DNA of 64,000 nt from NCBI RefSeq assembly GCF_024757985.1, contig NZ_CP103289.1, forward strand, positions 4,030,001 to 4,094,000, written 5' to 3'. How positions within the stretch are numbered: position 1 is the first letter of the stretch; each line of letters opens with the position of its first letter. This document shows, piece by piece, positions 1-64,000 of the stretch. The translations under genes and the position numbers were made by a program. The notes under the pieces were generated by a model. It made no database searches and was not told where the DNA came from. It saw only the letters and a program-made list of their open reading frames with translations. The DNA is from Cellulomonas sp. NS3 (lineage in GTDB: Bacteria > Actinomycetota > Actinomycetes > Actinomycetales > Cellulomonadaceae).

Positions 1-2106
1 ATCGCCGACCTCGCCGACGCGAGGGGCAAGATCTCGGCGTTCACCGAGTTCGGGCCCACGGGCGGCAAGCTCCGCGCGAACGGCGAGGGCGTCAACCTCG
101 ACTGGTTCACGGACCTGCTCGACGCGATCGAGGCCGACCCGAAGGCGTCGCGCAGCGCGTACATGCCGACGTGGGCGAACTTCGACCCGCTGCGCCCGGC
201 GATCCCCTACCCCGCGACGGGCGACCTGCCCGCGCACGAGATGCTGCCGGACTTCCAGGCGTTCGAGGCCGACCCGTTCAGCTTCTTCGCGGACGACCTC
301 GACCTCGCGGACGTCTACGGGCGGACGGTCGAGACCACCGAGCACGCGCCGTTCGCGCACGTCGTGACCCCGGCGGCCGGCCAGCGGATCACCGCCTCCC
401 CCGCCGTGGTCCGCGCCAAGCTCGTGGGCGGCGAGGCGACCGGCGCGTGGTTCACGGTCGACGACGACGACACGCGCCACCCGCTCGCGCTCGACAGCGA
501 CGGCTACCTCTCGGCCACCTGGACGCTCACGCCCGAACAGCTCGACAACAGCACGCACACCGTGCACGTGACGGTCGAGGTCGCCGGCTCCGAGCCGCTC
601 ACCGCGAGCTCGAAGGTCATCCTCGGCGCCCGCCCGGTGCTCGCGCCCGGGGTGGTCGACGACTTCGAGGGCTACGGCGACGACGAGGCCCTGCGCGCCG
701 AGTTCTCGACCGCGGGCGTCAACACGATCTCGCTCGAGACCGGGACCGTCGGCGGTGGCGACCAGGCGCTCCGGCTCGACTACGACTTCACGTCGCAGAC
801 CTACACCGGGATCATCAAGAAGTTCTCGGGCGACTGGACGCGGTTCTCCGACCTGTCGATCTGGGTGCGCCCGGACGGCTCCGACAACCGGATGGTGCTC
901 CAGCTCGTCGCCGACGGCGTCTCGTTCGAGGCGTACCCGTCGCTCGCCGGGACCGACGCGCAGGTCGTCACGATCCCGTTCGAGGACTGGCGCCCGGCAC
1001 CGTGGGACACGTCGAACGCGGACCGGCGGCTCACGCACGACGAGCTCGCGAAGATCACGCAGTTCAACGTCTACGTCAACGAGGAGCCCGCCGCCGGGGT
1101 GAAGGCCGGGAGCATCGTGTTCGACGAGATCCGCGCGACCGGCGTGGCGTCGTCCGGCTTCACCGACGTCACGGCGGAGCACCCGTACTTCGCGGAGATC
1201 GCCTGGGCGAAGCGTGCGGGGATCGCGACCGGCTGGCCCGACGGCACCTTCCGCCCCTCGGCGCGGCTGAGCCGCGAGGCGCTCGCCGCGTTCCTCCACC
1301 GGTACACCGACCCGGAGTTCGAGGCGCCCTCGACGGCCACGTTCAGGGACGTCCCGACGAGCCACGCGTTCTTCACCGAGATCGAGTGGCTCGCCTCGAC
1401 CGGTCTGCTCCCGGGCGACCCGTACCGGAAGTTCGGGCCGTCCGGCACCGTCTCCCGGGCCACGGTCGCGAGCATCCTCTACGCGCTCCGGGGCACCGAC
1501 GAGCTCCCCGAGCCCGGCACGCAGACGTTCAAGGACGTCACGCCGTCGCACCCGGACTGGGCCGCGATCGAGTGGGCCGCGGCCGCCGGCGTCACCACCG
1601 GCTACCCGAACGGCACCTTCAGGCCGAGCACGCCGATCACGCGGGAGGCCGTCGTCGCCTTCCTCCACCGGTACGACCGGCTGCCCGAGCCGCCCGTGGA
1701 GTCGGTCCCGCTGTTCGACTTCGCGGACGGCACCCAGGGCTGGACGGGCGCCGGACCCGTCGCGGCGGACGCGGGGCGGCTCGCGGTCACGAGCCCGGCC
1801 GGCGGCGGCTGGTTCGGGGTCGACGCGCCGCTCCCCGACCTCACCGGGCGCACCGAGATCCGGATGGACGTCGTCGAGACGGCCGGCGTCAACCCGAAGC
1901 TCGCGCTCAAGCTCGGCGGCGCCTGGCAGTGGTGCGAGACGGCCGAGGCCGGCTGGACGTCGGAGCCGCGCACCGGCGAGGACGCGCTCGTCTTCGACCT
2001 GACGACGCTCACCGCGGAGTGCGCGGCGATGCTCGACGACGTGCGCGGCTTCAACGTCTACCTCAACGAGGGTGGGCACGTCCTCGACACCGTCGAGGCG
2101 CGCTGA
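1..2106 (+). CDS. man26A: Surface-anchored GH26 beta-mannanase, 3' part (Man26A-like), 5' truncated
   Basis: The reading frame is open from base 1, so the gene starts outside the window; 701 residues are visible. Residues 1 to about 100 match the C-terminal end of a GH26 endo-beta-1,4-mannanase (FTEFGPTGGKLR, then YMPTWANF and HEMLPDFQAF). Next come an Ig-like domain (about 122-207), a beta-sandwich carbohydrate-binding module of the mannan-binding CBM23/CBM11-like type (about 208-382), three SLH repeats (about 386-435, 447-495, 508-560; each with an F(T/R/K)DV start and a GT(F/V)-type core), and a C-terminal beta-rich domain (571-701) that may be another binding module. The order GH26, binding module, SLH, C-terminal domain is that described for Cellulomonas fimi Man26A. 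SLH repeats imply non-covalent attachment to the cell wall, keeping mannan hydrolysis at the surface. The catalytic glutamates lie upstream of the window. Confidence 0.9.
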   Translation: MADLADARGKISAFTEFGPTGGKLRANGEGVNLDWFTDLLDAIEADPKASRSAYMPTWANFDPLRPAIPYPATGDLPAHEMLPDFQAFEADPFSFFADDLDLADVYGRTVETTEHAPFAHVVTPAAGQRITASPAVVRAKLVGGEATGAWFTVDDDDTRHPLALDSDGYLSATWTLTPEQLDNSTHTVHVTVEVAGSEPLTASSKVILGARPVLAPGVVDDFEGYGDDEALRAEFSTAGVNTISLETGTVGGGDQALRLDYDFTSQTYTGIIKKFSGDWTRFSDLSIWVRPDGSDNRMVLQLVADGVSFEAYPSLAGTDAQVVTIPFEDWRPAPWDTSNADRRLTHDELAKITQFNVYVNEEPAAGVKAGSIVFDEIRATGVASSGFTDVTAEHPYFAEIAWAKRAGIATGWPDGTFRPSARLSREALAAFLHRYTDPEFEAPSTATFRDVPTSHAFFTEIEWLASTGLLPGDPYRKFGPSGTVSRATVASILYALRGTDELPEPGTQTFKDVTPSHPDWAAIEWAAAAGVTTGYPNGTFRPSTPITREAVVAFLHRYDRLPEPPVESVPLFDFADGTQGWTGAGPVAADAGRLAVTSPAGGGWFGVDAPLPDLTGRTEIRMDVVETAGVNPKLALKLGGAWQWCETAEAGWTSEPRTGEDALVFDLTTLTAECAAMLDDVRGFNVYLNEGGHVLDTVEAR

Positions 2107-2128
2107 CCTCCCTCAGCACGTCCCCGCC

Positions 2129-2159
2129 GGGGCGTCGGTCCGCACCGGACCGGCGCCCC
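2129..2159. terminator. Bidirectional hairpin terminator
   Basis: The arms GGGGCGTCGGTCCG and CGGACCGGCGCCCC pair over 14 positions (one T-G wobble) around a CAC loop. The hairpin lies 22 bases after the mannanase stop and between convergent genes. There is no U tract, as is common in actinobacteria. Confidence 0.75.
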
Positions 2160-2204
2160 GGTCGTGCGGCGCGGGTCGCGCGTCGTGCGTTCGTGGGTCG
2201 CGCG

Positions 2205-3011
2205 TCAGAGCGGGAACGCCGCGTACACGTCCCGGATCTGCTCGACGGGCGCGGTCGCGCGGAAGACCGTCGTCCCGTTGGACCAGAGCGCGATCCCCGA
2301 GCCGTCGCCGGCGTCGACGATGGTGAACGTCCCGACGGGCTGCCCGTCGACCACGACCTCGCCGGTCTGCGGGAGCGGCGCCGGGGCGGTGGTCGCACCG
2401 GGCGACGGGCTCGCGGACGCGTCCGCGGGGATGCCGGCCGGGAGCCCGGTCGCCAGCGCCGCGAGCTGCGCGGCGGCCTCCTCGGGCGTCTCCCACTGAC
2501 CGGACTGCACGACGACCTGCGCCGTCCCGCCGTCCGAGTAGGTCTCGGTGTAGGCCTCGAGCGCACCGGCGGCGGTCCACGCGTCCTCGGGGCCCGACGA
2601 CGCGAGCGCGTACTGCAGCACCGAGGGCGGCAGGGCCGCGGCGAACGCCGTCGTCGACGCGCGGGCGACGGGCTGCGCGGTCGGCGTCGGCGGCGCGAGC
2701 GTCACCGTCTCCGCGGCGGGCGCGGCCCCCGGCTCGTCGTCGCCGCCGGTGAGCACCGCGATCAGGACGCCCCCGACCACGACCACCGCGGCCACGGCAC
2801 CGCCGACCAGCAGCAGCCTGCGGCGGCGCGCGTCCGCGTCGACCGCGGGCTCCGGGTCGCCCGGTCCCGGGCGGGCGTCCCCCTGCGGGAGCGGCGCGCC
2901 CGGCGTCCCGGCCTCGGGCCGGCCCGGGGTGGGCGCCGTCCAGCCGGTGGACGACGGCGGCGGCTGCGGCAGGTTGCGCCGCGGCTCGCCGGTGGGTCCG
3001 GTGTGGCTCAT
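2205..3011 (-). CDS. Membrane-anchored protein with proline-rich N-terminus, unknown function
   Basis: This 268-residue protein has a proline/glycine-rich cytoplasmic N-terminus (about 1-60), a basic RRRR stop, one hydrophobic helix (about 64-87), and an extracytoplasmic domain of about 180 residues. The exported part contains a segment with alternating beta strands and a short Pro/Ser/Thr insert, and ends in VYAAFPL. The N-in topology with a single helix suggests a membrane-tethered outer domain. No enzyme motif is visible. It is divergent from radA and converges on the mannanase. Similar one-helix proteins are common in actinobacteria; I do not recognise a named family. Confidence 0.75.
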   Translation of the reverse strand: MSHTGPTGEPRRNLPQPPPSSTGWTAPTPGRPEAGTPGAPLPQGDARPGPGDPEPAVDADARRRRLLLVGGAVAAVVVVGGVLIAVLTGGDDEPGAAPAAETVTLAPPTPTAQPVARASTTAFAAALPPSVLQYALASSGPEDAWTAAGALEAYTETYSDGGTAQVVVQSGQWETPEEAAAQLAALATGLPAGIPADASASPSPGATTAPAPLPQTGEVVVDGQPVGTFTIVDAGDGSGIALWSNGTTVFRATAPVEQIRDVYAAFPL

Positions 3012-3165
3012 GGACGTCTCCCCTGCTGCGCGATCGGCCCCGCGGCGTCGCGCAGGTCGGTGTCGACCGGCAGCCTACTGGCGCGCCCGGCGCGGTCGTC
3101 GCACGGTGGCGCCGGTGTGCTCCGCGCGCGGCGGCGCGTCGGGCGGGCGTGTGGGTGGCGACGTC

Positions 3166-3171
3166 TAGCGT
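3166..3171 (+). promoter_or_regulatory. Putative -10 (TAGCGT) giving leaderless radA mRNA
   Basis: TAGCGT sits 7 bases before the ATG at 3179, so transcription should begin at or next to the start codon. There is no Shine-Dalgarno sequence. This favours the start at 3179 over the upstream in-frame ATG at 3149, which lies before this box. Confidence 0.5.
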
Positions 3172-3178
3172 GCCCGCC

Positions 3179-4675
3179 ATGACCTCCTCGACCGTCCGGC
3201 GCACCGCCTCCGGCTCCGCCGGCACGTCGACCGCCGGGCGGTCGTCCCGCACGCCCCGGCCCGGGTACCGCTGCTCGGAGTGCGGGTGGACGACGGCGAA
3301 GTGGGCCGGCCGGTGCGGGGAGTGCCAGGCGTGGGGCAGCGTCACCGAGGACGCCGGACCGGGTGGTGGCGCGCCGCGCACCTCGGTCGTCTCGCCGGCG
3401 CGCAACCCCGCGCGGCCGATCGCGGAGATCGACGTCGAGGCGAGCCGGGCCCGGCCCACGGGCGTCGACGAGCTCGACCGCGTGCTCGGCGGCGGGCTCG
3501 TGCCGGGTGCCGTCGTGCTGCTCGCCGGCGAGCCGGGCGTGGGCAAGTCGACCCTGCTGCTCGACGTGGCCTGCCGCGTCGCGCGCGGGACCGAGGGACC
3601 GGACGCCGAGCGACCGGGTGCCGGGGGCGAGCCCTCGGGGCGCCGGGTGCTCTACGTGACCGGGGAGGAGTCGGCCGGCCAGGTGCGGCTGCGTGCGGAG
3701 CGCATCGGCGCGCTCGACCCCGGGCTGCTGCTCGCCGCCGAGACGGACCTCGGCACGGTCCTCGGGCACATCGAGCACGTCGCACCCGACCTGCTCGTGC
3801 TCGACTCGGTGCAGACGATCGCCTCCGCGGCGGTCGAGGGCACCGCAGGCGGCGTCAGCCAGGTCCGCGAGGTCGCGGCGGCGCTCATCGCGGCCGCGAA
3901 GGAGCGGGACCTGCCGGTCGTGCTCGTCGGCCACGTGACCAAGGACGGCTCGGTCGCCGGGCCGCGCACGCTCGAGCACCTCGTCGACGTCGTGTGCCAG
4001 TTCGAGGGCGACCGCCACTCGCGCCTGCGCCTGCTGCGCGCGACCAAGAACCGCTTCGGCCCGACGGACGAGGTCGGCTGCTTCGACCTGTCGGAGTCCG
4101 GCATCGTCGGGCTCGCGGACCCGAGCGGGCTGTTCGTCTCGCACGAGCGCCACCACGTCCCGGGGACGTGCGTGACCGTGACGCTCGAGGGGCGCCGGCC
4201 CCTCGCGACCGAGATCCAGGCGCTCGTCGCCCCGAGCATGCTCGCGAACCCGCGCCGCACGACGAGCGGGGTCGACGCGAGCCGGCTCGCGATGGTCCTC
4301 GCGGTGCTCCAGCGACGTGTCGGTGCGCGGCTCGCCGACCAGGACGTCTACGTCTCGACCGTCGGGGGCGCCCGGGTGGTCGAGCCGTCCGCCGACCTCG
4401 CGCTGGCCCTCGCGACGGCGAGCTCCCGCGAGAACGTCGCGCTCCCGCGCGGGCTCGTCGCGCTCGGCGAGGTCGGGCTCGCGGGCGAGCTGCGGCCGGT
4501 GACCGGGGTCCTGCGCCGGCTGTCCGAGGCGGCCCGGCTCGGCTTCGTGCGCGCGGTCGTCCCGGCCGGCTCGATCGAGCCCGGCACCGCCCCCGCGGGG
4601 ATCGAGCTGCTCGAGGTGGCCGACCTCGCGGAGGCGGTCCGGGCCACGGGCGTCGCGGGAGACCGCCGCACGTGA
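3179..4675 (+). CDS. radA: DNA repair protein RadA
   Basis: RadA is a RecA-like ATPase that drives branch migration during recombinational repair. The 498-residue product has an N-terminal C4 zinc finger ([20 protein letters not shown], about residues 25-45), a Walker A motif GEPGVGKST (about 117-125), a Walker B strand ending LLVLDSVQT, the RadA-specific KNRFG motif (about 290), and a C-terminal Lon-protease-like domain with [13 protein letters not shown]. Length is slightly above the usual 450-480 because of a Ser/Thr-rich N-terminus. It lies 101 bases upstream of disA, a conserved gene order in many Gram-positives, where RadA and DisA both act at stalled or branched DNA. Confidence 0.96.
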
Positions 4676-4763
4676 GCCTGCAGGAGGTGTCGGCGCCCGC
4701 AGTCACCCGTCCGGACGCACCCGCCCCACGCGTGGCCTTCACCTCGTCACCACCCGGGCCGCG

Positions 4764-4769
4764 TAGGAT
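4764..4769 (+). promoter_or_regulatory. Putative -10 (TAGGAT) giving leaderless disA mRNA
   Basis: TAGGAT lies 7 bases upstream of the GTG start at 4777 with no ribosome binding site between. This suggests disA has its own promoter within the radA-disA gap and a leaderless message. Confidence 0.5.
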
Positions 4770-4776
4770 CGCGCGC

Positions 4777-5856
4777 GTGCCCACCACTCCGTCGCCGGAC
4801 GACCTCCTGCGGACCACGCTCGCCGCGGTCGCGCCGGGCGGCGAGCTGCGCGACGGTCTCGAGCGCATCCTCCGGGGGCGCACCGGCGCGCTGATCGTCC
4901 TCGGTCACGACGCCACCGTCGAGTCGATCTGCTCGGGCGGCTTCGTGCTCGACGTCGAGTTCTCCTCGACCCGCCTGCGCGAGCTCGCCAAGATGGACGG
5001 CGCGATCGTCGTCGACCACGACGTCTCGCACATCGTGCGCGCCGCGGTCCAGCTCCTGCCCGACTCGACCATCGAGACCACCGAGTCCGGCACCCGCCAC
5101 CGCACCGCCGAGCGGGTCGCGAAGCAGACCGGCTTCCCCGTCATCTCGGTCTCGGCGTCGATGCGGATCGTCGCGCTGTACGTCGGCGGCCTGCGGCACG
5201 TGCTCGAGGACTCGAACACGATCCTGTCCCGCGCGAACCAGGCGCTCGCGACGCTCGAGCGCTACAAGTCGCGCCTCGACGAGGTCAGCGGCACGCTCTC
5301 GGCGCTCGAGATCGAGGACCTCGTGACGGTGCGCGACGTCTCCGCGGTGGTGCAGCGCCTCGAGATGGTCCGGCGCATCTCCGAGGAGATCGAGGGCTAC
5401 GTCGTGGAGCTCGGTACCGACGGGCGCCTGCTCGCGCTCCAGCTCGACGAGCTGACCGGCGGCATCGGCTCCGACCGCGAGCTCGTCACGCGCGACTACA
5501 TCGACCTGCGCAAGGACCGCGACGAGGCCGGCGTCCAGGCCGCGCTCGCCGACCTCGACTCGACCGAGCTCCTCGACCTCGCGCACATCGCGCGGGTCCT
5601 CGGGCTGCCCGGCGGCGGGGACACCCTCGACGCCGCGGTCGGCCCGCGCGGCTACCGCCTGCTGTCGAAGGTCCCGCGCCTCCCCGTGGCGATCGTCGAC
5701 CGGCTCGTCGGGCACTTCGGCGGCCTGCAGAAGCTCCTCGCGGCCGGCATCGACGACCTCATGACGGTCGACGGGGTCGGCGAGCAGCGGGCGCGTGCCG
5801 TGCGCGAGGGGCTCTCGCGTCTCGCCGAGTCGAGCATCCTCGAGCGCTACGTCTGA
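4777..5856 (+). CDS. disA: DNA integrity scanning diadenylate cyclase DisA
   Basis: DisA condenses two ATP into cyclic di-AMP and slows when bound to branched DNA. The product is 359 residues, the family's normal length (358-360). The DAC domain (about 10-150) carries the catalytic DGA motif in KMDGAIVVD (about 74-76) and the RHR motif in GTRHRTAER (about 107-109). A helical linker follows, then a C-terminal RuvA-like helix-hairpin-helix domain with [16 protein letters not shown] near 340. The GTG start is chosen because DAC homology begins shortly after it and a promoter box lies just upstream. Downstream is a repeat array, not another gene of the operon. Confidence 0.96.
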
Positions 5857-5892
5857 TCTGGGCCTCCCGGACCGCGCGGTCGGACCTGCTCG

Positions 5893-6023
5893 CGTCGCTC
5901 GGCTGACGCGTCCTGACCTGTACTGCACGCATCGCTCGGCTCACGCGTCCCGACCTGCGCTGCACGCGTCGCTCGGCTCACGGTCCTGGCCTGCACGCAT
6001 CGCTCGCCTCGCGCGTCCGGACC
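5893..6023. repeat. Imperfect 37-bp tandem repeat, about 3.6 copies
   Basis: Copies at 5893-5929, 5930-5966 (37 bases each), 5967-5997 (31, with 6 bases lost) and 5998-6023 (partial) share the core TCGCTCGGCT(C/G)ACG and a TGCACG end. The array fills the gap between convergent disA and the gene at 6065. No spacers separate the copies. Confidence 0.85.
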
Positions 6024-6064
6024 CGCGTCTCGAGCGCCCACCACCCGTCGGCGCCCGCCGGCCG

Positions 6065-6676
6065 TCACTCCAGCACGAACACCACGGGGGCCGGGGCGAT
6101 CGGACCGAGCGTGAGCGCCGCGGAGTAGGTGCCGGGCTGCGCCGCCGGCTGGTCGGCCGGGCAACCCTCCGCGGAGCGCACGCGCTGCCACTGGAGCTGG
6201 GTCGTGTCGGCCGTCCCCGGCGCGAGCAGGATCTCGCGGGCCTGCGTCTCGGGGCCCGCGCAGTCCCGGCTGGACCAGATGCGGTCCGCCCCGGACATGA
6301 TGACGATCTCGCGCTGCGCCTCGCCGACGTCGATCAGGCAGGGCGCCGGCCCGTCGTTGGAGAGCGCGACCGTGAGGGTCGGGATCGCGCCGGCGGCGTA
6401 GCTCGTGCCGTCCGCGGTGAGCGTGAGGCCGAGCGTCTGCGGGTCGCACGCCCGGGGTGTCGCGTCGTCCTCCTCCGCGGGCTCGGTGGTACCGGTCGCG
6501 GGGGCGGCGTCCTGGCCCGGGTCGGCGCCGGCCCCGTCGTCGGGCGAGGCGCCACCCCGTCCCACCAGGACCCAGACGACCACGGCGACGAGAACGAGCG
6601 GGATCCCGACGACCACGAGCCGCCGGAACCAGTACACGCGTGCGGGCAGCGGCCCCGCCGGCTTGAGCACACCCAT
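6065..6676 (-). CDS. Membrane-anchored extracytoplasmic protein, unknown function
   Basis: This 203-residue protein has a short basic N-terminus, one hydrophobic helix (about 18-43: RRLVVVGIPLVLVAVVVWVL), an acidic Pro/Thr/Glu linker and an exported domain. That domain begins CDPQTLGLTLTADG and contains two further cysteines that could form disulfides. Its beta-rich pattern (LTVALSNDGPAPCLIDVG) resembles small Ig-like domains of actinobacterial DUF4232-type proteins, but that assignment is weak. The start ATG at 6676 is supported by GGAGGGG eight bases upstream. The much longer open frame beyond this start is antisense to mutY and is discounted. Confidence 0.75.
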   Translation of the reverse strand: MGVLKPAGPLPARVYWFRRLVVVGIPLVLVAVVVWVLVGRGGASPDDGAGADPGQDAAPATGTTEPAEEDDATPRACDPQTLGLTLTADGTSYAAGAIPTLTVALSNDGPAPCLIDVGEAQREIVIMSGADRIWSSRDCAGPETQAREILLAPGTADTTQLQWQRVRSAEGCPADQPAAQPGTYSAALTLGPIAPAPVVFVLE

Positions 6677-6859
6677 GGGCCAACCCCTCCGTGTGGCGCG
6701 CACCCGGCGAGCGGAGTGGGGGTCCGTCGGGGCGCGGTGCCCCCACGCTACCGACGGAACCGGCGTGCGCCGCCGAGCGGTCCCGGCACGTCGCGAACCG
6801 GACAAACCCGGAGCCCGGGCCCGCCCCGGCGTGTCCGCCGGGCAGGAGAGGATGTCCGC

Positions 6860-7771
6860 GTGACCCACGACCCCGGCCTGCCCCTGGTCCCCCGGGTGCT
6901 CGACTGGTTCGCGGAGAACGCACGGGACCTGCCGTGGCGTGCGCCGGACCGGACCGCGTGGGGGGTCCTCGTCAGCGAGGTCATGCTCCAGCAGACCCCG
7001 GTGGTGCGCGTCGAGCCGGCGTGGCGCGCGTGGATGTCCGCGTGGCCGGAGCCGGCGGACCTCGCCGCGGCGAGCACCGCGGACGTGCTGCGCGCGTGGG
7101 ACCGGCTGGGCTACCCCCGGCGGGCGCTGCGGCTCCAGGAGTGCGCGCGCGCGGTCGTCACGCGCCACGGCGGCACGGTGCCGACCGGCGAGGCCGAGCT
7201 GCTCGCGCTCCCCGGCGTCGGCAGCTACACGGCCGCGGCGGTGCGGGCCTTCGCGTACGGGCGCCGGTCGGTCGTGCTCGACACGAACGTGCGCCGGGTG
7301 CTCGCGCGCACCGCGGCCGGCGCGGCGCTCCCCGGTCCCTCGCAGACGGTCGCGGAGGTGCGCCTCGCGGAGTCGCTCGTGCCCGCCGACGACGCGACCG
7401 CCGCACGCTGGGCGGCCGCGTCGATGGAGCTCGGCGCGCTCGTCTGCACCGCGCGGAGCCCGCGCTGCGACGCCTGCCCGGTCGCGGACCTGTGCGTGTG
7501 GCGGGCGGTGGGCTACCCGGCCGACGTGCACGCGTCCCGGCGGCGGACGCAGGGGTTCGCCGGGACGGACCGCCAGGTGCGGGGACGGGTCATGGCGCTG
7601 CTGCGCTCGGCGCTCGAGCCGGTGCCGCTCGACGAGGTCGAGGCGGTGTGGCCGGATCGCGCGCAGCTCACGCGCTGCGTCGAGGGGCTCGTCGGGGACG
7701 GGCTGGTCGCGGCCGTGCCGCACCCGGGCGGCCCGGACGCCGGTCCCCCGACGTACCGGCTGCCGCACTGA
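6860..7771 (+). CDS. mutY: A/G-specific adenine DNA glycosylase MutY
   Basis: MutY removes adenine mispaired with 8-oxoguanine. The 303-residue product has LPWR and the helix containing VMLQQTPV near the N-terminus (catalytic Glu in SEVMLQQ), a helix-hairpin-helix LPGVGSYTAAAVRAFAYG (about 115-132), the catalytic Asp in VLDTNVRRVL, and a [4Fe-4S] loop with C-x6-C-x2-C-x5-C spacing (CTARSPRCDACPVADLC, about 196-212). It is shorter than E. coli MutY because the C-terminal NUDIX-like 8-oxoG recognition domain is reduced, as in other actinobacteria. GTG start; AGGAGAGGAT upstream can be read as a ribosome binding site or a -10 box. Confidence 0.95.
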   Translation: MTHDPGLPLVPRVLDWFAENARDLPWRAPDRTAWGVLVSEVMLQQTPVVRVEPAWRAWMSAWPEPADLAAASTADVLRAWDRLGYPRRALRLQECARAVVTRHGGTVPTGEAELLALPGVGSYTAAAVRAFAYGRRSVVLDTNVRRVLARTAAGAALPGPSQTVAEVRLAESLVPADDATAARWAAASMELGALVCTARSPRCDACPVADLCVWRAVGYPADVHASRRRTQGFAGTDRQVRGRVMALLRSALEPVPLDEVEAVWPDRAQLTRCVEGLVGDGLVAAVPHPGGPDAGPPTYRLPH

Positions 7772-7910
7772 CGCCGACGGAAGCCTGGCGCACCGGCGTC
7801 CGCCGCCGCGCCGACGCCGGGCGGGTCCGGCGGCCGCCCGGCCGGGCCGGGACGGCGACGCGTCACCGGTCCGCGAGCGTACGTCCGTGCGGCGCGGACG
7901 CCCTGGCGCC

Positions 7911-8450
7911 TCAGTCGAGCTCGACCAGCATCCGCGTGTTGCCGAGCGTGTTCGGCTTGACCCGCGCGAGGTCGAGGAACTCGGCGACGCCGTCGTCGTG
8001 GGAGCGGAGCAGCTCGGCGTAGACGTCGGGCGTCACGGGCGTCCCGTCGATCACGTGGAAGCCGTGCGCCGCGAAGAAGTCGACCTCGAAGGTCAGGCAG
8101 AACAGCCGCCGCAGCCCGAGGTCGCGGGCCCGCTCGACGAGAGCGTCGAGCAGCGCGTGCCCGACCCCCCGCCCGCGCCACGACCGGTCGACGGCGAGCG
8201 TGCGGATCTCGGCGAGGTCCTGCCACATGACGTGCAGCGCGCCGCACCCGACGACGGCGGCCGGCTCCCCGGGCGCCGTCCCCGCGGGCGCGGCCGCCTC
8301 CGCCACGACGAACTCCTGCACGGCCTCGTAGTACCCGACCCACTCCTTGGCCAGGAGGATCCGCTCGGACGCGTACGGCTCGACGAGGTCACGGATGGCC
8401 CGGACGTCGGCGGGGCGTGCGGGGCGCACGCGGAGGGCAGGCTCGGTCAC
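7911..8450 (-). CDS. argA: Amino-acid N-acetyltransferase (N-acetylglutamate synthase, Rv2747 type)
   Basis: This is a 179-residue GNAT protein. It has the acetyl-CoA loop RGRGVGHAL following the strand IRTLAVD, and the C-terminal signature LARVKPNTLGNTRM that marks short actinobacterial ArgA enzymes. These acetylate L-glutamate (or glutamine) with acetyl-CoA as the first step of arginine synthesis, without the kinase-like domain of classical ArgA. It is convergent with mutY and divergent from the c-di-GMP gene. The start is GTG at 8450, six bases downstream of a TAGGTT box. Confidence 0.9.
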   Translation of the reverse strand: MTEPALRVRPARPADVRAIRDLVEPYASERILLAKEWVGYYEAVQEFVVAEAAAPAGTAPGEPAAVVGCGALHVMWQDLAEIRTLAVDRSWRGRGVGHALLDALVERARDLGLRRLFCLTFEVDFFAAHGFHVIDGTPVTPDVYAELLRSHDDGVAEFLDLARVKPNTLGNTRMLVELD

Positions 8451-8456
8451 GCGCCC

Positions 8457-8462
8457 AACCTA
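8457..8462 (-). promoter_or_regulatory. Putative -10 (TAGGTT) for leaderless argA mRNA
   Basis: On the minus strand TAGGTT precedes the argA GTG by six bases, with no Shine-Dalgarno sequence. The rest of the 263-base gap to the next gene is very GC-rich with short direct repeats and no other clear signal. Confidence 0.45.
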
Positions 8463-8713
8463 CCGACGCCGCGCCGGGTGGCCCGACCGGCGGCTGCCCG
8501 ACCGGCGGCGCACCGGCCCGCCCGGCGGCCGGCGGCGCGCCGGCCCGCCCGACGGCTGGGCAGTCGGCGCGCCCGCGGGACGGACCCGCGGCTCCGTCGG
8601 CGACGCCCCCGACGCCTCACGTCGGGCGACGACGTGCCGATGTGCGGGGTGCAGTGCCCCGCGCCGCCGGACGTCGCCGTCCGGCTGCCCCCGCCGAGCG
8701 CACAGAGGTCGCC

Positions 8714-11700
8714 ATGATCCACGTCGGTGTGCTGACGCCCATCACCGGGGGGTTCTACTACGGCGACGTCGTGGCCAACGTGACGCGGGCGGTCGCCGCG
8801 GCGGGCGGGCACGTGACGCTCGTCCAGACCATCGACGCGGGCCGCTCGCGGCAGAAGCTGCCGCCGGCCCCGGACGTCCCCCACATCGGCTGGGAGTCCT
8901 TCGACGGGATCGTGGCGATCGCGCAGGCCGCGAGCGCGTCGTCGCTCCGGTCCGCGATCGCGTCGGGCACGCCCGTCGTCACCGTCGGCAGCGAGATCGA
9001 CCTCGACGCGGCGCAGGTCGTCGCCGACAACCGGGACGTCGTGCGAGGCGCGGTGGGCCACCTCGCCGCGCACGGCCACCGGCGGATCGCGTTCGTCGGC
9101 AACCTCTCGCAGTCGGACACGAACGCGCGGCACGAGGGGTACCGCGCCGGGGTCGCGGAGCACGGGCTCGACGAGGCGACCCTGATCACGACGGTCGACC
9201 ACGTCGAGGCCGGCGGGCGCCTCGCGGCCGACGCGGTCCTGGCGTCCGGGGTGACCGCGGTGGTCACGGGGACGGACCGCATCGCCCTGGGCCTCGCTGC
9301 TGTCCTGCGCGAGCGCGGGGTGCGGATCCCGGAGGACCTCGCGGTCGTCGGGTACGACGACGTCGAGGAGGGCTGGTGGCACGACCCGCCCCTGACGACG
9401 GTCCACCAGGCCATCGGCACGCTCGGCACCCGGGCGGCGGAGCTCCTGCTCGCGGAGCTGCGCGGGGAGCCGGACCACGGGATGCACGTCGTCGCGTCGA
9501 CGTTCGTGGCCCGCGCGACGTGCGGCTGCCCCGCGGGCGCGGGCGGGTCGGCTGCCCTCGGGGTCGACGACGCGGACGAGCTCGTCGCCGCCGTCGTGCG
9601 GCACCTCGCACGGCCCGCCGGACCGGACGCCGGGCAGGCCGCCGGAGCGGACGCGGCGCAGGACGCCGTGACCCGCGACGACACGACCGGCGACGACGCG
9701 ACCGGCGCGCTCGCGGCCCTCGACGGCGTGCTCGCCTCGACCGTCGCGCGGCTGTACCCGTCGCCGCCGCCGCCGGAGGCGATGCTGAGCTTCACCGAGG
9801 CGGTCGTCGACCGCTTCGCCGTGCTCGCGTCGGACGCCGCGGGACGGGGCGACCCGGCCGCCGGGCTGCTGCGCCGCGTGGCGGCCCGCACGATGATCGC
9901 CCTGCGCGACCACGAGCGCGGCGTGTCGCTCGAGCGCACCGAGCGGCTCGCGTCGTCGATCGTCGAGCAGTACGACGTCGGCATCGAGGTCCTGAGCACG
10001 TCCTCCGGCGACCCGGAACGGCTCGGGTGGCTGAGCAAGGCGTCGGCCCGGGTCGCGTGCCTGGCCCTGTGGGACGGCGACCCGGCGGACGGCGTGCTGC
10101 GCGTCACCGGCGTCTTCGACCCCGACGGGCGGCTCGACGAGGCGCCCTCCGGCACGACGCGGATCGAGGAGTTCCCGCCGCGGGCGCTCGTCGAGCAGGC
10201 CGATGCGGGCGTCGGCGACGTGCTGTACGTCGTCCCGGTCCGCGGCGTGAACGGCGACCACGGCTTCCTCTGCGTGCTCGGCACGTGCGAGCGGGGCTCG
10301 CGCTCGGACCCCGCGACGTACGCGCACTGGGCGACGACCCACAACCACTGGGCCGCGGTGCTCGGCGTCGCGCTCAAGCAGAAGGCGCTCCTCGAGCACC
10401 TCGGGCGCAGCGAGGAGCGGTACTCGCTCGCCGCGACCGCCGCGAAGGACGGGCTCTGGGAGTGGGAGGCCGGCGACGGGCACGTCTACGTGTCCGAGCG
10501 GTGCCGCGAGCTGCTGGGCGTCGCCGACGACGCCTCCGTCACGCTCGAGACGTGGGTCGCCCTCGCGCACCCCCTCGACACGGACCGGGTGGCGGCCGAG
10601 CTCGCGCACGCGGTCGCGGAGCCGGGCGTCCCGGTCGAGGTCGAGTACCGCGTCGCGGGCGCGGACGGCACGACGCGCTGGGTGCTCACGCGCTGCCTCG
10701 CGGTCGCGTCGGACGGCGTGGTGCAGCGCGTCGTCGGCTCGGTCTCCGACATCCAGACGCGCAGGGACCTCGAGGAGCAGCTGCGCCAGGAGGCCCTCTA
10801 CGACAACGTCACCGGGCTGCCGAACCGCCGCCTGTTCGTCGACCGGCTCGACGCCGCGCTGCGGCACCAGGACCGGCGCGACCGCGAGGACACGGCAGGG
10901 TTCGCGGTGCTGTTCTTCGACCTCGACGGGTTCAAGCTCGTGAACGACTCGCTGGGCCACCTCGCGGGCGACGAGCTGCTCCGTGTCGTCGCCGACCGGC
11001 TCCGCGTGGCGCTGCGCCCGCTCGACACCGCCGCGCGCTTCGGGGGCGACGAGTTCGCGGTGCTGCTCGTCGACCCCGTGCCCGAGGACGTCCTCGTGGT
11101 GGCGCGGCGGCTCCAGGACCGGCTCGCCGAGCCCGTCCCGCTCGGCGGTCAGGTGGTCGCCGTGACCGCGAGCGTCGGGGTCGCGACGTCCTCCTCCGGC
11201 TACCGCACCGCCGACGACGTCCTGCGCGACGCCGACGCCGCGATGTACCACGCGAAGGGCACGCACCGCGGCTCCGCGTCGGTCTTCGACCCCGACATGC
11301 ACGTGCGCGCGACGGGCCGGCTGCAGGTGCGCGGGGAGCTGCGCGGCGCCCTCGCGCGCGGGGAGTTCGTCGTGCACTACCAGCCCGTCGTCGCGCTCGA
11401 CGGCTCGGGGGTCGAGTCGTTCGAGGCCCTCGTCCGGTGGGAGCACCCGGAGCGGGGCCTGCTGCTGCCGGGCGCGTTCCTGCCCGTGATGGAGGACGAC
11501 GGCTCGGTCGTGCAGCTCGGTCGCCTCGTGCTCGACGAGGTGTGCCGGCAGGTCGCGCAGTGGCGCGCGGACCGCGGCCTGCCCGTGACCGTCGCGGTGA
11601 ACCTCTCGCACCGCGAGTTCTGGGCGCCGGACCTCGTCGCGGCCGTCCGGGACGCGCTCGCGCGGCACGGCGTGCCGGCCGGGCACCTCGTGCTCGAGAT

Positions 11701-12127
11701 CACCGAGTCGGTGGTGATCTCGCGGCCCGGCGAGGCGCGCGACCTGCTCGAGGCCCTCGACGCCCTCGGGGTCGGGCTGCACATCGACGACTTCGGCACC
11801 GGGCAGTCCTCGCTCACCGCGCTGCGGACGCTCCCGGTGCACGCGATGAAGGTCGACGGCTCCTTCGTCCGGGAGCTGGCGAGCACGCCCGCGACGCGGG
11901 ACCTGGTGCGCGTGATCCTCGACATGGGCCGCGTCCTCGGGCTCGAGGTCATCGCGGAGTGCGTCGAGACGGAGGAGCAGGCGGAGATCCTGCGGGCGAT
12001 GGGGTGCACGGGCGCGCAGGGCTGGTTGTACGCGAGCGCGCTGCCCGGCGACGCGGCGGGCGCTCTGCTCGGCGCGCCGGCCGCCGCGGTCGGGGCTGCC
12101 CGGGTGCCGGACGCGACGCGGGTCTGA
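8714..12127 (+). CDS. LacI-type sensor / PAS / GGDEF / EAL c-di-GMP enzyme
   Basis: This 1137-residue protein appears cytoplasmic, with no signal peptide or membrane helix. Residues 1 to about 270 form a LacI-type periplasmic-binding-like domain (start IHVGVLTPITGGFYYG, later DLAVVGYDDVEEGWW) with no helix-turn-helix. A helical/GAF-like middle follows, then PAS (about 565-690), GGDEF (about 696-870) and EAL (about 890-1110). The GGDEF signature is intact (ARFGGDEFAVLL, about 776), and RPLD five residues before it is a canonical product-inhibition I-site. EAL catalytic features are present: FEALVRWEHP, VAVNLSH, EITESVV, HIDDFGTGQS and KVDGSFV. The usual AEGVET reads AECVET. Both synthesis and hydrolysis of c-di-GMP look possible, tuned by a small ligand, plausibly a sugar. 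Confidence 0.93.
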   Translation: MIHVGVLTPITGGFYYGDVVANVTRAVAAAGGHVTLVQTIDAGRSRQKLPPAPDVPHIGWESFDGIVAIAQAASASSLRSAIASGTPVVTVGSEIDLDAAQVVADNRDVVRGAVGHLAAHGHRRIAFVGNLSQSDTNARHEGYRAGVAEHGLDEATLITTVDHVEAGGRLAADAVLASGVTAVVTGTDRIALGLAAVLRERGVRIPEDLAVVGYDDVEEGWWHDPPLTTVHQAIGTLGTRAAELLLAELRGEPDHGMHVVASTFVARATCGCPAGAGGSAALGVDDADELVAAVVRHLARPAGPDAGQAAGADAAQDAVTRDDTTGDDATGALAALDGVLASTVARLYPSPPPPEAMLSFTEAVVDRFAVLASDAAGRGDPAAGLLRRVAARTMIALRDHERGVSLERTERLASSIVEQYDVGIEVLSTSSGDPERLGWLSKASARVACLALWDGDPADGVLRVTGVFDPDGRLDEAPSGTTRIEEFPPRALVEQADAGVGDVLYVVPVRGVNGDHGFLCVLGTCERGSRSDPATYAHWATTHNHWAAVLGVALKQKALLEHLGRSEERYSLAATAAKDGLWEWEAGDGHVYVSERCRELLGVADDASVTLETWVALAHPLDTDRVAAELAHAVAEPGVPVEVEYRVAGADGTTRWVLTRCLAVASDGVVQRVVGSVSDIQTRRDLEEQLRQEALYDNVTGLPNRRLFVDRLDAALRHQDRRDREDTAGFAVLFFDLDGFKLVNDSLGHLAGDELLRVVADRLRVALRPLDTAARFGGDEFAVLLVDPVPEDVLVVARRLQDRLAEPVPLGGQVVAVTASVGVATSSSGYRTADDVLRDADAAMYHAKGTHRGSASVFDPDMHVRATGRLQVRGELRGALARGEFVVHYQPVVALDGSGVESFEALVRWEHPERGLLLPGAFLPVMEDDGSVVQLGRLVLDEVCRQVAQWRADRGLPVTVAVNLSHREFWAPDLVAAVRDALARHGVPAGHLVLEITESVVISRPGEARDLLEALDALGVGLHIDDFGTGQSSLTALRTLPVHAMKVDGSFVRELASTPATRDLVRVILDMGRVLGLEVIAECVETEEQAEILRAMGCTGAQGWLYASALPGDAAGALLGAPAAAVGAARVPDATRV

Positions 12128-12191
12128 CCGGGTCGTGACGCGGCCGCGCCGGGTCGCGACGGCTCGGCGATGATGTCCCCGTGATGCCCCG

Positions 12192-13406
12192 ATGACCGCG
12201 CGCGCCGACGAGCCCGCGGTCACCGCCCCCGGTCGGCGCCGCGCCGCGGCGATCGCGCTGCTGGTCGCGGGCCAGAGCACCGCGGGGCTCGCGCTCGGCG
12301 CGGTCGGCCTGTTCCTGCCGCTGATCCGTGCGGACCTCGGCATCGGGTTCACCCAGGCGGGCGGCATCGCGGCGGCGGCGATGATCACGTACGCGCTCAT
12401 GCAGGTCCCGGCGGGTCACCTCGCGGACGTGCTGGGGGCACGCCGGCTGTTCGTCGTGGGCACGGTCGGCGTGAACCTGTGCACGCTCGGGATCGCGGTC
12501 GCGCCGTCGTACGCGTTCCTCGTCGTGGACCAGGCGGTCTCGGGGGCGCTGCGGGCGCTCGTCTTCATCCCGGGCATGGTGCTGATCACGGGGTTGTTCG
12601 CGGCCGAGCGCCGGTCGACCGCGCTCGGGGTCTTCGCGATCGGCGGCGTGTCCGGGAACGTGCTGCTCGGCGCCGTCGGGCCGCTGCTCGTCGGGCCGCT
12701 CGGGTGGCGGGGCGTGCTCGCGCTGTTCGGCGCGGCGGGGCTCGTGCTCGCGGTGGTCTACGGCGTGCTGCGCGACGCCGGCGCACCGCAGGCGAGGCCG
12801 GCGCCGGGCGGCGCGGGGGCGCGCGACGTGCTGCGCCACCCGGTGCTGTGGGTCGCCGGCGTGGTGCAGCTCGTGCGGTTCGGGGTCGTCAACACCCTGA
12901 CGTTCTGGCTGCCGACGCTGCTCGTCGAGGAGCGCGGCGCGACGCTGCGCACCGCGGGGGTCGTGATGGGCGTCGGCGGGCTGCTCATGGCGCCGATGAA
13001 CTACCTCGGCGGGGTGCTCGCCGACCGGACCGGGCGCCCGGCGACCGTCGTGGGCGGGTCGCTCGTCGTGCTCGGCGCCGCCCTGGCGGTGCTCGCGGGA
13101 GCCGACGGCCTGACCGTGACGGTCGCGTGCGTGCTCGTCGCGCACGTCGTCATGCAGCTCTACTTCGGGCCGCTCTTCTCGATCCCGGTCCGGGTGCTCG
13201 GCCCCGCGCGCGCGGGGCTGCTCACGGGGGTGTCGAACGGCTGCGCGTGCCTCGGTGCGGTGACGTTCTCGTGGGCGCTCGGCTGGACCAAGGACCTCAC
13301 GGGGTCGTTCACGCCGGGGCTCGTCGGGCTCAGCGTCGCGTGCGCGGTCGCCCTGACGGCGACCTGGCCCCTGGGGCGGATGCTGCGAGCAGCGCCGTCG
13401 CGGTGA
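12192..13406 (+). CDS. MFS transporter
   Basis: This 404-residue protein has about 12 hydrophobic segments and a major-facilitator loop between helices 2 and 3 (GHLADVLGARRLF). A second, related loop sits in the C-terminal half (GGVLADRTGRP), and a short Arg/Pro-rich central loop lies near 195-210. The pattern fits a CynX/NarK-like or organic-anion MFS subgroup, but the substrate cannot be assigned. The gene follows the c-di-GMP enzyme by 64 bases. Its last 77 bases overlap the 3' end of the convergent SorC-type regulator. The ATG at 12192 is used; no strong ribosome binding site is evident. Confidence 0.85.
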   Translation: MTARADEPAVTAPGRRRAAAIALLVAGQSTAGLALGAVGLFLPLIRADLGIGFTQAGGIAAAAMITYALMQVPAGHLADVLGARRLFVVGTVGVNLCTLGIAVAPSYAFLVVDQAVSGALRALVFIPGMVLITGLFAAERRSTALGVFAIGGVSGNVLLGAVGPLLVGPLGWRGVLALFGAAGLVLAVVYGVLRDAGAPQARPAPGGAGARDVLRHPVLWVAGVVQLVRFGVVNTLTFWLPTLLVEERGATLRTAGVVMGVGGLLMAPMNYLGGVLADRTGRPATVVGGSLVVLGAALAVLAGADGLTVTVACVLVAHVVMQLYFGPLFSIPVRVLGPARAGLLTGVSNGCACLGAVTFSWALGWTKDLTGSFTPGLVGLSVACAVALTATWPLGRMLRAAPSR

Positions 13407-14382
13407 GCTCGTCGACCACGAGGTCGGTCACGGCGCCCGCGCGGATCGCGGCCAGCAGCGGGACGACCTTGTTGTCCCCCGCGGCGACGCACACGCGCCG
13501 CGGGACGCGCTGCAGCTCGACGGGGGTCGGCCCGGTCGCCCGCGCGTTCAGCGGCACGTCCTCCCACGTCCCGTCGGCGCGCAGGAACACCGTGCACACG
13601 TCCCCGACGACGCCCTCGCGGTGCAGCACCTCGATGTCGCCGTCCTCCAGGTAGCCCGCGGAGTACACGTGGCTGGGCACGGCCCCGGCGACCGCGCCGA
13701 CGGAGAACACCGCGACGTCGGCGCGCGCCTGCACGTCGAGCACGCGCCGCACGGACCGCTCGCGCCACATCGCCTGCTTGGTGTCGGGGTAGTCGAAGAA
13801 CGCGGGCACCGAGAAGTGGTGCACGGTCGCCCCGAACGCGGACCCGAAGCTCGAGATGAGGTCGCTCGCGTACTCGACACCGGACGTGCGCGTGTTCGCG
13901 GCCCCGTTGAGCTGCACGACGGCGCTGCCCCGGGTGGGCTTGGGGACGAGGCGCCGGGACACCGCGGCGAGCGTCGTGCCCCACGCGACGCCGAGCACCA
14001 TGTCGGAGTCGAACCACGAGCCGAGCAGGCGCGCGGTCGTGAGGGCGACCTGGTCGAGCCGCTCGACGTGGCTCGCCTGGTCGGGGACGGGCACGACGTA
14101 GGCGTCGACCCCGAACGTCGCGGCGATCGTCCGGCCGAGCCCCGGTGCACGCGTGCTCGCGGGGCGCAGCGTGATCTCGACGAGCCCGGTCGCGCGGGCG
14201 CGCTTGAGGAGGCGCGAGACCGTCGAGCGCGAGGTGCCGAGATGGCGCGCGATCACCTCCATCTTGAGGTCCTGCAGGTAGTACATCGACGCGGCCCGCA
14301 GCACGTCCTGCTCACGGTCGAGCGCGTCCCCGCTGTCCCCCAAGGGCTCGCCGTGTCCGCCGATCTGTGCACGTTCGTGCAT
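13330..14382 (-). CDS. SorC/DeoR-family sugar-binding transcriptional regulator (probable glycerol regulator)
   Basis: The 350-residue product has an N-terminal helix-turn-helix (about 28-60: MKMEVIARHLG-like start, then TSRSTVSRLLKRARATGLV), followed by the SorC-type sugar-phosphate sensor domain (MVLGVAWGTTLAAVSRRL; FFDYPDTKQAMWRE; AVFSVGAVAG). The C-terminus runs on in an Arg/Pro-rich tail coded within the 3' end of the MFS gene. It is divergent from glpD-glpF-glpK with a 135-base gap, so it most likely controls that operon in response to a glycerol-derived phosphate. An alternative GTG start lies at 14406. Neither start has a good ribosome binding site. Confidence 0.88.
   Translation of the reverse strand: MHERAQIGGHGEPLGDSGDALDREQDVLRAASMYYLQDLKMEVIARHLGTSRSTVSRLLKRARATGLVEITLRPASTRAPGLGRTIAATFGVDAYVVPVPDQASHVERLDQVALTTARLLGSWFDSDMVLGVAWGTTLAAVSRRLVPKPTRGSAVVQLNGAANTRTSGVEYASDLISSFGSAFGATVHHFSVPAFFDYPDTKQAMWRERSVRRVLDVQARADVAVFSVGAVAGAVPSHVYSAGYLEDGDIEVLHREGVVGDVCTVFLRADGTWEDVPLNARATGPTPVELQRVPRRVCVAAGDNKVVPLLAAIRAGAVTDLVVDELTATALLAASAPGARSPSGRPRTRR
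14368..14381. promoter_or_regulatory. Inverted repeat TGCACG-TT-CGTGCA, candidate SorC operator
   Basis: A perfect 6-base inverted repeat with a two-base spacer overlaps the start codon of the regulator. A further TGCACG half-site lies at 14465-14470, between the regulator and glpD. Placement suits autorepression or control of the divergent glp operon, but binding is inferred. Confidence 0.4.
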
Positions 14383-14517
14383 CCCGGTTGCGCGTTCGTT
14401 CGTCACATGACGACGATAACGAGCGGACCGAGGCCGGGGGAACCTCCCGGACGGTCCGCGTCCATGCACGGACCAGCACGTACGGAACGCACCAGCACCC
14501 CGGGGGTCGGACGCACG

Positions 14518-16284
14518 ATGAGGACTGCAGCACTGACGGCACGGCTCCGGAGCGACGCGCTCGACGCCCTGCGGAGCACCACGGAACCCGGCCAGGAGCT
14601 CGACGTGCTCGTCGTCGGCGGCGGCGTGACCGGGGCCGGCATCGCGCTCGACGCCGTCTCCCGCGGCCTGTCGACCGCGGTCGTCGAGGCCCAGGACTGG
14701 GCCAGCGGCACGTCGAGCCGGTCGAGCAAGCTCGTGCACGGCGGCCTGCGCTACCTGCAGATGCTCGACTTCCACCTCGTCCGCGAGGCCCTCACGGAGC
14801 GCGACCTCCTGATCAACCACCTCGCGCCGCACCTCGTGAAGCCCGTGAGCTTCCTGTACCCGCTCGAGAACCGCGTCTGGGAACGCGCGTACGTCGGCGC
14901 CGGCGTCGCCCTCTACGACACGCTCGCGTCGGTCTACGGCACCAAGCGCGCGCTGCCGATGCACCGCCACCTGACCCGCAAGGGCATGGAGCGCCTGTTC
15001 CCCGACCTGCGCCACGACGCCGCGATCGGCGCGGTGCGGTACTGGGACGCGAGCGTCGACGACGCGCGCCTGACCTCGACGATCATCCGCACGGCCGTCT
15101 CGTACGGCGCGCACGCCGCGTCCCGCACGCAGGTCGTCGGGCTCCAGACCACGTCGGGCGGCGCCGTCACGGGCGCCGAGCTCGTCGATCTCGAGACGGG
15201 TGACCACCTCGACGTGCGGGCGCGCCACGTCATCAACGCGACGGGCGTGTGGACCGAGGAGACCGAGTCCCTCGCGCAGACCGAGGGCGGCCTGCGCGTG
15301 CTCGCGAGCAAGGGCATCCACATCGTCGTGCCGCGCAGCCGCATCGCGGGCGACACCGGGCTGATCCTGCAGACCGAGAAGTCGGTCCTGTTCATCATCC
15401 CGTGGTCGCGGTACTGGGTCATCGGGACGACGGACACCCCGTGGGAGCAGGACCTCGTGCACCCTGTCGCGACGTCCGCCGACATCGACTACGTCATCGA
15501 GCACGCCAACGAGGTGCTGTCCCGGCCCATCACGCGCGAGGACGTCATCGGCACCTGGGCCGGCCTGCGCCCGCTGCTGCAGCCCGGCACCAAGGCCGGC
15601 ACCTCGTCGGCGAAGGTCTCGCGCGAGCACACCGTCGCGTCCCCGACGCCGGGCCTGACGGTCATCGCGGGCGGCAAGCTCACGACGTACCGGGTCATGG
15701 CGAAGGACGCGGTCGACTTCGCGATCGGGTCGCGGGCGACGAGCCTGCCGTCCATCACGCACGAGCTCCCGCTCGTCGGTGCCGAGGGGCTCGCGGTCCT
15801 GCAGCGCCGGTCCCGGGCCATCGGGCAGAAGTACGGCTGGGACCGCGGGCGCATGGACCACCTGCTGCACCGGTACGGGTCGCTGCTCGGGGAGCTGCTC
15901 GACCTCGTCGACGCCGACCCCTCGCTCGGCGACCCGGTGCCGGGCGCCGAGGCGTACATCGGCGCGGAGGTCGTCTACTCGGTCAGCCACGAGGGTGCGC
16001 TGCACCTCGACGACGTGATGATGCACCGCACGCGCCTCAACTACGAGGTCGCGGACAAGGGCGTCGCCGCGCTCGAGCACATCGTCGACCTCATCGCGCC
16101 GGTCCTCGGGTGGAGCGACGCGCAGCGCGCCGCCGAGCTCGCCGGGTACCGCGAGCGCGCCGCGGCCGAGGAGGCCGCGGCAGCGCTGCCCGACGACGAG
16201 TCCGCGGTCCGCGAGCGCCTGCGCGCCGCGGACATCGCCCCGCTCGTCCCGATCTCCGGCGGGCAGGTGCCCGCCGGTTCCTGA
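14518..16284 (+). CDS. glpD: Aerobic glycerol-3-phosphate dehydrogenase
   Basis: GlpD is a peripheral membrane FAD enzyme that oxidises glycerol 3-phosphate to dihydroxyacetone phosphate and passes electrons to quinone. The 588-residue product has the dinucleotide fold DVLVVGGGVTGAGIALDA (about 29-46), the family signature SSRSSKLVHGGLRYLQ (about 66-80), the substrate-site segment IGTTDTPW, TWAGLRPLL, and GGKLTTYR. A GlpD C-terminal helical domain follows. It is the first gene of glpD-glpF-glpK, with 40 bases to glpF. The ATG at 14518 places the FAD fold at the usual depth; an upstream in-frame ATG at 14464 would add 18 residues. Confidence 0.96.
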   Translation: MRTAALTARLRSDALDALRSTTEPGQELDVLVVGGGVTGAGIALDAVSRGLSTAVVEAQDWASGTSSRSSKLVHGGLRYLQMLDFHLVREALTERDLLINHLAPHLVKPVSFLYPLENRVWERAYVGAGVALYDTLASVYGTKRALPMHRHLTRKGMERLFPDLRHDAAIGAVRYWDASVDDARLTSTIIRTAVSYGAHAASRTQVVGLQTTSGGAVTGAELVDLETGDHLDVRARHVINATGVWTEETESLAQTEGGLRVLASKGIHIVVPRSRIAGDTGLILQTEKSVLFIIPWSRYWVIGTTDTPWEQDLVHPVATSADIDYVIEHANEVLSRPITREDVIGTWAGLRPLLQPGTKAGTSSAKVSREHTVASPTPGLTVIAGGKLTTYRVMAKDAVDFAIGSRATSLPSITHELPLVGAEGLAVLQRRSRAIGQKYGWDRGRMDHLLHRYGSLLGELLDLVDADPSLGDPVPGAEAYIGAEVVYSVSHEGALHLDDVMMHRTRLNYEVADKGVAALEHIVDLIAPVLGWSDAQRAAELAGYRERAAAEEAAAALPDDESAVRERLRAADIAPLVPISGGQVPAGS

Positions 16285-16324
16285 CCGCTGAGGCGGTCTC
16301 ACTCCTACAGGAAGGGGCGCAAGG

Positions 16325-17086
16325 ATGGGCTCCGTCACCACTCTGCAGGTCTTTCTCTCCGAGGTCGTCGGTACCGGCCTCCTGATCCTCCTCGGCGCGG
16401 GGGTGGTCGCGAACGCGATCCTGCCTCGCTCCAAAGGGTTCGACGGCGGCTGGCTGCTGATCAACTTCGGCTGGGGCCTCGCGGTCTTCGTCGGCGTGTA
16501 CGCGGCGTTCCGCTCGGGCGCGCACCTCAACCCGGCCGTCACGCTCGGGTTGTTCGTCGCGCAGGAGCCGTTCGCGAGCCGCACGGTCGACGGCGAGACG
16601 ATGGCCACCGTCGACCCGACGTTCGCGAACCTGCTCGTCTACTTCGGTGCCGAGCTGCTCGGTGCGTTCCTCGGCGCGGTCCTCGCGTACCTGGCCTACA
16701 AGAAGCACTTCGACGAGGACGCCGACCCGGCGACCAAGCTCGCGGTCTTCTCGACCGGCCCGGCGGTCCGCTCGTACTCCTGGAACTTCGTCACCGAGGT
16801 CATCGCGACGTTCGTGCTGGTGTTCTGGGTCGTCGGCGCCGGCATGACGCCGTCGGGCCTCGGTCCTCTCGCGGTCGCGCTCGTCGTCGTCGGCATCGGC
16901 GCGTCGCTCGGTGGTCCCACCGGCTACGCGATCAACCCGGCGCGCGACCTCGGCCCCCGCATCGCCCACGCGGTGCTGCCGATCCGCGGCAAGGGCTCGA
17001 GCGACTGGTCGTACGCGTGGGTGCCGATCCTCGGCCCGCTCGTCGGCGGCGCGCTCGGCGGTCTCGCGGGCTCGATCTACCTCTGA
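16325..17086 (+). CDS. glpF: Glycerol uptake facilitator (aquaglyceroporin)
   Basis: GlpF lets glycerol diffuse across the membrane. The 253-residue product has six membrane helices and two half-helices carrying the paired signatures LNPAVT (about 73-78) and INPARD (about 204-209). The Asp after the second NPA-R is typical of glycerol-permeable members, and the length is normal. AAGG lies just upstream of the ATG, and the gene follows glpD by 40 bases, so the two are co-transcribed. Glycerol entering here would be trapped by GlpK downstream. Confidence 0.96.
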
Positions 17087-17140
17087 CCCACCCCCAGCCC
17101 CACCACTCACCCCCACCCCACCGACCGACAGGACCCCCGG
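17087..17140 (+). promoter_or_regulatory. C-rich, G-poor segment between glpF and glpK
   Basis: Just after the glpF stop, the top strand is dominated by CCCC and CCAC runs with very few G. This is a strong local strand asymmetry in a genome where C and G are otherwise balanced. Such unstructured C-rich RNA resembles Rho loading sites, so it may tune glpK expression relative to glpF. No hairpin is obvious inside it. Confidence 0.35.
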
Positions 17141-17262
17141 ACGCGGGACCCGCGCAACGGCGCACGGGCCCCGCTCCGGGCGCTCCGCCCCCCGCCGACG
17201 CCTCGCCGTCGCACCCCCGTCGAGCCCCACCAGCTCGCACCACCCGAGAGAGGTTCCTCCGC

Positions 17263-18780
17263 ATGGCTGACTACGTCCTCGCGATCGACCAGGGCACCAC
17301 GAGCACGCGCGCGATCCTGTTCGACCACTCCGGCCAGATCGTCGCCACCGGTCAGAAGGAGCACGCGCAGATCTTCCCGAGGGCCGGCTGGGTCGAGCAC
17401 GACGCCACCGAGATCTGGGCCAACACCCGCGAGGTCGTCGGCCTCGCGCTCACCCGTGCGAACAAGACGCACAGCGACGTCGCCGCGGTCGGCATCACGA
17501 ACCAGCGCGAGACGGCACTCGTCTGGGACCGCACGACCGGCGAGCCCGTGTACAACGCGATCGTCTGGCAGGACACCCGCACGCAGAAGATCGCCGACGA
17601 GCTGGGGGCGCTCGGCGGCGGCGCGGACCGCTACAAGGACAGGGTGGGCCTGCCGCTCGCGACGTACTTCTCCGGCCCGAAGATCCGCTGGATCCTCGAC
17701 AACGTCGAGGGCGCCCGCGAGCGCGCCGAGCGCGGCGACCTGCTGTTCGGCAACACCGACTCGTGGGTGCTGTGGAACATGACCGGCGGCGTCGACGGCG
17801 GCGTGCACGTCACCGACGTCACGAACGCGTCGCGCACGATGCTCATGAACCTCGACACGCTCACGTGGAACGAGGAGATCGCCGCCGAGATGGGCATCCC
17901 CATGTCGATGCTCCCCGAGATCCGCTCGTCGTCCGAAGTGTACGGGCAGGGGCGCCAGGGCGGCATGGTCCCGGGCGTGCCGATCGCCGGGATCCTCGGC
18001 GACCAGCAGGCCGCGACGTTCGGCCAGGCGTGCTTCGAGGTCGGCAACGCGAAGAACACGTACGGCACGGGCAACTTCATGCTGCTCAACACCGGCACCG
18101 AGCCGATCCTGTCGAAGAACGGGCTGCTCACCACGGTCGCCTACAAGATCGGCTCCGCGGACCCGATCTACGCGCTCGAGGGCTCGATCGCGGTGACCGG
18201 CTCGCTCGTGCAGTGGCTGCGCGACAACCTGGGCCTGTTCGCCGACTCCCCCGACATCGAGTACCTGGCCGGCAAGGTCGAGGACAACGGCGGCGCGTAC
18301 TTCGTGCCGGCGTTCTCGGGGCTGTTCGCGCCGTACTGGCGCTCGGACGCGCGCGGCGCGCTCGTCGGGCTCACGCGGTTCGTCAACCGCAACCACGTCG
18401 CGCGCGCCGCCCTGGAGGCCACGGCCTTCCAGACGCGCGAGGTGCTCGACGCGATGAACGCCGACTCGGGCGTCGCGCTGACCGAGCTCAAGGTCGACGG
18501 CGGCATGACCGGCAACGAGCTGCTCATGCAGTTCCAGGCCGACGTCCTCGGCGTCCCCGTCATCCGCCCGAAGGTCGCCGAGACGACTGCGCTGGGTGCC
18601 GCGTACGCCGCGGGCATCGCCGTGGGGTTCTGGTCCGGCGAGCAGGACGTGATCGACAACTGGGCCGAGGACAAGCGCTGGGAGCCGTCGCTCGAGTCGG
18701 GCGAGCGCGACCGGCAGTACCGCCTCTGGAAGAAGGCCGTGACGCGCACGTTCGACTGGGTGGACGACGACGTGCGCTGA
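17263..18780 (+). CDS. glpK: Glycerol kinase
   Basis: GlpK phosphorylates glycerol with ATP, the committed step of glycerol use. The 505-residue FGGY-family product opens with [21 protein letters not shown] (phosphate-1 loop; only the core is quoted). It also contains [15 protein letters not shown], the mid-protein signature [13 protein letters not shown], and [20 protein letters not shown] near the C-terminus. AGAGAGG lies upstream of the ATG. The gap to glpF is 176 bases, larger than the glpD-glpF gap, and a strong hairpin follows the gene, marking the operon end. Confidence 0.97.
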
Positions 18781-18842
18781 TCCGCGCCGACCGCCGACCC
18801 GATCCGACCCGCAGGGGCACCCCGACGAGGGGGCCGTACGCG

Positions 18843-18882
18843 CCGGGCAGGCCGCTCCCCACGCGGGGGCGCGCCTGCCCGG
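18843..18882 (+). terminator. Terminator of the glp operon
   Basis: CCGGGCAGGC (18843-18852) pairs perfectly with GCCTGCCCGG (18873-18882). The loop contains a smaller CCCC/GGGG hairpin. It lies 62 bases after glpK and before the next promoter. Confidence 0.7.
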
Positions 18883-18930
18883 TGCGCACAGTTCATCCGC
18901 TCAGGCCCGGCGCGCGCCGCCGCCCGATGA

Positions 18931-18936
18931 CAGGAT
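18931..18936 (+). promoter_or_regulatory. Putative -10 (CAGGAT) upstream of the epimerase gene
   Basis: CAGGAT ends seven bases before the ATG at 18944, the spacing seen at several other genes here, and is consistent with a leaderless transcript. Confidence 0.4.
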
Positions 18937-18943
18937 CACGCTC

Positions 18944-19894
18944 ATGACCACCGTTGCTGTCACCGGAGCGTGCGGCAAGGCGGGCCGTGCCGTCGTCGCG
19001 GACCTCCTCGCCCACGGGTACACCGTCCTGGCCACCGACGTCGTCGGCGTCCCCGGGGACGAGGGCGACCTCGGCACCCCGCTGGTGCACGCCGACCTCA
19101 CCGACTACGGGCAGGCCATCGAGGCGCTCGCGGGCGCCCAGATGGTCGTGCACCTGGCGAACATCCCCGCACCCGGCCGCTCGACCCCGCCCGAGACGAT
19201 CAACCGCAACACGACGATGAACACCAACGTGTTCCTCGCCGCCGCGCGGCTCGGCGTCCGCAAGGTCGTGTGGGCGTCGAGCGAGACGACCCTCGGGCTG
19301 CCGTTCGCGAACGGTCCGCAGTACGTCCCCGTCGACGAGGCGCACTTCCCGCACCCTACGACGACGTACGCGCTGTCGAAGGTGCTCGGCGAGGAGACCG
19401 CGAAGCACATCTCCACGCTCACCGGCATCCCGTTCGTGGGCCTCCGGATCTCGAACATCTTCCGGCCCGAGGACTACGCGCGCGTGCCCGGTTTCCAGGA
19501 CGACGCGCAGGCGCGCCGGTGGAACCTCTGGGGCTACGTCGACGCGCGCGACGTCGCGCAGGCCGTGCGCCGCGCGCTCGAGACCACGACGACCGGCTCG
19601 CACAACGTCATCGTCGCCGCGGCGGACACGATCATGGACCGGCCCTCGGCCGAGCTGCTCGACGAGGTGTTCCCCGACGTCGAGCGCCGCCGCGACGTCA
19701 GCGGCAACGAGACGCTGCTGTCGATCGACGCCGCACGCGAGCTGCTCGGGTACGTCCCGGAGCACTCGTGGCGCGACCAGCCGGGCGCCTCCGGCGGGGC
19801 GCGCGAGGACGCGCGGGACGACGACGCACGCCACGAGCGGGCGGACGACGAGGCCCGCCGCCGGGACGACGAGGCGATCGACCCGCAGATCTGA
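18944..19894 (+). CDS. NAD-dependent epimerase/dehydratase-type (extended SDR) oxidoreductase
   Basis: This 316-residue protein has a Rossmann nucleotide motif TGACGKAG (about 7-14), an acidic residue after beta-2 (ATDVVG) favouring NAD over NADP, and an active-site YALSK pair (about 142-146). Residues 1 to about 285 match extended SDRs of the epimerase/uronate dehydrogenase type. The last 30 or so residues are a low-complexity Asp/Arg/Glu tail (GGAREDARDDDARHERADD) that looks disordered. Neighbouring uronate genes make a sugar-acid or sugar-lactone role plausible, but the substrate is unknown. The gene stands alone after the glp terminator and is followed by a repeat array. Confidence 0.85.
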   Translation: MTTVAVTGACGKAGRAVVADLLAHGYTVLATDVVGVPGDEGDLGTPLVHADLTDYGQAIEALAGAQMVVHLANIPAPGRSTPPETINRNTTMNTNVFLAAARLGVRKVVWASSETTLGLPFANGPQYVPVDEAHFPHPTTTYALSKVLGEETAKHISTLTGIPFVGLRISNIFRPEDYARVPGFQDDAQARRWNLWGYVDARDVAQAVRRALETTTTGSHNVIVAAADTIMDRPSAELLDEVFPDVERRRDVSGNETLLSIDAARELLGYVPEHSWRDQPGASGGAREDARDDDARHERADDEARRRDDEAIDPQI

Positions 19895-19918
19895 CGGACG
19901 CTCCTGCGCCCCGCCGCC

Positions 19919-20053
19919 CGCACCGGGCCGCGGGGCGCAGCCGTCCGCACCGGGCCGCGGGGCGCAGCCGTCCGCACCGGGCCGCGGGGCGCAGCCGTCC
20001 GCACCGGGCCGCGGGGCGCAGCCGTCCGCACCGGGCCGCGGGGCGCAGCCGTC
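19919..20053. repeat. Five perfect tandem copies of a 27-bp unit
   Basis: The unit begins CGCACCGGGCCGCGGGGCGC and ends AGCCGTC. Five identical copies run head to tail (19919, 19946, 19973, 20000, 20027) in the gap between the epimerase and the convergent ThuA-like gene. There are no spacers. Perfect identity implies recent expansion. Confidence 0.95.
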
Positions 20054-20074
20054 CCCGCCGGGGCGGCGGTGCGG

Positions 20075-20764
20075 TCAGCCGCGGCGCAGCAGCCAGCGGA
20101 GCTCGCGCGCGAGCAGCCCCCGCCGCCCGTGCGACTCGTAGGACTCGACGCCGTGCCCGAGCGCGTCGTAGACGACCCGCCCGCGCCCCACCTCCGGCAC
20201 GCCCTCACGCGCCCACGCGACCGGCTGGCGCAGCCCGTCGGCGGCGAACCAGACGAGCGGCTGCACGCCGTCGGCGACCTCGAGGTCGGTGTACCGCTCG
20301 TCGTGCAGCTCGAACGGCTTGAGCCCGGCCGTCACGGGGTGCGTCTCGTCGGGCTCGACGGTCCAGCGCTCGATCGGCGGGTGCCACGAGCGGCCCTCGA
20401 CCCAGCGGCCGCCGAGCAGGTGGTCCCACGCGGGGCTGTCGCGGAACGTCATCGCCGCGGCGTGCAGCCCGAGGAGCGACCCGCCCGTGCGCACGTGCTC
20501 GGCGAGCGCGCGGTGCCCGGGCGCCCAGTCGGCGTCGGTCCCGTCGAACTCGGGGTCCGTGCGCCCCACGGAGGCCATCACGACGACGAGGTCGGGCCCG
20601 TCGGTGGCCAGCGCCTCGAGCGACCCGGGGCGGACGCCGCGCACGTCGACGTCGACGTCGAGCGCCGTGAGCTCGCGCGCGACCCGGTAGGCCGTCGCCG
20701 GCAGGTCGTGCCAGGCGTCCTCGTACCGACCCGTGCCGACCAGGACCCACGCACGCTGCCGCAT
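20075..20764 (-). CDS. ThuA-like domain protein
   Basis: This 229-residue protein matches the ThuA family (glutamine-amidotransferase-like fold). Visible elements are an N-terminal strand AWVLVGTGRYEDAWHD, the block LVVVMASVGRTDPEF, GGSLLGLHAAAMTFRD (nucleophile-elbow region), and HPVTAGLKPFELHDERYTD, which is typical of ThuA. ThuA of Rhizobium/Agrobacterium acts in trehalose use through 3-keto sugars, with a Gfo/Idh partner. Two Gfo/Idh enzymes occur in this window, so a keto-sugar route is possible here but unproven. It is divergent from a LacI regulator 122 bases away; a TAGCCT box six bases before its ATG suggests a leaderless message. Confidence 0.85.
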   Translation of the reverse strand: MRQRAWVLVGTGRYEDAWHDLPATAYRVARELTALDVDVDVRGVRPGSLEALATDGPDLVVVMASVGRTDPEFDGTDADWAPGHRALAEHVRTGGSLLGLHAAAMTFRDSPAWDHLLGGRWVEGRSWHPPIERWTVEPDETHPVTAGLKPFELHDERYTDLEVADGVQPLVWFAADGLRQPVAWAREGVPEVGRGRVVYDALGHGVESYESHGRRGLLARELRWLLRRG

Positions 20765-20770
20765 CCGGCC

Positions 20771-20776
20771 AGGCTA
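20771..20776 (-). promoter_or_regulatory. Putative -10 (TAGCCT) for the ThuA-like gene
   Basis: On the minus strand TAGCCT precedes the ATG at 20764 by six bases, with no ribosome binding site. Confidence 0.45.
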
Positions 20777-20873
20777 CGGGCGCGGACGCGGCGGCGCGGT
20801 GGTTCGCGGGCCCGTCCTGGCCCGTCGGGCCGGCAACGGCGGGCGCATCCCGCTCGGCGGCGCGGATTGCCCC

Positions 20874-20879
20874 TACCCT
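20874..20879 (+). promoter_or_regulatory. Putative -10 (TACCCT) for the LacI gene at 20887
   Basis: TACCCT ends seven bases before the ATG at 20887. No palindrome of the LacI type is visible in the 122-base divergent gap. Confidence 0.4.
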
Positions 20880-20886
20880 GACCTCC

Positions 20887-21921
20887 ATGGCCGGACCCGT
20901 GACCCTGAGCGACGTCGCCCGCGAGGCAGGCGTCTCCCTCGCGACGGCGTCCCGCGCCATCAACGGCAGCGCGAACCGGACCGTGCGCGAGGACCTGCGC
21001 GAGCGCGTGCTCGCCGCGGCGTCGCGGCTCCGGTACTCCCCCGACGCGAACGCCCAGGCGATGGCCCGCGGGCGGACCACGTCGCTCGGCCTCGTCGTGC
21101 ACGACATCGCCGACCCGTACTTCTCGTCGATCGCGGCGGGCGTGACGACCGCCGCCGACACCGCCGGGCTCGCCGTGACGCTCGCGAGCACGCAGCACGA
21201 CGCCTCGCGCGAGACCGAGCTCGTGCAGCTCATGCACCGCCAGCGCGCCCGGGCGATCATCATCGCGGGCGGCCGGCTCGACGACGAGGACGCGAACCAG
21301 CGCCTGCGCCGTGCGCTCGCCGACTACCGGCGCGGCGGCGGCTCGGTCGCGCTCGTCGGGCAGCCGATCCTCGAGGTCGACACCGTCGTGGTCGGCAACG
21401 CCGACGGCGCGGCGGCGCTCGCGCGGGCCCTGCACGGGCTCGGCTACCGGCGCTTCGCGGTCCTCGCCGGACCGGAGGGGCACCTCACGGCGCGCGACCG
21501 GCTCGCGGGGTTCTCGGACGCCCTCACGGACCTGGGGCTCGTGCTCGAGCCGAGCTCCGTGGTGCGCAGCGCGTTCACGCGCGACGGCGGCTACGAGGGC
21601 ATGCGCACGCTGCTGGGCTCGGGCGCCCAGGTCGACGTGGTGTTCGCCGTCAACGACGTCATGGCCGTCGGGGCGATGGCCGCCGCGCGCGACGCCGGGC
21701 TCGAGGTGCCGCGCGACGTCGCGGTCGCCGGGTTCGACGACATCGTGACGCTGCGCGACGTGACTCCCCCGCTCACCACCGTCCGCGTCCCGCTCGTCGA
21801 CATCGGGATCGCCGCGACCCAGCTCGCGCTCGCCGCGCCCGCCGACGAGCCGCGCCTCGTGCACGTCGAGGGCACCGTGGTGCTGCGGGCGTCGACGCCG
21901 GAGCGCACGCCCGCGGGCTGA
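20887..21921 (+). CDS. LacI-family transcriptional regulator
   Basis: This 344-residue protein has a canonical LacI head: TLSDVAREAGVSLATASRAI (about 6-25), then the hinge helix region ANAQAMARGRT (about 56-66). A type I periplasmic-binding-like sensor domain follows (LGLVVHDIADPYFSSIAAGV; VFAVNDVMAVGAMAAARDAG; DVAVAGFDDI), which binds a sugar. It lies between the ThuA-like gene and the ABC importer locus. It is one of two LacI proteins in the window and a candidate for the GGAAAGCGCTTTCC-like sites at 26.1, 40.6 and 50.4 kb. Confidence 0.93.
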   Translation: MAGPVTLSDVAREAGVSLATASRAINGSANRTVREDLRERVLAAASRLRYSPDANAQAMARGRTTSLGLVVHDIADPYFSSIAAGVTTAADTAGLAVTLASTQHDASRETELVQLMHRQRARAIIIAGGRLDDEDANQRLRRALADYRRGGGSVALVGQPILEVDTVVVGNADGAAALARALHGLGYRRFAVLAGPEGHLTARDRLAGFSDALTDLGLVLEPSSVVRSAFTRDGGYEGMRTLLGSGAQVDVVFAVNDVMAVGAMAAARDAGLEVPRDVAVAGFDDIVTLRDVTPPLTTVRVPLVDIGIAATQLALAAPADEPRLVHVEGTVVLRASTPERTPAG

Positions 21922-22110
21922 CGGGCCGAGCAGCTCGGTGCCGGGGAGGCGGCCCGGTCCCGGGCTCGCCCGTCGCGACGGCCCCGGCCGGCGCTCGCCC
22001 GTCACGGCGCGCGGCTCAGGCTCGCCCGTCGGGGCGTTCCGGGCCCGGAAGACCGGTCAGCCCTGTCCGTGCGGCCACCGACGCGTCAGGATGGGCCCAG
22101 GAGGTGCGCC

Positions 22111-22608
22111 GTGCGCAATCACGCGTTCGTGCTCGTCGTCGCCGTGCTGACGCTCGTCGGGTGCGCCGCCCCGCGCGAGGACGAGCCGGGCGACGCACCG
22201 TCGCCGTCCGCGACGCCCGGGCGGGAGACGACCGCCCCCACCCCGAGCGCGACGACCGAGGCGCCGACGGCCGCAGCCGCCCCGGTCGGCGCCTCGCTCA
22301 CGATCGTGCTCGACGAGACCGGCTCGGGGGACGTCCGGACCATGACGCTGACGTGCGACCCCGTGGGCGGCGACCACCCGGACCCGGCGGCTGCCTGCGC
22401 GGCCCTCGCCGCCGCCGGCCCCGGCGCCTTCGACCCGCCGCCGGGCGACGCCCTGTGCACCCAGCTGTTCGGCGGGCCGCAGGTGGCGGTCGTCGAGGGC
22501 ACGGTCGCCGGCACAGCGGTGAACGCACGGTTCTCGCGCACCGACGGCTGCGAGATCGGCCGCTGGGACGCGCTGGCTCCCCTCCTCGGCAGCACCGGGG
22601 GCGTCTGA
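22111..22608 (+). CDS. SSI-type (subtilisin inhibitor-like) protease inhibitor, lipoprotein
   Basis: The 165-residue product starts at GTG 22111, with a strong AGGAGGTG six bases before. A lipoprotein signal (VVAVLTLVGC, Cys at about 18) is followed by a Pro/Ser/Thr linker (about 25-65) and an SSI-like domain (about 65-155). The domain keeps the Streptomyces subtilisin inhibitor pattern: LTCDPVGGDHPDP with AAC nearby (first disulfide), then DALCTQLFGGPQ and a late GCEIG cysteine (second disulfide). SSI proteins block secreted serine proteases. Most are freely secreted, whereas this one appears tethered to the outer membrane face. It converges on the sugar-binding protein gene. Confidence 0.85.
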   Translation: MRNHAFVLVVAVLTLVGCAAPREDEPGDAPSPSATPGRETTAPTPSATTEAPTAAAAPVGASLTIVLDETGSGDVRTMTLTCDPVGGDHPDPAAACAALAAAGPGAFDPPPGDALCTQLFGGPQVAVVEGTVAGTAVNARFSRTDGCEIGRWDALAPLLGSTGGV

Positions 22609-22670
22609 CCCGGCGTCCGGACGCCGCGCCGGACCGCACCGCCCGCCGCCGCGCCGCACCGCACGCACGG

Positions 22671-22705
22671 CGACGGCCGGGGTGCACCGTCCACCCCGGC
22701 CGTCG
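22671..22705. terminator. Bidirectional hairpin terminator
   Basis: CGACGGCCGGGGTG pairs perfectly with CACCCCGGCCGTCG around a 7-base loop. It lies between the convergent SSI gene and the ABC transporter operon, 18 bases past the latter's stop. Confidence 0.8.
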
Positions 22706-22723
22706 TCATCCCCTGCTCAGGGC

Positions 22724-24067
22724 TCAGCTCGTCGCGTTCTTGACCTCGGCGGTGAACTGCTCGGCGGCCTGCTCGGGCGTGAGCCGGTCGAAGAGCACTT
22801 CCTGGTTGATGCGACGGATGATGGTGGCGACCTCGCCCGACCCGACGGGCGGGACCGGGACGCCGTCGACGATCTCGTCCTGCAGGTCCGACAGGAAGTC
22901 GGCGGCCTGCTGGTCGACGGGCGAGAACTTGGGCTTCACGGCCTCGCGGACCTCGAGGTTCGCCGGGAGCCCACGGTCGGACAGCAGGATCTCGCCGGCC
23001 TCCTCGCTGTTCACGAGGAAGTCGATGAACTGCGCCGCGGCCTGCGGGTGCTTCGAGCTCTTCGCGATCGAGTAGTACATCGCGGGCTTGAAGTACATGC
23101 CCGTGCGCTCGTGCTCCGACTCGCCCGGGAAGCGCAGCAGCTTGAGCTCACGTCCCGCGGCGGTCGAGATGGCGCCGAGCTGGTTCGTCCACCAGACGCC
23201 CATGGCTCCCGTCTGCGTGCCGAGCAGCGAGCCCTCGGGGCCGGCGGCGTCGACCTCGACCGACTTCGCGCCGTCGGGCTGGCCGCCCGCCTTGCGGAGG
23301 TCGACCGACAGCTGCCACCACTCGGCGAGCAGCTCGTCGTCGTAGCCGACCTCGCCGTTCTCGTCGTAGAGGTTCTGGCCCTGCTGACGCGCGTAGATCG
23401 AGAAGCCCGGCTCGTTGAACGCGTAGTCCTGCGTGCCGTAGATCGTCCCGCCGGTGCTCGCCGTGATCTTCGTGGCGATGTCGAGGTAGTCGTCCCACGT
23501 CCACGTCTTGTCGTCGGGCAGCTCGACGCCCGCCGCCTCGAACGCCGCCGGGTCGGCGAAGACGGCGTACGCGTTGACGCCGGTCGGGACGCCGAACGTG
23601 CCGTCGTCGAACGACGCCGACTCGACGACCGAGGGGTCGATGTTCGACAGGTCGAGCGTGTCCTCGACGGTCGACAGGTCGAGCAGCACGCCGCGCGTCG
23701 CGTAGTCGCGCAGGTACCGCTCCTCCTGCGTGATGACGTCCGGGGCGTCGTCCGCGGCGATCGACGTCGCGAGCTTGTCCCAGTAGCCGCCCCAGTCGGT
23801 GAAGTCGCCCTGGACCGTGATGTTCGGGTACTTCGCCTGGAACGCCTCGATGACCCGCTGCGTGAGCTGGTGGCGGGTGTCGGAGCCCCACCACGAGAAG
23901 CGGATGGTGACCGGCCCGGTCTCGGTGGGGGCCGAGGCGGGCTCGGAGGCTTCCGGCGTCGCCTCGCCCTGCCCGCACGCGGTGAGGGCGAGGGCCGCGA
24001 CACCGAGCGCCGCGGCGAGCCGCACGCTGCGCCGCAGGTGCGGGCGGCGGGTCGTGAGAAGAGACAT
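22724..24067 (-). CDS. Sugar ABC transporter substrate-binding lipoprotein
   Basis: This 447-residue extracytoplasmic solute-binding protein is of family 1 (MalE/UgpB type). A lipoprotein signal ends in LALTAC (Cys about 31) and is followed by a disordered Glu/Pro/Thr stretch. The mature part opens VTIRFSWWGSDTRH and has the aromatic-rich surfaces usual for sugar binding (EWWQLSVDLRKAGG, GVWWTNQLGAIS). It delivers a mono- or oligosaccharide to the two permeases encoded upstream in the same operon. AAGGAG lies five bases before the ATG. No ATPase gene is present; a shared MsiK-type ATPase elsewhere is usual in actinobacteria. Confidence 0.95.
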   Translation of the reverse strand: MSLLTTRRPHLRRSVRLAAALGVAALALTACGQGEATPEASEPASAPTETGPVTIRFSWWGSDTRHQLTQRVIEAFQAKYPNITVQGDFTDWGGYWDKLATSIAADDAPDVITQEERYLRDYATRGVLLDLSTVEDTLDLSNIDPSVVESASFDDGTFGVPTGVNAYAVFADPAAFEAAGVELPDDKTWTWDDYLDIATKITASTGGTIYGTQDYAFNEPGFSIYARQQGQNLYDENGEVGYDDELLAEWWQLSVDLRKAGGQPDGAKSVEVDAAGPEGSLLGTQTGAMGVWWTNQLGAISTAAGRELKLLRFPGESEHERTGMYFKPAMYYSIAKSSKHPQAAAQFIDFLVNSEEAGEILLSDRGLPANLEVREAVKPKFSPVDQQAADFLSDLQDEIVDGVPVPPVGSGEVATIIRRINQEVLFDRLTPEQAAEQFTAEVKNATS

Positions 24068-24141
24068 CGTGCTCCTTCAGTGGGGGTGAGGGCGGTACTC
24101 CGTGCGCACCGTCGCGCACGGTCGAGGGCCGAGCCGAGCGG

Positions 24142-25080
24142 TCACTTGATACCCGTCGTGGCGATTCCCTTGACGAGGTACTTCTGACCGAAGAGGAAGA
24201 CGAGGAACAGCGGGACGAGGGACACGATCGACATCGCGAACATCGGGCCCCACGAGCTCTCGCCCGTGGCGTCGATGAAGCTCCGCAGCGCGATCGGCAC
24301 CGTGTACATGTCCGGCTTGGTGAGGAAGATGAGCTGCCGGAAGAAGTCGTTCCACGTCCAGATGAACGAGAAGATCGCGGTCGTCGCGAGGGCCGGCGTG
24401 GACAGCGGCAGCATGATCTGGAAATAGATCCGGGCGTGCCCCGCGCCGTCGATCCGCGCGGCCTCGTCGAGCTCGCGGGGAAGGCCCCGGAAGAACTGGA
24501 CCATGAGGAAGATGAAGAACGCGTCGGTCGCGAGCAGGTGCGGCACGATGATCGGCAGGAACGTGTTGATCCAGCCGAGCTCGGAGAACAGCACGTACTG
24601 CGGCACGATCACGACGTGGATCGGCAGCATGATCGACATGAGCATGATCGCGAACCAGAACTTGCGGCCCTTGAAGTTGAGCCGCGCGAACGCGTACGCC
24701 GCGGCGGAGCACGAGAGCAGGTTCCCGAGCAGGACGCCGAGCACGAGGATCGCCGAGTTCAGCAGGTAGTGGCTGAACGGGTGCGTGAGCGCGTTCCAGC
24801 CGACCGAGTAGTTGCTGAGGTCGATCGCCGACGGGATGAGACCCGGCTCGCGGAAGATCAGCGCGCTCGGCTTGATCGAGCTCGCGATCATCCACAGCAG
24901 CGGGTACAGCATCACGAAGCCGAAGGCGACGAGGGCCGTGTGCTTGAGGGCCGTCTTGATGTGACCGACCCACGGGGAGCGGCGCTTGCGGGTCGCGGTG
25001 GCAGCGGCGGAGGCGGCCTCGACCGCGGCCGTCCGGTGCTGGTCGTTGTGCACGACGGGGCGGTGCGCGGTGTCAGTCAT
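24142..25080 (-). CDS. Sugar ABC transporter permease (MalG type)
   Basis: This 312-residue inner-membrane protein has a charged cytoplasmic N-terminus (about 1-45), six membrane helices and the EAA loop ELDEAARIDGAGHARIYFQI (about 205-224) that contacts the ATPase. The C-terminal GQKYLVKGIATTGIK is typical of MalG-type permeases. Its start overlaps the stop of the upstream permease by 8 bases, implying translational coupling. It is the second of three genes, between the MalF-type permease and the binding protein. Confidence 0.95.
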   Translation of the reverse strand: MTDTAHRPVVHNDQHRTAAVEAASAAATATRKRRSPWVGHIKTALKHTALVAFGFVMLYPLLWMIASSIKPSALIFREPGLIPSAIDLSNYSVGWNALTHPFSHYLLNSAILVLGVLLGNLLSCSAAAYAFARLNFKGRKFWFAIMLMSIMLPIHVVIVPQYVLFSELGWINTFLPIIVPHLLATDAFFIFLMVQFFRGLPRELDEAARIDGAGHARIYFQIMLPLSTPALATTAIFSFIWTWNDFFRQLIFLTKPDMYTVPIALRSFIDATGESSWGPMFAMSIVSLVPLFLVFLFGQKYLVKGIATTGIK

Positions 25081-26020
25081 TGTAGAAGACCCAGTACTTG
25101 GAGGCGATGAAGTTCAGGGCGGTCATGCCGGCGATGATGGCCAGGAGGAGCCACGCCATCGCGGACGCGTACCCCATGTCGAGCGCACCGAAACCGCGCT
25201 GGTAGAGGTACAGCGTGTAGAACATCGTGGAGTCCACCGGGCCGCCGGTCCCGCCGCTGACGATGAACGCCTGCGTGAACGACTGGAACGCGTGGATGAC
25301 CTGCAGCACGAGGTTGAAGAACACGATCGGGCTGAGCAGCGGGACGGTGATCGCGACGAACTGGCGCACCTTTCCCGCGCCGTCGATCGACGCCGCCTCG
25401 TAGTACATCTCGGGGATCTGGCGCAGGCCGGCGAGGAAGATGACCATCGGGGCACCGAACGTCCACACGTTGAGGATGACGAGCGTCCCGAGCGCGTAGT
25501 CGGGGTGGGAGACCCAGCCCTGGCCCTGGATGCCGAAGTACCCCAGCACCTGGTTGATGAGGCCGTCGGAGCCGAAGACCTGGCGCCACAGCAGCGCGAT
25601 GGCGACGGAGCCACCGAGCAGCGAGGGCAGGTAGTAGACCGACCGGTACAGGGCGAGGCCGCGCAGGCCGCGGTCGAGCACGAGGGCGAGCCCGAGCGCG
25701 GCGGCGAGCTGCAGCGGGATCGACACGAACACGTAGGTGAACGTCACGCGCAGCGAGTTGTGCAGGCGGGTGTCCTCCAGCATGCGCTGGTAGTTCTCGA
25801 GGCCGATCCAGCTCGGGTCCTCGAGCAGGTTGTAGTCCGTGAAGGACAGGTACAGCGAGGCGAGGATCGGGCCCACGGTGATGACGGTGAGGCCGAGGAA
25901 CCAGGGCGCGAGGAAGACGAGCGCTGCCTTGTTGTCGCCGCGCTCCGCGGGGGCCACGGAGGCCGGTCCCGAGGTGCGGCGCAGGGCGCGGAGCTCGGTG
26001 ATGGTCGCCACCGTCACCAC
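25073..26020 (-). CDS. Sugar ABC transporter permease (MalF type)
   Basis: This 315-residue membrane protein has six helices (first: LVFLAPWFLGLTVITVGPI) and the EAA motif YYEAASIDGAGKVRQFVAIT (about 215-234). It is first in the importer operon. The start is ambiguous: two tandem GTG codons at 26020 and 26017, with weak ribosome binding. A -35/-10 promoter and a LacI-type operator lie 110-170 bases upstream. The divergent neighbour is a Gfo/Idh dehydrogenase operon. Confidence 0.93.
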   Translation of the reverse strand: MVTVATITELRALRRTSGPASVAPAERGDNKAALVFLAPWFLGLTVITVGPILASLYLSFTDYNLLEDPSWIGLENYQRMLEDTRLHNSLRVTFTYVFVSIPLQLAAALGLALVLDRGLRGLALYRSVYYLPSLLGGSVAIALLWRQVFGSDGLINQVLGYFGIQGQGWVSHPDYALGTLVILNVWTFGAPMVIFLAGLRQIPEMYYEAASIDGAGKVRQFVAITVPLLSPIVFFNLVLQVIHAFQSFTQAFIVSGGTGGPVDSTMFYTLYLYQRGFGALDMGYASAMAWLLLAIIAGMTALNFIASKYWVFYND

Positions 26021-26129
26021 CCCCCGCAGAGGCAGGTGCGGGTGGTGGACCCGTCCCTGCCTGTCGTGCCGTGCTGGACGTTCGTCATGCGCACTCCCGG
26101 TGGATCCTCATCGATGTCCCGAGCAGGGT

Positions 26130-26143
26130 GGAAAGCGCTCTCC
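26130..26143. promoter_or_regulatory. LacI-family operator (GGAAAGCGCTCTCC)
   Basis: This is a near-perfect palindrome centred on AGCGCT. It lies just downstream of the promoter reading leftward into the ABC importer operon, a classic repressor position. Closely related sites occur at 40642-40655 and 50359-50372. Confidence 0.75.
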
Positions 26144-26159
26144 GCTTCCTGGTAGTAGT

Positions 26160-26189
26160 TTGGTACCAGTCCGGAATGTGTGATGTCAA
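26160..26189 (-). promoter_or_regulatory. Promoter of the sugar ABC importer operon
   Basis: On the minus strand, a consensus -35 TTGACA (26189-26184) is followed after 17-18 bases by GTACCA/TACCAA as the -10 region. The operator at 26143-26130 lies immediately downstream. The -35 is clear; the -10 is weak. Confidence 0.55.
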
Positions 26190-26267
26190 CCACACAGCCG
26201 GGTGCCAGAGAGGTGCCGGAGCAGGGGGACAGCCTGCTGACCAGCGACGACGCGAGCGGAGCCGAGC

Positions 26268-27581
26268 GTGCCAGAGACCGCCCCCATGATCGACGGCGAC
26301 GGGCACCCGCACGGGTTCCCACCTGCGGGGACGCCCCGCCAGGAGGCCCCGGAGCCCGGCGGCGGGGCCGCTCGTGCCGCGTCGCGACCGGTGTCGGTGG
26401 CCCTGGTCGGGACCCACGGGCACGGCACATCACATCTTGGTCACGTTCGCTCGCTCGCCGACGCGGGGGCCGTCCGGCTCGCCGCCGTCGTCGACCCGCA
26501 CCCGCTCGCGACGGCTGCCGAGGTCGCCGAGGGCGCGACGCGCGGGCAGCGCCTCGCGTCCGTCGACGACGTGCCCGACGGCACCGTGTGGCACCCCGAC
26601 CTCGCCGCGCTGCTCGCCGCCGGGGCGCCCGACGTCGTGATCCTCTGCACCCCGATCGACACGCACGCACCGCTCGCGACCGCCGCGCTCGAGGCCGGCT
26701 GCGACGTGCTGCTCGAGAAGCCGCCGACCGCGTCGCTCGCCGAGCTCGAGGGGCTCGTCGCGACGCAGGAGCGCACCGGCCGGACCGTCCAGGTCGGCTT
26801 CCAGACGTACGGGTCGCACGCCGTCGCCCGCGTCCGCGAGGTGGTGGCGAGCGGCGAGATCGGGACCGTCACCGGGGTCGGCGGCGTCGGGACGTGGGTG
26901 CGGCCCGACACCTACTGGACGCGCGCACGGTGGGCCGGGCGGCGCACGGTCGACGGGCGCGCGGTGGTCGACGGCGTCGTCACCAACCCCCTCGCGCACG
27001 CGGTCGCGACCGCGCTGCTGCTCGCCGGCGCCTCGCGGGCGAGCGACGTCGCCTCGGTCGAGCTCGACCTGGCGCGCGCCAACCCGATCGAGGCCGACGA
27101 CACGTCGAGCGTCCGGGTCACCACGACGGACGGGCTGCGGGTCGCGCTCGGGCTGACGCTGTGCGCCGCCGTGCAGACGCCGCCGCACCTCGTGGTGCAC
27201 GGGACCGAGGGGCGCGTCGTGCTGCACTACACGCGCGACGTGCTCGAGGTCACCGGGCCGGGCGGCACGCGCACCGAGACGTGCGCGCGCGACGACCTGC
27301 TCGAGAACCTCCTGGCGCACCGCGCCGACCCCGCGGTGCCGCTGCACGCGCCGCTCGTCGCGACCGGGGCCTTCATGCGGGTGCTCGACGCGGTCCGCGC
27401 CGCCCCCGACCCCGTGGCGATCGACCCCGCGCACGTCGACGACGTGACCGACGACGCGGGCCGGCACCTCGTGGTCCGCGGCGTCGAGGACCTGTGCGCG
27501 CAGGTCGCCGAGACGCTGCAGACCTTCAGCGAGCTCGGGGCGCCGTGGACGCGTCCGTCGACGACCGGGGGTGCGGCATGA
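26268..27581 (+). CDS. Gfo/Idh/MocA-family oxidoreductase
   Basis: This 437-residue NAD(P)-dependent dehydrogenase has an N-terminal extension of about 40 residues, then a Rossmann motif VALVGTHGHGTSH (about 43-55). It also has the family's LLEKPPTASLAELEGLV (conserved EKP) and a C-terminal substrate domain. These enzymes oxidise or reduce sugars, sugar acids or inositols. The start is GTG at 26268 with GGAG upstream; the ATG at 26286 is an alternative. The stop overlaps the next ATG as ATGA, so the DUF6807-like gene is coupled. It is divergent from the ABC importer across a shared regulatory gap with a LacI operator. Confidence 0.88.
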   Translation: MPETAPMIDGDGHPHGFPPAGTPRQEAPEPGGGAARAASRPVSVALVGTHGHGTSHLGHVRSLADAGAVRLAAVVDPHPLATAAEVAEGATRGQRLASVDDVPDGTVWHPDLAALLAAGAPDVVILCTPIDTHAPLATAALEAGCDVLLEKPPTASLAELEGLVATQERTGRTVQVGFQTYGSHAVARVREVVASGEIGTVTGVGGVGTWVRPDTYWTRARWAGRRTVDGRAVVDGVVTNPLAHAVATALLLAGASRASDVASVELDLARANPIEADDTSSVRVTTTDGLRVALGLTLCAAVQTPPHLVVHGTEGRVVLHYTRDVLEVTGPGGTRTETCARDDLLENLLAHRADPAVPLHAPLVATGAFMRVLDAVRAAPDPVAIDPAHVDDVTDDAGRHLVVRGVEDLCAQVAETLQTFSELGAPWTRPSTTGGAA

Positions 27582-28903
27582 CGCACGGTGCGGTGCACGA
27601 GCCCGTCGACTCCCCCGCGCACGGCCCCGCCGGACCCGACGCGCCCGTCAAGGCCCCGCCGTGGGACCCCACGCCCTCCTGGGGCGAGCACCGCGTGCTC
27701 GCCCGGCTCGAGGTCGCGGACCGCGTCGTGGCGGAGTACGCCGACGGCACCGGCGCTCCGGCGTTCGACTCCCCGCGCCCGCACCTGCACCCCGTGCGGA
27801 CCCCGGGCGGCGTCGTCGTGACCGACGCGGCCCCGCGCGACCACACCTGGCACGTGGGCCTCGGCGTGGGCGTGCAGGACGTCGCGGGCAGCAACCTCTG
27901 GGGCGGGCGCACGTACGTGCGGGACGACGGCTACACGTGGCGCCACGACCACGGCGCGGTCCGCCACGACGCGTGGCCCCTCGAGGAGCCGAGCCTGCGC
28001 GTCGAGGCGCTCACGTGGCTCGATGCGCAGGGCGCGCCGGTGCTCACCGAGACGCGGACGCTACGCTGGGGTCCCGCCGGGGCGCTCGCCGCGGGCACCG
28101 GCTGGCAGCTCGAGCTCACGACGGTCCTCACGCTCGCGCCCGGGCGCACCGAGCCCGTGGCGCTCGGCAGCCCGGGGTCGAACGGCCGGGTCGGCGGCGG
28201 CTACGGCGGCTTCTTCTGGCGGCTGCCCGCGTGCCTGGACGTCGACGTGCGCACGCCCCTGGGCCGCGGCGAGGAGGCCGTGCACGGGTCACGGCCGTCG
28301 CAGGGCGCGGCGTGGGTCGCCTGGTCGGCGCGGTCCCGCCCGGCCGCGGAGCCGGAACCCCTGACGAGCGCGAGCGGCATCCCGCTCGGCGGCGTGTTCG
28401 GGCGTGACGGGTTCGGGCGCGTCGGCGCCGGCGGGGCGATCGAGGTCGCGGGCTTCGCGGACGGCACGGCGAGCGGCGTGGGTGACGGGCTCGTCAGCGT
28501 TCCCGGTCCCGCGGGTGAGGCGGCCCGGGCAGCAGCGACCGAGCACCCCGCGGACGGCGACTTCACGGTCGCCCTCGCGCCCGCGCGGGGTCAGGCGGCC
28601 GACGACCCCTGGTTCGTGCGGGTCGCCGACTACCCGGGCCTCGGCTCGGCCTGGGCGTGGGAGCACCCCGCGGTCGTCGAGCCCGGGCAGCCGTTCACCC
28701 GCGGGCTGCGGTGCCTCGTCGCCGACGGCCGCCTCACGGACGGCGAGGTCGCCGCCGCGCTCCTCGGGACCGCCGCGGCGGCGCAGGGCACGCGCGCCGG
28801 GGGCCCGTCCGTCGGCCCCCGCAGTGCCCGCAGTGCCCGCAGTGCCCGCAGTGCCCGACCCACCGCCGACGCCCCACCGACCCCCCAGGAGCAGCCCCGA
28901 TGA
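27578..28903 (+). CDS. DUF6807 (PmoA-like) family protein
   Basis: This 441-residue protein has a beta-rich core. Motifs typical of the family are HPVRTPGGVVVTDAAPRDHT, WHVGLGVGVQDVAGSNLWGG, and YGGFFWRLP. The family carries a misleading 'methane oxygenase PmoA' label. Members are soluble and occur in sugar-catabolism loci next to Gfo/Idh enzymes, as here; the reaction is unknown. Both ends overlap neighbours by ATGA, giving a tight three-gene operon with Gfo/Idh and altronate dehydratase. The C-terminus ends in a low-complexity SARSARSARSAR stretch coded by a 9-bp DNA repeat. Confidence 0.82.
   Translation: MTHGAVHEPVDSPAHGPAGPDAPVKAPPWDPTPSWGEHRVLARLEVADRVVAEYADGTGAPAFDSPRPHLHPVRTPGGVVVTDAAPRDHTWHVGLGVGVQDVAGSNLWGGRTYVRDDGYTWRHDHGAVRHDAWPLEEPSLRVEALTWLDAQGAPVLTETRTLRWGPAGALAAGTGWQLELTTVLTLAPGRTEPVALGSPGSNGRVGGGYGGFFWRLPACLDVDVRTPLGRGEEAVHGSRPSQGAAWVAWSARSRPAAEPEPLTSASGIPLGGVFGRDGFGRVGAGGAIEVAGFADGTASGVGDGLVSVPGPAGEAARAAATEHPADGDFTVALAPARGQAADDPWFVRVADYPGLGSAWAWEHPAVVEPGQPFTRGLRCLVADGRLTDGEVAAALLGTAAAAQGTRAGGPSVGPRSARSARSARSARPTADAPPTPQEQPR
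28818..28857. repeat. 9-bp tandem repeat inside the DUF6807-like gene
   Basis: CCCGCAGTG is repeated four times plus a partial copy, encoding Ser-Ala-Arg repeats in the C-terminal tail. Nine bases keep the frame, so length changes are tolerated. Confidence 0.9.
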
Positions 28904-30444
28904 GCACCACCCTTCCCGAGCTCACGGACTGCGCGCTGGTCCTGCGGCCCGGTGACGACGTCGCCGTGGCGACCCGCGACCTGCAGTCGGGCACGGAGAT
29001 CCGGCACGACGGCGCGCCGCTCGTGATCCGGCAGAGCGTGCCGCGCGGGCACAAGCTCGCCGTCCGCGACGTCCCCGCCGGTGGCCAGGTGCACAAGTAC
29101 GGGCAGTCGATCGGCCTCGCGACCCGCGACATCGCCGTCGGGGACCACGTGCACACGCACAACCTCGGCATGGACGACGTCGCGCGCGACTACGAGTTCG
29201 GCACCGCGCGCGTGCGTCCCGCGCCGTGGGCGGGGCCTGTCCGCACGTTCCAGGGCTACCACCGCGCCGACGGCCGGGTCGGGACGCGCAACTACGTCGC
29301 GATCCTCACGTCGGTGAACTGCTCGGCGTCGTCCGCGCGCATGATCGCCGACCAGTTCCGCGGCCCGGTGCTCGACGCATACCCGCACGTCGACGGGGTC
29401 GTCGCGCTCACGCACACGACGGGCTGCGGGCTCGTCGCGCAGAGCGAGGGCGCGCAGATCACGCTGCGCACGCTGCGCGGGTACGCCGACCACCCCAACG
29501 TGGCGGGTGTCCTCGTGCTCGGGCTCGGCTGCGAGATGCTGCCCGCGCAGTCGCTGCTCGACGGGCTCGACCTGCCCGCCGACAAGCCCGTGCGCACGCT
29601 CGTGATCCAGGAGACCGGCGGGATCCGCCGGACCGTCAAGGCGGGCGTCGAGGCGGTCCAGGACATGCTCCCCGAGATCGAGGCGCTGCGCCGCGCCCCG
29701 GCGCCGGTCTCCGAGCTCGTGCTCGGCATGAACTGCGGCGGCAGCGACGGGTACTCGGGCATCACCGCCAACCCGGCGCTCGGCTACGCGTCGGACCTGC
29801 TCGTCGCGCACGGCGCCACCACGATCCTCGCGGAGACCCCCGAGGTCTTCGGGGCCGAGCACCTGCTGACGCGCCGTGCGGTCAGCGAGGAGGTCGGCCG
29901 CACGCTCCTCCGGCGCATCGACTGGTGGCAGACGTACGCGGCGCAGGGCGGCGGCTCGCTCGACAACAACCCGTCCCCCGGCAACAAGGCCGGCGGGCTC
30001 ACGACGATCCTCGAGAAGTCGCTCGGGGCCGTCGCCAAGGGGGGCAGCGCCGAGCTGGCGGCCGTCTACGAGTACGCCGAGCCCGTGACCGCGAAGGGCT
30101 TCACGTTCATGGACACCCCGGGCTACGACCCGGTCTCCGTGACCGGGATCGTCGCGGGCGGCTCGACCGTCGTGGTGTTCACGACCGGGCGCGGGTCGGT
30201 GCTCGGGTGCAAGCCGACGCCGTCGATCAAGGTGTGCACCAACACCGAGACCTACGACCGGATGTCCGAGGACATGGACCTGAACGCGGGGCGGATCGTC
30301 GACGGCGAGGCGACGGTGCATCAGGTCGGCGAGGAGATCTTCGAGAAGATCATCGCCGTCGCGTCCGGCGAGCAGACCGTCTCCGAGGAGCTCGACCTCG
30401 GGCAGGACGAGTTCGTGCCGTGGCAGCTCGGGACGGTGACGTGA
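28900..30444 (+). CDS. uxaA: Altronate dehydratase family protein (UxaA/GarD type)
   Basis: The 514-residue product dehydrates altronate (or a related hexonate such as galactarate) to 2-keto-3-deoxygluconate. It has an N-terminal SAF domain (about 10-95; VPRGHKLAVRDVPAGG, GDHVHTHNL) and the UxaA catalytic body: GRVGTRNYVAILTSVNCSA, THTTGCG, LGMNCGGSDGYSG, NPSPGNKAGGLTTILEKSLG, and GCKPTPSIKVCTN. Length matches full SAF-UxaA fusions. It is third in the operon with Gfo/Idh and the DUF6807-like gene, the start overlapping the previous stop as ATGA. With uxaC and a mannitol dehydrogenase-type reductase 6-9 kb away, a hexuronate route can be assembled up to KDG. UxaA versus galactarate dehydratase cannot be settled by sequence alone. 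Confidence 0.9.
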   Translation: MSTTLPELTDCALVLRPGDDVAVATRDLQSGTEIRHDGAPLVIRQSVPRGHKLAVRDVPAGGQVHKYGQSIGLATRDIAVGDHVHTHNLGMDDVARDYEFGTARVRPAPWAGPVRTFQGYHRADGRVGTRNYVAILTSVNCSASSARMIADQFRGPVLDAYPHVDGVVALTHTTGCGLVAQSEGAQITLRTLRGYADHPNVAGVLVLGLGCEMLPAQSLLDGLDLPADKPVRTLVIQETGGIRRTVKAGVEAVQDMLPEIEALRRAPAPVSELVLGMNCGGSDGYSGITANPALGYASDLLVAHGATTILAETPEVFGAEHLLTRRAVSEEVGRTLLRRIDWWQTYAAQGGGSLDNNPSPGNKAGGLTTILEKSLGAVAKGGSAELAAVYEYAEPVTAKGFTFMDTPGYDPVSVTGIVAGGSTVVVFTTGRGSVLGCKPTPSIKVCTNTETYDRMSEDMDLNAGRIVDGEATVHQVGEEIFEKIIAVASGEQTVSEELDLGQDEFVPWQLGTVT

Positions 30445-30677
30445 CGCGCTGAGCGACCGAGCCGGTGCCGGAGGCGGCGCGGGCCGCACACGGGTGCCCG
30501 TAGAGGTGCGGGACGCGCCCCGCACCTCCCCCGGAGGGACGACGGACCCGAACGGTGCGAGCATGGGAGCAGTTCGGTCCGATGACGCATCGAGCGAGCG
30601 GGGGCCCCCGTGTCCAGTCGCATGCCCACGACCGCGGCCGGTCGCGGCCGCACGCCGGACGTCGCCCGGGGCCCGTC

Positions 30678-31643
30678 ATGATCACGACCCACCCGGAGCA
30701 GACCTTCCGGCACGACCTCGTCCTGCACGACGGGCCCGAGGACCTCGTCCGGCTCATGGCACCCTTCCTGCGCGCGGGCGCCGCCGCCGGGGAGCGCACG
30801 GTCGTGCTCGGGCGCCCCGACCTCGTCGACGCGCTGCTCGCCGCGGTGCCCGAGGTCACCGACGCCCTCGCCCTGCGCGAGCAGGAGCACGAGCGGTTCG
30901 CCGGTCGCGACCTGCACCGTGCGCAGCAGCTCCTGGCCCGGTTGGACGGCGAGGGGACCGCGGTCCGGATCGTCAACCAGATGCCCGTCGCGACGACCCC
31001 GGAGCAGTGGCACGAGTGGCGCCGGTACGAGGCGGCCGCGAACGTCGTCCTCGCGCCCTACCGGGCGTGGGGCAAGTGCGCGCACGACGAGCGCACGCTC
31101 GACGCCGGCATGCTCGAGGACCTGCGGGCGACGCACGCGCACGTCGAGGACGCCCACAGCGGGGGCCCGAACGCCGCCTTCGACGAGGCGGGGACGCACG
31201 CCGGCACCTTCTTCGAGGTCCCCGCGCACCCCACGGAGGCCTCGCCCCCGACGCTCGCGCTCGTCGACCCGTCGTCCGCGGACGCCCGCCGTGCGGTGCG
31301 CGAGCTCGCGCTGCGGGCGGGGCTCCCGGAGACCGCCCAGGAGACGGTCATCCTGGCCACGAGCGAGGCCGTGGAGAACGCGTGGACGCACGGGCGGGCC
31401 CCGGTGCTGGTCCGCGGCTGGCTGGACCGGCCGGGGCGCGTCACCGTCGCGGTGAGCGACACCGGCCCCGGCCCGCACCCGCTCGTCGGCCTCCTGCCCG
31501 CGTCGCCCGGCAGCCCGTACGACCGCGGCGGGATGTGGATGGTCCAGGTGCTCCTGCGCGACGTCCACCACCGCACGGGGCCGGGCGGCTACACGGTGAC
31601 GTTCAGCGTCGACGACGACCCCGTCGCGCCCCCGCGAGGCTGA
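30678..31643 (+). CDS. MEDS-domain / HATPase (RsbW-like) sensor protein
   Basis: This 321-residue cytoplasmic protein combines an N-terminal MEDS-type sensor domain (about 5-180; LVRLMAPFLRAGAAAGERTV, later ARLDGEGTAVRIVNQM) with a C-terminal GHKL ATPase domain of the anti-sigma kind. The ATPase part has the N box ATSEAVENAWTHG (about 235-247) and the G1 box VSDTGPGPHP. Similar actinobacterial proteins act as anti-sigma factors or Ser kinases in stress signalling. The ATG at 30678 is chosen because MEDS homology starts right after it. It is convergent with the UvrA paralogue; no STAS or sigma-factor gene is adjacent. Confidence 0.85.
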   Translation: MITTHPEQTFRHDLVLHDGPEDLVRLMAPFLRAGAAAGERTVVLGRPDLVDALLAAVPEVTDALALREQEHERFAGRDLHRAQQLLARLDGEGTAVRIVNQMPVATTPEQWHEWRRYEAAANVVLAPYRAWGKCAHDERTLDAGMLEDLRATHAHVEDAHSGGPNAAFDEAGTHAGTFFEVPAHPTEASPPTLALVDPSSADARRAVRELALRAGLPETAQETVILATSEAVENAWTHGRAPVLVRGWLDRPGRVTVAVSDTGPGPHPLVGLLPASPGSPYDRGGMWMVQVLLRDVHHRTGPGGYTVTFSVDDDPVAPPRG

Positions 31644-31648
31644 GCGCA

Positions 31649-31665
31649 CCGCCCCGTCCGGGCGG
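31649..31665. terminator. Hairpin between convergent genes
   Basis: CCGCCC pairs with GGGCGG around CGTCC, in the 39-base gap between the MEDS gene and the UvrA-like gene. Confidence 0.5.
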
Positions 31666-31682
31666 CGGCGCGCTCCCCCGCC

Positions 31683-34094
<2,412 letters not shown>

Positions 34095-34235
34095 GAGGGG
34101 AGGTCTCCGTCGGTGAGGGCTGACCGGCTGGCGGCAGGGCGGGTGGAGAGGGTCCACGCTAGCGACGAGGGCCCACACGGGAAGACCCCCGGCACGCCCG
34201 GAACTCAGCGGGGACCGCTGTGGCACCCTGGGACG

Positions 34236-34658
34236 GTGCTGATCGAGGACCTCGTCCGGCTGCGCCGCGCGCGCGACACGATGGACCGCGACTACGCGCA
34301 GCCGCTCGACGTCCCGGCCCTCGCGCGCGTCGCGCTCATGTCGGCCGGCCACTTCTCCCGCAGCTTCCGCGAGGCGTACGGGGAGACCCCGTACGCGTAC
34401 CTGATGACGCGGCGGATCGAGCGCGCGAAGGCCCTGCTGCGGCGCGGCGACCTGTCGGTGACCGAGGTCTGCATGGCGGTCGGCTGCACGTCGCTCGGGT
34501 CGTTCAGCTCGCGGTTCACGGAGCTCGTCGGCGAGAGCCCGAGCGCGTACCGGGCCCGGGTGCACGACGACGCCCCGATCCCCGCGTGCGTCACCAAGGT
34601 CGCCACGCGACCGGTCAGGAACGGAGAAGCGCGCGCCGCGCACCCGCCCCTAGCGTGA
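34236..34658 (+). CDS. Small AraC-family regulator
   Basis: This 140-residue protein is essentially a stand-alone AraC DNA-binding domain with two helix-turn-helix units: LDVPALARVALMSAGHFSRS (about 22-41) and LSVTEVCMAVGCTSLGSFSS (about 73-92). The family ending FTELVGESPSAYR follows. It lacks a ligand-binding domain; the Ala/Pro-rich tail is not informative. It begins with GTG, preceded by CACCCT seven bases away. The VOC gene starts five bases after its stop, so the pair is one operon, as often found for AraC plus VOC genes. Confidence 0.85.
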   Translation: MLIEDLVRLRRARDTMDRDYAQPLDVPALARVALMSAGHFSRSFREAYGETPYAYLMTRRIERAKALLRRGDLSVTEVCMAVGCTSLGSFSSRFTELVGESPSAYRARVHDDAPIPACVTKVATRPVRNGEARAAHPPLA

Positions 34659-34663
34659 GGCGC

Positions 34664-35077
34664 ATGGACATCTCCCTCGCCTCCTGCTTCATCGCCGTCG
34701 ACGACTTCGACAAGGCGCTCGTCTTCTACCGCGACGTCCTCGGGCTGGAGGTCCGCAACGACGTCGGCTTCGAGAACATGCGCTGGATCACCGTCGGCTC
34801 GCCCTCGCTGCCCGACGTGGACATCGTGCTCGAGCCGGCGCTCGCGGACCCCAACGCCTCGGCCGCCGACAAGCAGGCCGCCGCCGAGCTGCTCGCCAAG
34901 GGCATGCTGCGCGGCGTCATCTTCCGCACCGACGACGTCGACGCGACGTTCGAGCGGCTCCGCGCGGCCGGGGCGGAGGTCCTCCAGGAGCCGTTCGACC
35001 AGCCCTACGGCGTGCGCGACTGCGCGTTCCGCGACCCGGCGGGGAACATGCTGCGGTTCAACCAGCCGCGCGCCTGA
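34664..35077 (+). CDS. VOC-family (glyoxalase/dioxygenase-like) protein
   Basis: This 137-residue vicinal-oxygen-chelate protein has paired beta-alpha-beta-beta-beta modules: FIAVDDFDKALVFYRDVLGL at the start and FRTDDVDATFERLRAAGAEV in the second half, ending DPAGNMLRFNQP. Candidate metal ligands are limited, so it could be a binding protein or a glyoxalase-like enzyme. GAGG lies just before the ATG. It is co-transcribed with the upstream AraC-type regulator, which probably controls it. Confidence 0.88.
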   Translation: MDISLASCFIAVDDFDKALVFYRDVLGLEVRNDVGFENMRWITVGSPSLPDVDIVLEPALADPNASAADKQAAAELLAKGMLRGVIFRTDDVDATFERLRAAGAEVLQEPFDQPYGVRDCAFRDPAGNMLRFNQPRA

Positions 35078-35079
35078 CG

Positions 35080-35096
35080 GCCCGCTTCCCGCGGGC
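35080..35096. terminator. Hairpin after the AraC-VOC operon
   Basis: GCCCGC pairs with GCGGGC around TTCCC, three bases after the VOC stop. A second hairpin, GGCGGG/CCCGCC (35157-35174), sits just past the stop of the convergent SDR gene. Confidence 0.55.
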
Positions 35097-35176
35097 ACCG
35101 GCTGCCTTCGCCGCACGGACGGGAGCACCCGTGCCGGGCGGAGAGCGACCGTGGAGCGGCGGGTCGTCGCCCGCCG

Positions 35177-35929
35177 TCAGCGGAAGTGCGCGCCGCCGTT
35201 CACGTCGAGCACCGCACCCGTGATGAAGCCCGCGGCGCCCGAGGCGAGGTAGACGACCGCCCCGGCGACGTCGTCGGGCACCCCGGCACGCTTGACGGCC
35301 GTCGACGCCACGGCGGCGCGCTGCGCCGGCTCCGGGGTGTGGGTGGCGTGGAACGGCGTCGCCGTGATGAAGCCCGGGGCGATCGCGTTGACCGTGATCT
35401 GGCGCGGACCCAGCTCGCGGGCGAGCCCGCGCGTGAACCCGTCCATCGCGGCCTTCGCGGTGGCGTACGCCACGGCGCCCGTGCCACCGCCGTCCTGCGC
35501 GGCGAGCGAGCTGATCATGACGACGCGGCCGCCGTCGGGCATGAACGGCAGCACCGCGCGCGTCGCGTAGAACGCGCTCGACACGTTGAGGTCGAGGACC
35601 TGGTGCCAGTGCTGGTCGTCCATCTGGTGCACGAGCTGCCGGTCGACGAGCCCGCCCGCGTTGTTCACGAGGATGTCGATGCCGCCGCCGAGCGCCTCCG
35701 CGGCCTTCGCGACGACGTGGTCGACGTCCCAGCTGTGCCGCGCGTCGAGCTGGAACGACTCGCTCGTGCGGCCGAGACCCTCGATCGTCGCGACGACCGG
35801 CGCCGGGTCGTGCGCGAGGTGCGTGACCGCGACGTCCGCGCCGGCCCGGGCGAGCGCGATCGCGATCGCCTTCCCGATGCCGGCCGCGCCGCCGGTGACC
35901 AGCGCGCGACGACCCTCGAGGTTGTCCAT
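35177..35929 (-). CDS. Short-chain dehydrogenase/reductase
   Basis: This 250-residue classical SDR has the cofactor motif TGGAAGIGKA (about 12-21), the structural NNAG, Ser of the triad in VVMISSLAAQ, and YATAK (Tyr/Lys about 155-159). The C-terminus VNGGAHFR is typical. It resembles sugar or 3-oxoacyl reductases; the location 0.3 kb from uxaC hints at a hexonate/keto-sugar role. AAGGAG five bases before the ATG at 35929 fixes the start against an upstream GTG at 35935. The 294 bases to uxaC contain no further gene. Confidence 0.9.
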   Translation of the reverse strand: MDNLEGRRALVTGGAAGIGKAIAIALARAGADVAVTHLAHDPAPVVATIEGLGRTSESFQLDARHSWDVDHVVAKAAEALGGGIDILVNNAGGLVDRQLVHQMDDQHWHQVLDLNVSSAFYATRAVLPFMPDGGRVVMISSLAAQDGGGTGAVAYATAKAAMDGFTRGLARELGPRQITVNAIAPGFITATPFHATHTPEPAQRAAVASTAVKRAGVPDDVAGAVVYLASGAAGFITGAVLDVNGGAHFR

Positions 35930-36223
35930 CCCCACTCCTTGGGCTCACCGGAGCCGCGGGCGCCTGCGCCGGGGCGGCGGCAGGGCACGCCGAGGTCACC
36001 GGCCGTGCAGACACGGGTTCGGCGCGCCGCACGTCGTCGCCGGGGAGCCCGGTCGACGGCGCTGCGGCCGTCGTCGTGCCACCGGGCGCCACGTGCGGGG
36101 GGCGCGCCGTGGCGCACGGTAGCCGCCCGTGGGCACGGGGGTCTACTCCCCCGATCGAGGGCTCCGGCGCGCGCTCCTCGGGCCCGGGGACGCGCCGTCG
36201 TCGGGCACCGGTGCGTGCCCGGG

Positions 36224-37684
36224 TCACCCGCCCGTCGACGCCGCCCCCGGCTTCGGGTAGGAGGCGAGCGGGAGGCGGTACGCGAGGTCGACGGCGGTCT
36301 CGACGGCCTCGTCGAGGTCGAGCCGGTGCTCGGCGACGAGGCGCGCGAGGTGGCCCGCGTCGATGCGGCGCGCGAGGTCGTGGCGCGCGGGGATCGAGAA
36401 GAAGGCGCGCGTGTCGTCGACGAACCCGGTCGTGTTGTAGAAGCCGGCGCTGTCCGTGACGGCCTCGCGGAACCGGCGCATCCCGTCGGGGGTGTCGAGG
36501 AACCACCACGGCGCCCCGAGCCGCATCGCCGGGTACACGCCGGCGAGCGGCGCGAGCTCGCGCGAGTACGTGTCCTCGTCGACCGTGAACACGATGAGCC
36601 GCAGGCCCGGGTGGTGCCCGAACGCGGTGAGCAGCGGGCGCAGCGCGTGCGTGAACTCGGTCGGCACCGGGATGTCGTAGCCGACGTCCGGCCCGCGTGC
36701 CGCGAGGACGGCGGGGTCGTGGTCGCGCAGGACGCCGGGGTGGAGCTGCATGACCAGGCCGTCCTCGGACGACATCCGCGCCATCTCGAACAGCATGTGC
36801 CCGCTGAACGCCTCGGCCTCGGGGGCCTCGACCTCGCCCCGCACCGCGGCCGCGAAGATCCGCTCGGCGTCCGCGAGGGGCAGCGGCGACGTGTCCCCGC
36901 GCAGGTGCCCGTGGTCCGTGGCGCGCGCGCCGGCCGCGACGAACGCCGCACGGCGCTGCTCGAGCGCGCGCAGGTAGCCGGCGTAGGTCGAGGCGTCGAC
37001 GCCCGAGCGCTCGGAGAGGAGGTCGAGGTCGGCGCGCCACGTCGGGCGGTCGAGGTGCAGCAGGGCGTCGGGTCGGAACGTCGGGACGATCCGCTCGCCC
37101 CAGCCGCGCTCGGCGAGCGCCGCGTGGTCAGCGAGGGACGCTGTCGCCGGGTCGGTCGTCGCGAGGACCTCGATGCGGAACTCGTCGACGAGCGCGAGCG
37201 GGCGCATCCGCGGCTCGGCGAGGCGCTCGCTGATCGCGTCGTACAGGCGGTCGGCCGACTCCGCGGACGGGCGCTCGGTCAGCCCGAGGACTCCGGCGAG
37301 CACGTGCTCGAGCCAGAACCGGGTCGGGGTCCCGCGGTACAGGTGCCAGTGCGAGGCGAACGTGCGCCAGATCGCGCGCGGGTCGGCCTCGACCGGGCGG
37401 CCGTCGTGACGCGGGACGCCGAGCGCGTCGTGCGGGACGCCCTGTGAGACGAGCATCCGCACGAGGTAGTGGTCGGGGACGACGAACAGCTCGGCGGGGT
37501 TGCCGAACGGCTCGTCGGCGTTGAGCAGGGCGGCGTCGACGTGCCCGTGCATGGACACGATCGGAAGGTCGACGGTCGACGCGAGGATCTCGCGGGCGAG
37601 CGCGCGGGTCGTGGGGTCCGCGGGCAGGGCGCGGTCGGGGTGCAGGGCCCAGGTCGTGGTCTGGGCGCGGTTCTCGGCGGTCAC
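36224..37684 (-). CDS. uxaC: Glucuronate/galacturonate isomerase UxaC
   Basis: UxaC interconverts D-glucuronate/D-fructuronate and D-galacturonate/D-tagaturonate, the first step of the isomerase route. The 486-residue product has the amidohydrolase-fold metal motif HGHVD (about 46-50), the segment HWHLYRGTPTRFWLEHVL, RGDTSPLPL, and C-terminal DDTRAFFSIPARHDLARR. Length fits the family (about 470-490). The start is GTG at 37684 with AGGGAG five to six bases upstream. The gene is divergent from a LacI regulator, with a LacI-type palindrome in the shared gap. Confidence 0.94.
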   Translation of the reverse strand: MTAENRAQTTTWALHPDRALPADPTTRALAREILASTVDLPIVSMHGHVDAALLNADEPFGNPAELFVVPDHYLVRMLVSQGVPHDALGVPRHDGRPVEADPRAIWRTFASHWHLYRGTPTRFWLEHVLAGVLGLTERPSAESADRLYDAISERLAEPRMRPLALVDEFRIEVLATTDPATASLADHAALAERGWGERIVPTFRPDALLHLDRPTWRADLDLLSERSGVDASTYAGYLRALEQRRAAFVAAGARATDHGHLRGDTSPLPLADAERIFAAAVRGEVEAPEAEAFSGHMLFEMARMSSEDGLVMQLHPGVLRDHDPAVLAARGPDVGYDIPVPTEFTHALRPLLTAFGHHPGLRLIVFTVDEDTYSRELAPLAGVYPAMRLGAPWWFLDTPDGMRRFREAVTDSAGFYNTTGFVDDTRAFFSIPARHDLARRIDAGHLARLVAEHRLDLDEAVETAVDLAYRLPLASYPKPGAASTGG

Positions 37685-37742
37685 GTCGTCTCCCTGTGCC
37701 GGTCGTGCGGGCGGTCCCCGGTGACTCGCGCTGCATCGACGT

Positions 37743-37754
37743 GCAATCGTTTGC
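37743..37754. promoter_or_regulatory. LacI-type operator (GCAATCGTTTGC) in the uxaC-lacI gap
   Basis: The palindrome GCAA-TCGT-TTGC matches its complement at 10 of 12 positions and has the central CG of LacI-family sites. A GCAATCG half-site recurs at 37934-37940, next to the lacI start. It differs clearly from the GGAAAGCGCTTTCC-type sites, so a different repressor is implied, most simply the adjacent LacI protein. Confidence 0.65.
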
Positions 37755-37945
37755 GACGACCCTAGCGTCGGGTCGGGGACGCGACAACGGGCGAGCCCGT
37801 CGGGATCCGAGCGCTCACCATCAGGCTGCCGTAACACCTCGGACCGGTGCGCCAGCGCTGCGGCGCCGCCCGCGACACCCTGCCGGCGGGCCGTCGCCGA
37901 GACGGTCGTTGCACGCCACGACGCGCCCGTGGTGCAATCGCATCC

Positions 37946-39022
37946 ATGACCCCACCGGTGACGCTGCGCGACGTCGCGCGGGCCGCGGGCGTCTCCCCCG
38001 CGACGGCGTCCCGCGCGCTCGCGGCCACGGGCTCGACCTCGACCGACCGCCGCGCGCAGGTGCACCGCGCCGCACGCGAGCTCGGCTACCGCCCCAACCG
38101 CGCGGCCCGCGAGCTCATCACCGGGCGCACCGGCAACCTGTGCCTCGTCGTCCCCGACCTCGAGAACCCGTTCTTCGCGGCGGTCGCCAAGGCCGTGCAG
38201 TCGCGGGCGCGCACCGCGGGCTACGCGGTCTTCGTAGCGGACTCCGAGGAGGACCCGCACCTCGAGTCCGAGCTCGTGACGCAGCTCGGCGCGCAGGCCG
38301 ACGGTGTGATCCTGTGCGCGCCACGCATGAGCGAGACCGCCCTGACCCGGCTCAGCGCGGGGCGATCCGTGGTGCTCGTGAACCGCGAGGCGCCCGGCGT
38401 CGCGTCGGTCGTGGTGGACAACGTCGACGGCGTGCGTCAGGCCGCCGCGCACGTGCACGCCCTGGGCCACCGCCGGGTGGCGTGGGCGGGCGGACCGGCC
38501 GACTCGTGGTCGGACCGCGAGCGCCACGCGGGCCTGCTCCGTGCGGCCGAGCGGCTCCCCGGTCTCGAGGTTGTCGACCTCGGCCACTTCGCGCCCGTGT
38601 TCGCGGGCGGCGTCGCCGCGGCGGACCTCGTGGCCGCGTCGCGCGCGACCGCGGTGCTCGCGCACAACGACCTCATGGCGCTCGGGATCCTCGACCGGCT
38701 GCGCTCGCGCGGCACGGCCGTGCCCGGCGGCGTCTCCCTCGTCGGCTACGACGACGTGCCGGCCGCGACGCTCGTCTCGCCCGCGCTCACGACCGTCGCC
38801 GTGCCGTTCGGCCGCCTCGGCCGGGCCGCGGTCGACACCCTGCTCGGCCTCGGCACCGGCCTCGGCACCGTCACCGGCACGGGCCGCACCGCGGGCGCGC
38901 CCCGAGGAGCGGCACCCGACCCGGGTCCCGACGCCGCCGACCCCACCGCGCCCGGGCACCGGCTCGCCGTCGAGCTCGTCGTCCGCGGCTCGACCGACAC
39001 CGCCCCTGGAGGCGCATCGTGA
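37946..39022 (+). CDS. LacI-family regulator, probable uronate repressor
   Basis: This 358-residue protein has a LacI helix-turn-helix TLRDVARAAGVSPATASRAL (about 5-24) and a sugar-sensing domain (LCLVVPDLENPFFAAVAKAV; AVLAHNDLMALGILDRLRSR; GVSLVGYDDVPAATLVSPAL). It carries an unusual Gly/Pro/Asp-rich insert near 305-335 (GTGLGTVTGTGRTAGAPRG) before the last strand. It is divergent from uxaC and overlaps the downstream reductase gene by four bases (GTGA), so regulator and reductase are coupled. It likely represses both directions through the palindrome at 37743. Confidence 0.92.
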   Translation: MTPPVTLRDVARAAGVSPATASRALAATGSTSTDRRAQVHRAARELGYRPNRAARELITGRTGNLCLVVPDLENPFFAAVAKAVQSRARTAGYAVFVADSEEDPHLESELVTQLGAQADGVILCAPRMSETALTRLSAGRSVVLVNREAPGVASVVVDNVDGVRQAAAHVHALGHRRVAWAGGPADSWSDRERHAGLLRAAERLPGLEVVDLGHFAPVFAGGVAAADLVAASRATAVLAHNDLMALGILDRLRSRGTAVPGGVSLVGYDDVPAATLVSPALTTVAVPFGRLGRAAVDTLLGLGTGLGTVTGTGRTAGAPRGAAPDPGPDAADPTAPGHRLAVELVVRGSTDTAPGGAS

Positions 39023-40578
39023 CCACGACCCCCACCGACGCGCGTCCCACCGACCCGGCCCCCGACGCCGCGCAGCTCTCGCTCGCGACGCTCGACGCCG
39101 CCGCGGCCCACGCCGGCGCGTCGACCTGGACCCCGCCCGCGGTCGACCCGGGCGCGCTCGAGGTCGGGATCGTGCACCTCGGGCTCGGCGCATTCCACCG
39201 CGCGCACCAGGCCGTGCACACCGAGGACGCCGCTGCCGTGACCGGTGAGACGCGCTGGGGCATCCTCGGCGTCACCCAGCGCAGCGCGCGCGTCGCCGAG
39301 CAGCTGGCGCCGCAGGACGGGCTGTACGGCGTGCTCACGAAGGGCCGCACCGCGACGTCGCTGCGCGTGATCGGCTCGCTGCGCGGCGTCGCGTTCCCCG
39401 GCACGCAGACACCCGAGGTGCTCGACCGCCTCGCCGCACCGACGACGCACGTCGTGTCGCTCACGGTCACCGAGAAGGGCTACCGCCGCGCGCCGGGCGG
39501 CGGCCCGGACCTGGACGACGCCGGCACGCAGGCGGACCTCACGGCGCTCGCGGCCGAGCTCGGCGCCCCGGGCGCGGGCGCGACCGACCTGCGCCCCGCC
39601 GCGACGTCCATGGGCCTGCTCGTGCGCGGGCTCGCCCGGCGGCACGCGACGTCGGGCGCGCCCGTCACGGTGGTGTGCTGCGACAACATGGTCGACAACG
39701 GCGCCCAGGTCCGCCGCATCGTGACCGGGTTGCTCGACGCGGTCCCCGGTGCGGAGGCGCTGCGCGCCTGGGTCGAGGAGTCGGTGCGCTTCCCCGGCAC
39801 GATGGTCGACCGCATCGTCCCCGCGACGACGGAGGAGCACCGGGCGCAGGCGCACGCGGTCCTCGGGCTGCGGGACGAGGGCCTCGTCGTCGGCGAGCCG
39901 TTCACGCAGTGGGTGATCGAGGACGACTTCGCCGGCCCGCGCCCGGCGTGGGAGCGTGCGGGCGCAACGCTCACCGGCGACGTCGCGCCGTACGAGCGCG
40001 CGAAGCTCCGGGTGCTCAACGCGACGCACTCGACGCTCGCGTACCTCGGCGCGCTGCACGGCTACCGGACCATCGCCGAGGCCGTCCAGGACCCCGCGCT
40101 CGAGCAGGTCGCGCGCGCGCTGATCGACGAGGACGTGCTCCCGACGCTCACCCCGCCCGACGGCCTCGACCTGCACGCCTACCGCGACTCGGTGCTGGAG
40201 CGGTTCGCGAACCCGAACACCGGGCACACGACGATCCAGGTCGCGATGGACGGCTCACAGAAGCTGCCGTTCCGGCTGCTCGCGACGGCCGCCGACCGGC
40301 TCGCCGCCGGGGCGGTCCCGCACGCGGTGGCCCGGGCGGTCGCGGCGTGGGTCGTGTTCGTGCGGCGCGGCGCGTCCGCGACCGGTGACGTGCTGCCCCT
40401 CGACGACCCGCTGGCCGACGTGCTGCGCGCCGCTGCCGCCGGCCCCGAGGACGGGCTCGCGGACCGGATGCTCGACCTCCGCGCGGTCTTCCCGGCCGAG
40501 GTCGGGGACTCCCCCGAGATGCGCGCGGCCGTACGAGCCGCCGTGCTCGAGCTGCTCGCGGACGTGCGCGAGGCCTGA
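39019..40578 (+). CDS. Mannitol dehydrogenase-family hexuronate reductase (UxuB/UxaB type)
   Basis: This 519-residue NAD-dependent long-chain polyol dehydrogenase carries the cofactor region VGIVHLGLGAFHRAHQAVHT (about 52-71), VCCDNMVDNG, and the catalytic block ERAKLRVLNATHSTLAYLG (Lys, Asn and His about 331-342). Members include mannitol 2-dehydrogenase, fructuronate reductase (UxuB) and arabinitol dehydrogenase. Adjacent uxaC makes fructuronate or tagaturonate reduction most likely. The start is GTG at 39019 with GGAGG upstream, overlapping the lacI stop. Together with UxaA this gives uronate to KDG; the KDG kinase and aldolase are not in the window. Confidence 0.88.
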   Translation: MTTTPTDARPTDPAPDAAQLSLATLDAAAAHAGASTWTPPAVDPGALEVGIVHLGLGAFHRAHQAVHTEDAAAVTGETRWGILGVTQRSARVAEQLAPQDGLYGVLTKGRTATSLRVIGSLRGVAFPGTQTPEVLDRLAAPTTHVVSLTVTEKGYRRAPGGGPDLDDAGTQADLTALAAELGAPGAGATDLRPAATSMGLLVRGLARRHATSGAPVTVVCCDNMVDNGAQVRRIVTGLLDAVPGAEALRAWVEESVRFPGTMVDRIVPATTEEHRAQAHAVLGLRDEGLVVGEPFTQWVIEDDFAGPRPAWERAGATLTGDVAPYERAKLRVLNATHSTLAYLGALHGYRTIAEAVQDPALEQVARALIDEDVLPTLTPPDGLDLHAYRDSVLERFANPNTGHTTIQVAMDGSQKLPFRLLATAADRLAAGAVPHAVARAVAAWVVFVRRGASATGDVLPLDDPLADVLRAAAAGPEDGLADRMLDLRAVFPAEVGDSPEMRAAVRAAVLELLADVREA

Positions 40579-40611
40579 CACCTGGCGCGTCCAGGCGCGC
40601 GCGACCCAGCC

Positions 40612-40641
40612 TTGACGTCGGCGTTCCGCGCGCCCTATCGT
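40612..40641 (+). promoter_or_regulatory. Promoter of the Gfo/Idh-isomerase operon
   Basis: -35 TTGACG (40612-40617) and -10 TATCGT (40636-40641) are separated by 18 bases, immediately before a LacI-type operator. Confidence 0.65.
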
Positions 40642-40655
40642 GGAAAGCGCATTCC
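40642..40655. promoter_or_regulatory. LacI-family operator (GGAAAGCGCATTCC)
   Basis: The palindrome GGAAaGCGCaTTCC matches its complement at 12 of 14 positions and abuts the -10 box, so a bound repressor would block initiation. It is the second member of the three-site set. Confidence 0.78.
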
Positions 40656-40680
40656 CGCGCCTACCCCACTCGGAGAGACA

Positions 40681-41844
40681 ATGACGTCCCGCACGCTCCG
40701 CATCGCGATGAACGGCATCACCGGTCGCATGGGCTATCGGCAGCACCTGGTCCGCTCGATCCTGGCGATCCGCGACGCAGGCGGCGTCGTGCTCGAGGAC
40801 GGGTCGGTCGTGCAGGTCGAGCCCGTGCTCGTCGGGCGCAACGAGGGCAAGGTCCGCGAGCTCGCCGCACGCCACGGCGTCGCCGGGTGGAGCACCGACG
40901 TCGACTCCCTGCTCGCCGACCCGACGATCGACATCTACTTCGACGCCCAGGTGACCTCGCGCCGGTACGCGGCGCTGACGGCGGCGATGAAGCAGGGCAA
41001 GCACATCTTCACGGAGAAGCCGACCGCCGAGACGCTCACGGAGGCCGTGGAGCTCGCGCGCGTCGCCCAGGACGCGGGCGTCACCGCGGGCGTCGTGCAC
41101 GACAAGCTCTACCTGCCCGGCCTCGTCAAGCTGCGCCGGCTCGTCGACGAGGGCTTCTTCGGGCGGATCCTGTCGCTGCGCGGCGAGTTCGGCTACTGGG
41201 TGTTCGAGGGCGAGCACCAGCCCGCGCAGCGCCCGAGCTGGAACTACCGCAAGGAGGACGGCGGTGGCATGACCACCGACATGTTCTGCCACTGGAACTA
41301 CGTCCTGGAGGGCCTGCTCGGCTCGGTGAAGGCCGTCACCGCGAAGACCGTGACGCACATCCCGACCCGCTGGGACGAGAAGGGCCGCCCCTACACGGCC
41401 ACCGCCGACGACGCCGCCTACGGCATCTTCGAGGTCGAGGGCCCCGAGGGCGAGGAGATCGTCGCGCAGATCAACTCGTCCTGGGCCGTGCGCGTGTACC
41501 GCGACGAGCTCGTCGAGTTCCAGGTCGACGGCACCGAGGGCTCGGCGGTCGCCGGCCTCAACCGCTGCGTCGCCCAGCAGCGCGCGCACACCCCCAAGCC
41601 GGTCTGGAACCCGGACCTGCCGGTCACCGAGTCGTACCGCGACCAGTGGCTCGAGGTCCCCGCCAACGCCGACCTGGACAACGGTTTCAAGCTGCAGTGG
41701 GAGGAGTTCCTGCGCGACGTCGTCGCCGGGCGCGAGCACCGCTTCGGGCTGCTCTCGGCCGCGCGCGGCGTGCAGCTCGCCGAGCTCGGGCTGCAGTCCT
41801 CGGCCGAGGGGCGCCGCCTCGAGATCCCCGAGATCACGCTGTGA
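40681..41844 (+). CDS. Gfo/Idh/MocA-family oxidoreductase
   Basis: This 387-residue NAD(P)-dependent sugar dehydrogenase has the dinucleotide fold IAMNGITGRMGYRQHL (about 8-23), the conserved IFTEKPTAETLTEAVELA, and the catalytic-domain block DGGGMTTDMFCHWNYVLEG with the His expected in this family. GGAGAG before the ATG at 40681 supports the start. It is first of a two-gene operon; the isomerase start overlaps its stop (GTGA). Gfo/Idh with a TIM-barrel isomerase is the classic pair for inositol or 3-keto-sugar pathways. Confidence 0.92.
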   Translation: MTSRTLRIAMNGITGRMGYRQHLVRSILAIRDAGGVVLEDGSVVQVEPVLVGRNEGKVRELAARHGVAGWSTDVDSLLADPTIDIYFDAQVTSRRYAALTAAMKQGKHIFTEKPTAETLTEAVELARVAQDAGVTAGVVHDKLYLPGLVKLRRLVDEGFFGRILSLRGEFGYWVFEGEHQPAQRPSWNYRKEDGGGMTTDMFCHWNYVLEGLLGSVKAVTAKTVTHIPTRWDEKGRPYTATADDAAYGIFEVEGPEGEEIVAQINSSWAVRVYRDELVEFQVDGTEGSAVAGLNRCVAQQRAHTPKPVWNPDLPVTESYRDQWLEVPANADLDNGFKLQWEEFLRDVVAGREHRFGLLSAARGVQLAELGLQSSAEGRRLEIPEITL

Positions 41845-42806
41845 CCACCGGGTCCCCCGACCTGTCCCGGCTCTCGCTCAACACCGCGACGACCAAGGCG
41901 TGGGACCTGCGCGAGGCCGTCGACGGCGCCGCGCGCGCGGGGCTGCCGGCCGTGGGCCTGTGGCGCGACCGCGTGCAGGAGGTCGGGGCGCCGCTGGCCG
42001 CGAAGATCGTCGCCGACGCCGGCCTGCGCGTGTCGTCGCTGTGCCGCGGGGGCTTCCTGACCGCGTCCGACGACGCCGGCATCGCCGCGGCGCTCGAGGA
42101 CAACCGGGCCGCCGTCGTCGAGGCGGCGACGCTCGGGACGCGCGAGCTCGTGTTCGTCGTCGGCGGGCTGCCGGCGGCGTCGGCCCCCGGCGGACCGGCG
42201 CTCCCGTACCGGGGGACGACGGGCGCGACCCCCGCGGCAGCGCCCGGCACGTCGTCGGGCGCGCCCGCACGGACGCCCGACGGCAGCGACCCCGCGCGCG
42301 ACCTCGTCGCCACCCGCGCCCGCGTGGCCGACCGCATCGCCGACCTCGTGCCTTTCGCGGCCGAGCACGACGTGCGGATCGTCCTCGAGCCGCTGCACCC
42401 GATCTTCGCGGCGGACCGCGCGGTGATCTCGACGCTGGGCCAGGCGCTCGACCTCGCGGCGCCGTTCCCGGCCGAGACGGTCGGCGTCGTGGTGGACACC
42501 TACCACGTGTGGTGGGACCCGGACCTCGAGCGGCAGATCGCCCGCGCCGGCGCCGAGGGCCGGCTCGCGGGCTACCAGGTGTGCGACTGGGTCCTCCCGC
42601 TCGCCGCCGACGCGCTGCTCTCGCGCGGCCACGTCGGCGACGGGTACGTCGACTTCGCGACGATCACGCGCTGGGTCGCCGCCGCCGGGTACACCGGGGA
42701 CGTCGAGGTCGAGATCTTCCGGCAGGAGATCTGGGACGCGCCGGGCGACGAGACCGTGGCGACCCTCGCCGACCGCTACGCGCGGCACGTGCTGCCGCAC
42801 CTCTGA
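41841..42806 (+). CDS. Sugar phosphate isomerase/epimerase (xylose isomerase-like TIM barrel)
   Basis: This 321-residue protein has the AP endonuclease 2/IolE fold: RLSLNTATTKAW at the start, SSLCRGGFL, then VRIVLEPLHPIFAAD and VGVVVDTYHVWWDP (likely metal-ligand Glu, Asp, His), and VEVEIFRQEIWD near the end. An Ala/Gly/Pro/Thr-rich insert of about 40 residues (near 115-155) interrupts the fold between strands. It probably isomerises or epimerises the keto-sugar made by the coupled Gfo/Idh enzyme. A hairpin terminator overlaps its stop. Confidence 0.88.
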   Translation: MTTGSPDLSRLSLNTATTKAWDLREAVDGAARAGLPAVGLWRDRVQEVGAPLAAKIVADAGLRVSSLCRGGFLTASDDAGIAAALEDNRAAVVEAATLGTRELVFVVGGLPAASAPGGPALPYRGTTGATPAAAPGTSSGAPARTPDGSDPARDLVATRARVADRIADLVPFAAEHDVRIVLEPLHPIFAADRAVISTLGQALDLAAPFPAETVGVVVDTYHVWWDPDLERQIARAGAEGRLAGYQVCDWVLPLAADALLSRGHVGDGYVDFATITRWVAAAGYTGDVEVEIFRQEIWDAPGDETVATLADRYARHVLPHL

Positions 42807-42832
42807 CGCCGGAGCGCCGGACGTCCGGCGTC
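42805..42832. terminator. Palindromic terminator between convergent genes
   Basis: GACGCCGG pairs with CCGGCGTC; the inner CGCCGG/CCGGCG arms give an alternative stem around ACGT. It starts at the isomerase stop codon and faces the convergent metallo-hydrolase gene. Confidence 0.6.
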
Positions 42833-42855
42833 CCGGCGCCCGGCGCTGCGGGGCG

Positions 42856-43668
42856 TCAGACGGAGGCGGTCTCTCCGCGCCGCGGCACCCGCAGCCGGTG
42901 CGCCTCGCCCGCGGCCGCGAACGTCTCGACGAGCAGCGCGAGCGGCTGGCTGAAGTGCGCCCAGTCCTCGGTGTGCACCGGGACGACGACCGCGTCGGGC
43001 CAGAGCCCGGCGACGGCGAGCGCGCGCTCCGCGTCGAGCGTGAGCGGCTCGCCGGGGAGGCCGGGGGTCTGCGCGTCCCCGGCGAACAGCACGGCCAGCG
43101 TGACGTCGGGGACGCGCCGGGCGATCTCGGCGGCGATCTCGACGGACGCGTTGTCGCCGGACACGTAGACGGTCGGCTCGCCGAGGGCACGCAGGACGAA
43201 GCCGGTGACCGGCCCGGTGAGCGGCTCGCAGCCCTCGGGCCCGTGGCGGGCGGGCACGGCGGTCACGACGACGTCGCCCGCGGGCCCCGCGAGCGTGACG
43301 TCCTCCCACGGCTCCAGGCCGCGCGCCGCCGGGACGTCGGTGAGCCGGCTCGCCGCGGCCGGGGTCGTCAGCACGCTCCCGGCAGCGGGGAGCAGGGCAC
43401 GGCCGGACGCGTCGAGGTTGTCGGCGTGCTCGTCGTGGGACAGCAGGACGACGTCGACGGGTCCGAGCTCTGCGGCGCCGACCGCGGGCCCGCGCAGCTT
43501 GGTGAGCGTCGCGCCAGGGGACGGGTACGTGCCCGGCTCGTCGAACGTCGGGTCGGTGAGGAACGTCAGGCCGGCGTAGGTGAGGCGGAGCGTGGGGCCG
43601 CCGACGAGCGTGGTCGTGGGGCGCGCGTGCGCCGCTGCGGGGGTGACGGGTGAGGTCTCGAGGTCCAT
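42856..43668 (-). CDS. MBL-fold metallo-hydrolase
   Basis: This 270-residue metallo-beta-lactamase-fold protein resembles the UlaG/YtnP-like 'L-ascorbate-6-phosphate lactonase' group. The metal motif reads VLLSHDEHADNLD (about 81-93), with H-x-x-H-x-D spacing, after TDPTFDEPG. Later ligands lie in ARHGPEG and VYVSGDNAS, and the last in VPVHTEDWAHF. The substrate is unknown. It is divergent from the GlxA-type regulator at 43740, which may control it. A neighbouring in-frame upstream ATG at 43713 is possible but less likely. Confidence 0.88.
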   Translation of the reverse strand: MDLETSPVTPAAAHARPTTTLVGGPTLRLTYAGLTFLTDPTFDEPGTYPSPGATLTKLRGPAVGAAELGPVDVVLLSHDEHADNLDASGRALLPAAGSVLTTPAAASRLTDVPAARGLEPWEDVTLAGPAGDVVVTAVPARHGPEGCEPLTGPVTGFVLRALGEPTVYVSGDNASVEIAAEIARRVPDVTLAVLFAGDAQTPGLPGEPLTLDAERALAVAGLWPDAVVVPVHTEDWAHFSQPLALLVETFAAAGEAHRLRVPRRGETASV

Positions 43669-43727
43669 ACCGTCACTCTCGCCCGGGTCTCCCCGCTCGC
43701 GGCAGTGGCCCACGGGCGCATGGTCGA

Positions 43728-43733
43728 TAGGAT
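43728..43733 (+). promoter_or_regulatory. Putative -10 (TAGGAT) giving leaderless mRNA
   Basis: TAGGAT lies six bases upstream of the ATG at 43740, with no ribosome binding site. Confidence 0.5.
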
Positions 43734-43739
43734 CGGGCC

Positions 43740-44711
43740 ATGCCGCACCGGGTCGTCGTCCTCGCGTTCGAGGGCATCAGCCCGTTCCACCTCGCCGTCC
43801 CGACCACCGTGCTCGGCAACGAGGCGCTCGCCGCGCGCGGGCTCCCCTACCGCGTCCGCGTCGCGGCGCAGCGACCCGGCACGTTGACCACGAGCGCGGG
43901 CTACGACCTGACCGTGCGCCACGGGCTCGAGCTGCTCGCCGAGGCGGACACGGTCGTCGTGCCGAGCTGGACGCGCGGCACCCCGCCCGACGACGAGCTC
44001 GTCGCCGCCCTCCGTGCGGCGCACGCGCGCGGCGCGCGGCTCGTCGGGCTGTGCCTCGGGAGCTTCGCGATCGCCGCGACCGGGTTGGTGGACGGGCGCG
44101 AGGTCGCGACGCACTGGGAGGCCGCCGACGAGCTCGCCCGCGCGCACCCCGCGGTGCGGGTCCGCTCCGACGCGCTGTGGTGCGACCTCGGGGACGTCGT
44201 CACCTCGGCCGGCGTCGCCGCGGCGCTCGACACGTGCCTGCACCTGGTCCGCAGCGACCACGGCGCCCTCGTCGCGAGCGCGGTCGCCCGCGCGCTCGTC
44301 CTGGCGCCCCACCGCTCCGGCTCGCAGGCCCAGTTCATCGAGGCGCCCGTGCCGGCGGCGCAGGACGACGACCCGATGGGTACGGCGATGTCGTGGGCGC
44401 TCACCCGGCTCGACACCACCGACGTGGACCTCGACGCGTGGGCGCGCGCCGCGACGATGTCGCGCCGCACCTTCACTCGCCAGTTCCGCGAGCGCACCGG
44501 GACGAGCCCGCAGCAGTGGCTCCTCGACCAGCGGCTCGACCGGGCGCGCGTGCTCCTGGAGGCGACGGACGAGACAGTCGAGCGGGTGGCACAGCGCTGC
44601 GGGTTCGGGGGCGGGGCGTCGCTGCGCCAGCACTTCCGGGCGCGGTTCGGCGTGAGCCCGCGGGGTCACCGGGCGGCGTTCCGTCCGGCGGGGACCGTGG
44701 GCGTCGCCTGA
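43740..44711 (+). CDS. GlxA-family regulator (DJ-1/PfpI domain plus AraC domain)
   Basis: This 323-residue protein has an N-terminal DJ-1/PfpI-like domain (about 1-170; VLAFEGISPFHLAVPTTVLG; LVGLCLGSFAIAATGLVDGR, whose Cys sits at the nucleophile elbow). The C-terminal AraC DNA-binding domain (about 215-315) has VDLDAWARAATMSRRTFTRQ and ETVERVAQRCGFGGGASLRQ. GlxA-type proteins are ligand-responsive activators. It probably regulates the divergent metallo-hydrolase gene, 71 bases away. No LacI-type site is present here. Confidence 0.92.
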   Translation: MPHRVVVLAFEGISPFHLAVPTTVLGNEALAARGLPYRVRVAAQRPGTLTTSAGYDLTVRHGLELLAEADTVVVPSWTRGTPPDDELVAALRAAHARGARLVGLCLGSFAIAATGLVDGREVATHWEAADELARAHPAVRVRSDALWCDLGDVVTSAGVAAALDTCLHLVRSDHGALVASAVARALVLAPHRSGSQAQFIEAPVPAAQDDDPMGTAMSWALTRLDTTDVDLDAWARAATMSRRTFTRQFRERTGTSPQQWLLDQRLDRARVLLEATDETVERVAQRCGFGGGASLRQHFRARFGVSPRGHRAAFRPAGTVGVA

Positions 44712-44895
44712 GCGGCGGGCGCGCCCCCAGGCCGACCGGCTGCCGAGCGGGCGACGAGGCGTCGGAGGCCGAGGCCGCCTGACGACCGCAAAGCGCTGAG
44801 CCGCCCGCCGACCCTGCCGTTCGGCGACCGGGCTCGTCCCGCGACGGCGCCGCTCGAGCACCGGCCGCCCGGCGACCGAGCCGTGCTCCGCGGCG

Positions 44896-45363
44896 TCAGG
44901 CCCCGGTGCCGGTCGTGCGGATCGCCGCGCGGCGCGCCTCGGCGAACGTGCCGCGTGCCGGCGTGCGGGTGTCCGACCCCGCGGGAACCTGCGCGCGGCG
45001 CTGCTCGCGCAGGGGTCCGACCAGCGCCGCCGCGTCCACGTCGCGCAGGACGGCGTCCGCCGAGCGCCGGACCAGGGCCACGTTCCACGCCGACGGCCCG
45101 ACGAGGACCACGACGAGCCCCGCCGGGTCGTGCACCGCGTAGAACGTCGCGTCGGCCGTCTCCACGACGGACCGCACGGCCGACTCACCGGTCGTGTCGA
45201 GGAAGGCGAGGGTGGCGGCGACCGCTCGTGCGGCCGAGACGTGCGCGTCGGAGGCCGACCCGTCGTCGAGGACGACCCGGTCGACCGTGTCGAGGGCCAG
45301 GACGTGCTCGACGTCCCCGACCGCCTGCAGGCGGTCGAGGACGTCGGAGAGCTGGTCGGGCAT
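44896..45363 (-). CDS. Roadblock/LC7-like protein B
   Basis: This 155-residue protein has an N-terminal region (about 1-110) with a strand-helix-strand-strand-helix pattern like Roadblock/LC7 domains: VLDRLQAVGDVEHVLALDTV, then AAATLAFLDT-type helix text (RAVAATLAFLDTTG), FYAVHDPAGLVVVLVG, and an amphipathic helix with VRRSADAVLRDV. The C-terminal 40 residues are basic and probably disordered. It starts 17 bases after the stop of the second Roadblock-like gene, so the two are one operon. Roadblock proteins are regulators of small Ras-like GTPases (MglB), but no GTPase gene is near. Family assignment is by fold pattern only. Confidence 0.65.
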   Translation of the reverse strand: MPDQLSDVLDRLQAVGDVEHVLALDTVDRVVLDDGSASDAHVSAARAVAATLAFLDTTGESAVRSVVETADATFYAVHDPAGLVVVLVGPSAWNVALVRRSADAVLRDVDAAALVGPLREQRRAQVPAGSDTRTPARGTFAEARRAAIRTTGTGA

Positions 45364-45380
45364 GGCGCGGTGCCCGGGGC

Positions 45381-45749
45381 TCAGATGTCGAGCTGGTCCT
45401 CGAGCCCCTTGAGCGCACGGCGTGCGAGCGCGAGGTTCGAGCGACCGCGGTCGAGGACCAGGTAGGAGAAGACGCCGGCCAGGTCGGGCCGGGCCGACAG
45501 CCGGATGAGGTGGTACTGGCTGCCCAGCGTGATGAGGATGTCCTCGATCGTCTCGCCGAGACCGAGGCTCTCGATCGCGCGCATCTTGGATCGGATGACC
45601 TCGGTGTTCACAGCGGCGGCGAGCTCGAGGTCGAACGGCACCTTCGACTGCTGCGCGAGCGCCATGCCGCTCCCGAGGTCGACGAGGGCGATCGCGAGGG
45701 CGCCGTCGAGCTCGAGGATCTGCTGGAGCGCGGCGTCGGGCGTGGCCAT
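45381..45749 (-). CDS. Roadblock/LC7-like protein A
   Basis: This 122-residue protein is nearly all one Roadblock/LC7-like domain: LQQILELDGALAIALVDLGS (helix then strand), GMALAQQ, a long helix (LAAAVNTEVIRSKMRAIESL), ETIEDILITLGSQYHLIRLS, FSYLVLDRGRSNLALARRAL, and a C-terminal helix. It could homodimerise or pair with the next gene's product, as Roadblock proteins do. AAAGGG precedes the ATG by about six bases. A gap of about 395 bases separates it from the 89-residue gene upstream on the same strand. Confidence 0.75.
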   Translation of the reverse strand: MATPDAALQQILELDGALAIALVDLGSGMALAQQSKVPFDLELAAAVNTEVIRSKMRAIESLGLGETIEDILITLGSQYHLIRLSARPDLAGVFSYLVLDRGRSNLALARRALKGLEDQLDI

Positions 45750-46143
45750 GGTGGGCCCTTTCGGTTGGCACGGTGTGGTGGTGGGCGCAGCACCGCGCCG
45801 CGTGCCATGGTCCGGAGCCTCCGACGGAGCGGCAACCGCCCGTCCGCGCGGGCTGTCCGGGATGTCCCGGTCCGTCCCGTTCTCGCCCTCTGCGCGCGCA
45901 CCAGGTTCACCCCGACCCGCCGACCTCCGCCACCCGTTCGGAGCACGGGCGCCCGAGCGACTCCGTCCGCTCCTCCGAGCAGGGGTCGAGCGGCTCGGTC
46001 GTGCGCCCGGGGCAGCGATCGTGGCGGGCCGGGTGTCACGGGCCGCGGGGCAGTCCGCTTCACGGGCCGCGGGCAGGTCCGCCGGACGGGCCGGCGGGAC
46101 GGTCCGCGGCCGCCGGGACCGGCCCGGCGGCCGCGAGCGCGCG
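45750..46143. other. 394-base gap with no gene
   Basis: No coding frame with convincing start or composition is visible. It contains a 24-bp direct repeat (46036-46059 and 46060-46083, sharing TCACGGGCCGCGGG) and the strong hairpin at 46105-46135. The promoter for the Roadblock pair should lie near 45750-45800, but I see no clear box. Confidence 0.6.
46105..46135 (-). terminator. Strong hairpin terminator after the 89-residue gene
   Basis: CGCGGCCGCCGGG pairs perfectly with CCCGGCGGCCGCG over 13 bases around ACCGG. It begins nine bases past the stop of the minus-strand gene at 46144. Confidence 0.75.
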
Positions 46144-46413
46144 TCAGCTGCCCGGGCTCTTGACCCCGAACAGCAGCACGCGGCGACGGATGTCGTAGTG
46201 CACCGTCCCCTGCGCGATGAACAGGTCCTGGAGCGCGTCCGCGTCGTCCGCGGTGAGCGTGAGGACCTCCTCCCACGCGCCCTGGTCCAGCACGAGCTGG
46301 AGCGTGTACGTGCCGTTCTGCCCGGGCTCACCGGGCACCCACGAGAACTGGTAGTGCGAGACCTGGCGGACCTGGATGCTGTCGTCCGTCAGCGGTTGTG
46401 TCACCTTGGCCAT
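46144..46413 (-). CDS. Small conserved-looking protein, 89 residues, unknown function
   Basis: A clear GGAGG lies six bases before the ATG, and a terminator follows, so this is a genuine monocistronic gene. The product has alternating polar/hydrophobic strands (YQFSWVPGEPGQNGTYTLQL) and a helix LTADDADALQDLFIAQGTV, then a C-terminal strand DIRRRVLLFGVKS, suggesting a compact alpha/beta fold. There is no signal peptide and no Cys. I do not recognise a family. It is oriented with the Roadblock-like pair downstream but has its own terminator. Confidence 0.72.
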   Translation of the reverse strand: MAKVTQPLTDDSIQVRQVSHYQFSWVPGEPGQNGTYTLQLVLDQGAWEEVLTLTADDADALQDLFIAQGTVHYDIRRRVLLFGVKSPGS

Positions 46414-46560
46414 GAACGTCCTCCGGAGTGCGACGAGGGTCCCCGGACCGCCCCGTCGGGCTGCACGGCGGGCCGAGGACGTGGTCCCCCCAGGGTCGGC
46501 CGGATGCGCGGCGGGCGCCGTCCGGGGCGCACGTCCTGCACGATCGGGCACGATGACGCC

Positions 46561-46932
46561 ATGGCGGAGCACCTGTTCTCGTACGGCACCCTGCAGGACC
46601 CGAAGGTCCAGCGCGCGACGTTCGGACGCGAGCTCGCCATGGCCGCCGACGCGCTCCCGGGCTACCGCACCGAGCTGATCGAGATCCACGACCCCGACGT
46701 CGTGCGCACGAGCGGGCTCGCGCGCCACCCCGCGCTCGTGCCGACGGGCCAGGACGCCGACGTCGTCGCCGGGAGCCTGCTGCTCCTCACGCCCGGCGAG
46801 CTCGCCGCCGCGGACACCTACGAGGTGGACGACTACGTCCGCGTCGCCGTCGGGCTCGCCTCCGGCGCGACGGCGTGGGCCTACGTGAGCCGCGCGCACG
46901 TCGCGCCCGGGCGCGGCCGTCTCACGTCGTGA
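46561..46932 (+). CDS. Gamma-glutamylcyclotransferase-like (GGCT/AIG2) protein
   Basis: This 123-residue protein has the family start HLFSYGTLQDPKVQ (YGTL substrate-cradle motif, about 7-10) and the acidic residue expected for catalysis in YEVDDYVRV (about 91-99). The GGCT-like fold releases 5-oxoproline from gamma-glutamyl amines. Close relatives include allophanate- or AIG2-like proteins of unknown use. It is monocistronic, divergent from the 89-residue gene. No ribosome binding site is obvious. Confidence 0.85.
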   Translation: MAEHLFSYGTLQDPKVQRATFGRELAMAADALPGYRTELIEIHDPDVVRTSGLARHPALVPTGQDADVVAGSLLLLTPGELAAADTYEVDDYVRVAVGLASGATAWAYVSRAHVAPGRGRLTS

Positions 46933-46984
46933 CCTCGCCCACTCCGCCGCTCAGGTCCACGCCTCGCGTGCCGATCCGAAGCGC

Positions 46985-47260
46985 ATGGACGTCAACATCC
47001 ACCCGGAGTTCGCGCCCACGTACGCCGGCATCCGACGCCAGTACGGCGACACGTGGGCCAAGCGCTTCGTGCTGACCGCACCGCTCCTGCTCGGCGACCC
47101 CAAGGGCCCCGTCTTCCGCGCCTTCCGCTCTGGGCTCGCCGCGCACGCCGCCGGCGACGCGCTAGGTGAGGACCGCGCGTGGGCGACCTGCCAGGCGCTC
47201 ATGTCCGAGCTCGCGGCGTCCCTCGTCGCCGAGGCGGAGCGGTTCCTGACCGACGCGTGA
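46985..47260 (+). CDS. Small protein, 91 residues, unknown function
   Basis: The frame has a normal high-GC third-position pattern. The product is mostly helical: IHPEFAPTYAGIRRQYGDTW, then FRSGLAAHAAGDALGEDRAW and LMSELAASLVAEAERFL. There is no signal peptide or membrane helix and no known motif. It follows the GGCT-like gene by 52 bases, so co-transcription is possible. The stop is only ten bases before the GTCAGACC array. Confidence 0.6.
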   Translation: MDVNIHPEFAPTYAGIRRQYGDTWAKRFVLTAPLLLGDPKGPVFRAFRSGLAAHAAGDALGEDRAWATCQALMSELAASLVAEAERFLTDA

Positions 47261-47270
47261 CCGTCGCCGG

Positions 47271-47350
47271 GTCAGACCGTCAGACCGTCAGACCGTCAGA
47301 CCGTCAGACCGTCAGACCGTCAGACCGTCAGACCGTCAGACCGTCAGACG
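47271..47350. repeat. Octanucleotide tandem repeat (GTCAGACC), ten copies
   Basis: Nine perfect copies (47271-47342) and a tenth ending in G run directly into the stop codon of the minus-strand flavoprotein gene (47344-47346 within copy ten). On the minus strand the unit GGTCTGAC contains TGA and, being 8 bases, places stops in every frame. Confidence 0.97.
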
Positions 47351-49452
47351 ACGTTCCGGTGCTCCCGGTACTCGCGCCACACGTTCTCGAAGAAGTCGTC
47401 GTCCTCCGGGATGGGCCGCACGGGTCGCCACGCGAACGTGACCTTGCCCGAGCCGTCGACCCGCACGCCGTCGTCGGGCCCGACCGCGCCCGAGCCGGCC
47501 GCAGCCGGTGACGCGTCCGGCACCGCCGGCGACCACGCGACCTCCTGCACCTCCCCGTCGAGCGCCCCGCCGTCGAGCGTGAACCGGAAGATCTCGGGGA
47601 GGTCGAGCTCGCGCGCGGCGTCCTCGCCGAACCCGACCTGCGGCAGCGAGCCCTCGGGGTCGGTGTAGAGCACGGACCCGCGGGACCGGCCGCCGTGCTC
47701 GACGTAGTCGGCCATCGCGGCGAGGTAGACGGACGCGGTCGTGAGGATGTCGCGGACGAGGAAGGTGCGGTTGACGGCGCGGCGCGACCCGGCGTCGGCG
47801 GCGACGGTGGCCTCGTAGTCGGCGAGCCACGCGCGGACCTGGTCGAGCGCCTCGTGGATCGACTCGCGCGAGCGGACCGGGCCGGCCTTGGCGCTCATGA
47901 GCTCGCCGACCGCCGTGAGCAGGTCGCCGGTGTTGTCGGGGATGCCGGCGGCGGCGCGGTCGGTGGACCGCTCGACGAGCCCGTGGGCCGCCCCCAGCAC
48001 CGGTCCGGCGACGGCCGCGAACTCGTCCTCGGGCAGGGGGGCGTCGGTCCGCTGCACCGCGATCCACTGCGCCGCCCGCGTCGCCCCCACCTGGCCGCTG
48101 TTGAGGGCCGCTCCCCCGGGCCGGTACACGCCGTGCGCCCCGCCGGCCTCGCCGACGGGGAAGAACCCGCGGACGTTCGACTGCCACCACGCGTCGACCA
48201 CGAGGCCGCCGTTGTTGTGCTGCGCGCACACGTCGACCTCGAGCAGCTCCGTCTCGAGGTCCACGTACGGGTTCTTCTGCAGGTAGAAGTCGTAGGCGGG
48301 CCGGTTCATGCGCTGCAGCCGCTCGACGGGGGTGCCGAACAGGACGCCGGCACGCTCGAGGTAGTCGTGCGCCTCGGGCGACAGGGCCGACGCGTCGAGC
48401 TCGTCGCGCACCGGGTTGCGGCGGAAGTCGAGGAACACGCGCCGCCCGCGCAGCACGGTCTCCTGGTAGACGAGCAGGTCGATGAGCGAGGACCCGTCGC
48501 GGGCCTTCCGCACGTCGAACGGCCACTGGTAGCCCTTGAGGAAGATGAGCGAGAGCTGGCGGCCGTAGTCGGGGATCGACTCGGAGAGGAACTCGCGCTC
48601 GTCGTTCCCGTCCTGGTCGGTCGAGACGAACCGCGGCAGGACCTGCATGTACGTGCCCGAGACGTTCCAGCGCGGGTGCGTCGACGCGAGCCCGAACTGC
48701 CACTCCGTGACGTTCTTGCCGTGCACCCCCGCGCGGTACGCGGCGCCGGAGGCCCCCCACTGGCCGTGCGGGAACACGCGCGTCGCGTAGATGCCGGCCG
48801 GGCCGCCCGTGGCGTAGACGAGGTTGGTGCAGCGGAACAGCAGGAACGGGCTCTGCTCGCCGTCGTGCGGGACGTCGGTGCGCAGCACGAGCAGCCCGGC
48901 GACCTCGCCGTCGCGCACCACGAGGTCGACGACGCGGCACTCGTCGTAGATGCGGGTGCCGTTGCGCGCGACCTTCTTCTCGAGCTGCTCGACCATGCTG
49001 CGCGACGTGTACGGCCCGACCGACGTGGCCCGGCGGCGCGGGTCGTGATCGGTCTTGTAGCCGATGAACTCCCCGAACCGGTTCTGCGGGAACGGCACCC
49101 CGAGCTCGCACAGCCGCAGGAACGCCCGGGCGGAGAGCGCGGCCTCGGCGAGGGCGTTGTCGCCGTCCATCGCGCCGCCCGAGAACAGCGTCTGGGCCAT
49201 CTCCCGGACGGAGTCGGGGTCGCCGCCCGAGAGCGTCATCTTGTAGTACGTCTGCTTGTCCGAGCCGGCGTTGCGGGACGCCCCGGCACCGATCTTGTCG
49301 GCCACCATGACGACGTCGGGCTGCCCGAACTCCCAGAGCCGGTCCGCGGCGCAGAAGCCCGCGGACCCCGTGCCGACGACGACGGTGTTGGCGGTCACGA
49401 CCGGCACCGCGCGCCCGTCGATCGTGAGCTCGTGCGGCTCGTGGCTGGTCAT
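47344..49452 (-). CDS. FAD-binding fumarate reductase/succinate dehydrogenase-like flavoprotein
   Basis: This 702-residue protein has an N-terminal FAD fold [17 protein letters not shown] (about 24-40), a segment [24 protein letters not shown], and the family's active-site/FAD end motifs QHNNGGL and [20 protein letters not shown]. It belongs with FrdA/SdhA/NadB-type flavoproteins but lacks partner iron-sulfur or cytochrome subunits nearby. It is the second gene after an SDR (33-base gap, GGAGGA before ATG), under a LacI-type operator shared with sugar genes. An oxidase or dehydrogenase step on a sugar-derived acid is plausible; the substrate is unknown. Confidence 0.88.
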
Positions 49453-49485
49453 CGCGGGGTCCTCCGGCTGGGGGTGGGTGGGGCG

Positions 49486-50280
49486 TCAGAGCGTGGGGAT
49501 GTGCAGGCCGCCGTCGACGTGGAACACCTCGCCGGTCGAGTACGGGGTCTGCCCCGACACGAGCAGCGAGACGGCGCCGGCGACGTCGGCGGGCCGGCCC
49601 CAGCGGTTGACCGGCGCGAGCCCCTCGGCGATCAGCGCGTCGTACTTGCCGGCGACGCCCGCGGTCATGTCGGTCGCGACGACGCCGGGCCGCACCTCGT
49701 GGACGACGATGCCCTCGGGCGCGAGCCGCACGGCGAAGAGCTGGGTCGCCATCGCGACGCCCGCCTTGGACACGCAGTACTCGCCGCGCGCGGTGGAGAC
49801 CGTCGTCGCGGAGATCGACGAGACGTTGACCACCGTCGCGACCGGGCCCTCGGGCGGCTCGGGCAGGTGGTCGAGGTCGCCGCGCAGCCCGATGACCCGG
49901 TTCGCGAACGCCTGCGTGAGGAAGTAGGGCCCGCGCAGGTTGATCCCGAGCACCCGGTCGAAGCTCTCGGCGCTCGCCTCGAGGAGGTCCGCGCGGACGC
50001 TCGGCGCGACGCCCGCGTTGTTGACCAGCACGTCGAGCCGCCCCCACGCGTCGACGGCGTCGTCGAGGTAGCGCGCGTGGTCCTCGAGGTCGGCCACCGA
50101 GCCGCGCACGTACCGCACCCGCGCGTCGTCTCCCGCGAGCGCACGCAGCTCCGCGAGCACCTCGGCCGGTTCCTCGCGCGTCGCGAGGATCGAGACGGCG
50201 AACCCGTCCTCGACGAGTCGGCGGCTGATACCGAGGCCGATGCCCCGGTTGCCGCCGGTGACGAGTGCGACTGCCGGCAT
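49486..50280 (-). CDS. Short-chain dehydrogenase/reductase (3-oxoacyl/sugar reductase type)
   Basis: This 264-residue classical SDR has the cofactor motif [11 protein letters not shown] (about 7-17), NNAGVAP, Ser in [10 protein letters not shown], and YCVSK (Tyr/Lys pair about 160-164). It ends [11 protein letters not shown]. The ATG at 50280 is preferred: AAGAGG lies nine bases upstream, whereas the ATG at 50289 directly abuts it. It is first of the SDR-flavoprotein operon, with a LacI-type operator 79 bases upstream. It probably works on the same metabolite as the downstream flavoprotein. Confidence 0.9.
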
Positions 50281-50358
50281 CGTTGCCATCCTCTTCGCGG
50301 TCGGGCGCACCGCGGCCGTGCGGTGTCGCGCCGATCCTGGCATGCGTCACGGCGCGAT

Positions 50359-50372
50359 GGCAAGCGCTTTCC
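50359..50372. promoter_or_regulatory. LacI-family operator (GGCAAGCGCTTTCC)
   Basis: The palindrome is centred on AGCGCT, with one outer mismatch. On the minus strand its end overlaps TTGCCA, the probable -35 of the SDR-flavoprotein operon. It is the third member of the set with 26130 and 40642. Confidence 0.78.
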
Positions 50373-50407
50373 CGTCTGTGCTCGCCCGTGCCGGTCCGCA
50401 GAGAGCG

Positions 50408-50442
50408 CGACGGGCGGCAGCCTGGTCGGCTGCCGCCCGTCG
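50408..50442. other. Long perfect hairpin in a divergent promoter gap
   Basis: CGACGGGCGGCAGCC pairs perfectly with GGCTGCCGCCCGTCG over 15 bases around TGGTC. It looks like a terminator, yet no annotated gene ends here on either strand. Confidence 0.8.
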
Positions 50443-50717
50443 GACGAGGGTGCGCACCGGCAGACGCCTCACGGCGCGGGGCCGCTCGTGGCGGCGATGG
50501 TTGAGCCCGGGGGTCATGAACCGGTGCGCACCTGGTCCAACCGGTCGACCCCCCGGCGTGTTCCGCCGTCGGGGAGTGACGGCGCTCACGCCCGCTCGCC
50601 CCTTCTCGGGCACGGTCACGCACCGACCCGACGAGCGGGTGCCGCAGGCCGACGCAGGCGAGGGTCCGTGAGCCGCCGGAGGCTGTGGACGCGCGCCCGG
50701 GTGTCCGCGGCGGCTCG

Positions 50718-50723
50718 TAGGCT
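50718..50723 (+). promoter_or_regulatory. Putative -10 (TAGGCT) giving leaderless recQ mRNA
   Basis: TAGGCT ends seven bases before the GTG at 50731, supporting that start. Confidence 0.45.
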
Positions 50724-50730
50724 GGGGCCC

Positions 50731-52836
50731 GTGAGCCCGGGCCTTCCTGCGTACGACGACGTCCCGCCGTACGACCCGGCGTACGACGACGTCCCCCCGT
50801 TCGACCCCGAGTACGACGCCGCCCCGCCCGACGACGCGCACCTCGCCTCGGCGCCGCGGTCCGGTGCGCGCGGCGCGGCGTCGGGCACGTCACGCACCGG
50901 CACGCGGGCGGGCAGCACCGGGGCGGCCGGTCGCGCGACGGTGACGTCGTCGGCTGCCGTGACCTCCCGTGCGGCGGTCGCCGAGGCGCCGCCCCGGCCC
51001 GCGCGCCCCGTCGGCCCCGCGCCGACCCCGGCCGAGGTCCTGAGCACCGTCTTCGGGTACGACAGCTTCCGCGGCGACCAGGCCGAGATCATCGACACGG
51101 TGGTCGGCGGCGGCGACGCGCTCGTGCTCATGCCCACGGGCGGCGGCAAGTCGCTGTGCTACCAGGTGCCCGCGCTCGTGCGCCCGGGCACCGGGGTCGT
51201 GATCTCCCCGCTCATCGCGCTCATGCAGGACCAGGTCGACGCGCTGGCCGCCGCCGGGGTCCGGGCCGACTTCCTCAACTCGACGCAGGACGTCGCAGCG
51301 CGACGCCGGGTCGAGCGCGAGCTGCTCGACGGCGAGCTCGACCTGCTCTACCTGGCCCCCGAGCGCCTGCGCGTCCCGGACACGCTCGAGCTGCTCGGCC
51401 GCGCGGACCTCGCGCTCTTCGCGATCGACGAGGCGCACTGCGTGTCCCAGTGGGGCCACGACTTCCGCCCCGACTACCTGCAGCTCTCGGTGCTGCACGA
51501 GCGCTGGCCCGACGTCCCCCGCATCGCGCTCACCGCGACCGCGACCGAGACGACGCACGCCGAGATCGCCCAGCGCCTCCAGCTCACCGAGGCCCGGCAC
51601 TTCGTCGCGAGCTTCGACCGCCCGAACATCCAGTACCGGATCGTCCCCAAGGACAACCCCCGGGCCCAGCTCCTCGACCTGCTGCGCACCGAGCACCCGG
51701 GCGACGCCGGCATCGTGTACTGCCTCTCGCGCGCGTCGGTCGAGCAGACCGCGCAGCACCTCGTCGACCACGGCATCCCCGCGCTGCCGTACCACGCGGG
51801 GCTCGACTCGCGGGTGCGCGCGGCCAACCAGGCGCGGTTCCTGCGTGAGGACGGCCTCGTCATGGTCGCGACGATCGCGTTCGGGATGGGCATCGACAAG
51901 CCGGACGTGCGGTTCGTCGCGCACCTCGACCTGCCGAAGTCCGTCGAGGGCTACTACCAGGAGACCGGGCGCGCGGGCCGCGACGGGCTGCCGTCGACCG
52001 CGTGGCTCGCGTACGGCCTGCAGGACGTGGTGCAGCAGCGGCGCATGATCGACACGTCCGAGGGGGACGCCGCGCACCGGCGCCGGCTCGGGGCGCACCT
52101 CGACGCGATGCTCGCGCTGTGCGAGACCGTCGAGTGCCGGCGCGTGCAGCTCCTCGCGTACTTCGGCCAGGAGAGCACCGCGTGCGGCAACTGCGACACG
52201 TGCCTGACGCCGCCGGAGTCGTGGGACGGGACCGTCCCCGCGCAGAAGCTGCTCTCGACGGTCGTCCGCCTCGAGCGCGAGCGCGGGCAGCGGTACGGCG
52301 CCGGGCATCTCGTCGACATCCTGCTCGGCAAGACCACGCCGCGCGTGACGCAGCTCGGGCACGCGTCGCTCAGCACCTTCGGCCTCGGCACCGACCTCTC
52401 GGACACCGAGTGGCGCGGTGTCGTCCGCCAGCTCCTCGCGCAGGGGATCCTCGGGGTCGACCCCGACGGGTACGGGACGCTGCGGCTCACGCCCGCGAGC
52501 GCCGAGGTGCTCACGGGCGCCCGGCCGGTGCGGCTGCGGCGCGAGGCGCCCAAGGCCGCGCGCGCCGCCCGGTCGTCGCGGCGCACCGCGTCGACGGCCG
52601 CCGTCGCCGAGCTCGACCAGAGCGCCGCCGCGGTCTTCGAGAAGCTCCGTGCCTGGCGCGCGGCGACCGCCAAGGAGCAGGGCGTCCCGGCGTACGTCGT
52701 GTTCCATGACGCGACGCTCCGGGAGATCGCGACGAGCGTGCCCGCGGACCTCGACGCGCTCGGGACGGTCAGCGGCGTCGGCGTGACGAAGCGCGACAAG
52801 TACGGTCCGGGGCTGCTCGCGGCGCTGCACGGCTGA
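50731..52836 (+). CDS. recQ: ATP-dependent DNA helicase RecQ
   Basis: RecQ unwinds DNA 3' to 5' in recombination and repair. The 701-residue product has an N-terminal extension of about 90 residues, including a doubled acidic motif ([10 protein letters not shown] and [10 protein letters not shown], from a 30-bp DNA repeat at 50751-50810). Helicase motifs follow: FRGDQAEII (motif 0), [16 protein letters not shown] (Walker A), [16 protein letters not shown] (DEAH and aromatic loop), [20 protein letters not shown], and [10 protein letters not shown]. The RecQ C-terminal zinc site ([19 protein letters not shown]) and a C-terminal HRDC domain (about 630-700) are present. The architecture is complete. 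Confidence 0.95.
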
Positions 52837-52906
52837 CGGGCGACCGGCCGGGCCCGGGCGCGGCTCGGCGGGCGGGACAGGGGCGACGGGGGCGGAGGCG
52901 GGAGAC

Positions 52907-54001
52907 GTGGGCGCGATCCTGACGGCGCTCGGCACGATGGGCGCGATCGTCGCGCTCGGCTGGGTCCTCGGCCGCCGCGGCACGCTCGGTCCGGCCGCCC
53001 CCGCGGTGCTCGCCCGCGTGGTGTTCGCCGTCGCGACGCCGTGCCTGCTGCTCGTGACGGTCGCGAACGCCGACCTGCACCTCCTGCTCTCGCGCACCGC
53101 GCTCGTCACCGCGCTGAGCACCACGACGGTCGTGCTCGTCGCGGTCGCGGTGCTGCGCGGGCTGTGGCGCCGCTCCGCCGCGGACGTCACGGTCGCGGCG
53201 CTCGCGTCCTCCTACGTCAACGCCGGCAACCTCGGGCTGCCGCTCGCCGTGTACCTGCTCGGGGACGCGGTCGCGGTGGTGCCGTCGCTGCTGTACCAGC
53301 TGCTCGTGCTGGCGCCCGTCGCGTTCGCGGTCCTCGACGCCCGGGCTCCGGGCGCGGCCGGTCCCGACCCGACCCCAGGGCCCCCGTCGTCGGACGACGC
53401 GACCCGGCCACCGAGCACCCCGGCAGCCCCCGCCGCCACGCCGGACCTCCCGGCCGTCCCTCCGGTCCCGCCCGACACCCCACCGACCGCCGCGCCCCTC
53501 CCCGGGGTCGGACGCGGCCCCCACCGCGGGGCCCGCATGCTGCGCACCGTGCTGAGCCGGACCCTGCGCAACCCGATCATCGTCGGCGCGCTCGCGGGCC
53601 TGGCGCTCGCGGCGCTGCCGTGGACGCCGCCCGAGGTGCTGCTCGGACCCTTCGGCCTCATCGGCGCCGCGGCGGCGCCGCTCGCGCTGCTCACCTTCGG
53701 CATGTCGCTCGCGGTCCCCCGCACGGTCGACGCCCGGCCGGTGCGGCGGGAGCTCGTGCTGGTCGTGGTGCTGCGCTCGCTCGTGCACCCGCTGCTCGCG
53801 GGCGGCATCGGCGCGGCGCTCGGGCTCGAGGGCGCGGCGCTCCTGGCCGTGACCGCGATGGCCGCGCTGCCGACCGCGCAGAACGTGCTCGTGTACGCGA
53901 TCCAGTACGGCCGCCAGCAGCCGCTCGCCCGGGACGCCGGGCTCGTCACCACCGTCCTCGCGGTGCCGGTCCTGCTCGTCGTCACGGCGCTGCTCGGCTG
54001 A
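52907..54001 (+). CDS. AEC-family (auxin efflux carrier-like) transporter
   Basis: This 364-residue membrane protein has about ten helices in two halves. The N-terminal half has VVFAVATPCLLLVTVANADL and SSYVNAGNLGLPLAVYLLGD (the conserved Asn-rich AGNLGLP motif). The C-terminal half begins LRNPIIVGALAGLALAALPW. A Pro/Ala/Thr-rich cytoplasmic loop of about 60 residues joins them (near 145-205), longer than usual. AEC proteins export or import small organic acids such as malate; the substrate here is unknown. The start is GTG at 52907 with GGGAGA upstream. It follows recQ by 70 bases. Confidence 0.9.
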   Translation: MGAILTALGTMGAIVALGWVLGRRGTLGPAAPAVLARVVFAVATPCLLLVTVANADLHLLLSRTALVTALSTTTVVLVAVAVLRGLWRRSAADVTVAALASSYVNAGNLGLPLAVYLLGDAVAVVPSLLYQLLVLAPVAFAVLDARAPGAAGPDPTPGPPSSDDATRPPSTPAAPAATPDLPAVPPVPPDTPPTAAPLPGVGRGPHRGARMLRTVLSRTLRNPIIVGALAGLALAALPWTPPEVLLGPFGLIGAAAAPLALLTFGMSLAVPRTVDARPVRRELVLVVVLRSLVHPLLAGGIGAALGLEGAALLAVTAMAALPTAQNVLVYAIQYGRQQPLARDAGLVTTVLAVPVLLVVTALLG

Positions 54002-54055
54002 CGCCGGCACCGGCCGGCCGAGCACCCGGGAGGTTCGGGCCGACCGGCGCGAGGC

Positions 54056-54598
54056 TCAGGCCGGGCGCCGGGGCTCAGGCAGGAGGACCGTGGCGAGCGT
54101 CACCGTGCGGCTGCCGGCGGCCCCGCCCGCGAGGTAGGGCGCCAGGAGCTCGCCGAGGCGAGCCTGGATCTCGGCCAGGTCCTCGGTCGTGACGTGGAGC
54201 TGCACCTGCCCGAAGCCGAGGAGGTCCCGGAACGCGCCCTCGACCCCGTCGGCGCTCGCGCGGTCGAACATCTCGCCGAGGTTCGCCAGGAAGGTGAGGA
54301 AGGCCAGCCGCAGGTCCTGCTCCCCCATCTCCCGGAGCTCGGCGTGGTCGACGTGGGCCATCTGCCCGCCGAGGGCGAGCGTGCGTTCGACCGCGCCGCG
54401 CACCCGACGCTCGTCGACGACGGCGAGGACGTCGGCGTCGACGAGGGCCGCGACGTGGCGGTAGAGCGTCGCCTGGGGGACGTCGGGCAGGGAGGCCCGG
54501 AGCTCCGTGGTCGTCAGCCGGTGGGTTCCGACGGTCTGGATGATCCGCAGGCGGACCGGGTGCATGACGACAGCAGCGATCGGCGACGACCTCGGCAC
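54056..54598 (-). CDS. Helix-turn-helix (ArsR/PadR-like) transcriptional regulator
   Basis: This 180-residue protein begins AAVVMHPVRLRIIQTVGTHR and has a winged helix with recognition part LPDVPQATLYRHVAALVDAD (about 37-56), as in ArsR-like HTH_20 proteins. The C-terminal half is helical and probably a dimer/effector domain (EMGEQDLRLAFLTFLANLGE). It starts at GTG 54598 and is divergent from a 117-residue gene, with a 17-bp imperfect palindrome between them. It likely represses that gene and itself. Confidence 0.82.
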   Translation of the reverse strand: MPRSSPIAAVVMHPVRLRIIQTVGTHRLTTTELRASLPDVPQATLYRHVAALVDADVLAVVDERRVRGAVERTLALGGQMAHVDHAELREMGEQDLRLAFLTFLANLGEMFDRASADGVEGAFRDLLGFGQVQLHVTTEDLAEIQARLGELLAPYLAGGAAGSRTVTLATVLLPEPRRPA

Positions 54599-54610
54599 GG
54601 TGGACCAACC

Positions 54611-54627
54611 ATTCTCACAGTGATAAT
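54611..54627. promoter_or_regulatory. Operator ATTCTCAC-A-GTGATAAT
   Basis: The 8-base arms match at seven positions. The right arm includes GATAAT, a good -10 for the rightward gene, so repressor binding would cover the promoter. Its AT content contrasts with the surrounding sequence. Confidence 0.6.
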
Positions 54628-54671
54628 GTTCTCAACACTCGCATCAGCGTACGACGAGCAAGGGGAGTCCC

Positions 54672-55025
54672 ATGACCGCCATCCGACTCGACGCATCGAC
54701 CCTGCACCTGCAGTTCCCCGGCTGGGAGGCCCTGATGGCGGGGCGCTCGCACTACGCGGTCGCCCGCGACGCGATCAGCGCCGCGGAGCTGCTGCCGGGC
54801 TGGACCTCGGAGGTCCTCGGCGCGCGCTCCGGCCTGGTCGTCTCCGGCCGCATCAAGGTCGGCACGTTCCGCCACCCGTCCGGCGTCCGCAGGCTCGTGG
54901 CGATGCGGCGCGGGCTTCCCCTGCTCCGGCTCACGCTCGTCGGCCAGGAGTTCGACGAGCTGCTCGTCAGCGACGTCCACGCCGAGCGCATCGCCGACGC
55001 GCTCGGCAAGGACGTCCGGCAGTGA
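54672..55025 (+). CDS. Small cytoplasmic protein, 117 residues, unknown function
   Basis: AGGGGAG five bases before the ATG and a well-placed promoter/operator support expression. The product has alternating strands and a central basic segment: LHLQFPGWEALMAGRSHYAV, VSGRIKVGTFRHPSGVRRLV, LLRLTLVGQEFDELLVSDVH. The beta-rich order resembles small PH-like domains seen beside PadR/ArsR regulators in actinobacteria. This is a tentative fold guess, not a function. It is probably controlled by the divergent HTH gene. Confidence 0.75.
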   Translation: MTAIRLDASTLHLQFPGWEALMAGRSHYAVARDAISAAELLPGWTSEVLGARSGLVVSGRIKVGTFRHPSGVRRLVAMRRGLPLLRLTLVGQEFDELLVSDVHAERIADALGKDVRQ

Positions 55026-55346
55026 TCGGCAGCACGGTGGGGTCAGCGGTCTCTCCGAGCGCTCCGGCGCGATCGATCCGCTTGCGCGACCTGACCATCG
55101 TGCGGCGGGGCCTGCGGTGAGGGGAGGCGCCCGAGGCGGTCGTCGCCCCCCGCACGTCGGCCGTGACGACGGCAGGTGACCGGAGACCCGGTACCGTCGT
55201 GCCGTCCTGGACGACGGCTCCTCGGGTGCGGCCCCCGGGCCCGTCCCGCGGGCCGTCCACCGGCCGGGGTCCACCTGCGCGCACCGATCACCACGGGTCG
55301 CGCGCACGACCCTCGCCGGGACCACGCACCACAGCAGGGGGAAGCC
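55026..55346. other. 321-base gap with no recognised gene
   Basis: Short GC-rich palindromes occur, but I see no convincing coding frame or promoter until the AGGGGG ribosome site just before 55347. Confidence 0.55.
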
Positions 55347-55523
55347 ATGCTCCGTGTCTCGCCACGCACCCGGAAGATCGTCGCGGCCGTGACGGCCGCC
55401 GCCGTCCTGGCGCTCGCGGGCCTGGCCGGCCTGGCGGCTATGCAGCCCGCGCGCGCCGCCTCGTCGGACCTGCCGTTCACGGTGACCACCACCTCCGACC
55501 GCCCCGAGGAGACGTTCCGCTAG
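55347..55523 (+). CDS. Short secreted peptide or truncated exported protein (58 residues)
   Basis: A good ribosome site (CAGGGGGAAG) precedes the ATG. The product has a textbook Sec signal: basic start RVSPRTRK, hydrophobic core IVAAVTAAAVLALAGLAGLA, then MQPARA-AS, a likely signal peptidase cut near residue 37. Only about 21 residues remain as mature peptide before a TAG stop. This could be a genuine small exported peptide or the remnant of a larger secreted protein ended by a nonsense change (TAG follows TTCCGC, and the frame stays open beyond). I cannot decide. Confidence 0.5.
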   Translation: MLRVSPRTRKIVAAVTAAAVLALAGLAGLAAMQPARAASSDLPFTVTTTSDRPEETFR

Positions 55524-55702
55524 GCGATGGCCCGCAGCCACGCGACGGGCGAGCAGGGGTACGTCGACCGGCACGCACCCGCCCGCCGGGTTCGGTCGCG
55601 GCGGGCACCGGGCCCCGGCGGCGATGACGCTCCAGACGTCCGGCTCGTCGGTCGGGACCGAGCCGTCGAGAGCGGGCCGTCGAGAGCGGGCAGGACGTCC
55701 CG

Positions 55703-56581
55703 TCAGACCCGCGCGAGAGCGGCGTCGAGAGCAGCGAGGAAGTCCTCCCGACCCTCGCGCCGCACGCTGTGCCCGGCGCCGGGGATCGCGACGTGCGTGA
55801 GCCGCTCGCCGAGGGCCTCGTGCGCGCGCTCGACCTGGGCGGCCCCCACGAGCGCCCCCCGGCCGACGTCGCCGGTCACCAGGGTCACCGGCACACGCAC
55901 CTCCGCGAGCGCCTCGACCCACGCGCGGCCGTTCCAGTCGTGCGTCACGTGCACGAGTCGCTGGTCGAGCTGCGCCTTGGATCGGGCCCACGGGCCGTGC
56001 TCGTCGTCCGCGAAGGCCTGCTGCGTCGCCCGGGAGCGGGCCTCGAGCGTCTCGGCGTCGACGCCCGCGAAGGACAGCAGGAACGGCGCGAGGAACGGCG
56101 GCACCCCGTCGGGCGTCGCGACCCCGCCGGTGTCCCAGGCGGGGTCCTCGAGCACGAGCCCCGCGACGAGGCCGGGCTCGGTGAGCGTGAGCTCGGTCGC
56201 GACGAGCCCGCCCATCGAGTGACCGACGACGAGCGCGGGACCGTCGACGACGTGCCGCAGGACCGCGGCGGCGTCGGCCGCGAGCGACGCGATCGTGAAC
56301 GACCCCTCGCCGAGCGGGGTCCGGCCGTGGCCCCGCGCGTCGACCCCGACGACGAGCCGGTCGGCGGCGAGCAGGCGCGCGACCGGGTCCCAGGTCTCCG
56401 CGGAGTCGGTCACGCCGTGCAGCAGGAGCACCGGGAGCGCGTCGCCGGGCCGCCCCCACACGGTGTAGCCGACGGGACGCCCGTCGACGCCGAGCGTGCG
56501 CTCGCTGCGGTGCACGACGGTCCCGTCGGCCTCGCCCTCCGCGGTGCCCGGTTCCCCGGCGCCACGCGCGTCGAGCGTCAT
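55703..56581 (-). CDS. Alpha/beta-hydrolase fold protein
   Basis: This 292-residue hydrolase has the oxyanion segment LLLHGVTDSAETWDPVARLL (about 52-71), the nucleophile elbow GHSMGG (about 117-122), and the catalytic His in IPGAGHSVRREGR near the C-terminus. An acidic member probably sits in VTLVTGDVGRG. It resembles esterases or epoxide/lactone hydrolases; the substrate is unknown. Its start codon overlaps the stop of the upstream aldo/keto reductase by four bases (ATGA), so the two are translationally coupled. Confidence 0.9.
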   Translation of the reverse strand: MTLDARGAGEPGTAEGEADGTVVHRSERTLGVDGRPVGYTVWGRPGDALPVLLLHGVTDSAETWDPVARLLAADRLVVGVDARGHGRTPLGEGSFTIASLAADAAAVLRHVVDGPALVVGHSMGGLVATELTLTEPGLVAGLVLEDPAWDTGGVATPDGVPPFLAPFLLSFAGVDAETLEARSRATQQAFADDEHGPWARSKAQLDQRLVHVTHDWNGRAWVEALAEVRVPVTLVTGDVGRGALVGAAQVERAHEALGERLTHVAIPGAGHSVRREGREDFLAALDAALARV

Positions 56582-57621
56582 CGCGCGGTCCCGTCGACCG
56601 CGTGCTCCTCGATCGCGGCGAGCTCGTCGTCGGTCAGCGCGGCCGCCTCGAGCGCGGCGACGTTGTTCTCGAGCTGCGCGACGCTCGACGCGCCGATGAG
56701 CGCCGACGTGACCCGCTCGTCGCGCAGGACCCACGCGAGCGCGAGCTGCGCGAGGCTCTGGCCGCGCGCCGACGCGATCTCGTCCAGCGCCCGCGCCCGG
56801 GCCAGGTACGTCTCGCTGATGCGCTCGGGCTGCAGGAAACGGCTCTGCGCCGCACGCGAGTCGCCGGGAACCTCCCCGGAGAGGTAGCGGTCGGTCAGCA
56901 GGCCCTGCGCGAGCGGGGAGAACACGATCATGCCGATGCCGAGGTCGCCGACCGCGTCGAGCAGCGTCTCCTCCTGGCCGTCGCCGACCTGCTCGACGTG
57001 CCGGTTGAACATCGAGTAGCTCGGCTGGTGGATGAGCAGGGGCGTCCCGAGCTCGGCGAGCACGCGCTGCGCCTCGCGGGTCTGCGCCGGGGAGTAGTTC
57101 GAGATGCCCGCGTACAGCGCCCTGCCGCTCTGGACGGCGGTGTGCAGCGCGCCCATCGTCTCCTCGATCGGGACGCTCGGGTCGGGGCGGTGCGAGTAGA
57201 AGACGTCGACGTAGTCGACCCCGATCCGCCGCAGCGACTGGTCGAGCGAGGCGAGCAGGTACTTGCGCGAGCCGCCGTCGCCGTACGGGCCGGGCCACAT
57301 GTCGTAGCCGGCCTTCGAGGAGATCACGAGCTCGTCGCGGTAGGGCCGCAGGTCGCTCGCGAGCACGCGCCCGAAGTTCTCCTCCGCCGAGCCGTACGGC
57401 GGGCCGTAGTTGTTGGCGAGGTCGAAGTGCGTGATGCCGAGGTCGAACGCGCGGCGCAGGATCGCGCGCTGGGTGTCCCCCGACGTCGTCCCGCCGAAGT
57501 TGTGCCACAGGCCGAGCGACAGCGCGGGGAGCGCGAGCCCGCTGCGCCCCGCCCGGCGGTAGGTCATGGCCTCGTAGCGGTTCTCGGCGGCCGTGAAGGG
57601 GCGGTGGGGCTCGGTCGGCAT
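56578..57621 (-). CDS. Aldo/keto reductase (YghZ/Gpr-like)
   Basis: This 347-residue AKR has the (beta/alpha)8 signature FDLGITHFDLANNYGPPYGS (catalytic Asp and Tyr), the Lys in VISSKAGYDMWPGPYG, and VFYSHRPDPSVPIEETM (His). NADPH-binding residues near the C-terminus (ALIGASSVAQLENNV) fit. The GPPYGSAEENFGRVL pattern marks the AKR14 group, which includes L-glyceraldehyde-3-phosphate reductase, so a small aldehyde detoxification role is likely. It is first in a coupled two-gene operon with the alpha/beta hydrolase. A TAGGCT box lies upstream at about 57657. Confidence 0.93.
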   Translation of the reverse strand: MPTEPHRPFTAAENRYEAMTYRRAGRSGLALPALSLGLWHNFGGTTSGDTQRAILRRAFDLGITHFDLANNYGPPYGSAEENFGRVLASDLRPYRDELVISSKAGYDMWPGPYGDGGSRKYLLASLDQSLRRIGVDYVDVFYSHRPDPSVPIEETMGALHTAVQSGRALYAGISNYSPAQTREAQRVLAELGTPLLIHQPSYSMFNRHVEQVGDGQEETLLDAVGDLGIGMIVFSPLAQGLLTDRYLSGEVPGDSRAAQSRFLQPERISETYLARARALDEIASARGQSLAQLALAWVLRDERVTSALIGASSVAQLENNVAALEAAALTDDELAAIEEHAVDGTAR

Positions 57622-57764
57622 CGGTGGCGTCCTCTCGCAGGGTCGGTCGCGACCAGCCTAGGTGCCGTTCGGCGTCACCCGGATCGGGGGTTGACCCGGT
57701 CGGCTCAGGTCACGATATGGTCACGGCTTCGCCGGGGGGCGGACGACGCCAGGAGACACGCAGC

Positions 57765-58796
57765 ATGCCGACGACCCGCCGCCGGACCCTCATGATCGCC
57801 CTCGTCGCCGTCGCGGCCCTGTGCGCGGGGTGCAAGGCCGGCCCCGTGGAGGCGCGCCCGACGGGCTCCTCGCCGACCGTCGTGGCGCCCTCGCCCGACG
57901 CGTCCACCACGCCGTCCCCGGGCTCGACGGCCACGACCGACCCGGCCCCGAGCGCGTCCGCCACGCCCTCCGCGACCCCTGCGCCCACCGCGACGCCGAC
58001 CACCCCGGGGCCGACGAGCACACCGACGGCACCCGCCTCGGCGCCACCCGTCGCGGCGCCGACCGGTCTCGGCGGGATCGTCGTCGACTACCAGCTCGGC
58101 GGCGCGTACGCCCTCCCGGCCGGGGTGGGCGGCGTCGTGCGCGACAGCACGTCGGAGCCCGCGCCCGGCGCCTACTCGATCTGCTACGTCAACGGCTTCC
58201 AGACCCAGCCCGACGAGCGCTCCATGTGGCTGCGCGAGCACCCGGACCTCGTGCTGCGCGACGCCGACGGGCGCGTGGTCGCCGACCCGGGCTGGCCCGA
58301 CGAGCTGCTGCTCGACATGTCGACCGACGACAAGCGGGCCCGCCTCGCGGACCTGGTCGGGACGACCCTGCAGCGGTGCGCCGACGCCGGCTTCGACGCC
58401 GTGGAGCTCGACAACCTCGACTCCTACACCCGGTCCGGCGGGCTGCTCACCGCCGATGACGCGCTCGCGACGGCCGCCCGGTACGTCGCCGTCGCGCACG
58501 GTCTCGGGCTCGCCGTCGGGCAGAAGAACGCCGCGGACCTGACCCGCCGCGGGCACGACGAGGTCGGTTTCGACTTCGCCGTCGCTGAGGAGTGCCACCG
58601 CTGGGACGAGTGCGCGGCCTACACGGACGTGTACGGCGACCAGGTGATCGACGTGGAGTACGCCGACGACCTGCGCGGCACGTTCGCCGAGGTGTGCGCC
58701 GACCCGCAGACGCCCTTCTCGACGGTGCTGCGCGACCACGACCTGACGACCCCCGCATCGCGCGCGCACGTGTTCGAGGCCTGCCCGCGCGGCTGA
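57765..58796 (+). CDS. GH114-like (endo-alpha-1,4-polygalactosaminidase family) exported protein
   Basis: The 343-residue product starts at an ATG with AGGAG nine bases upstream. An N-terminal export signal (RRRTLMIALVAVAALCAGC) ends in Cys 23, so it may be a lipoprotein, although the -3 residue is Cys rather than Leu. A Pro/Ser/Thr-rich linker (about 30-95) leads to a TIM-barrel domain (about 100-343) with GH114/TM1410-like motifs: SICYVNGFQTQPDE, ELLLDMSTDDKRARL, VELDNLDSYTRSGG (acidic active-site candidates), and GLAVGQKN. Family members cleave alpha-1,4-linked galactosamine polymers. A role in modifying surface or biofilm polysaccharide is plausible. Confidence 0.87.
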   Translation: MPTTRRRTLMIALVAVAALCAGCKAGPVEARPTGSSPTVVAPSPDASTTPSPGSTATTDPAPSASATPSATPAPTATPTTPGPTSTPTAPASAPPVAAPTGLGGIVVDYQLGGAYALPAGVGGVVRDSTSEPAPGAYSICYVNGFQTQPDERSMWLREHPDLVLRDADGRVVADPGWPDELLLDMSTDDKRARLADLVGTTLQRCADAGFDAVELDNLDSYTRSGGLLTADDALATAARYVAVAHGLGLAVGQKNAADLTRRGHDEVGFDFAVAEECHRWDECAAYTDVYGDQVIDVEYADDLRGTFAEVCADPQTPFSTVLRDHDLTTPASRAHVFEACPRG

Positions 58797-58827
58797 GCAC
58801 TGTGCGCCGGGGTGGGAGGATCGCCGG

Positions 58828-59292
58828 GTGCTGCACGTCGTCTTCTTCGAGCCCCGCATCCCCGGCAACACCGGCAGCACCATCCGGCTGGTCTCCGCGA
58901 CCGGTGCGACGCTGCACCTCGTCGAGCCGCTCGGCTTCGACCTCAGCGAGCCGAAGCTGCGCCGCGCCGGGCTCGACTACCACGACCTCGCGCACGTCGT
59001 CGTGCACCCGGGCCTCGACGCGTGCCTCGATGCGCTGCCCGGCTCGCGGGTCTTCGCGTTCACGACCCAGGCGACGACCGGCTACACGACGGTCGGCTAC
59101 CGCGAGGACGACGTCCTGCTGTTCGGGCCCGAGCCGACCGGGCTGCCCGACGAGGTCCTGGCGCACCCGCGCGTGACCGACCGGCTGCGCATCCCGATGC
59201 TCGCGGGGCGCCGGTCGCTCAACCTCTCGACGTCCGCGGCCGTCGCGTCGTACGAGGCGTGGCGCCAGCTGGGGTTCGCCGGCGGGGTGTGA
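58828..59292 (+). CDS. trmL: tRNA (cytidine/uridine-34 2'-O)-methyltransferase TrmL
   Basis: TrmL methylates the ribose at the wobble base of tRNA-Leu using AdoMet. The 154-residue SPOUT protein has motif 1 FFEPRIPGNTGSTIRL (about 6-21), motif 2 LLFGPEPTGLPDEVL (about 91-105) and motif 3 LRIPMLAGRRSLNLSTSAAV (about 118-137), which form the trefoil-knot cofactor pocket. Length is standard. The start is GTG at 58828; GAGGAT six bases upstream may act as a -10 for a leaderless message. It is convergent with a MarR gene. Confidence 0.94.
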   Translation: MLHVVFFEPRIPGNTGSTIRLVSATGATLHLVEPLGFDLSEPKLRRAGLDYHDLAHVVVHPGLDACLDALPGSRVFAFTTQATTGYTTVGYREDDVLLFGPEPTGLPDEVLAHPRVTDRLRIPMLAGRRSLNLSTSAAVASYEAWRQLGFAGGV

Positions 59293-59340
59293 CGGCTCCC
59301 CGGATCGCCGGCCGCGCCCGCGTCACCGGCCGCCTGCGGG

Positions 59341-59802
59341 TCACCGGCCGTCGACGAGGCGGTCGCGGAGCCGGTCGGTCAGGCCGCGCATGTCGTCGAG
59401 GAGCGCGCCCATCCGGTCGAGGTCGTCGACGGTGAGCCGGTCGAGGAGCGACGCGCCCTCCTCGACGAGCGGGCGGTAGACCTCCCACGTGACGGCCTGC
59501 CCGGCCTCGGTCATGCGCACGTGCACCTGGCGGCGGTCGAGGTCGGAGCGCACGCGCTCGACGAGGCCCTTGCGCTCGAGCCGGTCGATGAGCGCGGTCG
59601 TCGCCGCGGGGCGCAGGCCGGTCGCGGCGGCGAGCTCGCCGGCGGTCTTGGGGCCGTCCGCGAGCCAGTCGAGGCACCGCAGGTCGGCGGGGCCCACGCC
59701 GAGGTGCCGCGCCGCGGCGTCGTCGAACGCCTGGACGCTGCGCTGGTAGCGCTGGAGCGCGGCCCCGACCGACGCCACGGCCTCTTGACGCGACCCGCGC
59801 AT
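59341..59802 (-). CDS. MarR-family transcriptional regulator
   Basis: This 153-residue protein has the winged helix-turn-helix KTAGELAAATGLRPAATTAL (about 52-71) and the wing RVRSDLDRRQVHVRMTEAG (about 81-99), with flanking dimerisation helices. MarR proteins repress an adjacent gene and release on binding a phenolic or similar ligand. It is divergent from an FAD monooxygenase, and a perfect palindrome lies between the two start codons, so the monooxygenase is its obvious target. Confidence 0.93.
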   Translation of the reverse strand: MRGSRQEAVASVGAALQRYQRSVQAFDDAAARHLGVGPADLRCLDWLADGPKTAGELAAATGLRPAATTALIDRLERKGLVERVRSDLDRRQVHVRMTEAGQAVTWEVYRPLVEEGASLLDRLTVDDLDRMGALLDDMRGLTDRLRDRLVDGR

Positions 59803-59813
59803 CTCCCTAACCT

Positions 59814-59826
59814 TTCGATAATCGAA
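59814..59826. promoter_or_regulatory. MarR operator TTCGAT-A-ATCGAA
   Basis: A perfect 6-base inverted repeat with one central base lies in the 56-base gap between the divergent MarR and monooxygenase genes. It is strikingly AT-rich for this genome. Confidence 0.75.
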
Positions 59827-59858
59827 TTTTCCAAATCTCGTAGGGAAAGGGTACCGCC

Positions 59859-61034
59859 ATGAGGGCAGTCGTCGTGGGAGGCGGGGTCGCCGGACCGGCC
59901 GTCGGTCTCGCGCTGCACCGCGCCGGGATCGACGCCGTCGTGCTCGAGCGCCGGGCCGTCGTCGACCCGGACGAGGGCTCGTACCTCACCCTCGGACCGA
60001 ACGGGCTCGACGCGCTCACGCCCCTCGGCGTCCGCGGCCCCGTCGAGGCGGCCGGGTTCCCGACGCGGCGCAACGTCCTGCAGGGCTCGACGGGGCGGGC
60101 CCTCGGCGCGCTCTCGCTCACCGGCACCCTCCCGGGCGGTGCCGCGCTGACCCTCAAGCGGTCCCGGCTCGCCGCCGAGCTCACCACGCACGCGGCGCGC
60201 GCCGGGGTCGACGTGCGCCTCGGCGCCCACGTCGGCCGGGTCGGCCCCGGCGTCGTGACCCTCGACGACGGCACCACCGTGCGCGGCGACGTCGTGATCG
60301 GCGCCGACGGCGTGCACTCGCGCGTGCGGCGCGCGATCGACCCCACCGCGCCCGCGGGTCGCTACGTCGGCCTCACGAACTTCGGCGGGATCACACGGGG
60401 CACGCCGCTCGCCGACACCCTCCCGCCCGCGGCGTGGCTCCTCGTCTTCGGCAGCCGGGCGTTCTTCGGCGCGCACCCCACCCCCGACGGCGACGTGGTG
60501 TGGTTCGTCAACGTCCCCCGCGCGCGGACCACCCCCGAGGAGCGGGCCGGGACGAGCGAGGTGCGGTGGCGCGAGCACCTCCACGAGCTCCTGCGCGACG
60601 ACCCGGGGCCGGCCGCGGAGCTGGTCGCGGCCGGCCGGCTCGAGCTCGCCGGGGACAACACGTTCGACCTCCCGCACGTGCCGACGTGGTCGCGCGACGG
60701 CATGGTCGTCGTCGGCGACGCCGCGCACGCCCCCTCGCCGAGCTCCGGGCAGGGCGCCTCGATCGCGCTCGAGGACGCGGTCGTGCTCGCCCAGGCGCTG
60801 CGCGACGCACCGGACGTGACCACCGCGCTCGCGACCTACGAGCACCTGCGCCGCCCGCGAGTCGAGCGGGTCGTCGCCGCCGGGGCGCGCAGCGGCAGCG
60901 CGAAGATCGCCGGGCCGCTCGGGCGCCGCGTCCAGGACCTCGTGATGCCGCTCGTCCTCCGGCACGTCGTGACCGACCGGAGCACCGCCTGGATGTACGA
61001 CCACCGCATCGACTGGGACGCCCGGGTCGCATGA
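59859..61034 (+). CDS. FAD-dependent aromatic-hydroxylase-type monooxygenase
   Basis: This 391-residue group A flavoprotein monooxygenase has the FAD fold [20 protein letters not shown] (about 4-23), the GD-type motif [15 protein letters not shown] (about 146-160), and the second FAD motif [20 protein letters not shown] (about 286-305). Such enzymes hydroxylate aromatic or polyketide-like compounds with NAD(P)H; TetX-type antibiotic inactivation is another known use. The divergent MarR gene suggests induction by the substrate. AGGGAAAGGG precedes the ATG. Confidence 0.92.
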
Positions 61035-61102
61035 GCCGGCGCGAGCCCGCGGGAGCGGGGCCGGCAGACCCGGTCCTGGGCGAGCACCGGCACACTGCAC
61101 GC

Positions 61103-61441
61103 ATGACCGTGCTGCGCTCGACCGCCCTGTTCCTGCTCGCTGCGGTCGCCGAGATCGGCGGTGCCTGGCTGATCTGGCAGGGCGTGCGCGAGCACCGCGG
61201 CGTCCTGTGGATCGGCGCCGGGGTGCTCGCGCTCGGCGCCTACGGCTTCGTCGCGACGCTGCAGCCGGACCCGAGCTTCGGGCGGATCCTCGCGGCGTAC
61301 GGCGGGGTCTTCGTCGCGGGGTCGCTCGCGTGGGGCGTCGTCGTCGACCGGTTCCAGCCCGACCGGTGGGACCTGACCGGCGCCGCCCTGTGCCTGCTCG
61401 GCGTCGCCGTCATCATGTTCGCGCCCCGGGGCGTCGCCTGA
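61103..61441 (+). CDS. ynfA: YnfA-family (UPF0060) membrane protein
   Basis: This 112-residue protein has four membrane helices and the family hallmarks [20 protein letters not shown] (about 9-28), [30 protein letters not shown] and [18 protein letters not shown]. Members resemble small multidrug-resistance transporters and are proposed drug or cation exporters; function in this host is unproven. It begins 68 bases after the monooxygenase, so the two may be co-transcribed. Confidence 0.93.
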
Positions 61442-61464
61442 CGGGCCGCCTCAGCGTGCCGTCC

Positions 61465-61500
61465 GGCGTCGGCGTCGGCGTCCAGGCGTCCAGGCGTCCA
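61465..61500. repeat. Short GGCGTC(CA) direct repeats
   Basis: Two GGCGTC units and then three GGCGTCCA units lie in the gap before the VOC gene. They are of low complexity and probably slippage-derived. Confidence 0.7.
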
Positions 61501-61548
61501 CAGGCCCGGCACGGTGGGGCGTGTCGGTGGTGGGCGCGACGATGAGCC

Positions 61549-61929
61549 ATGGCCACGCACACGCACCGCATCCCCCACTCGATCGACTACGTCGAGCTCC
61601 CCGCGACCGACCTCGCGGCGGCGCGCGCGTTCTACGGGGCGGCGTTCGGCTGGCAGTTCACCGCGTACGGCGAGGGGTACGCCGGCATCCGCACGGCGGC
61701 CGAGGAGGGCTCCGACGAGGCGGGTGGGCTGGCGCTCGCCGAGTCGGCGGCCGTCACGCGCGGCGGCCCGTTCGTCCTGCTGTACTCCGCGGACCTCGAC
61801 GCGACGCTCGACGCGGTCACGCGCGCCGGCGGCACGGTCGTCGACGGGCCCTACGCCTTCCCGGGCGGGCGGCGGTTCCACTTCCTCGACCCGTCGGGCA
61901 ACGAGCTCGGCGTCTGGTCGGAGTCGTAG
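61549..61929 (+). CDS. VOC-family (glyoxalase-like) protein
   Basis: This 126-residue protein has two beta-alpha-beta modules: IDYVELPATDLAAARAFYGA (about 12-31) with FGWQFTAYGEGYAGI, and LLYSADLDATLDAVTRAGGT (about 74-93), ending FHFLDPSGNELGVWS. His, Tyr and Glu residues are in positions that could bind a metal as in glyoxalase/dioxygenase relatives. The substrate is unknown. It is preceded by GACGAT five bases before the ATG, hinting at a leaderless transcript. Confidence 0.88.
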   Translation: MATHTHRIPHSIDYVELPATDLAAARAFYGAAFGWQFTAYGEGYAGIRTAAEEGSDEAGGLALAESAAVTRGGPFVLLYSADLDATLDAVTRAGGTVVDGPYAFPGGRRFHFLDPSGNELGVWSES

Positions 61930-61965
61930 CAGCAGGGTCCGGTCGGCCCCGCACCCCTCGACGTC

Positions 61966-62004
61966 GGCCGGCTCCGCGGCGCGGCTGGCTGCGCGGAGTC
62001 GGCC
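61966..62004. terminator. Bidirectional hairpin terminator
   Basis: GGCCGGCTCCGCG (61966-61978) pairs with CGCGGAGTCGGCC (61992-62004), with one G-T wobble, between convergent genes. Confidence 0.65.
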
Positions 62005-62073
62005 GGTCCCCCGGCTCGCCGCGGCGCGCGGTGCTGCGCGCCCGCGCTCGTGCGTGCGCACCCTCCGGGTCGG

Positions 62074-62724
62074 CTACGGCGTCCAGACCGTGAGGTCGAC
62101 CTCGGAGCCCTCGGGGTCGGCCAGCGTCCACCGTTGCGGCGCACGGGCGTCGCTCACGACTCTCCCCCCGGCGGCGACCGCGGCGGCGACCCGCTCCTCG
62201 AGCTGGTCGGCGGCGAGCTGCACCTCAGCCCGGGGCCGGTCGCGCTGCGGTTCGCGGTCGTCCGTGTGCGGGAACGTCCACGACGGGCCGCGCCGCAGCG
62301 GGTCCACCAGATCCGCGTCCCCCGCATCCTGGTAGCCGAGCACCGCGCGCCAGAACGGCCGGACCTGCGCGGCGGCGAGCGCCTCGAGCGCGACCTGCAC
62401 GTGCTGTACGGCCGCCGGGTCCGCGTGCGCGTCGAGCGCCCGCGCCGCAGCGGAGATCGTCCGGGCGAGGTCGAGGTCGCGGGTGCGGAACCCCTCGGGC
62501 TCGTCACCACGCAGCCGGACCGTCACGCCCTCCGGGCGCAGGTCCACGTCGGGATGACGGTTCACGGTCGTGGCAGCCGCGCTGATCGCCTGGACGAGCG
62601 CGGCGCCGACCGAGAACGAGGAGGTCCGGAAGTGCGCGCACGCCCACACCCCGCCGGGCAGCACGCGCCAGTCATCGAGCCCGTGCGCCTCCGCCACCTG
62701 CCGAGGGCTGATCCGTTCGGTCAT
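62074..62724 (-). CDS. Pterin-4a-carbinolamine dehydratase-like / VOC fusion protein
   Basis: This 216-residue two-domain protein has an N-terminal half (about 1-100) that follows the PCD/DCoH fold: SPRQVAEAHGLDDWRVL, FSVGAALVQAISAAATTVNR, HPDVDLRPEGVTVRL, and TRDLDLARTISAAARAL. The usual HHPxW core reads NRHPD, and the later catalytic His/Trp appears lost, so dehydratase activity is doubtful. The C-terminal half (about 105-216) is a single VOC module (VQVALEALAAAQVRPFWRAV; LADPEGSEVDLTVWTP). Such fusions occur in actinobacteria with no proven function. TAGCGT lies six bases before the ATG. Confidence 0.8.
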   Translation of the reverse strand: MTERISPRQVAEAHGLDDWRVLPGGVWACAHFRTSSFSVGAALVQAISAAATTVNRHPDVDLRPEGVTVRLRGDEPEGFRTRDLDLARTISAAARALDAHADPAAVQHVQVALEALAAAQVRPFWRAVLGYQDAGDADLVDPLRRGPSWTFPHTDDREPQRDRPRAEVQLAADQLEERVAAAVAAGGRVVSDARAPQRWTLADPEGSEVDLTVWTP

Positions 62725-62730
62725 GCCCTC

Positions 62731-62736
62731 ACGCTA
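62731..62736 (-). promoter_or_regulatory. Putative -10 (TAGCGT) giving leaderless mRNA
   Basis: On the minus strand, TAGCGT precedes the ATG at 62724 by six bases, without a ribosome site. Confidence 0.45.
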
Positions 62737-62835
62737 GCGACCCGCACCGCCCCGAGGACGCCGGTGCGTCGCTCCCGGCCCTGGACACGCGGCCGGGCCG
62801 GGTGCACCGTGGAGGTCTCGGCGAAGGAGCCACCC

Positions 62836-63576
62836 GTGGACGCAACACTGACGTTGGCCGCCGACGACCCGCTCGCGCGCGAGGCCGCCGACGCGATCCG
62901 CACCGGCGACGTCGAACGGCTGCGTGGGCTGCTCGCCGCGAACCCCGGGCTCGCGGCGGCCCGGATCACGCGCGACGTCGCCCAGCCGGACGCGACCGTC
63001 GAGGACCTGCCGACGTGCACGCTGCTGCACGTCGCGACCGACCACCCGGGCCACCTCCTCGCCGTCGGGCGCACGATCGAGGTGCTCGTCGCCGCGGGCG
63101 CCGACCCCGACGCGCCGTTCACCGGGCCGCACGCGGAGACCGCGCTGCACTGGGCCGCGAGCAACGACGACGTCGAGGCGGTCGAGGCGCTCGTCCGGGC
63201 GGGCGCGGACCTCGAGGCGCCCGGCTCCGTCATCGGGGACGGCTCGGGCACGGCCCTGGCGGACGCCGTGGCGTTCGGGCAGTGGCGCGCCGCGGAGCAC
63301 CTGTTCCACGCGGGCGCGACCGCGAACCTCTGGCAGGCGGCCGGGCTCGGGATCGTCGACCGGGTCGAGGCGCTGCTCGACGCCGATCCTGCGCCGGACG
63401 TCGACGACGTGACCACCGCGCTGTGGTGCGCGGCGCACGGCGGGCAGCGGGCGTGCGTCGACCTGCTGCTCGCTCGAGGGGCGGACCCGACCTGGATCGG
63501 CTTCGATGGCCTCACTGCCGCCGGCGCCGCGCGCCGGGCCGGTCACGGCGAGCTCGCCGACGCGCTCACCCCCTGA
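62836..63576 (+). CDS. Ankyrin-repeat protein
   Basis: This 246-residue protein is built of ankyrin-type helix pairs: ADAIRTGDVERLRGLLAANP, TIEVLVAAGADPDAPFTG, ETALHWAASNDDVEAVEALV followed by RAGADLEAPG, TALWCAAHGGQRACVDLLLA followed by RGADPTWIG, and GLTAAGAARRAGHGELADAL. The central repeats are degenerate. No signal peptide is present, so it is cytoplasmic and probably binds another protein. The start is GTG with AAGGAG seven bases upstream, close after the divergent PCD-like/VOC gene. Confidence 0.9.
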   Translation: MDATLTLAADDPLAREAADAIRTGDVERLRGLLAANPGLAAARITRDVAQPDATVEDLPTCTLLHVATDHPGHLLAVGRTIEVLVAAGADPDAPFTGPHAETALHWAASNDDVEAVEALVRAGADLEAPGSVIGDGSGTALADAVAFGQWRAAEHLFHAGATANLWQAAGLGIVDRVEALLDADPAPDVDDVTTALWCAAHGGQRACVDLLLARGADPTWIGFDGLTAAGAARRAGHGELADALTP

Positions 63577-63639
63577 GCCGGCGTCGCCGACCGACGGCAG
63601 CGGACGTACGCCCAGGTTCGACCGTCGAAGGAGAGCCCG

Positions 63640-64000
63640 ATGAGCACGCCGCACGAGACCGACCCCACGCACCCCCGCCACACCGAGCCCGAGCGACCGC
63701 ACACGAGCGGCGTCCCCGCCGCGTCGAGCGACCGTGCCGAGCACCTCGACGACCGCACCGACGTCGACCACCGTGACCACGGCGCGTCCGTCGCCGGCCC
63801 CGCCGACGTCCCCGAGCCGGAGCCGGTCACGGTCTCCGCACGCGACCTCGGCGTCGACCGGCAGAGCGTCGTCGCGCGCGAGAAGGAGGAGTTCGGCGGC
63901 ATCAAGATCGGCTCCGCCTTCTTCGGCTGGCTCACCGCGACGGGGACCGCGGTGCTGCTGACCGCGCTCGCCGCGGGCGCCGGGACCGCGGTGGGCGTCG
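63640..64000 (+). CDS. YrzE-like membrane protein, 3' truncated
   Basis: The first 120 residues are visible; the gene runs off the window. A long polar, His/Asp/Pro-rich N-terminus (about 1-65) is followed by VVAREKEEFGGIKIGSAFFG (about 78-97), the conserved entry to YrzE-type actinobacterial membrane proteins. The first membrane helix comes next (LTATGTAVLLTALAAGAGTA). The function of the family is unknown. AAGGAG lies about six bases before the ATG. Confidence 0.8.
   Translation, partial: MSTPHETDPTHPRHTEPERPHTSGVPAASSDRAEHLDDRTDVDHRDHGASVAGPADVPEPEPVTVSARDLGVDRQSVVAREKEEFGGIKIGSAFFGWLTATGTAVLLTALAAGAGTAVGV

What the first reader, a model, noticed from the sequence alone, without database searches (positions are those of the whole stretch)
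26130..50372. Three unlinked promoters share one LacI-type operator: a local sugar regulon
GGAAAGCGCTCTCC (26130), GGAAAGCGCATTCC (40642) and GGCAAGCGCTTTCC (50359) are near-identical 14-bp palindromes. Each sits on a recognisable promoter: downstream of TTGACA/-10 for the ABC importer, abutting TATCGT for the Gfo/Idh-isomerase operon, and overlapping TTGCCA for the SDR-flavoprotein operon. LacI repressors bind such sites (known family behaviour). The inferred regulon couples import, two dehydrogenases, an isomerase and an SdhA/FrdA-like flavoprotein, a combination I cannot match to a described pathway. The LacI at 20887 or a remote regulator could be the repressor.
Basis: partly seen in the sequence, partly recalled or inferred. 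Interest (0 to 1): 0.78.

Follow-up and report, generated by a model that had tools for sequence, protein, structure and literature searches.

The report
LacI operators of a pectin regulon
Three matching DNA switches in this Cellulomonas-like bacterium look like real repressor-binding sites, kept letter for letter in relatives, that most likely tie genes for taking up and using the sugar acid of pectin to one sugar-sensing repressor; the design is a familiar one, but it includes four conserved enzymes whose job is not known.

Summary
The palindromes are real. GGAAAGCGCTTTCC (up to 1 mismatch) occurs at exactly these three window places and in none of 100 shuffles; genome-wide at 7 places, reversed control 0. 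The same three variants recur in three same-genus genomes. Named loci keep the SDR site exactly in 36 of 46 and the Gfo/Idh site in 28 of 36, amid flanks of about 47%.

Linked UxaC-, UxaB- and UxaA-like enzymes and an importer point to hexuronate use. Of 13 further sites (up to 2 mismatches), six front two PL1 and one PL3 pectate lyase and a pectinesterase, favouring galacturonate.

Best repressor candidate: LacI 20887. LacI 37946 gave no match in three genomes that keep the operators, and seems to have another operator. One result resists a single repressor: relative G001 lacks the whole block and both LacIs, yet keeps 7 of 7 aligned distal sites intact. A second LacI probably reads the same sequence.

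Closest known: the Cphy2742 pectin regulon (PMC5171806). New member of a known kind; the SDR-flavoprotein-Gfo/Idh-isomerase set is unassigned.

The parts
26130..26143 (.). operator 1, between the ABC importer operon (-) and the Gfo/Idh, DUF6807, UxaA-like operon (+)
   Evidence: 14/14 in G002, G003, G006
26184..26189 (-). TTGACA, likely -35 box of the importer promoter
   Evidence: conserved in four genomes
22724..26020 (-). ABC sugar importer: two permeases (25073-26020, 24142-25080) and binding protein (22724-24067)
   Evidence: binding protein by Pfam; permeases named from their sequence and position, not scanned
26268..27581 (+). Gfo/Idh/MocA oxidoreductase (start may be 26391)
27545..28903 (+). 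DUF6807 protein
28900..30444 (+). UxaA/GarD-like altronate or galactarate dehydratase
   Evidence: SAF and GD_AH domains; TIGR03248 410 bits, cutoff 731
40642..40655 (.). operator 2, directly downstream of the -10 box
   Evidence: exact in 28 of 36 loci
40612..40641 (+). promoter TTGACG-18-TATCGT
   Evidence: similar boxes in relatives
40681..41844 (+). Gfo/Idh/MocA oxidoreductase; best solved match 3oqb
41841..42806 (+). xylose-isomerase-like TIM barrel (AP_endonuc_2)
50359..50372 (.). operator 3; its TTGCC overlaps the -35-like box on the - strand
   Evidence: exact in 36 of 46 loci
50334..50363 (-). promoter-like TTGCCA-18-CAGGAT of the SDR operon
   Evidence: conserved columns; not found by the consensus scan
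49486..50280 (-). short-chain dehydrogenase (PRK12745 type)
47344..49452 (-). flavoprotein of succinate dehydrogenase/fumarate reductase fold, substrate unknown
20887..21921 (+). LacI-family regulator, best candidate repressor
37946..39022 (+). second LacI-family regulator, probably for uxaC/uxaB
37742..37755 (.). TGCAATCGTTTGCG, putative operator of LacI 37946
37933..37946 (.). TGCAATCGCATCCA, second putative operator of LacI 37946
36224..37684 (-). UxaC, uronate isomerase
   Evidence: NF002794 glucuronate isomerase, 498 bits, cutoff 387
39019..40578 (+). UxaB/UxuB-like reductase
   Evidence: fructuronate reductase 313 bits, cutoff 603; tagaturonate reductase 148, cutoff 359

Best explanation
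The three palindromes are operators of one LacI-family repressor, most likely the product of 20887-21921, in a hexuronate regulon, most likely for D-galacturonate from pectin, of a Cellulomonas-like actinobacterium. Shown here: exact conservation of the sites at orthologous promoters, and their place over or just downstream of promoter-like boxes. Inferred: without inducer the repressor sits over the -35-like box of the SDR operon, at the likely transcription start of the Gfo/Idh operon and downstream of the importer promoter, and blocks RNA polymerase; a uronate or a breakdown product releases it, switching on import, the UxaA-like enzyme and the SDR, flavoprotein, Gfo/Idh and isomerase set. 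UxaC and UxaB answer to LacI 37946 through another operator. The same operator sequence fronts pectate lyases and a pectinesterase elsewhere, where a second, unidentified LacI probably shares it.
For: Statistics (0 sites scoring 14 or more in 93 kb not chosen for a site). Same three variants in G002, G003, G006, eight of nine tied to the orthologous gene. Named loci: SDR site exact in 36 of 46, Gfo/Idh site exact in 28 of 36, flanks about 47%. In Bifidobacterium L085 the SDR, flavoprotein, Gfo/Idh and isomerase genes follow one another on one strand. LacI 20887 orthologues next to the Gfo/Idh operator in L050, L055, L059, L079, L082, L084, L126; 15 of 30 loci fetched around orthologues hold a site scoring 14 or more. 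In 150 family genomes LacI 20887 matches (E 1e-60) in 72 of 80 with a canonical operator and 13 of 70 without, Fisher P about 1e-19. Residues 1-20 of LacI 20887 are 97% conserved, residues 61-335 74% (n=30). Six of 13 distal places front pectin enzymes.
Against: G001 has no LacI 20887 or 37946 (26 of its 27 LacI-family hits compared) yet keeps 7 of 7 aligned distal sites at 14/14 with flanks 953 of 1154: LacI 20887 is not the only reader, unless G001 lost it very recently. No operator upstream of LacI 20887 in its own genome. No GG..CC operator between uxaC and LacI 37946. The UxaB-like protein scores better as fructuronate than tagaturonate reductase and UxaC's model is named glucuronate isomerase, so glucuronate is not excluded. 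Seven of 13 distal places are not at pectin enzymes. The importer site is conserved in the genus only as far as seen; L058 and L065 have other palindromes there. Four of six Bifidobacterium Gfo/Idh regions and all six SDR regions lack the site. Co-occurrence was not corrected for ancestry, and one search scored about 14 candidates per genome. No binding or expression data.
Confidence: 0.66

Rival explanations
1. A remote LacI is the master reader of all these sites, a cre-like system, and LacI 20887 controls something else or only fine-tunes.
For: G001 keeps the distal sites without 20887. Two other LacIs, at 2218778 and 2366768, are in G000, G001 and G003 but not G004 or G005. Some targets are central metabolism.
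Against: Operators sit beside 20887 orthologues in several genera and co-occur with them. Neither candidate has a site scoring 11 or more in its fetched 20-kb G000 neighbourhood.
Confidence: 0.17
2. Two LacIs with overlapping specificity and wholly separate regulons: 20887 for the window operons, another for the depolymerases (overlaps with the best explanation, which leaves the split open).
For: Loss of the whole block in G001 with distal sites intact.
Against: The transketolase site is in G000, G001, G002, G003, G006 and not in G004, G005; the Gfo/GH51 site likewise by letters, with the gene checked in four of the five. That is nearly the distribution of 20887. A very recent deletion would also explain G001.
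Confidence: 0.3
3. LacI 37946, between uxaC and uxaB, is the repressor of the three sites.
For: Lies between operators 1 and 2 among the uronate genes.
Against: No match at E 1e-60 in G002, G003, G006, which keep the operators (about 13 candidates scored per genome; in G003 all 21 LacI hits were compared). TGCAAnCGnTTGCA-like sites in 15 of 17 of its promoters.
Confidence: 0.04
4. The palindromes are chance.
For: The loose two-mismatch pattern is not significant in the window.
Confidence: 0.01

Closest known systems
Cphy2742 LacI/GalR pectin regulon, Clostridium phytofermentans (PMC5171806, abstract and passages seen)
   Same: LacI-type palindrome resembling cre (TGAAAGCGCTTTCA); sites at or downstream of transcription starts; pectin lyases, galacturonate genes and some carbon-metabolism genes under one motif
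   Different: Actinobacterium; GG..CC edges; no site upstream of the candidate regulator in its own genome; uxaC/uxaB apparently under another LacI; adds the SDR, flavoprotein, Gfo/Idh, isomerase set; orthology of the regulators not tested
LacI-family hexuronate regulators ExuR, KdgR, UxaR, UxuR (PMC4052901, passages seen)
   Same: LacI family; CG-centred even palindrome; uronate genes as targets
   Different: The passages seen name no actinobacterial pectin or galacturonate member; its supplementary tables were not seen
Hexuronate isomerase pathway UxaC, UxaB, UxaA (PMC6353982, passages seen)
   Same: All three enzyme types lie in the window with an importer
   Different: Apparently split between two LacI operators; unassigned extra enzymes; two of three enzymes below their family cutoffs

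Membership tests
LacI-family operator | even palindrome with central CG | tested here: met
   feature stated in PMC4052901 (passages)
[quoted passage not shown]
   39 (Gfo/Idh), 79 (SDR), 110 (importer permease)
LacI-family operator | conserved at orthologous promoters | tested here: met
LacI-family operator | bound by a LacI protein | not testable with these tools
   no binding data
Pectin LacI regulon (Cphy2742 type) | operator upstream of pectin depolymerases | tested here: met
Pectin LacI regulon (Cphy2742 type) | all galacturonate assimilation genes under the operator | tested here: not met
   no site between uxaC and LacI 37946-uxaB; the UxaA-like gene is in the operon behind operator 1
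Pectin LacI regulon (Cphy2742 type) | autoregulation of the LacI gene | tested here: inconclusive
   none in own genome; sites upstream of some orthologues, e.g. L157, L158, L166, L172
Pectin LacI regulon (Cphy2742 type) | induction by galacturonate | not testable with these tools
   no expression data
Hexuronate isomerase pathway | UxaC | tested here: met
   NF002794, 498 bits against cutoff 387
Hexuronate isomerase pathway | UxaB and UxaA | tested here: inconclusive
   expected Pfam domains, below NCBIfam cutoffs
Hexuronate isomerase pathway | KdgK and KDPG aldolase | not tested
   not searched

The most novel reading that the evidence does not exclude
The SDR, SdhA-fold flavoprotein, Gfo/Idh and TIM-barrel isomerase form one undescribed enzyme module of pectin or uronate catabolism. 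It is one gene run in Bifidobacterium, two co-controlled operons in Micrococcales, and in a gut Clostridia relative an SDR-flavoprotein pair beside an old-yellow-enzyme-like reductase with UxuA and UxuB-like genes further on. It acts on a carboxylated sugar that the known isomerase pathway does not handle.
Probability: 0.35. Interest if true: 0.62.

Novelty: new member of a known kind. Interest (0 to 1): 0.42.

Why it matters
It ties a conserved but nameless enzyme set, found also in Bifidobacterium and gut Clostridia, to pectin or uronate use through shared control, so its substrate becomes a testable question. It predicts a repressor with exact operators for Cellulomonas-like bacteria. The near relative that lacks the repressor but keeps the distal sites is a natural experiment on how LacI paralogues share one operator.

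Tried and rejected
Loose pattern with 2 mismatches: no signal above chance in the window. Autoregulation as a guide: no strong match in the promoters of the 31 LacI-family hits; two carry GGAGAGCGCTCTCC-type sites scoring 12.7-13.1 (an earlier version, missed many of the LacIs). Site at 4581281 before a rhamnogalacturonan lyase: left out of the 16 because it exceeds 2 mismatches and has a LacI nearby. In-gene site 2782071: probably chance. Transketolase as a probe: 30 of the 148 genomes with a match examined; site in G000, G001, G002, G003, G006, and in G101 and G114; a first version read minus-strand loci the wrong way and was redone. LacI profile: 26 of 27 hits of G001, 21 of 21 of G003, 26 of 26 of G004, 20 of 20 of G005, only 5 of 23 of G002 and 8 of 29 of G006; two candidates for a second reader, neither convincing. 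Rfam, gathering threshold, over the window: nothing. Flavoprotein model: succinate dehydrogenase/fumarate reductase fold (pLDDT 79.9, pTM 0.87; best Foldseek E 7.5e-23 at 16% identity), no closer functional hint. Literature: 7 answered searches; none of the papers listed is an actinobacterial galacturonate LacI regulon by its title; the lists are capped and subscription papers are mostly not held. Loci L014, L015, L325, L326, L331 were fetched and not analysed beyond gene calls or background motif counts; one search was an empty script.
Full report
OBSERVATION. The three 14-mers are at the stated places, each one mismatch from GGAAAGCGCTTTCC. At up to 1 mismatch the window holds these three, and 0 of 100 shuffles holds any. 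A looser two-mismatch degenerate pattern gives 7 against 3.6 expected, so the case rests on the tight pattern. The window is 4030001-4094000 of a 4.78-Mb single-contig genome. At up to 1 mismatch the genome has 7 places, reversed control 0; at up to 2, 16 against 5. Three of 7 in 64 kb is itself a cluster (P about 8e-5).

CONSERVATION. G002, G003 and G006, same genus, carry all three variants. G004 and G005 have none at up to 1 mismatch. Of 80 named loci, 46 gave a usable SDR upstream region and 36 a Gfo/Idh one. SDR: GGAAAGCGCTTGCC in 36, a variant in two, none scoring 14 or more in eight (six Bifidobacterium, L058, L077). Gfo/Idh: GGAAAGCGCATTCC in 28, a variant in four (two Bifidobacterium), none in four, all Bifidobacterium. 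Some named loci are the same contigs as G002 and G006 by length, and some species are close, so the counts are not independent. In anchored alignments of 37 and 29 loci plus the window, chosen because they hold the site, flanks agree with the column majority 47% on average. The importer site is 14/14 in three same-genus genomes; L058 and L065 have different palindromes there.

PROMOTERS. At the Gfo/Idh operon TTGACG-18-TATCGT ends at the base before the operator, and similar boxes recur in relatives (by eye), so the operator covers the likely transcription start. At the SDR operon the operator's TTGCC stands as the -35-like box with a CACGAT/CAGGAT-like box 17-18 bases on; the consensus scan missed it. 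I infer that this double duty explains why that site departs from symmetry at the same base in nearly all loci. At the importer, GTGTGGTTGACATCACA and GACTGGTACCAAACTACTAC are conserved upstream of the operator in four genomes. These positions fit repression by blocking polymerase (inference).

GENES. Operator 1 lies between an ABC importer and a Gfo/Idh, DUF6807, UxaA/GarD-like operon; operator 2 before Gfo/Idh and a TIM-barrel isomerase; operator 3 before an SDR and a 702-residue flavoprotein. UxaC (above its NCBIfam cutoff, as glucuronate isomerase) and a UxaB/UxuB-like reductase lie between operators 1 and 2. The reductase scores 313 bits as fructuronate and 148 as tagaturonate reductase, the dehydratase 410 as galactarate dehydratase, all below cutoffs; so galacturonate is favoured by the pectin genes below rather than by these enzymes alone, and glucuronate is not excluded. 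In Cellulomonas sp. PhB150 (L065) importer, SDR, flavoprotein, isomerase, Gfo/Idh, UxaB, UxaC, UxaA-like and orthologues of both LacIs lie within 22 kb. In Bifidobacterium L085 SDR, flavoprotein, Gfo/Idh and isomerase follow one another. In B. biavatii (L090) a GH28-family gene is a neighbour. In Faecalispora jeddahensis (L097) the SDR and flavoprotein follow a LacI, an epimerase-like TIM barrel, an old-yellow-enzyme-like reductase and a zinc dehydrogenase, with UxuA and a mannitol-dehydrogenase-family gene further on. The reaction of the quartet is unknown. The flavoprotein has the succinate dehydrogenase/fumarate reductase fold. Its invariant H440 and R444 (42 sequences) align with an HG..R stretch of that family, which hints at a carboxylated substrate (inference; the role of that stretch is recalled).

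GENOME-WIDE TARGETS. The 16 places at up to 2 mismatches: three in the window; then PL1 pectate lyase (73093, 73115), PL3 pectate lyase (1439010, 1439096), a second PL1 (4334053), pectinesterase (1178264); Gfo/Idh divergent from an arabinofuranosidase (902661); transketolase (2707918); glycosyltransferase (657673); 2-oxoglutarate dehydrogenase (1604622); transhydrogenase operon (3528992, touching the end of the next gene); GH6 cellulase (4222999); one inside a gene (2782071). So 6 of the 13 outside the window front four pectin-enzyme genes and 7 do not. PL and GH numbers are recalled from the Pfam names. How many pectin genes lack a site was not determined.

WHICH LACI. The genome has 31 LacI-family hits, two of them short and weak. 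LacI 20887: orthologues stand beside the Gfo/Idh operator in seven named loci; 15 of 30 fetched orthologue loci hold a site scoring 14 or more, against none in 93 kb of stretches not chosen for a site; in 150 family genomes it matches in 72 of 80 with a canonical operator and 13 of 70 without (four genomes with only GGAATGCGCTTGCC counted as without; ancestry not corrected; about 14 candidates scored per genome, so absences are soft). LacI 37946: no match at E 1e-60 in G002, G003, G006, which keep the operators. Its own promoters carry TGCAAnCGnTTGCA-like sites (up to 3 mismatches) in 15 of 17 loci, reversed control 2 of 17, and at 37742 and 37933 in the window. Against that distinction, the same loose search hits 42 of 46 SDR regions and 5 of 36 Gfo/Idh regions, so it rests on the T..A against GG..CC edges.

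THE COMPLICATION. G001, with LacIs mostly 93-100% identical, has neither LacI (26 of 27 hits compared) and lacks the block: its contig passes from window position about 10,930 to 50,672 with about 650 bases between, where a sensor/GGDEF gene runs into a Gfo/Idh remnant in one frame. recQ within about 9 kb of the SDR in L049, L051 and L052 suggests a deletion in G001. Yet 7 of 7 distal sites aligned between G000 and G001 are 14/14, against 953 of 1154 bases in six flank comparisons (the seventh overlaps another). Three more sites are listed with identical letters but were not aligned. At that divergence about 17 changes in 98 bases would be expected without constraint (my arithmetic). Either the deletion is very recent or another LacI reads these sites. 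Two LacIs (2218778, 2366768) are in G000, G001 and G003 but not G004 or G005; neither has a matching site in its G000 neighbourhood.

COMPARISON. Cphy2742 of Clostridium phytofermentans is proposed to repress pectin lyases, galacturonate genes and some carbon-metabolism genes through a cre-like palindrome at or downstream of transcription starts (PMC5171806; abstract and passages). This is the same kind of regulon. PMC4052901 lists LacI groups for glucuronate and galacturonate, ExuR, KdgR, UxaR, UxuR (passages). The Uxa pathway was checked in PMC6353982 (passages). PMC3870299 (passages) mentions an actinomycete LacI, RhaR, for rhamnose, a possible owner of the rhamnogalacturonan lyase site. 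None of the papers listed by 7 answered searches is an actinobacterial galacturonate LacI regulon by its title.

VERDICT. The reading is partly right: a LacI regulon, most likely for galacturonate from pectin, LacI 20887 the likely repressor, not merely local, with a second LacI probably sharing the sites. It is a new member of a known kind; the unassigned enzyme quartet is the part worth following.

Noticed in passing
window about 10930-50672; L329: A block of about 39 kb holding all three operons, both LacIs and the Uxa genes is missing from relative G001, where a sensor/GGDEF gene runs into a Gfo/Idh remnant in one frame.
   Followed up: partly
window 50407-50541; L330:4654-4788: A 135-bp stretch between operator 3 and recQ is 95% identical to a stretch 83-87 kb from recQ in G001; no Rfam match in the window.
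   Followed up: partly
window 37742-37755 and 37933-37946: LacI 37946 appears to have its own T..A-flanked operator pair at uxaC/LacI, found in relatives too.
   Followed up: yes
window 35177-35929: Another SDR behind uxaC on the same strand; best model scores below their cutoffs (FabG-like 213 of 222, KduD-like 170 of 339).
   Followed up: no
window 8714-12127: Protein joining a LacI-type sugar-sensor domain, with no LacI DNA-binding domain found, to PAS, GGDEF and EAL domains; looks like a sugar-sensing cyclic-di-GMP enzyme.
   Followed up: no
L030 and L031 (G000 near 894101 and 116655): Two LacIs with an SRATVSR helix carry GGAGAGCGCTCTCC-type sites in their own promoters, a close cousin of the operator studied here.
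   Followed up: no
L013:8282 (G000 4581281): GGTAAGCGCTCGCC (other strand) upstream of a rhamnogalacturonan lyase with a LacI nearby; probably a separate regulon.
   Followed up: no
L058:18439 and 18485; L065:3039 and 3085: Paired GGAAACCGGTTCCC and GGGAACCGGTTTCC palindromes 46 bp apart before the orthologous importer, with a LacI alongside: the importer has a different operator type in these species.
   Followed up: no
L097:4687-11923: Faecalispora version of the SDR-flavoprotein locus adds a LacI, an epimerase-like barrel, an old-yellow-enzyme-like reductase and a zinc dehydrogenase.
   Followed up: partly
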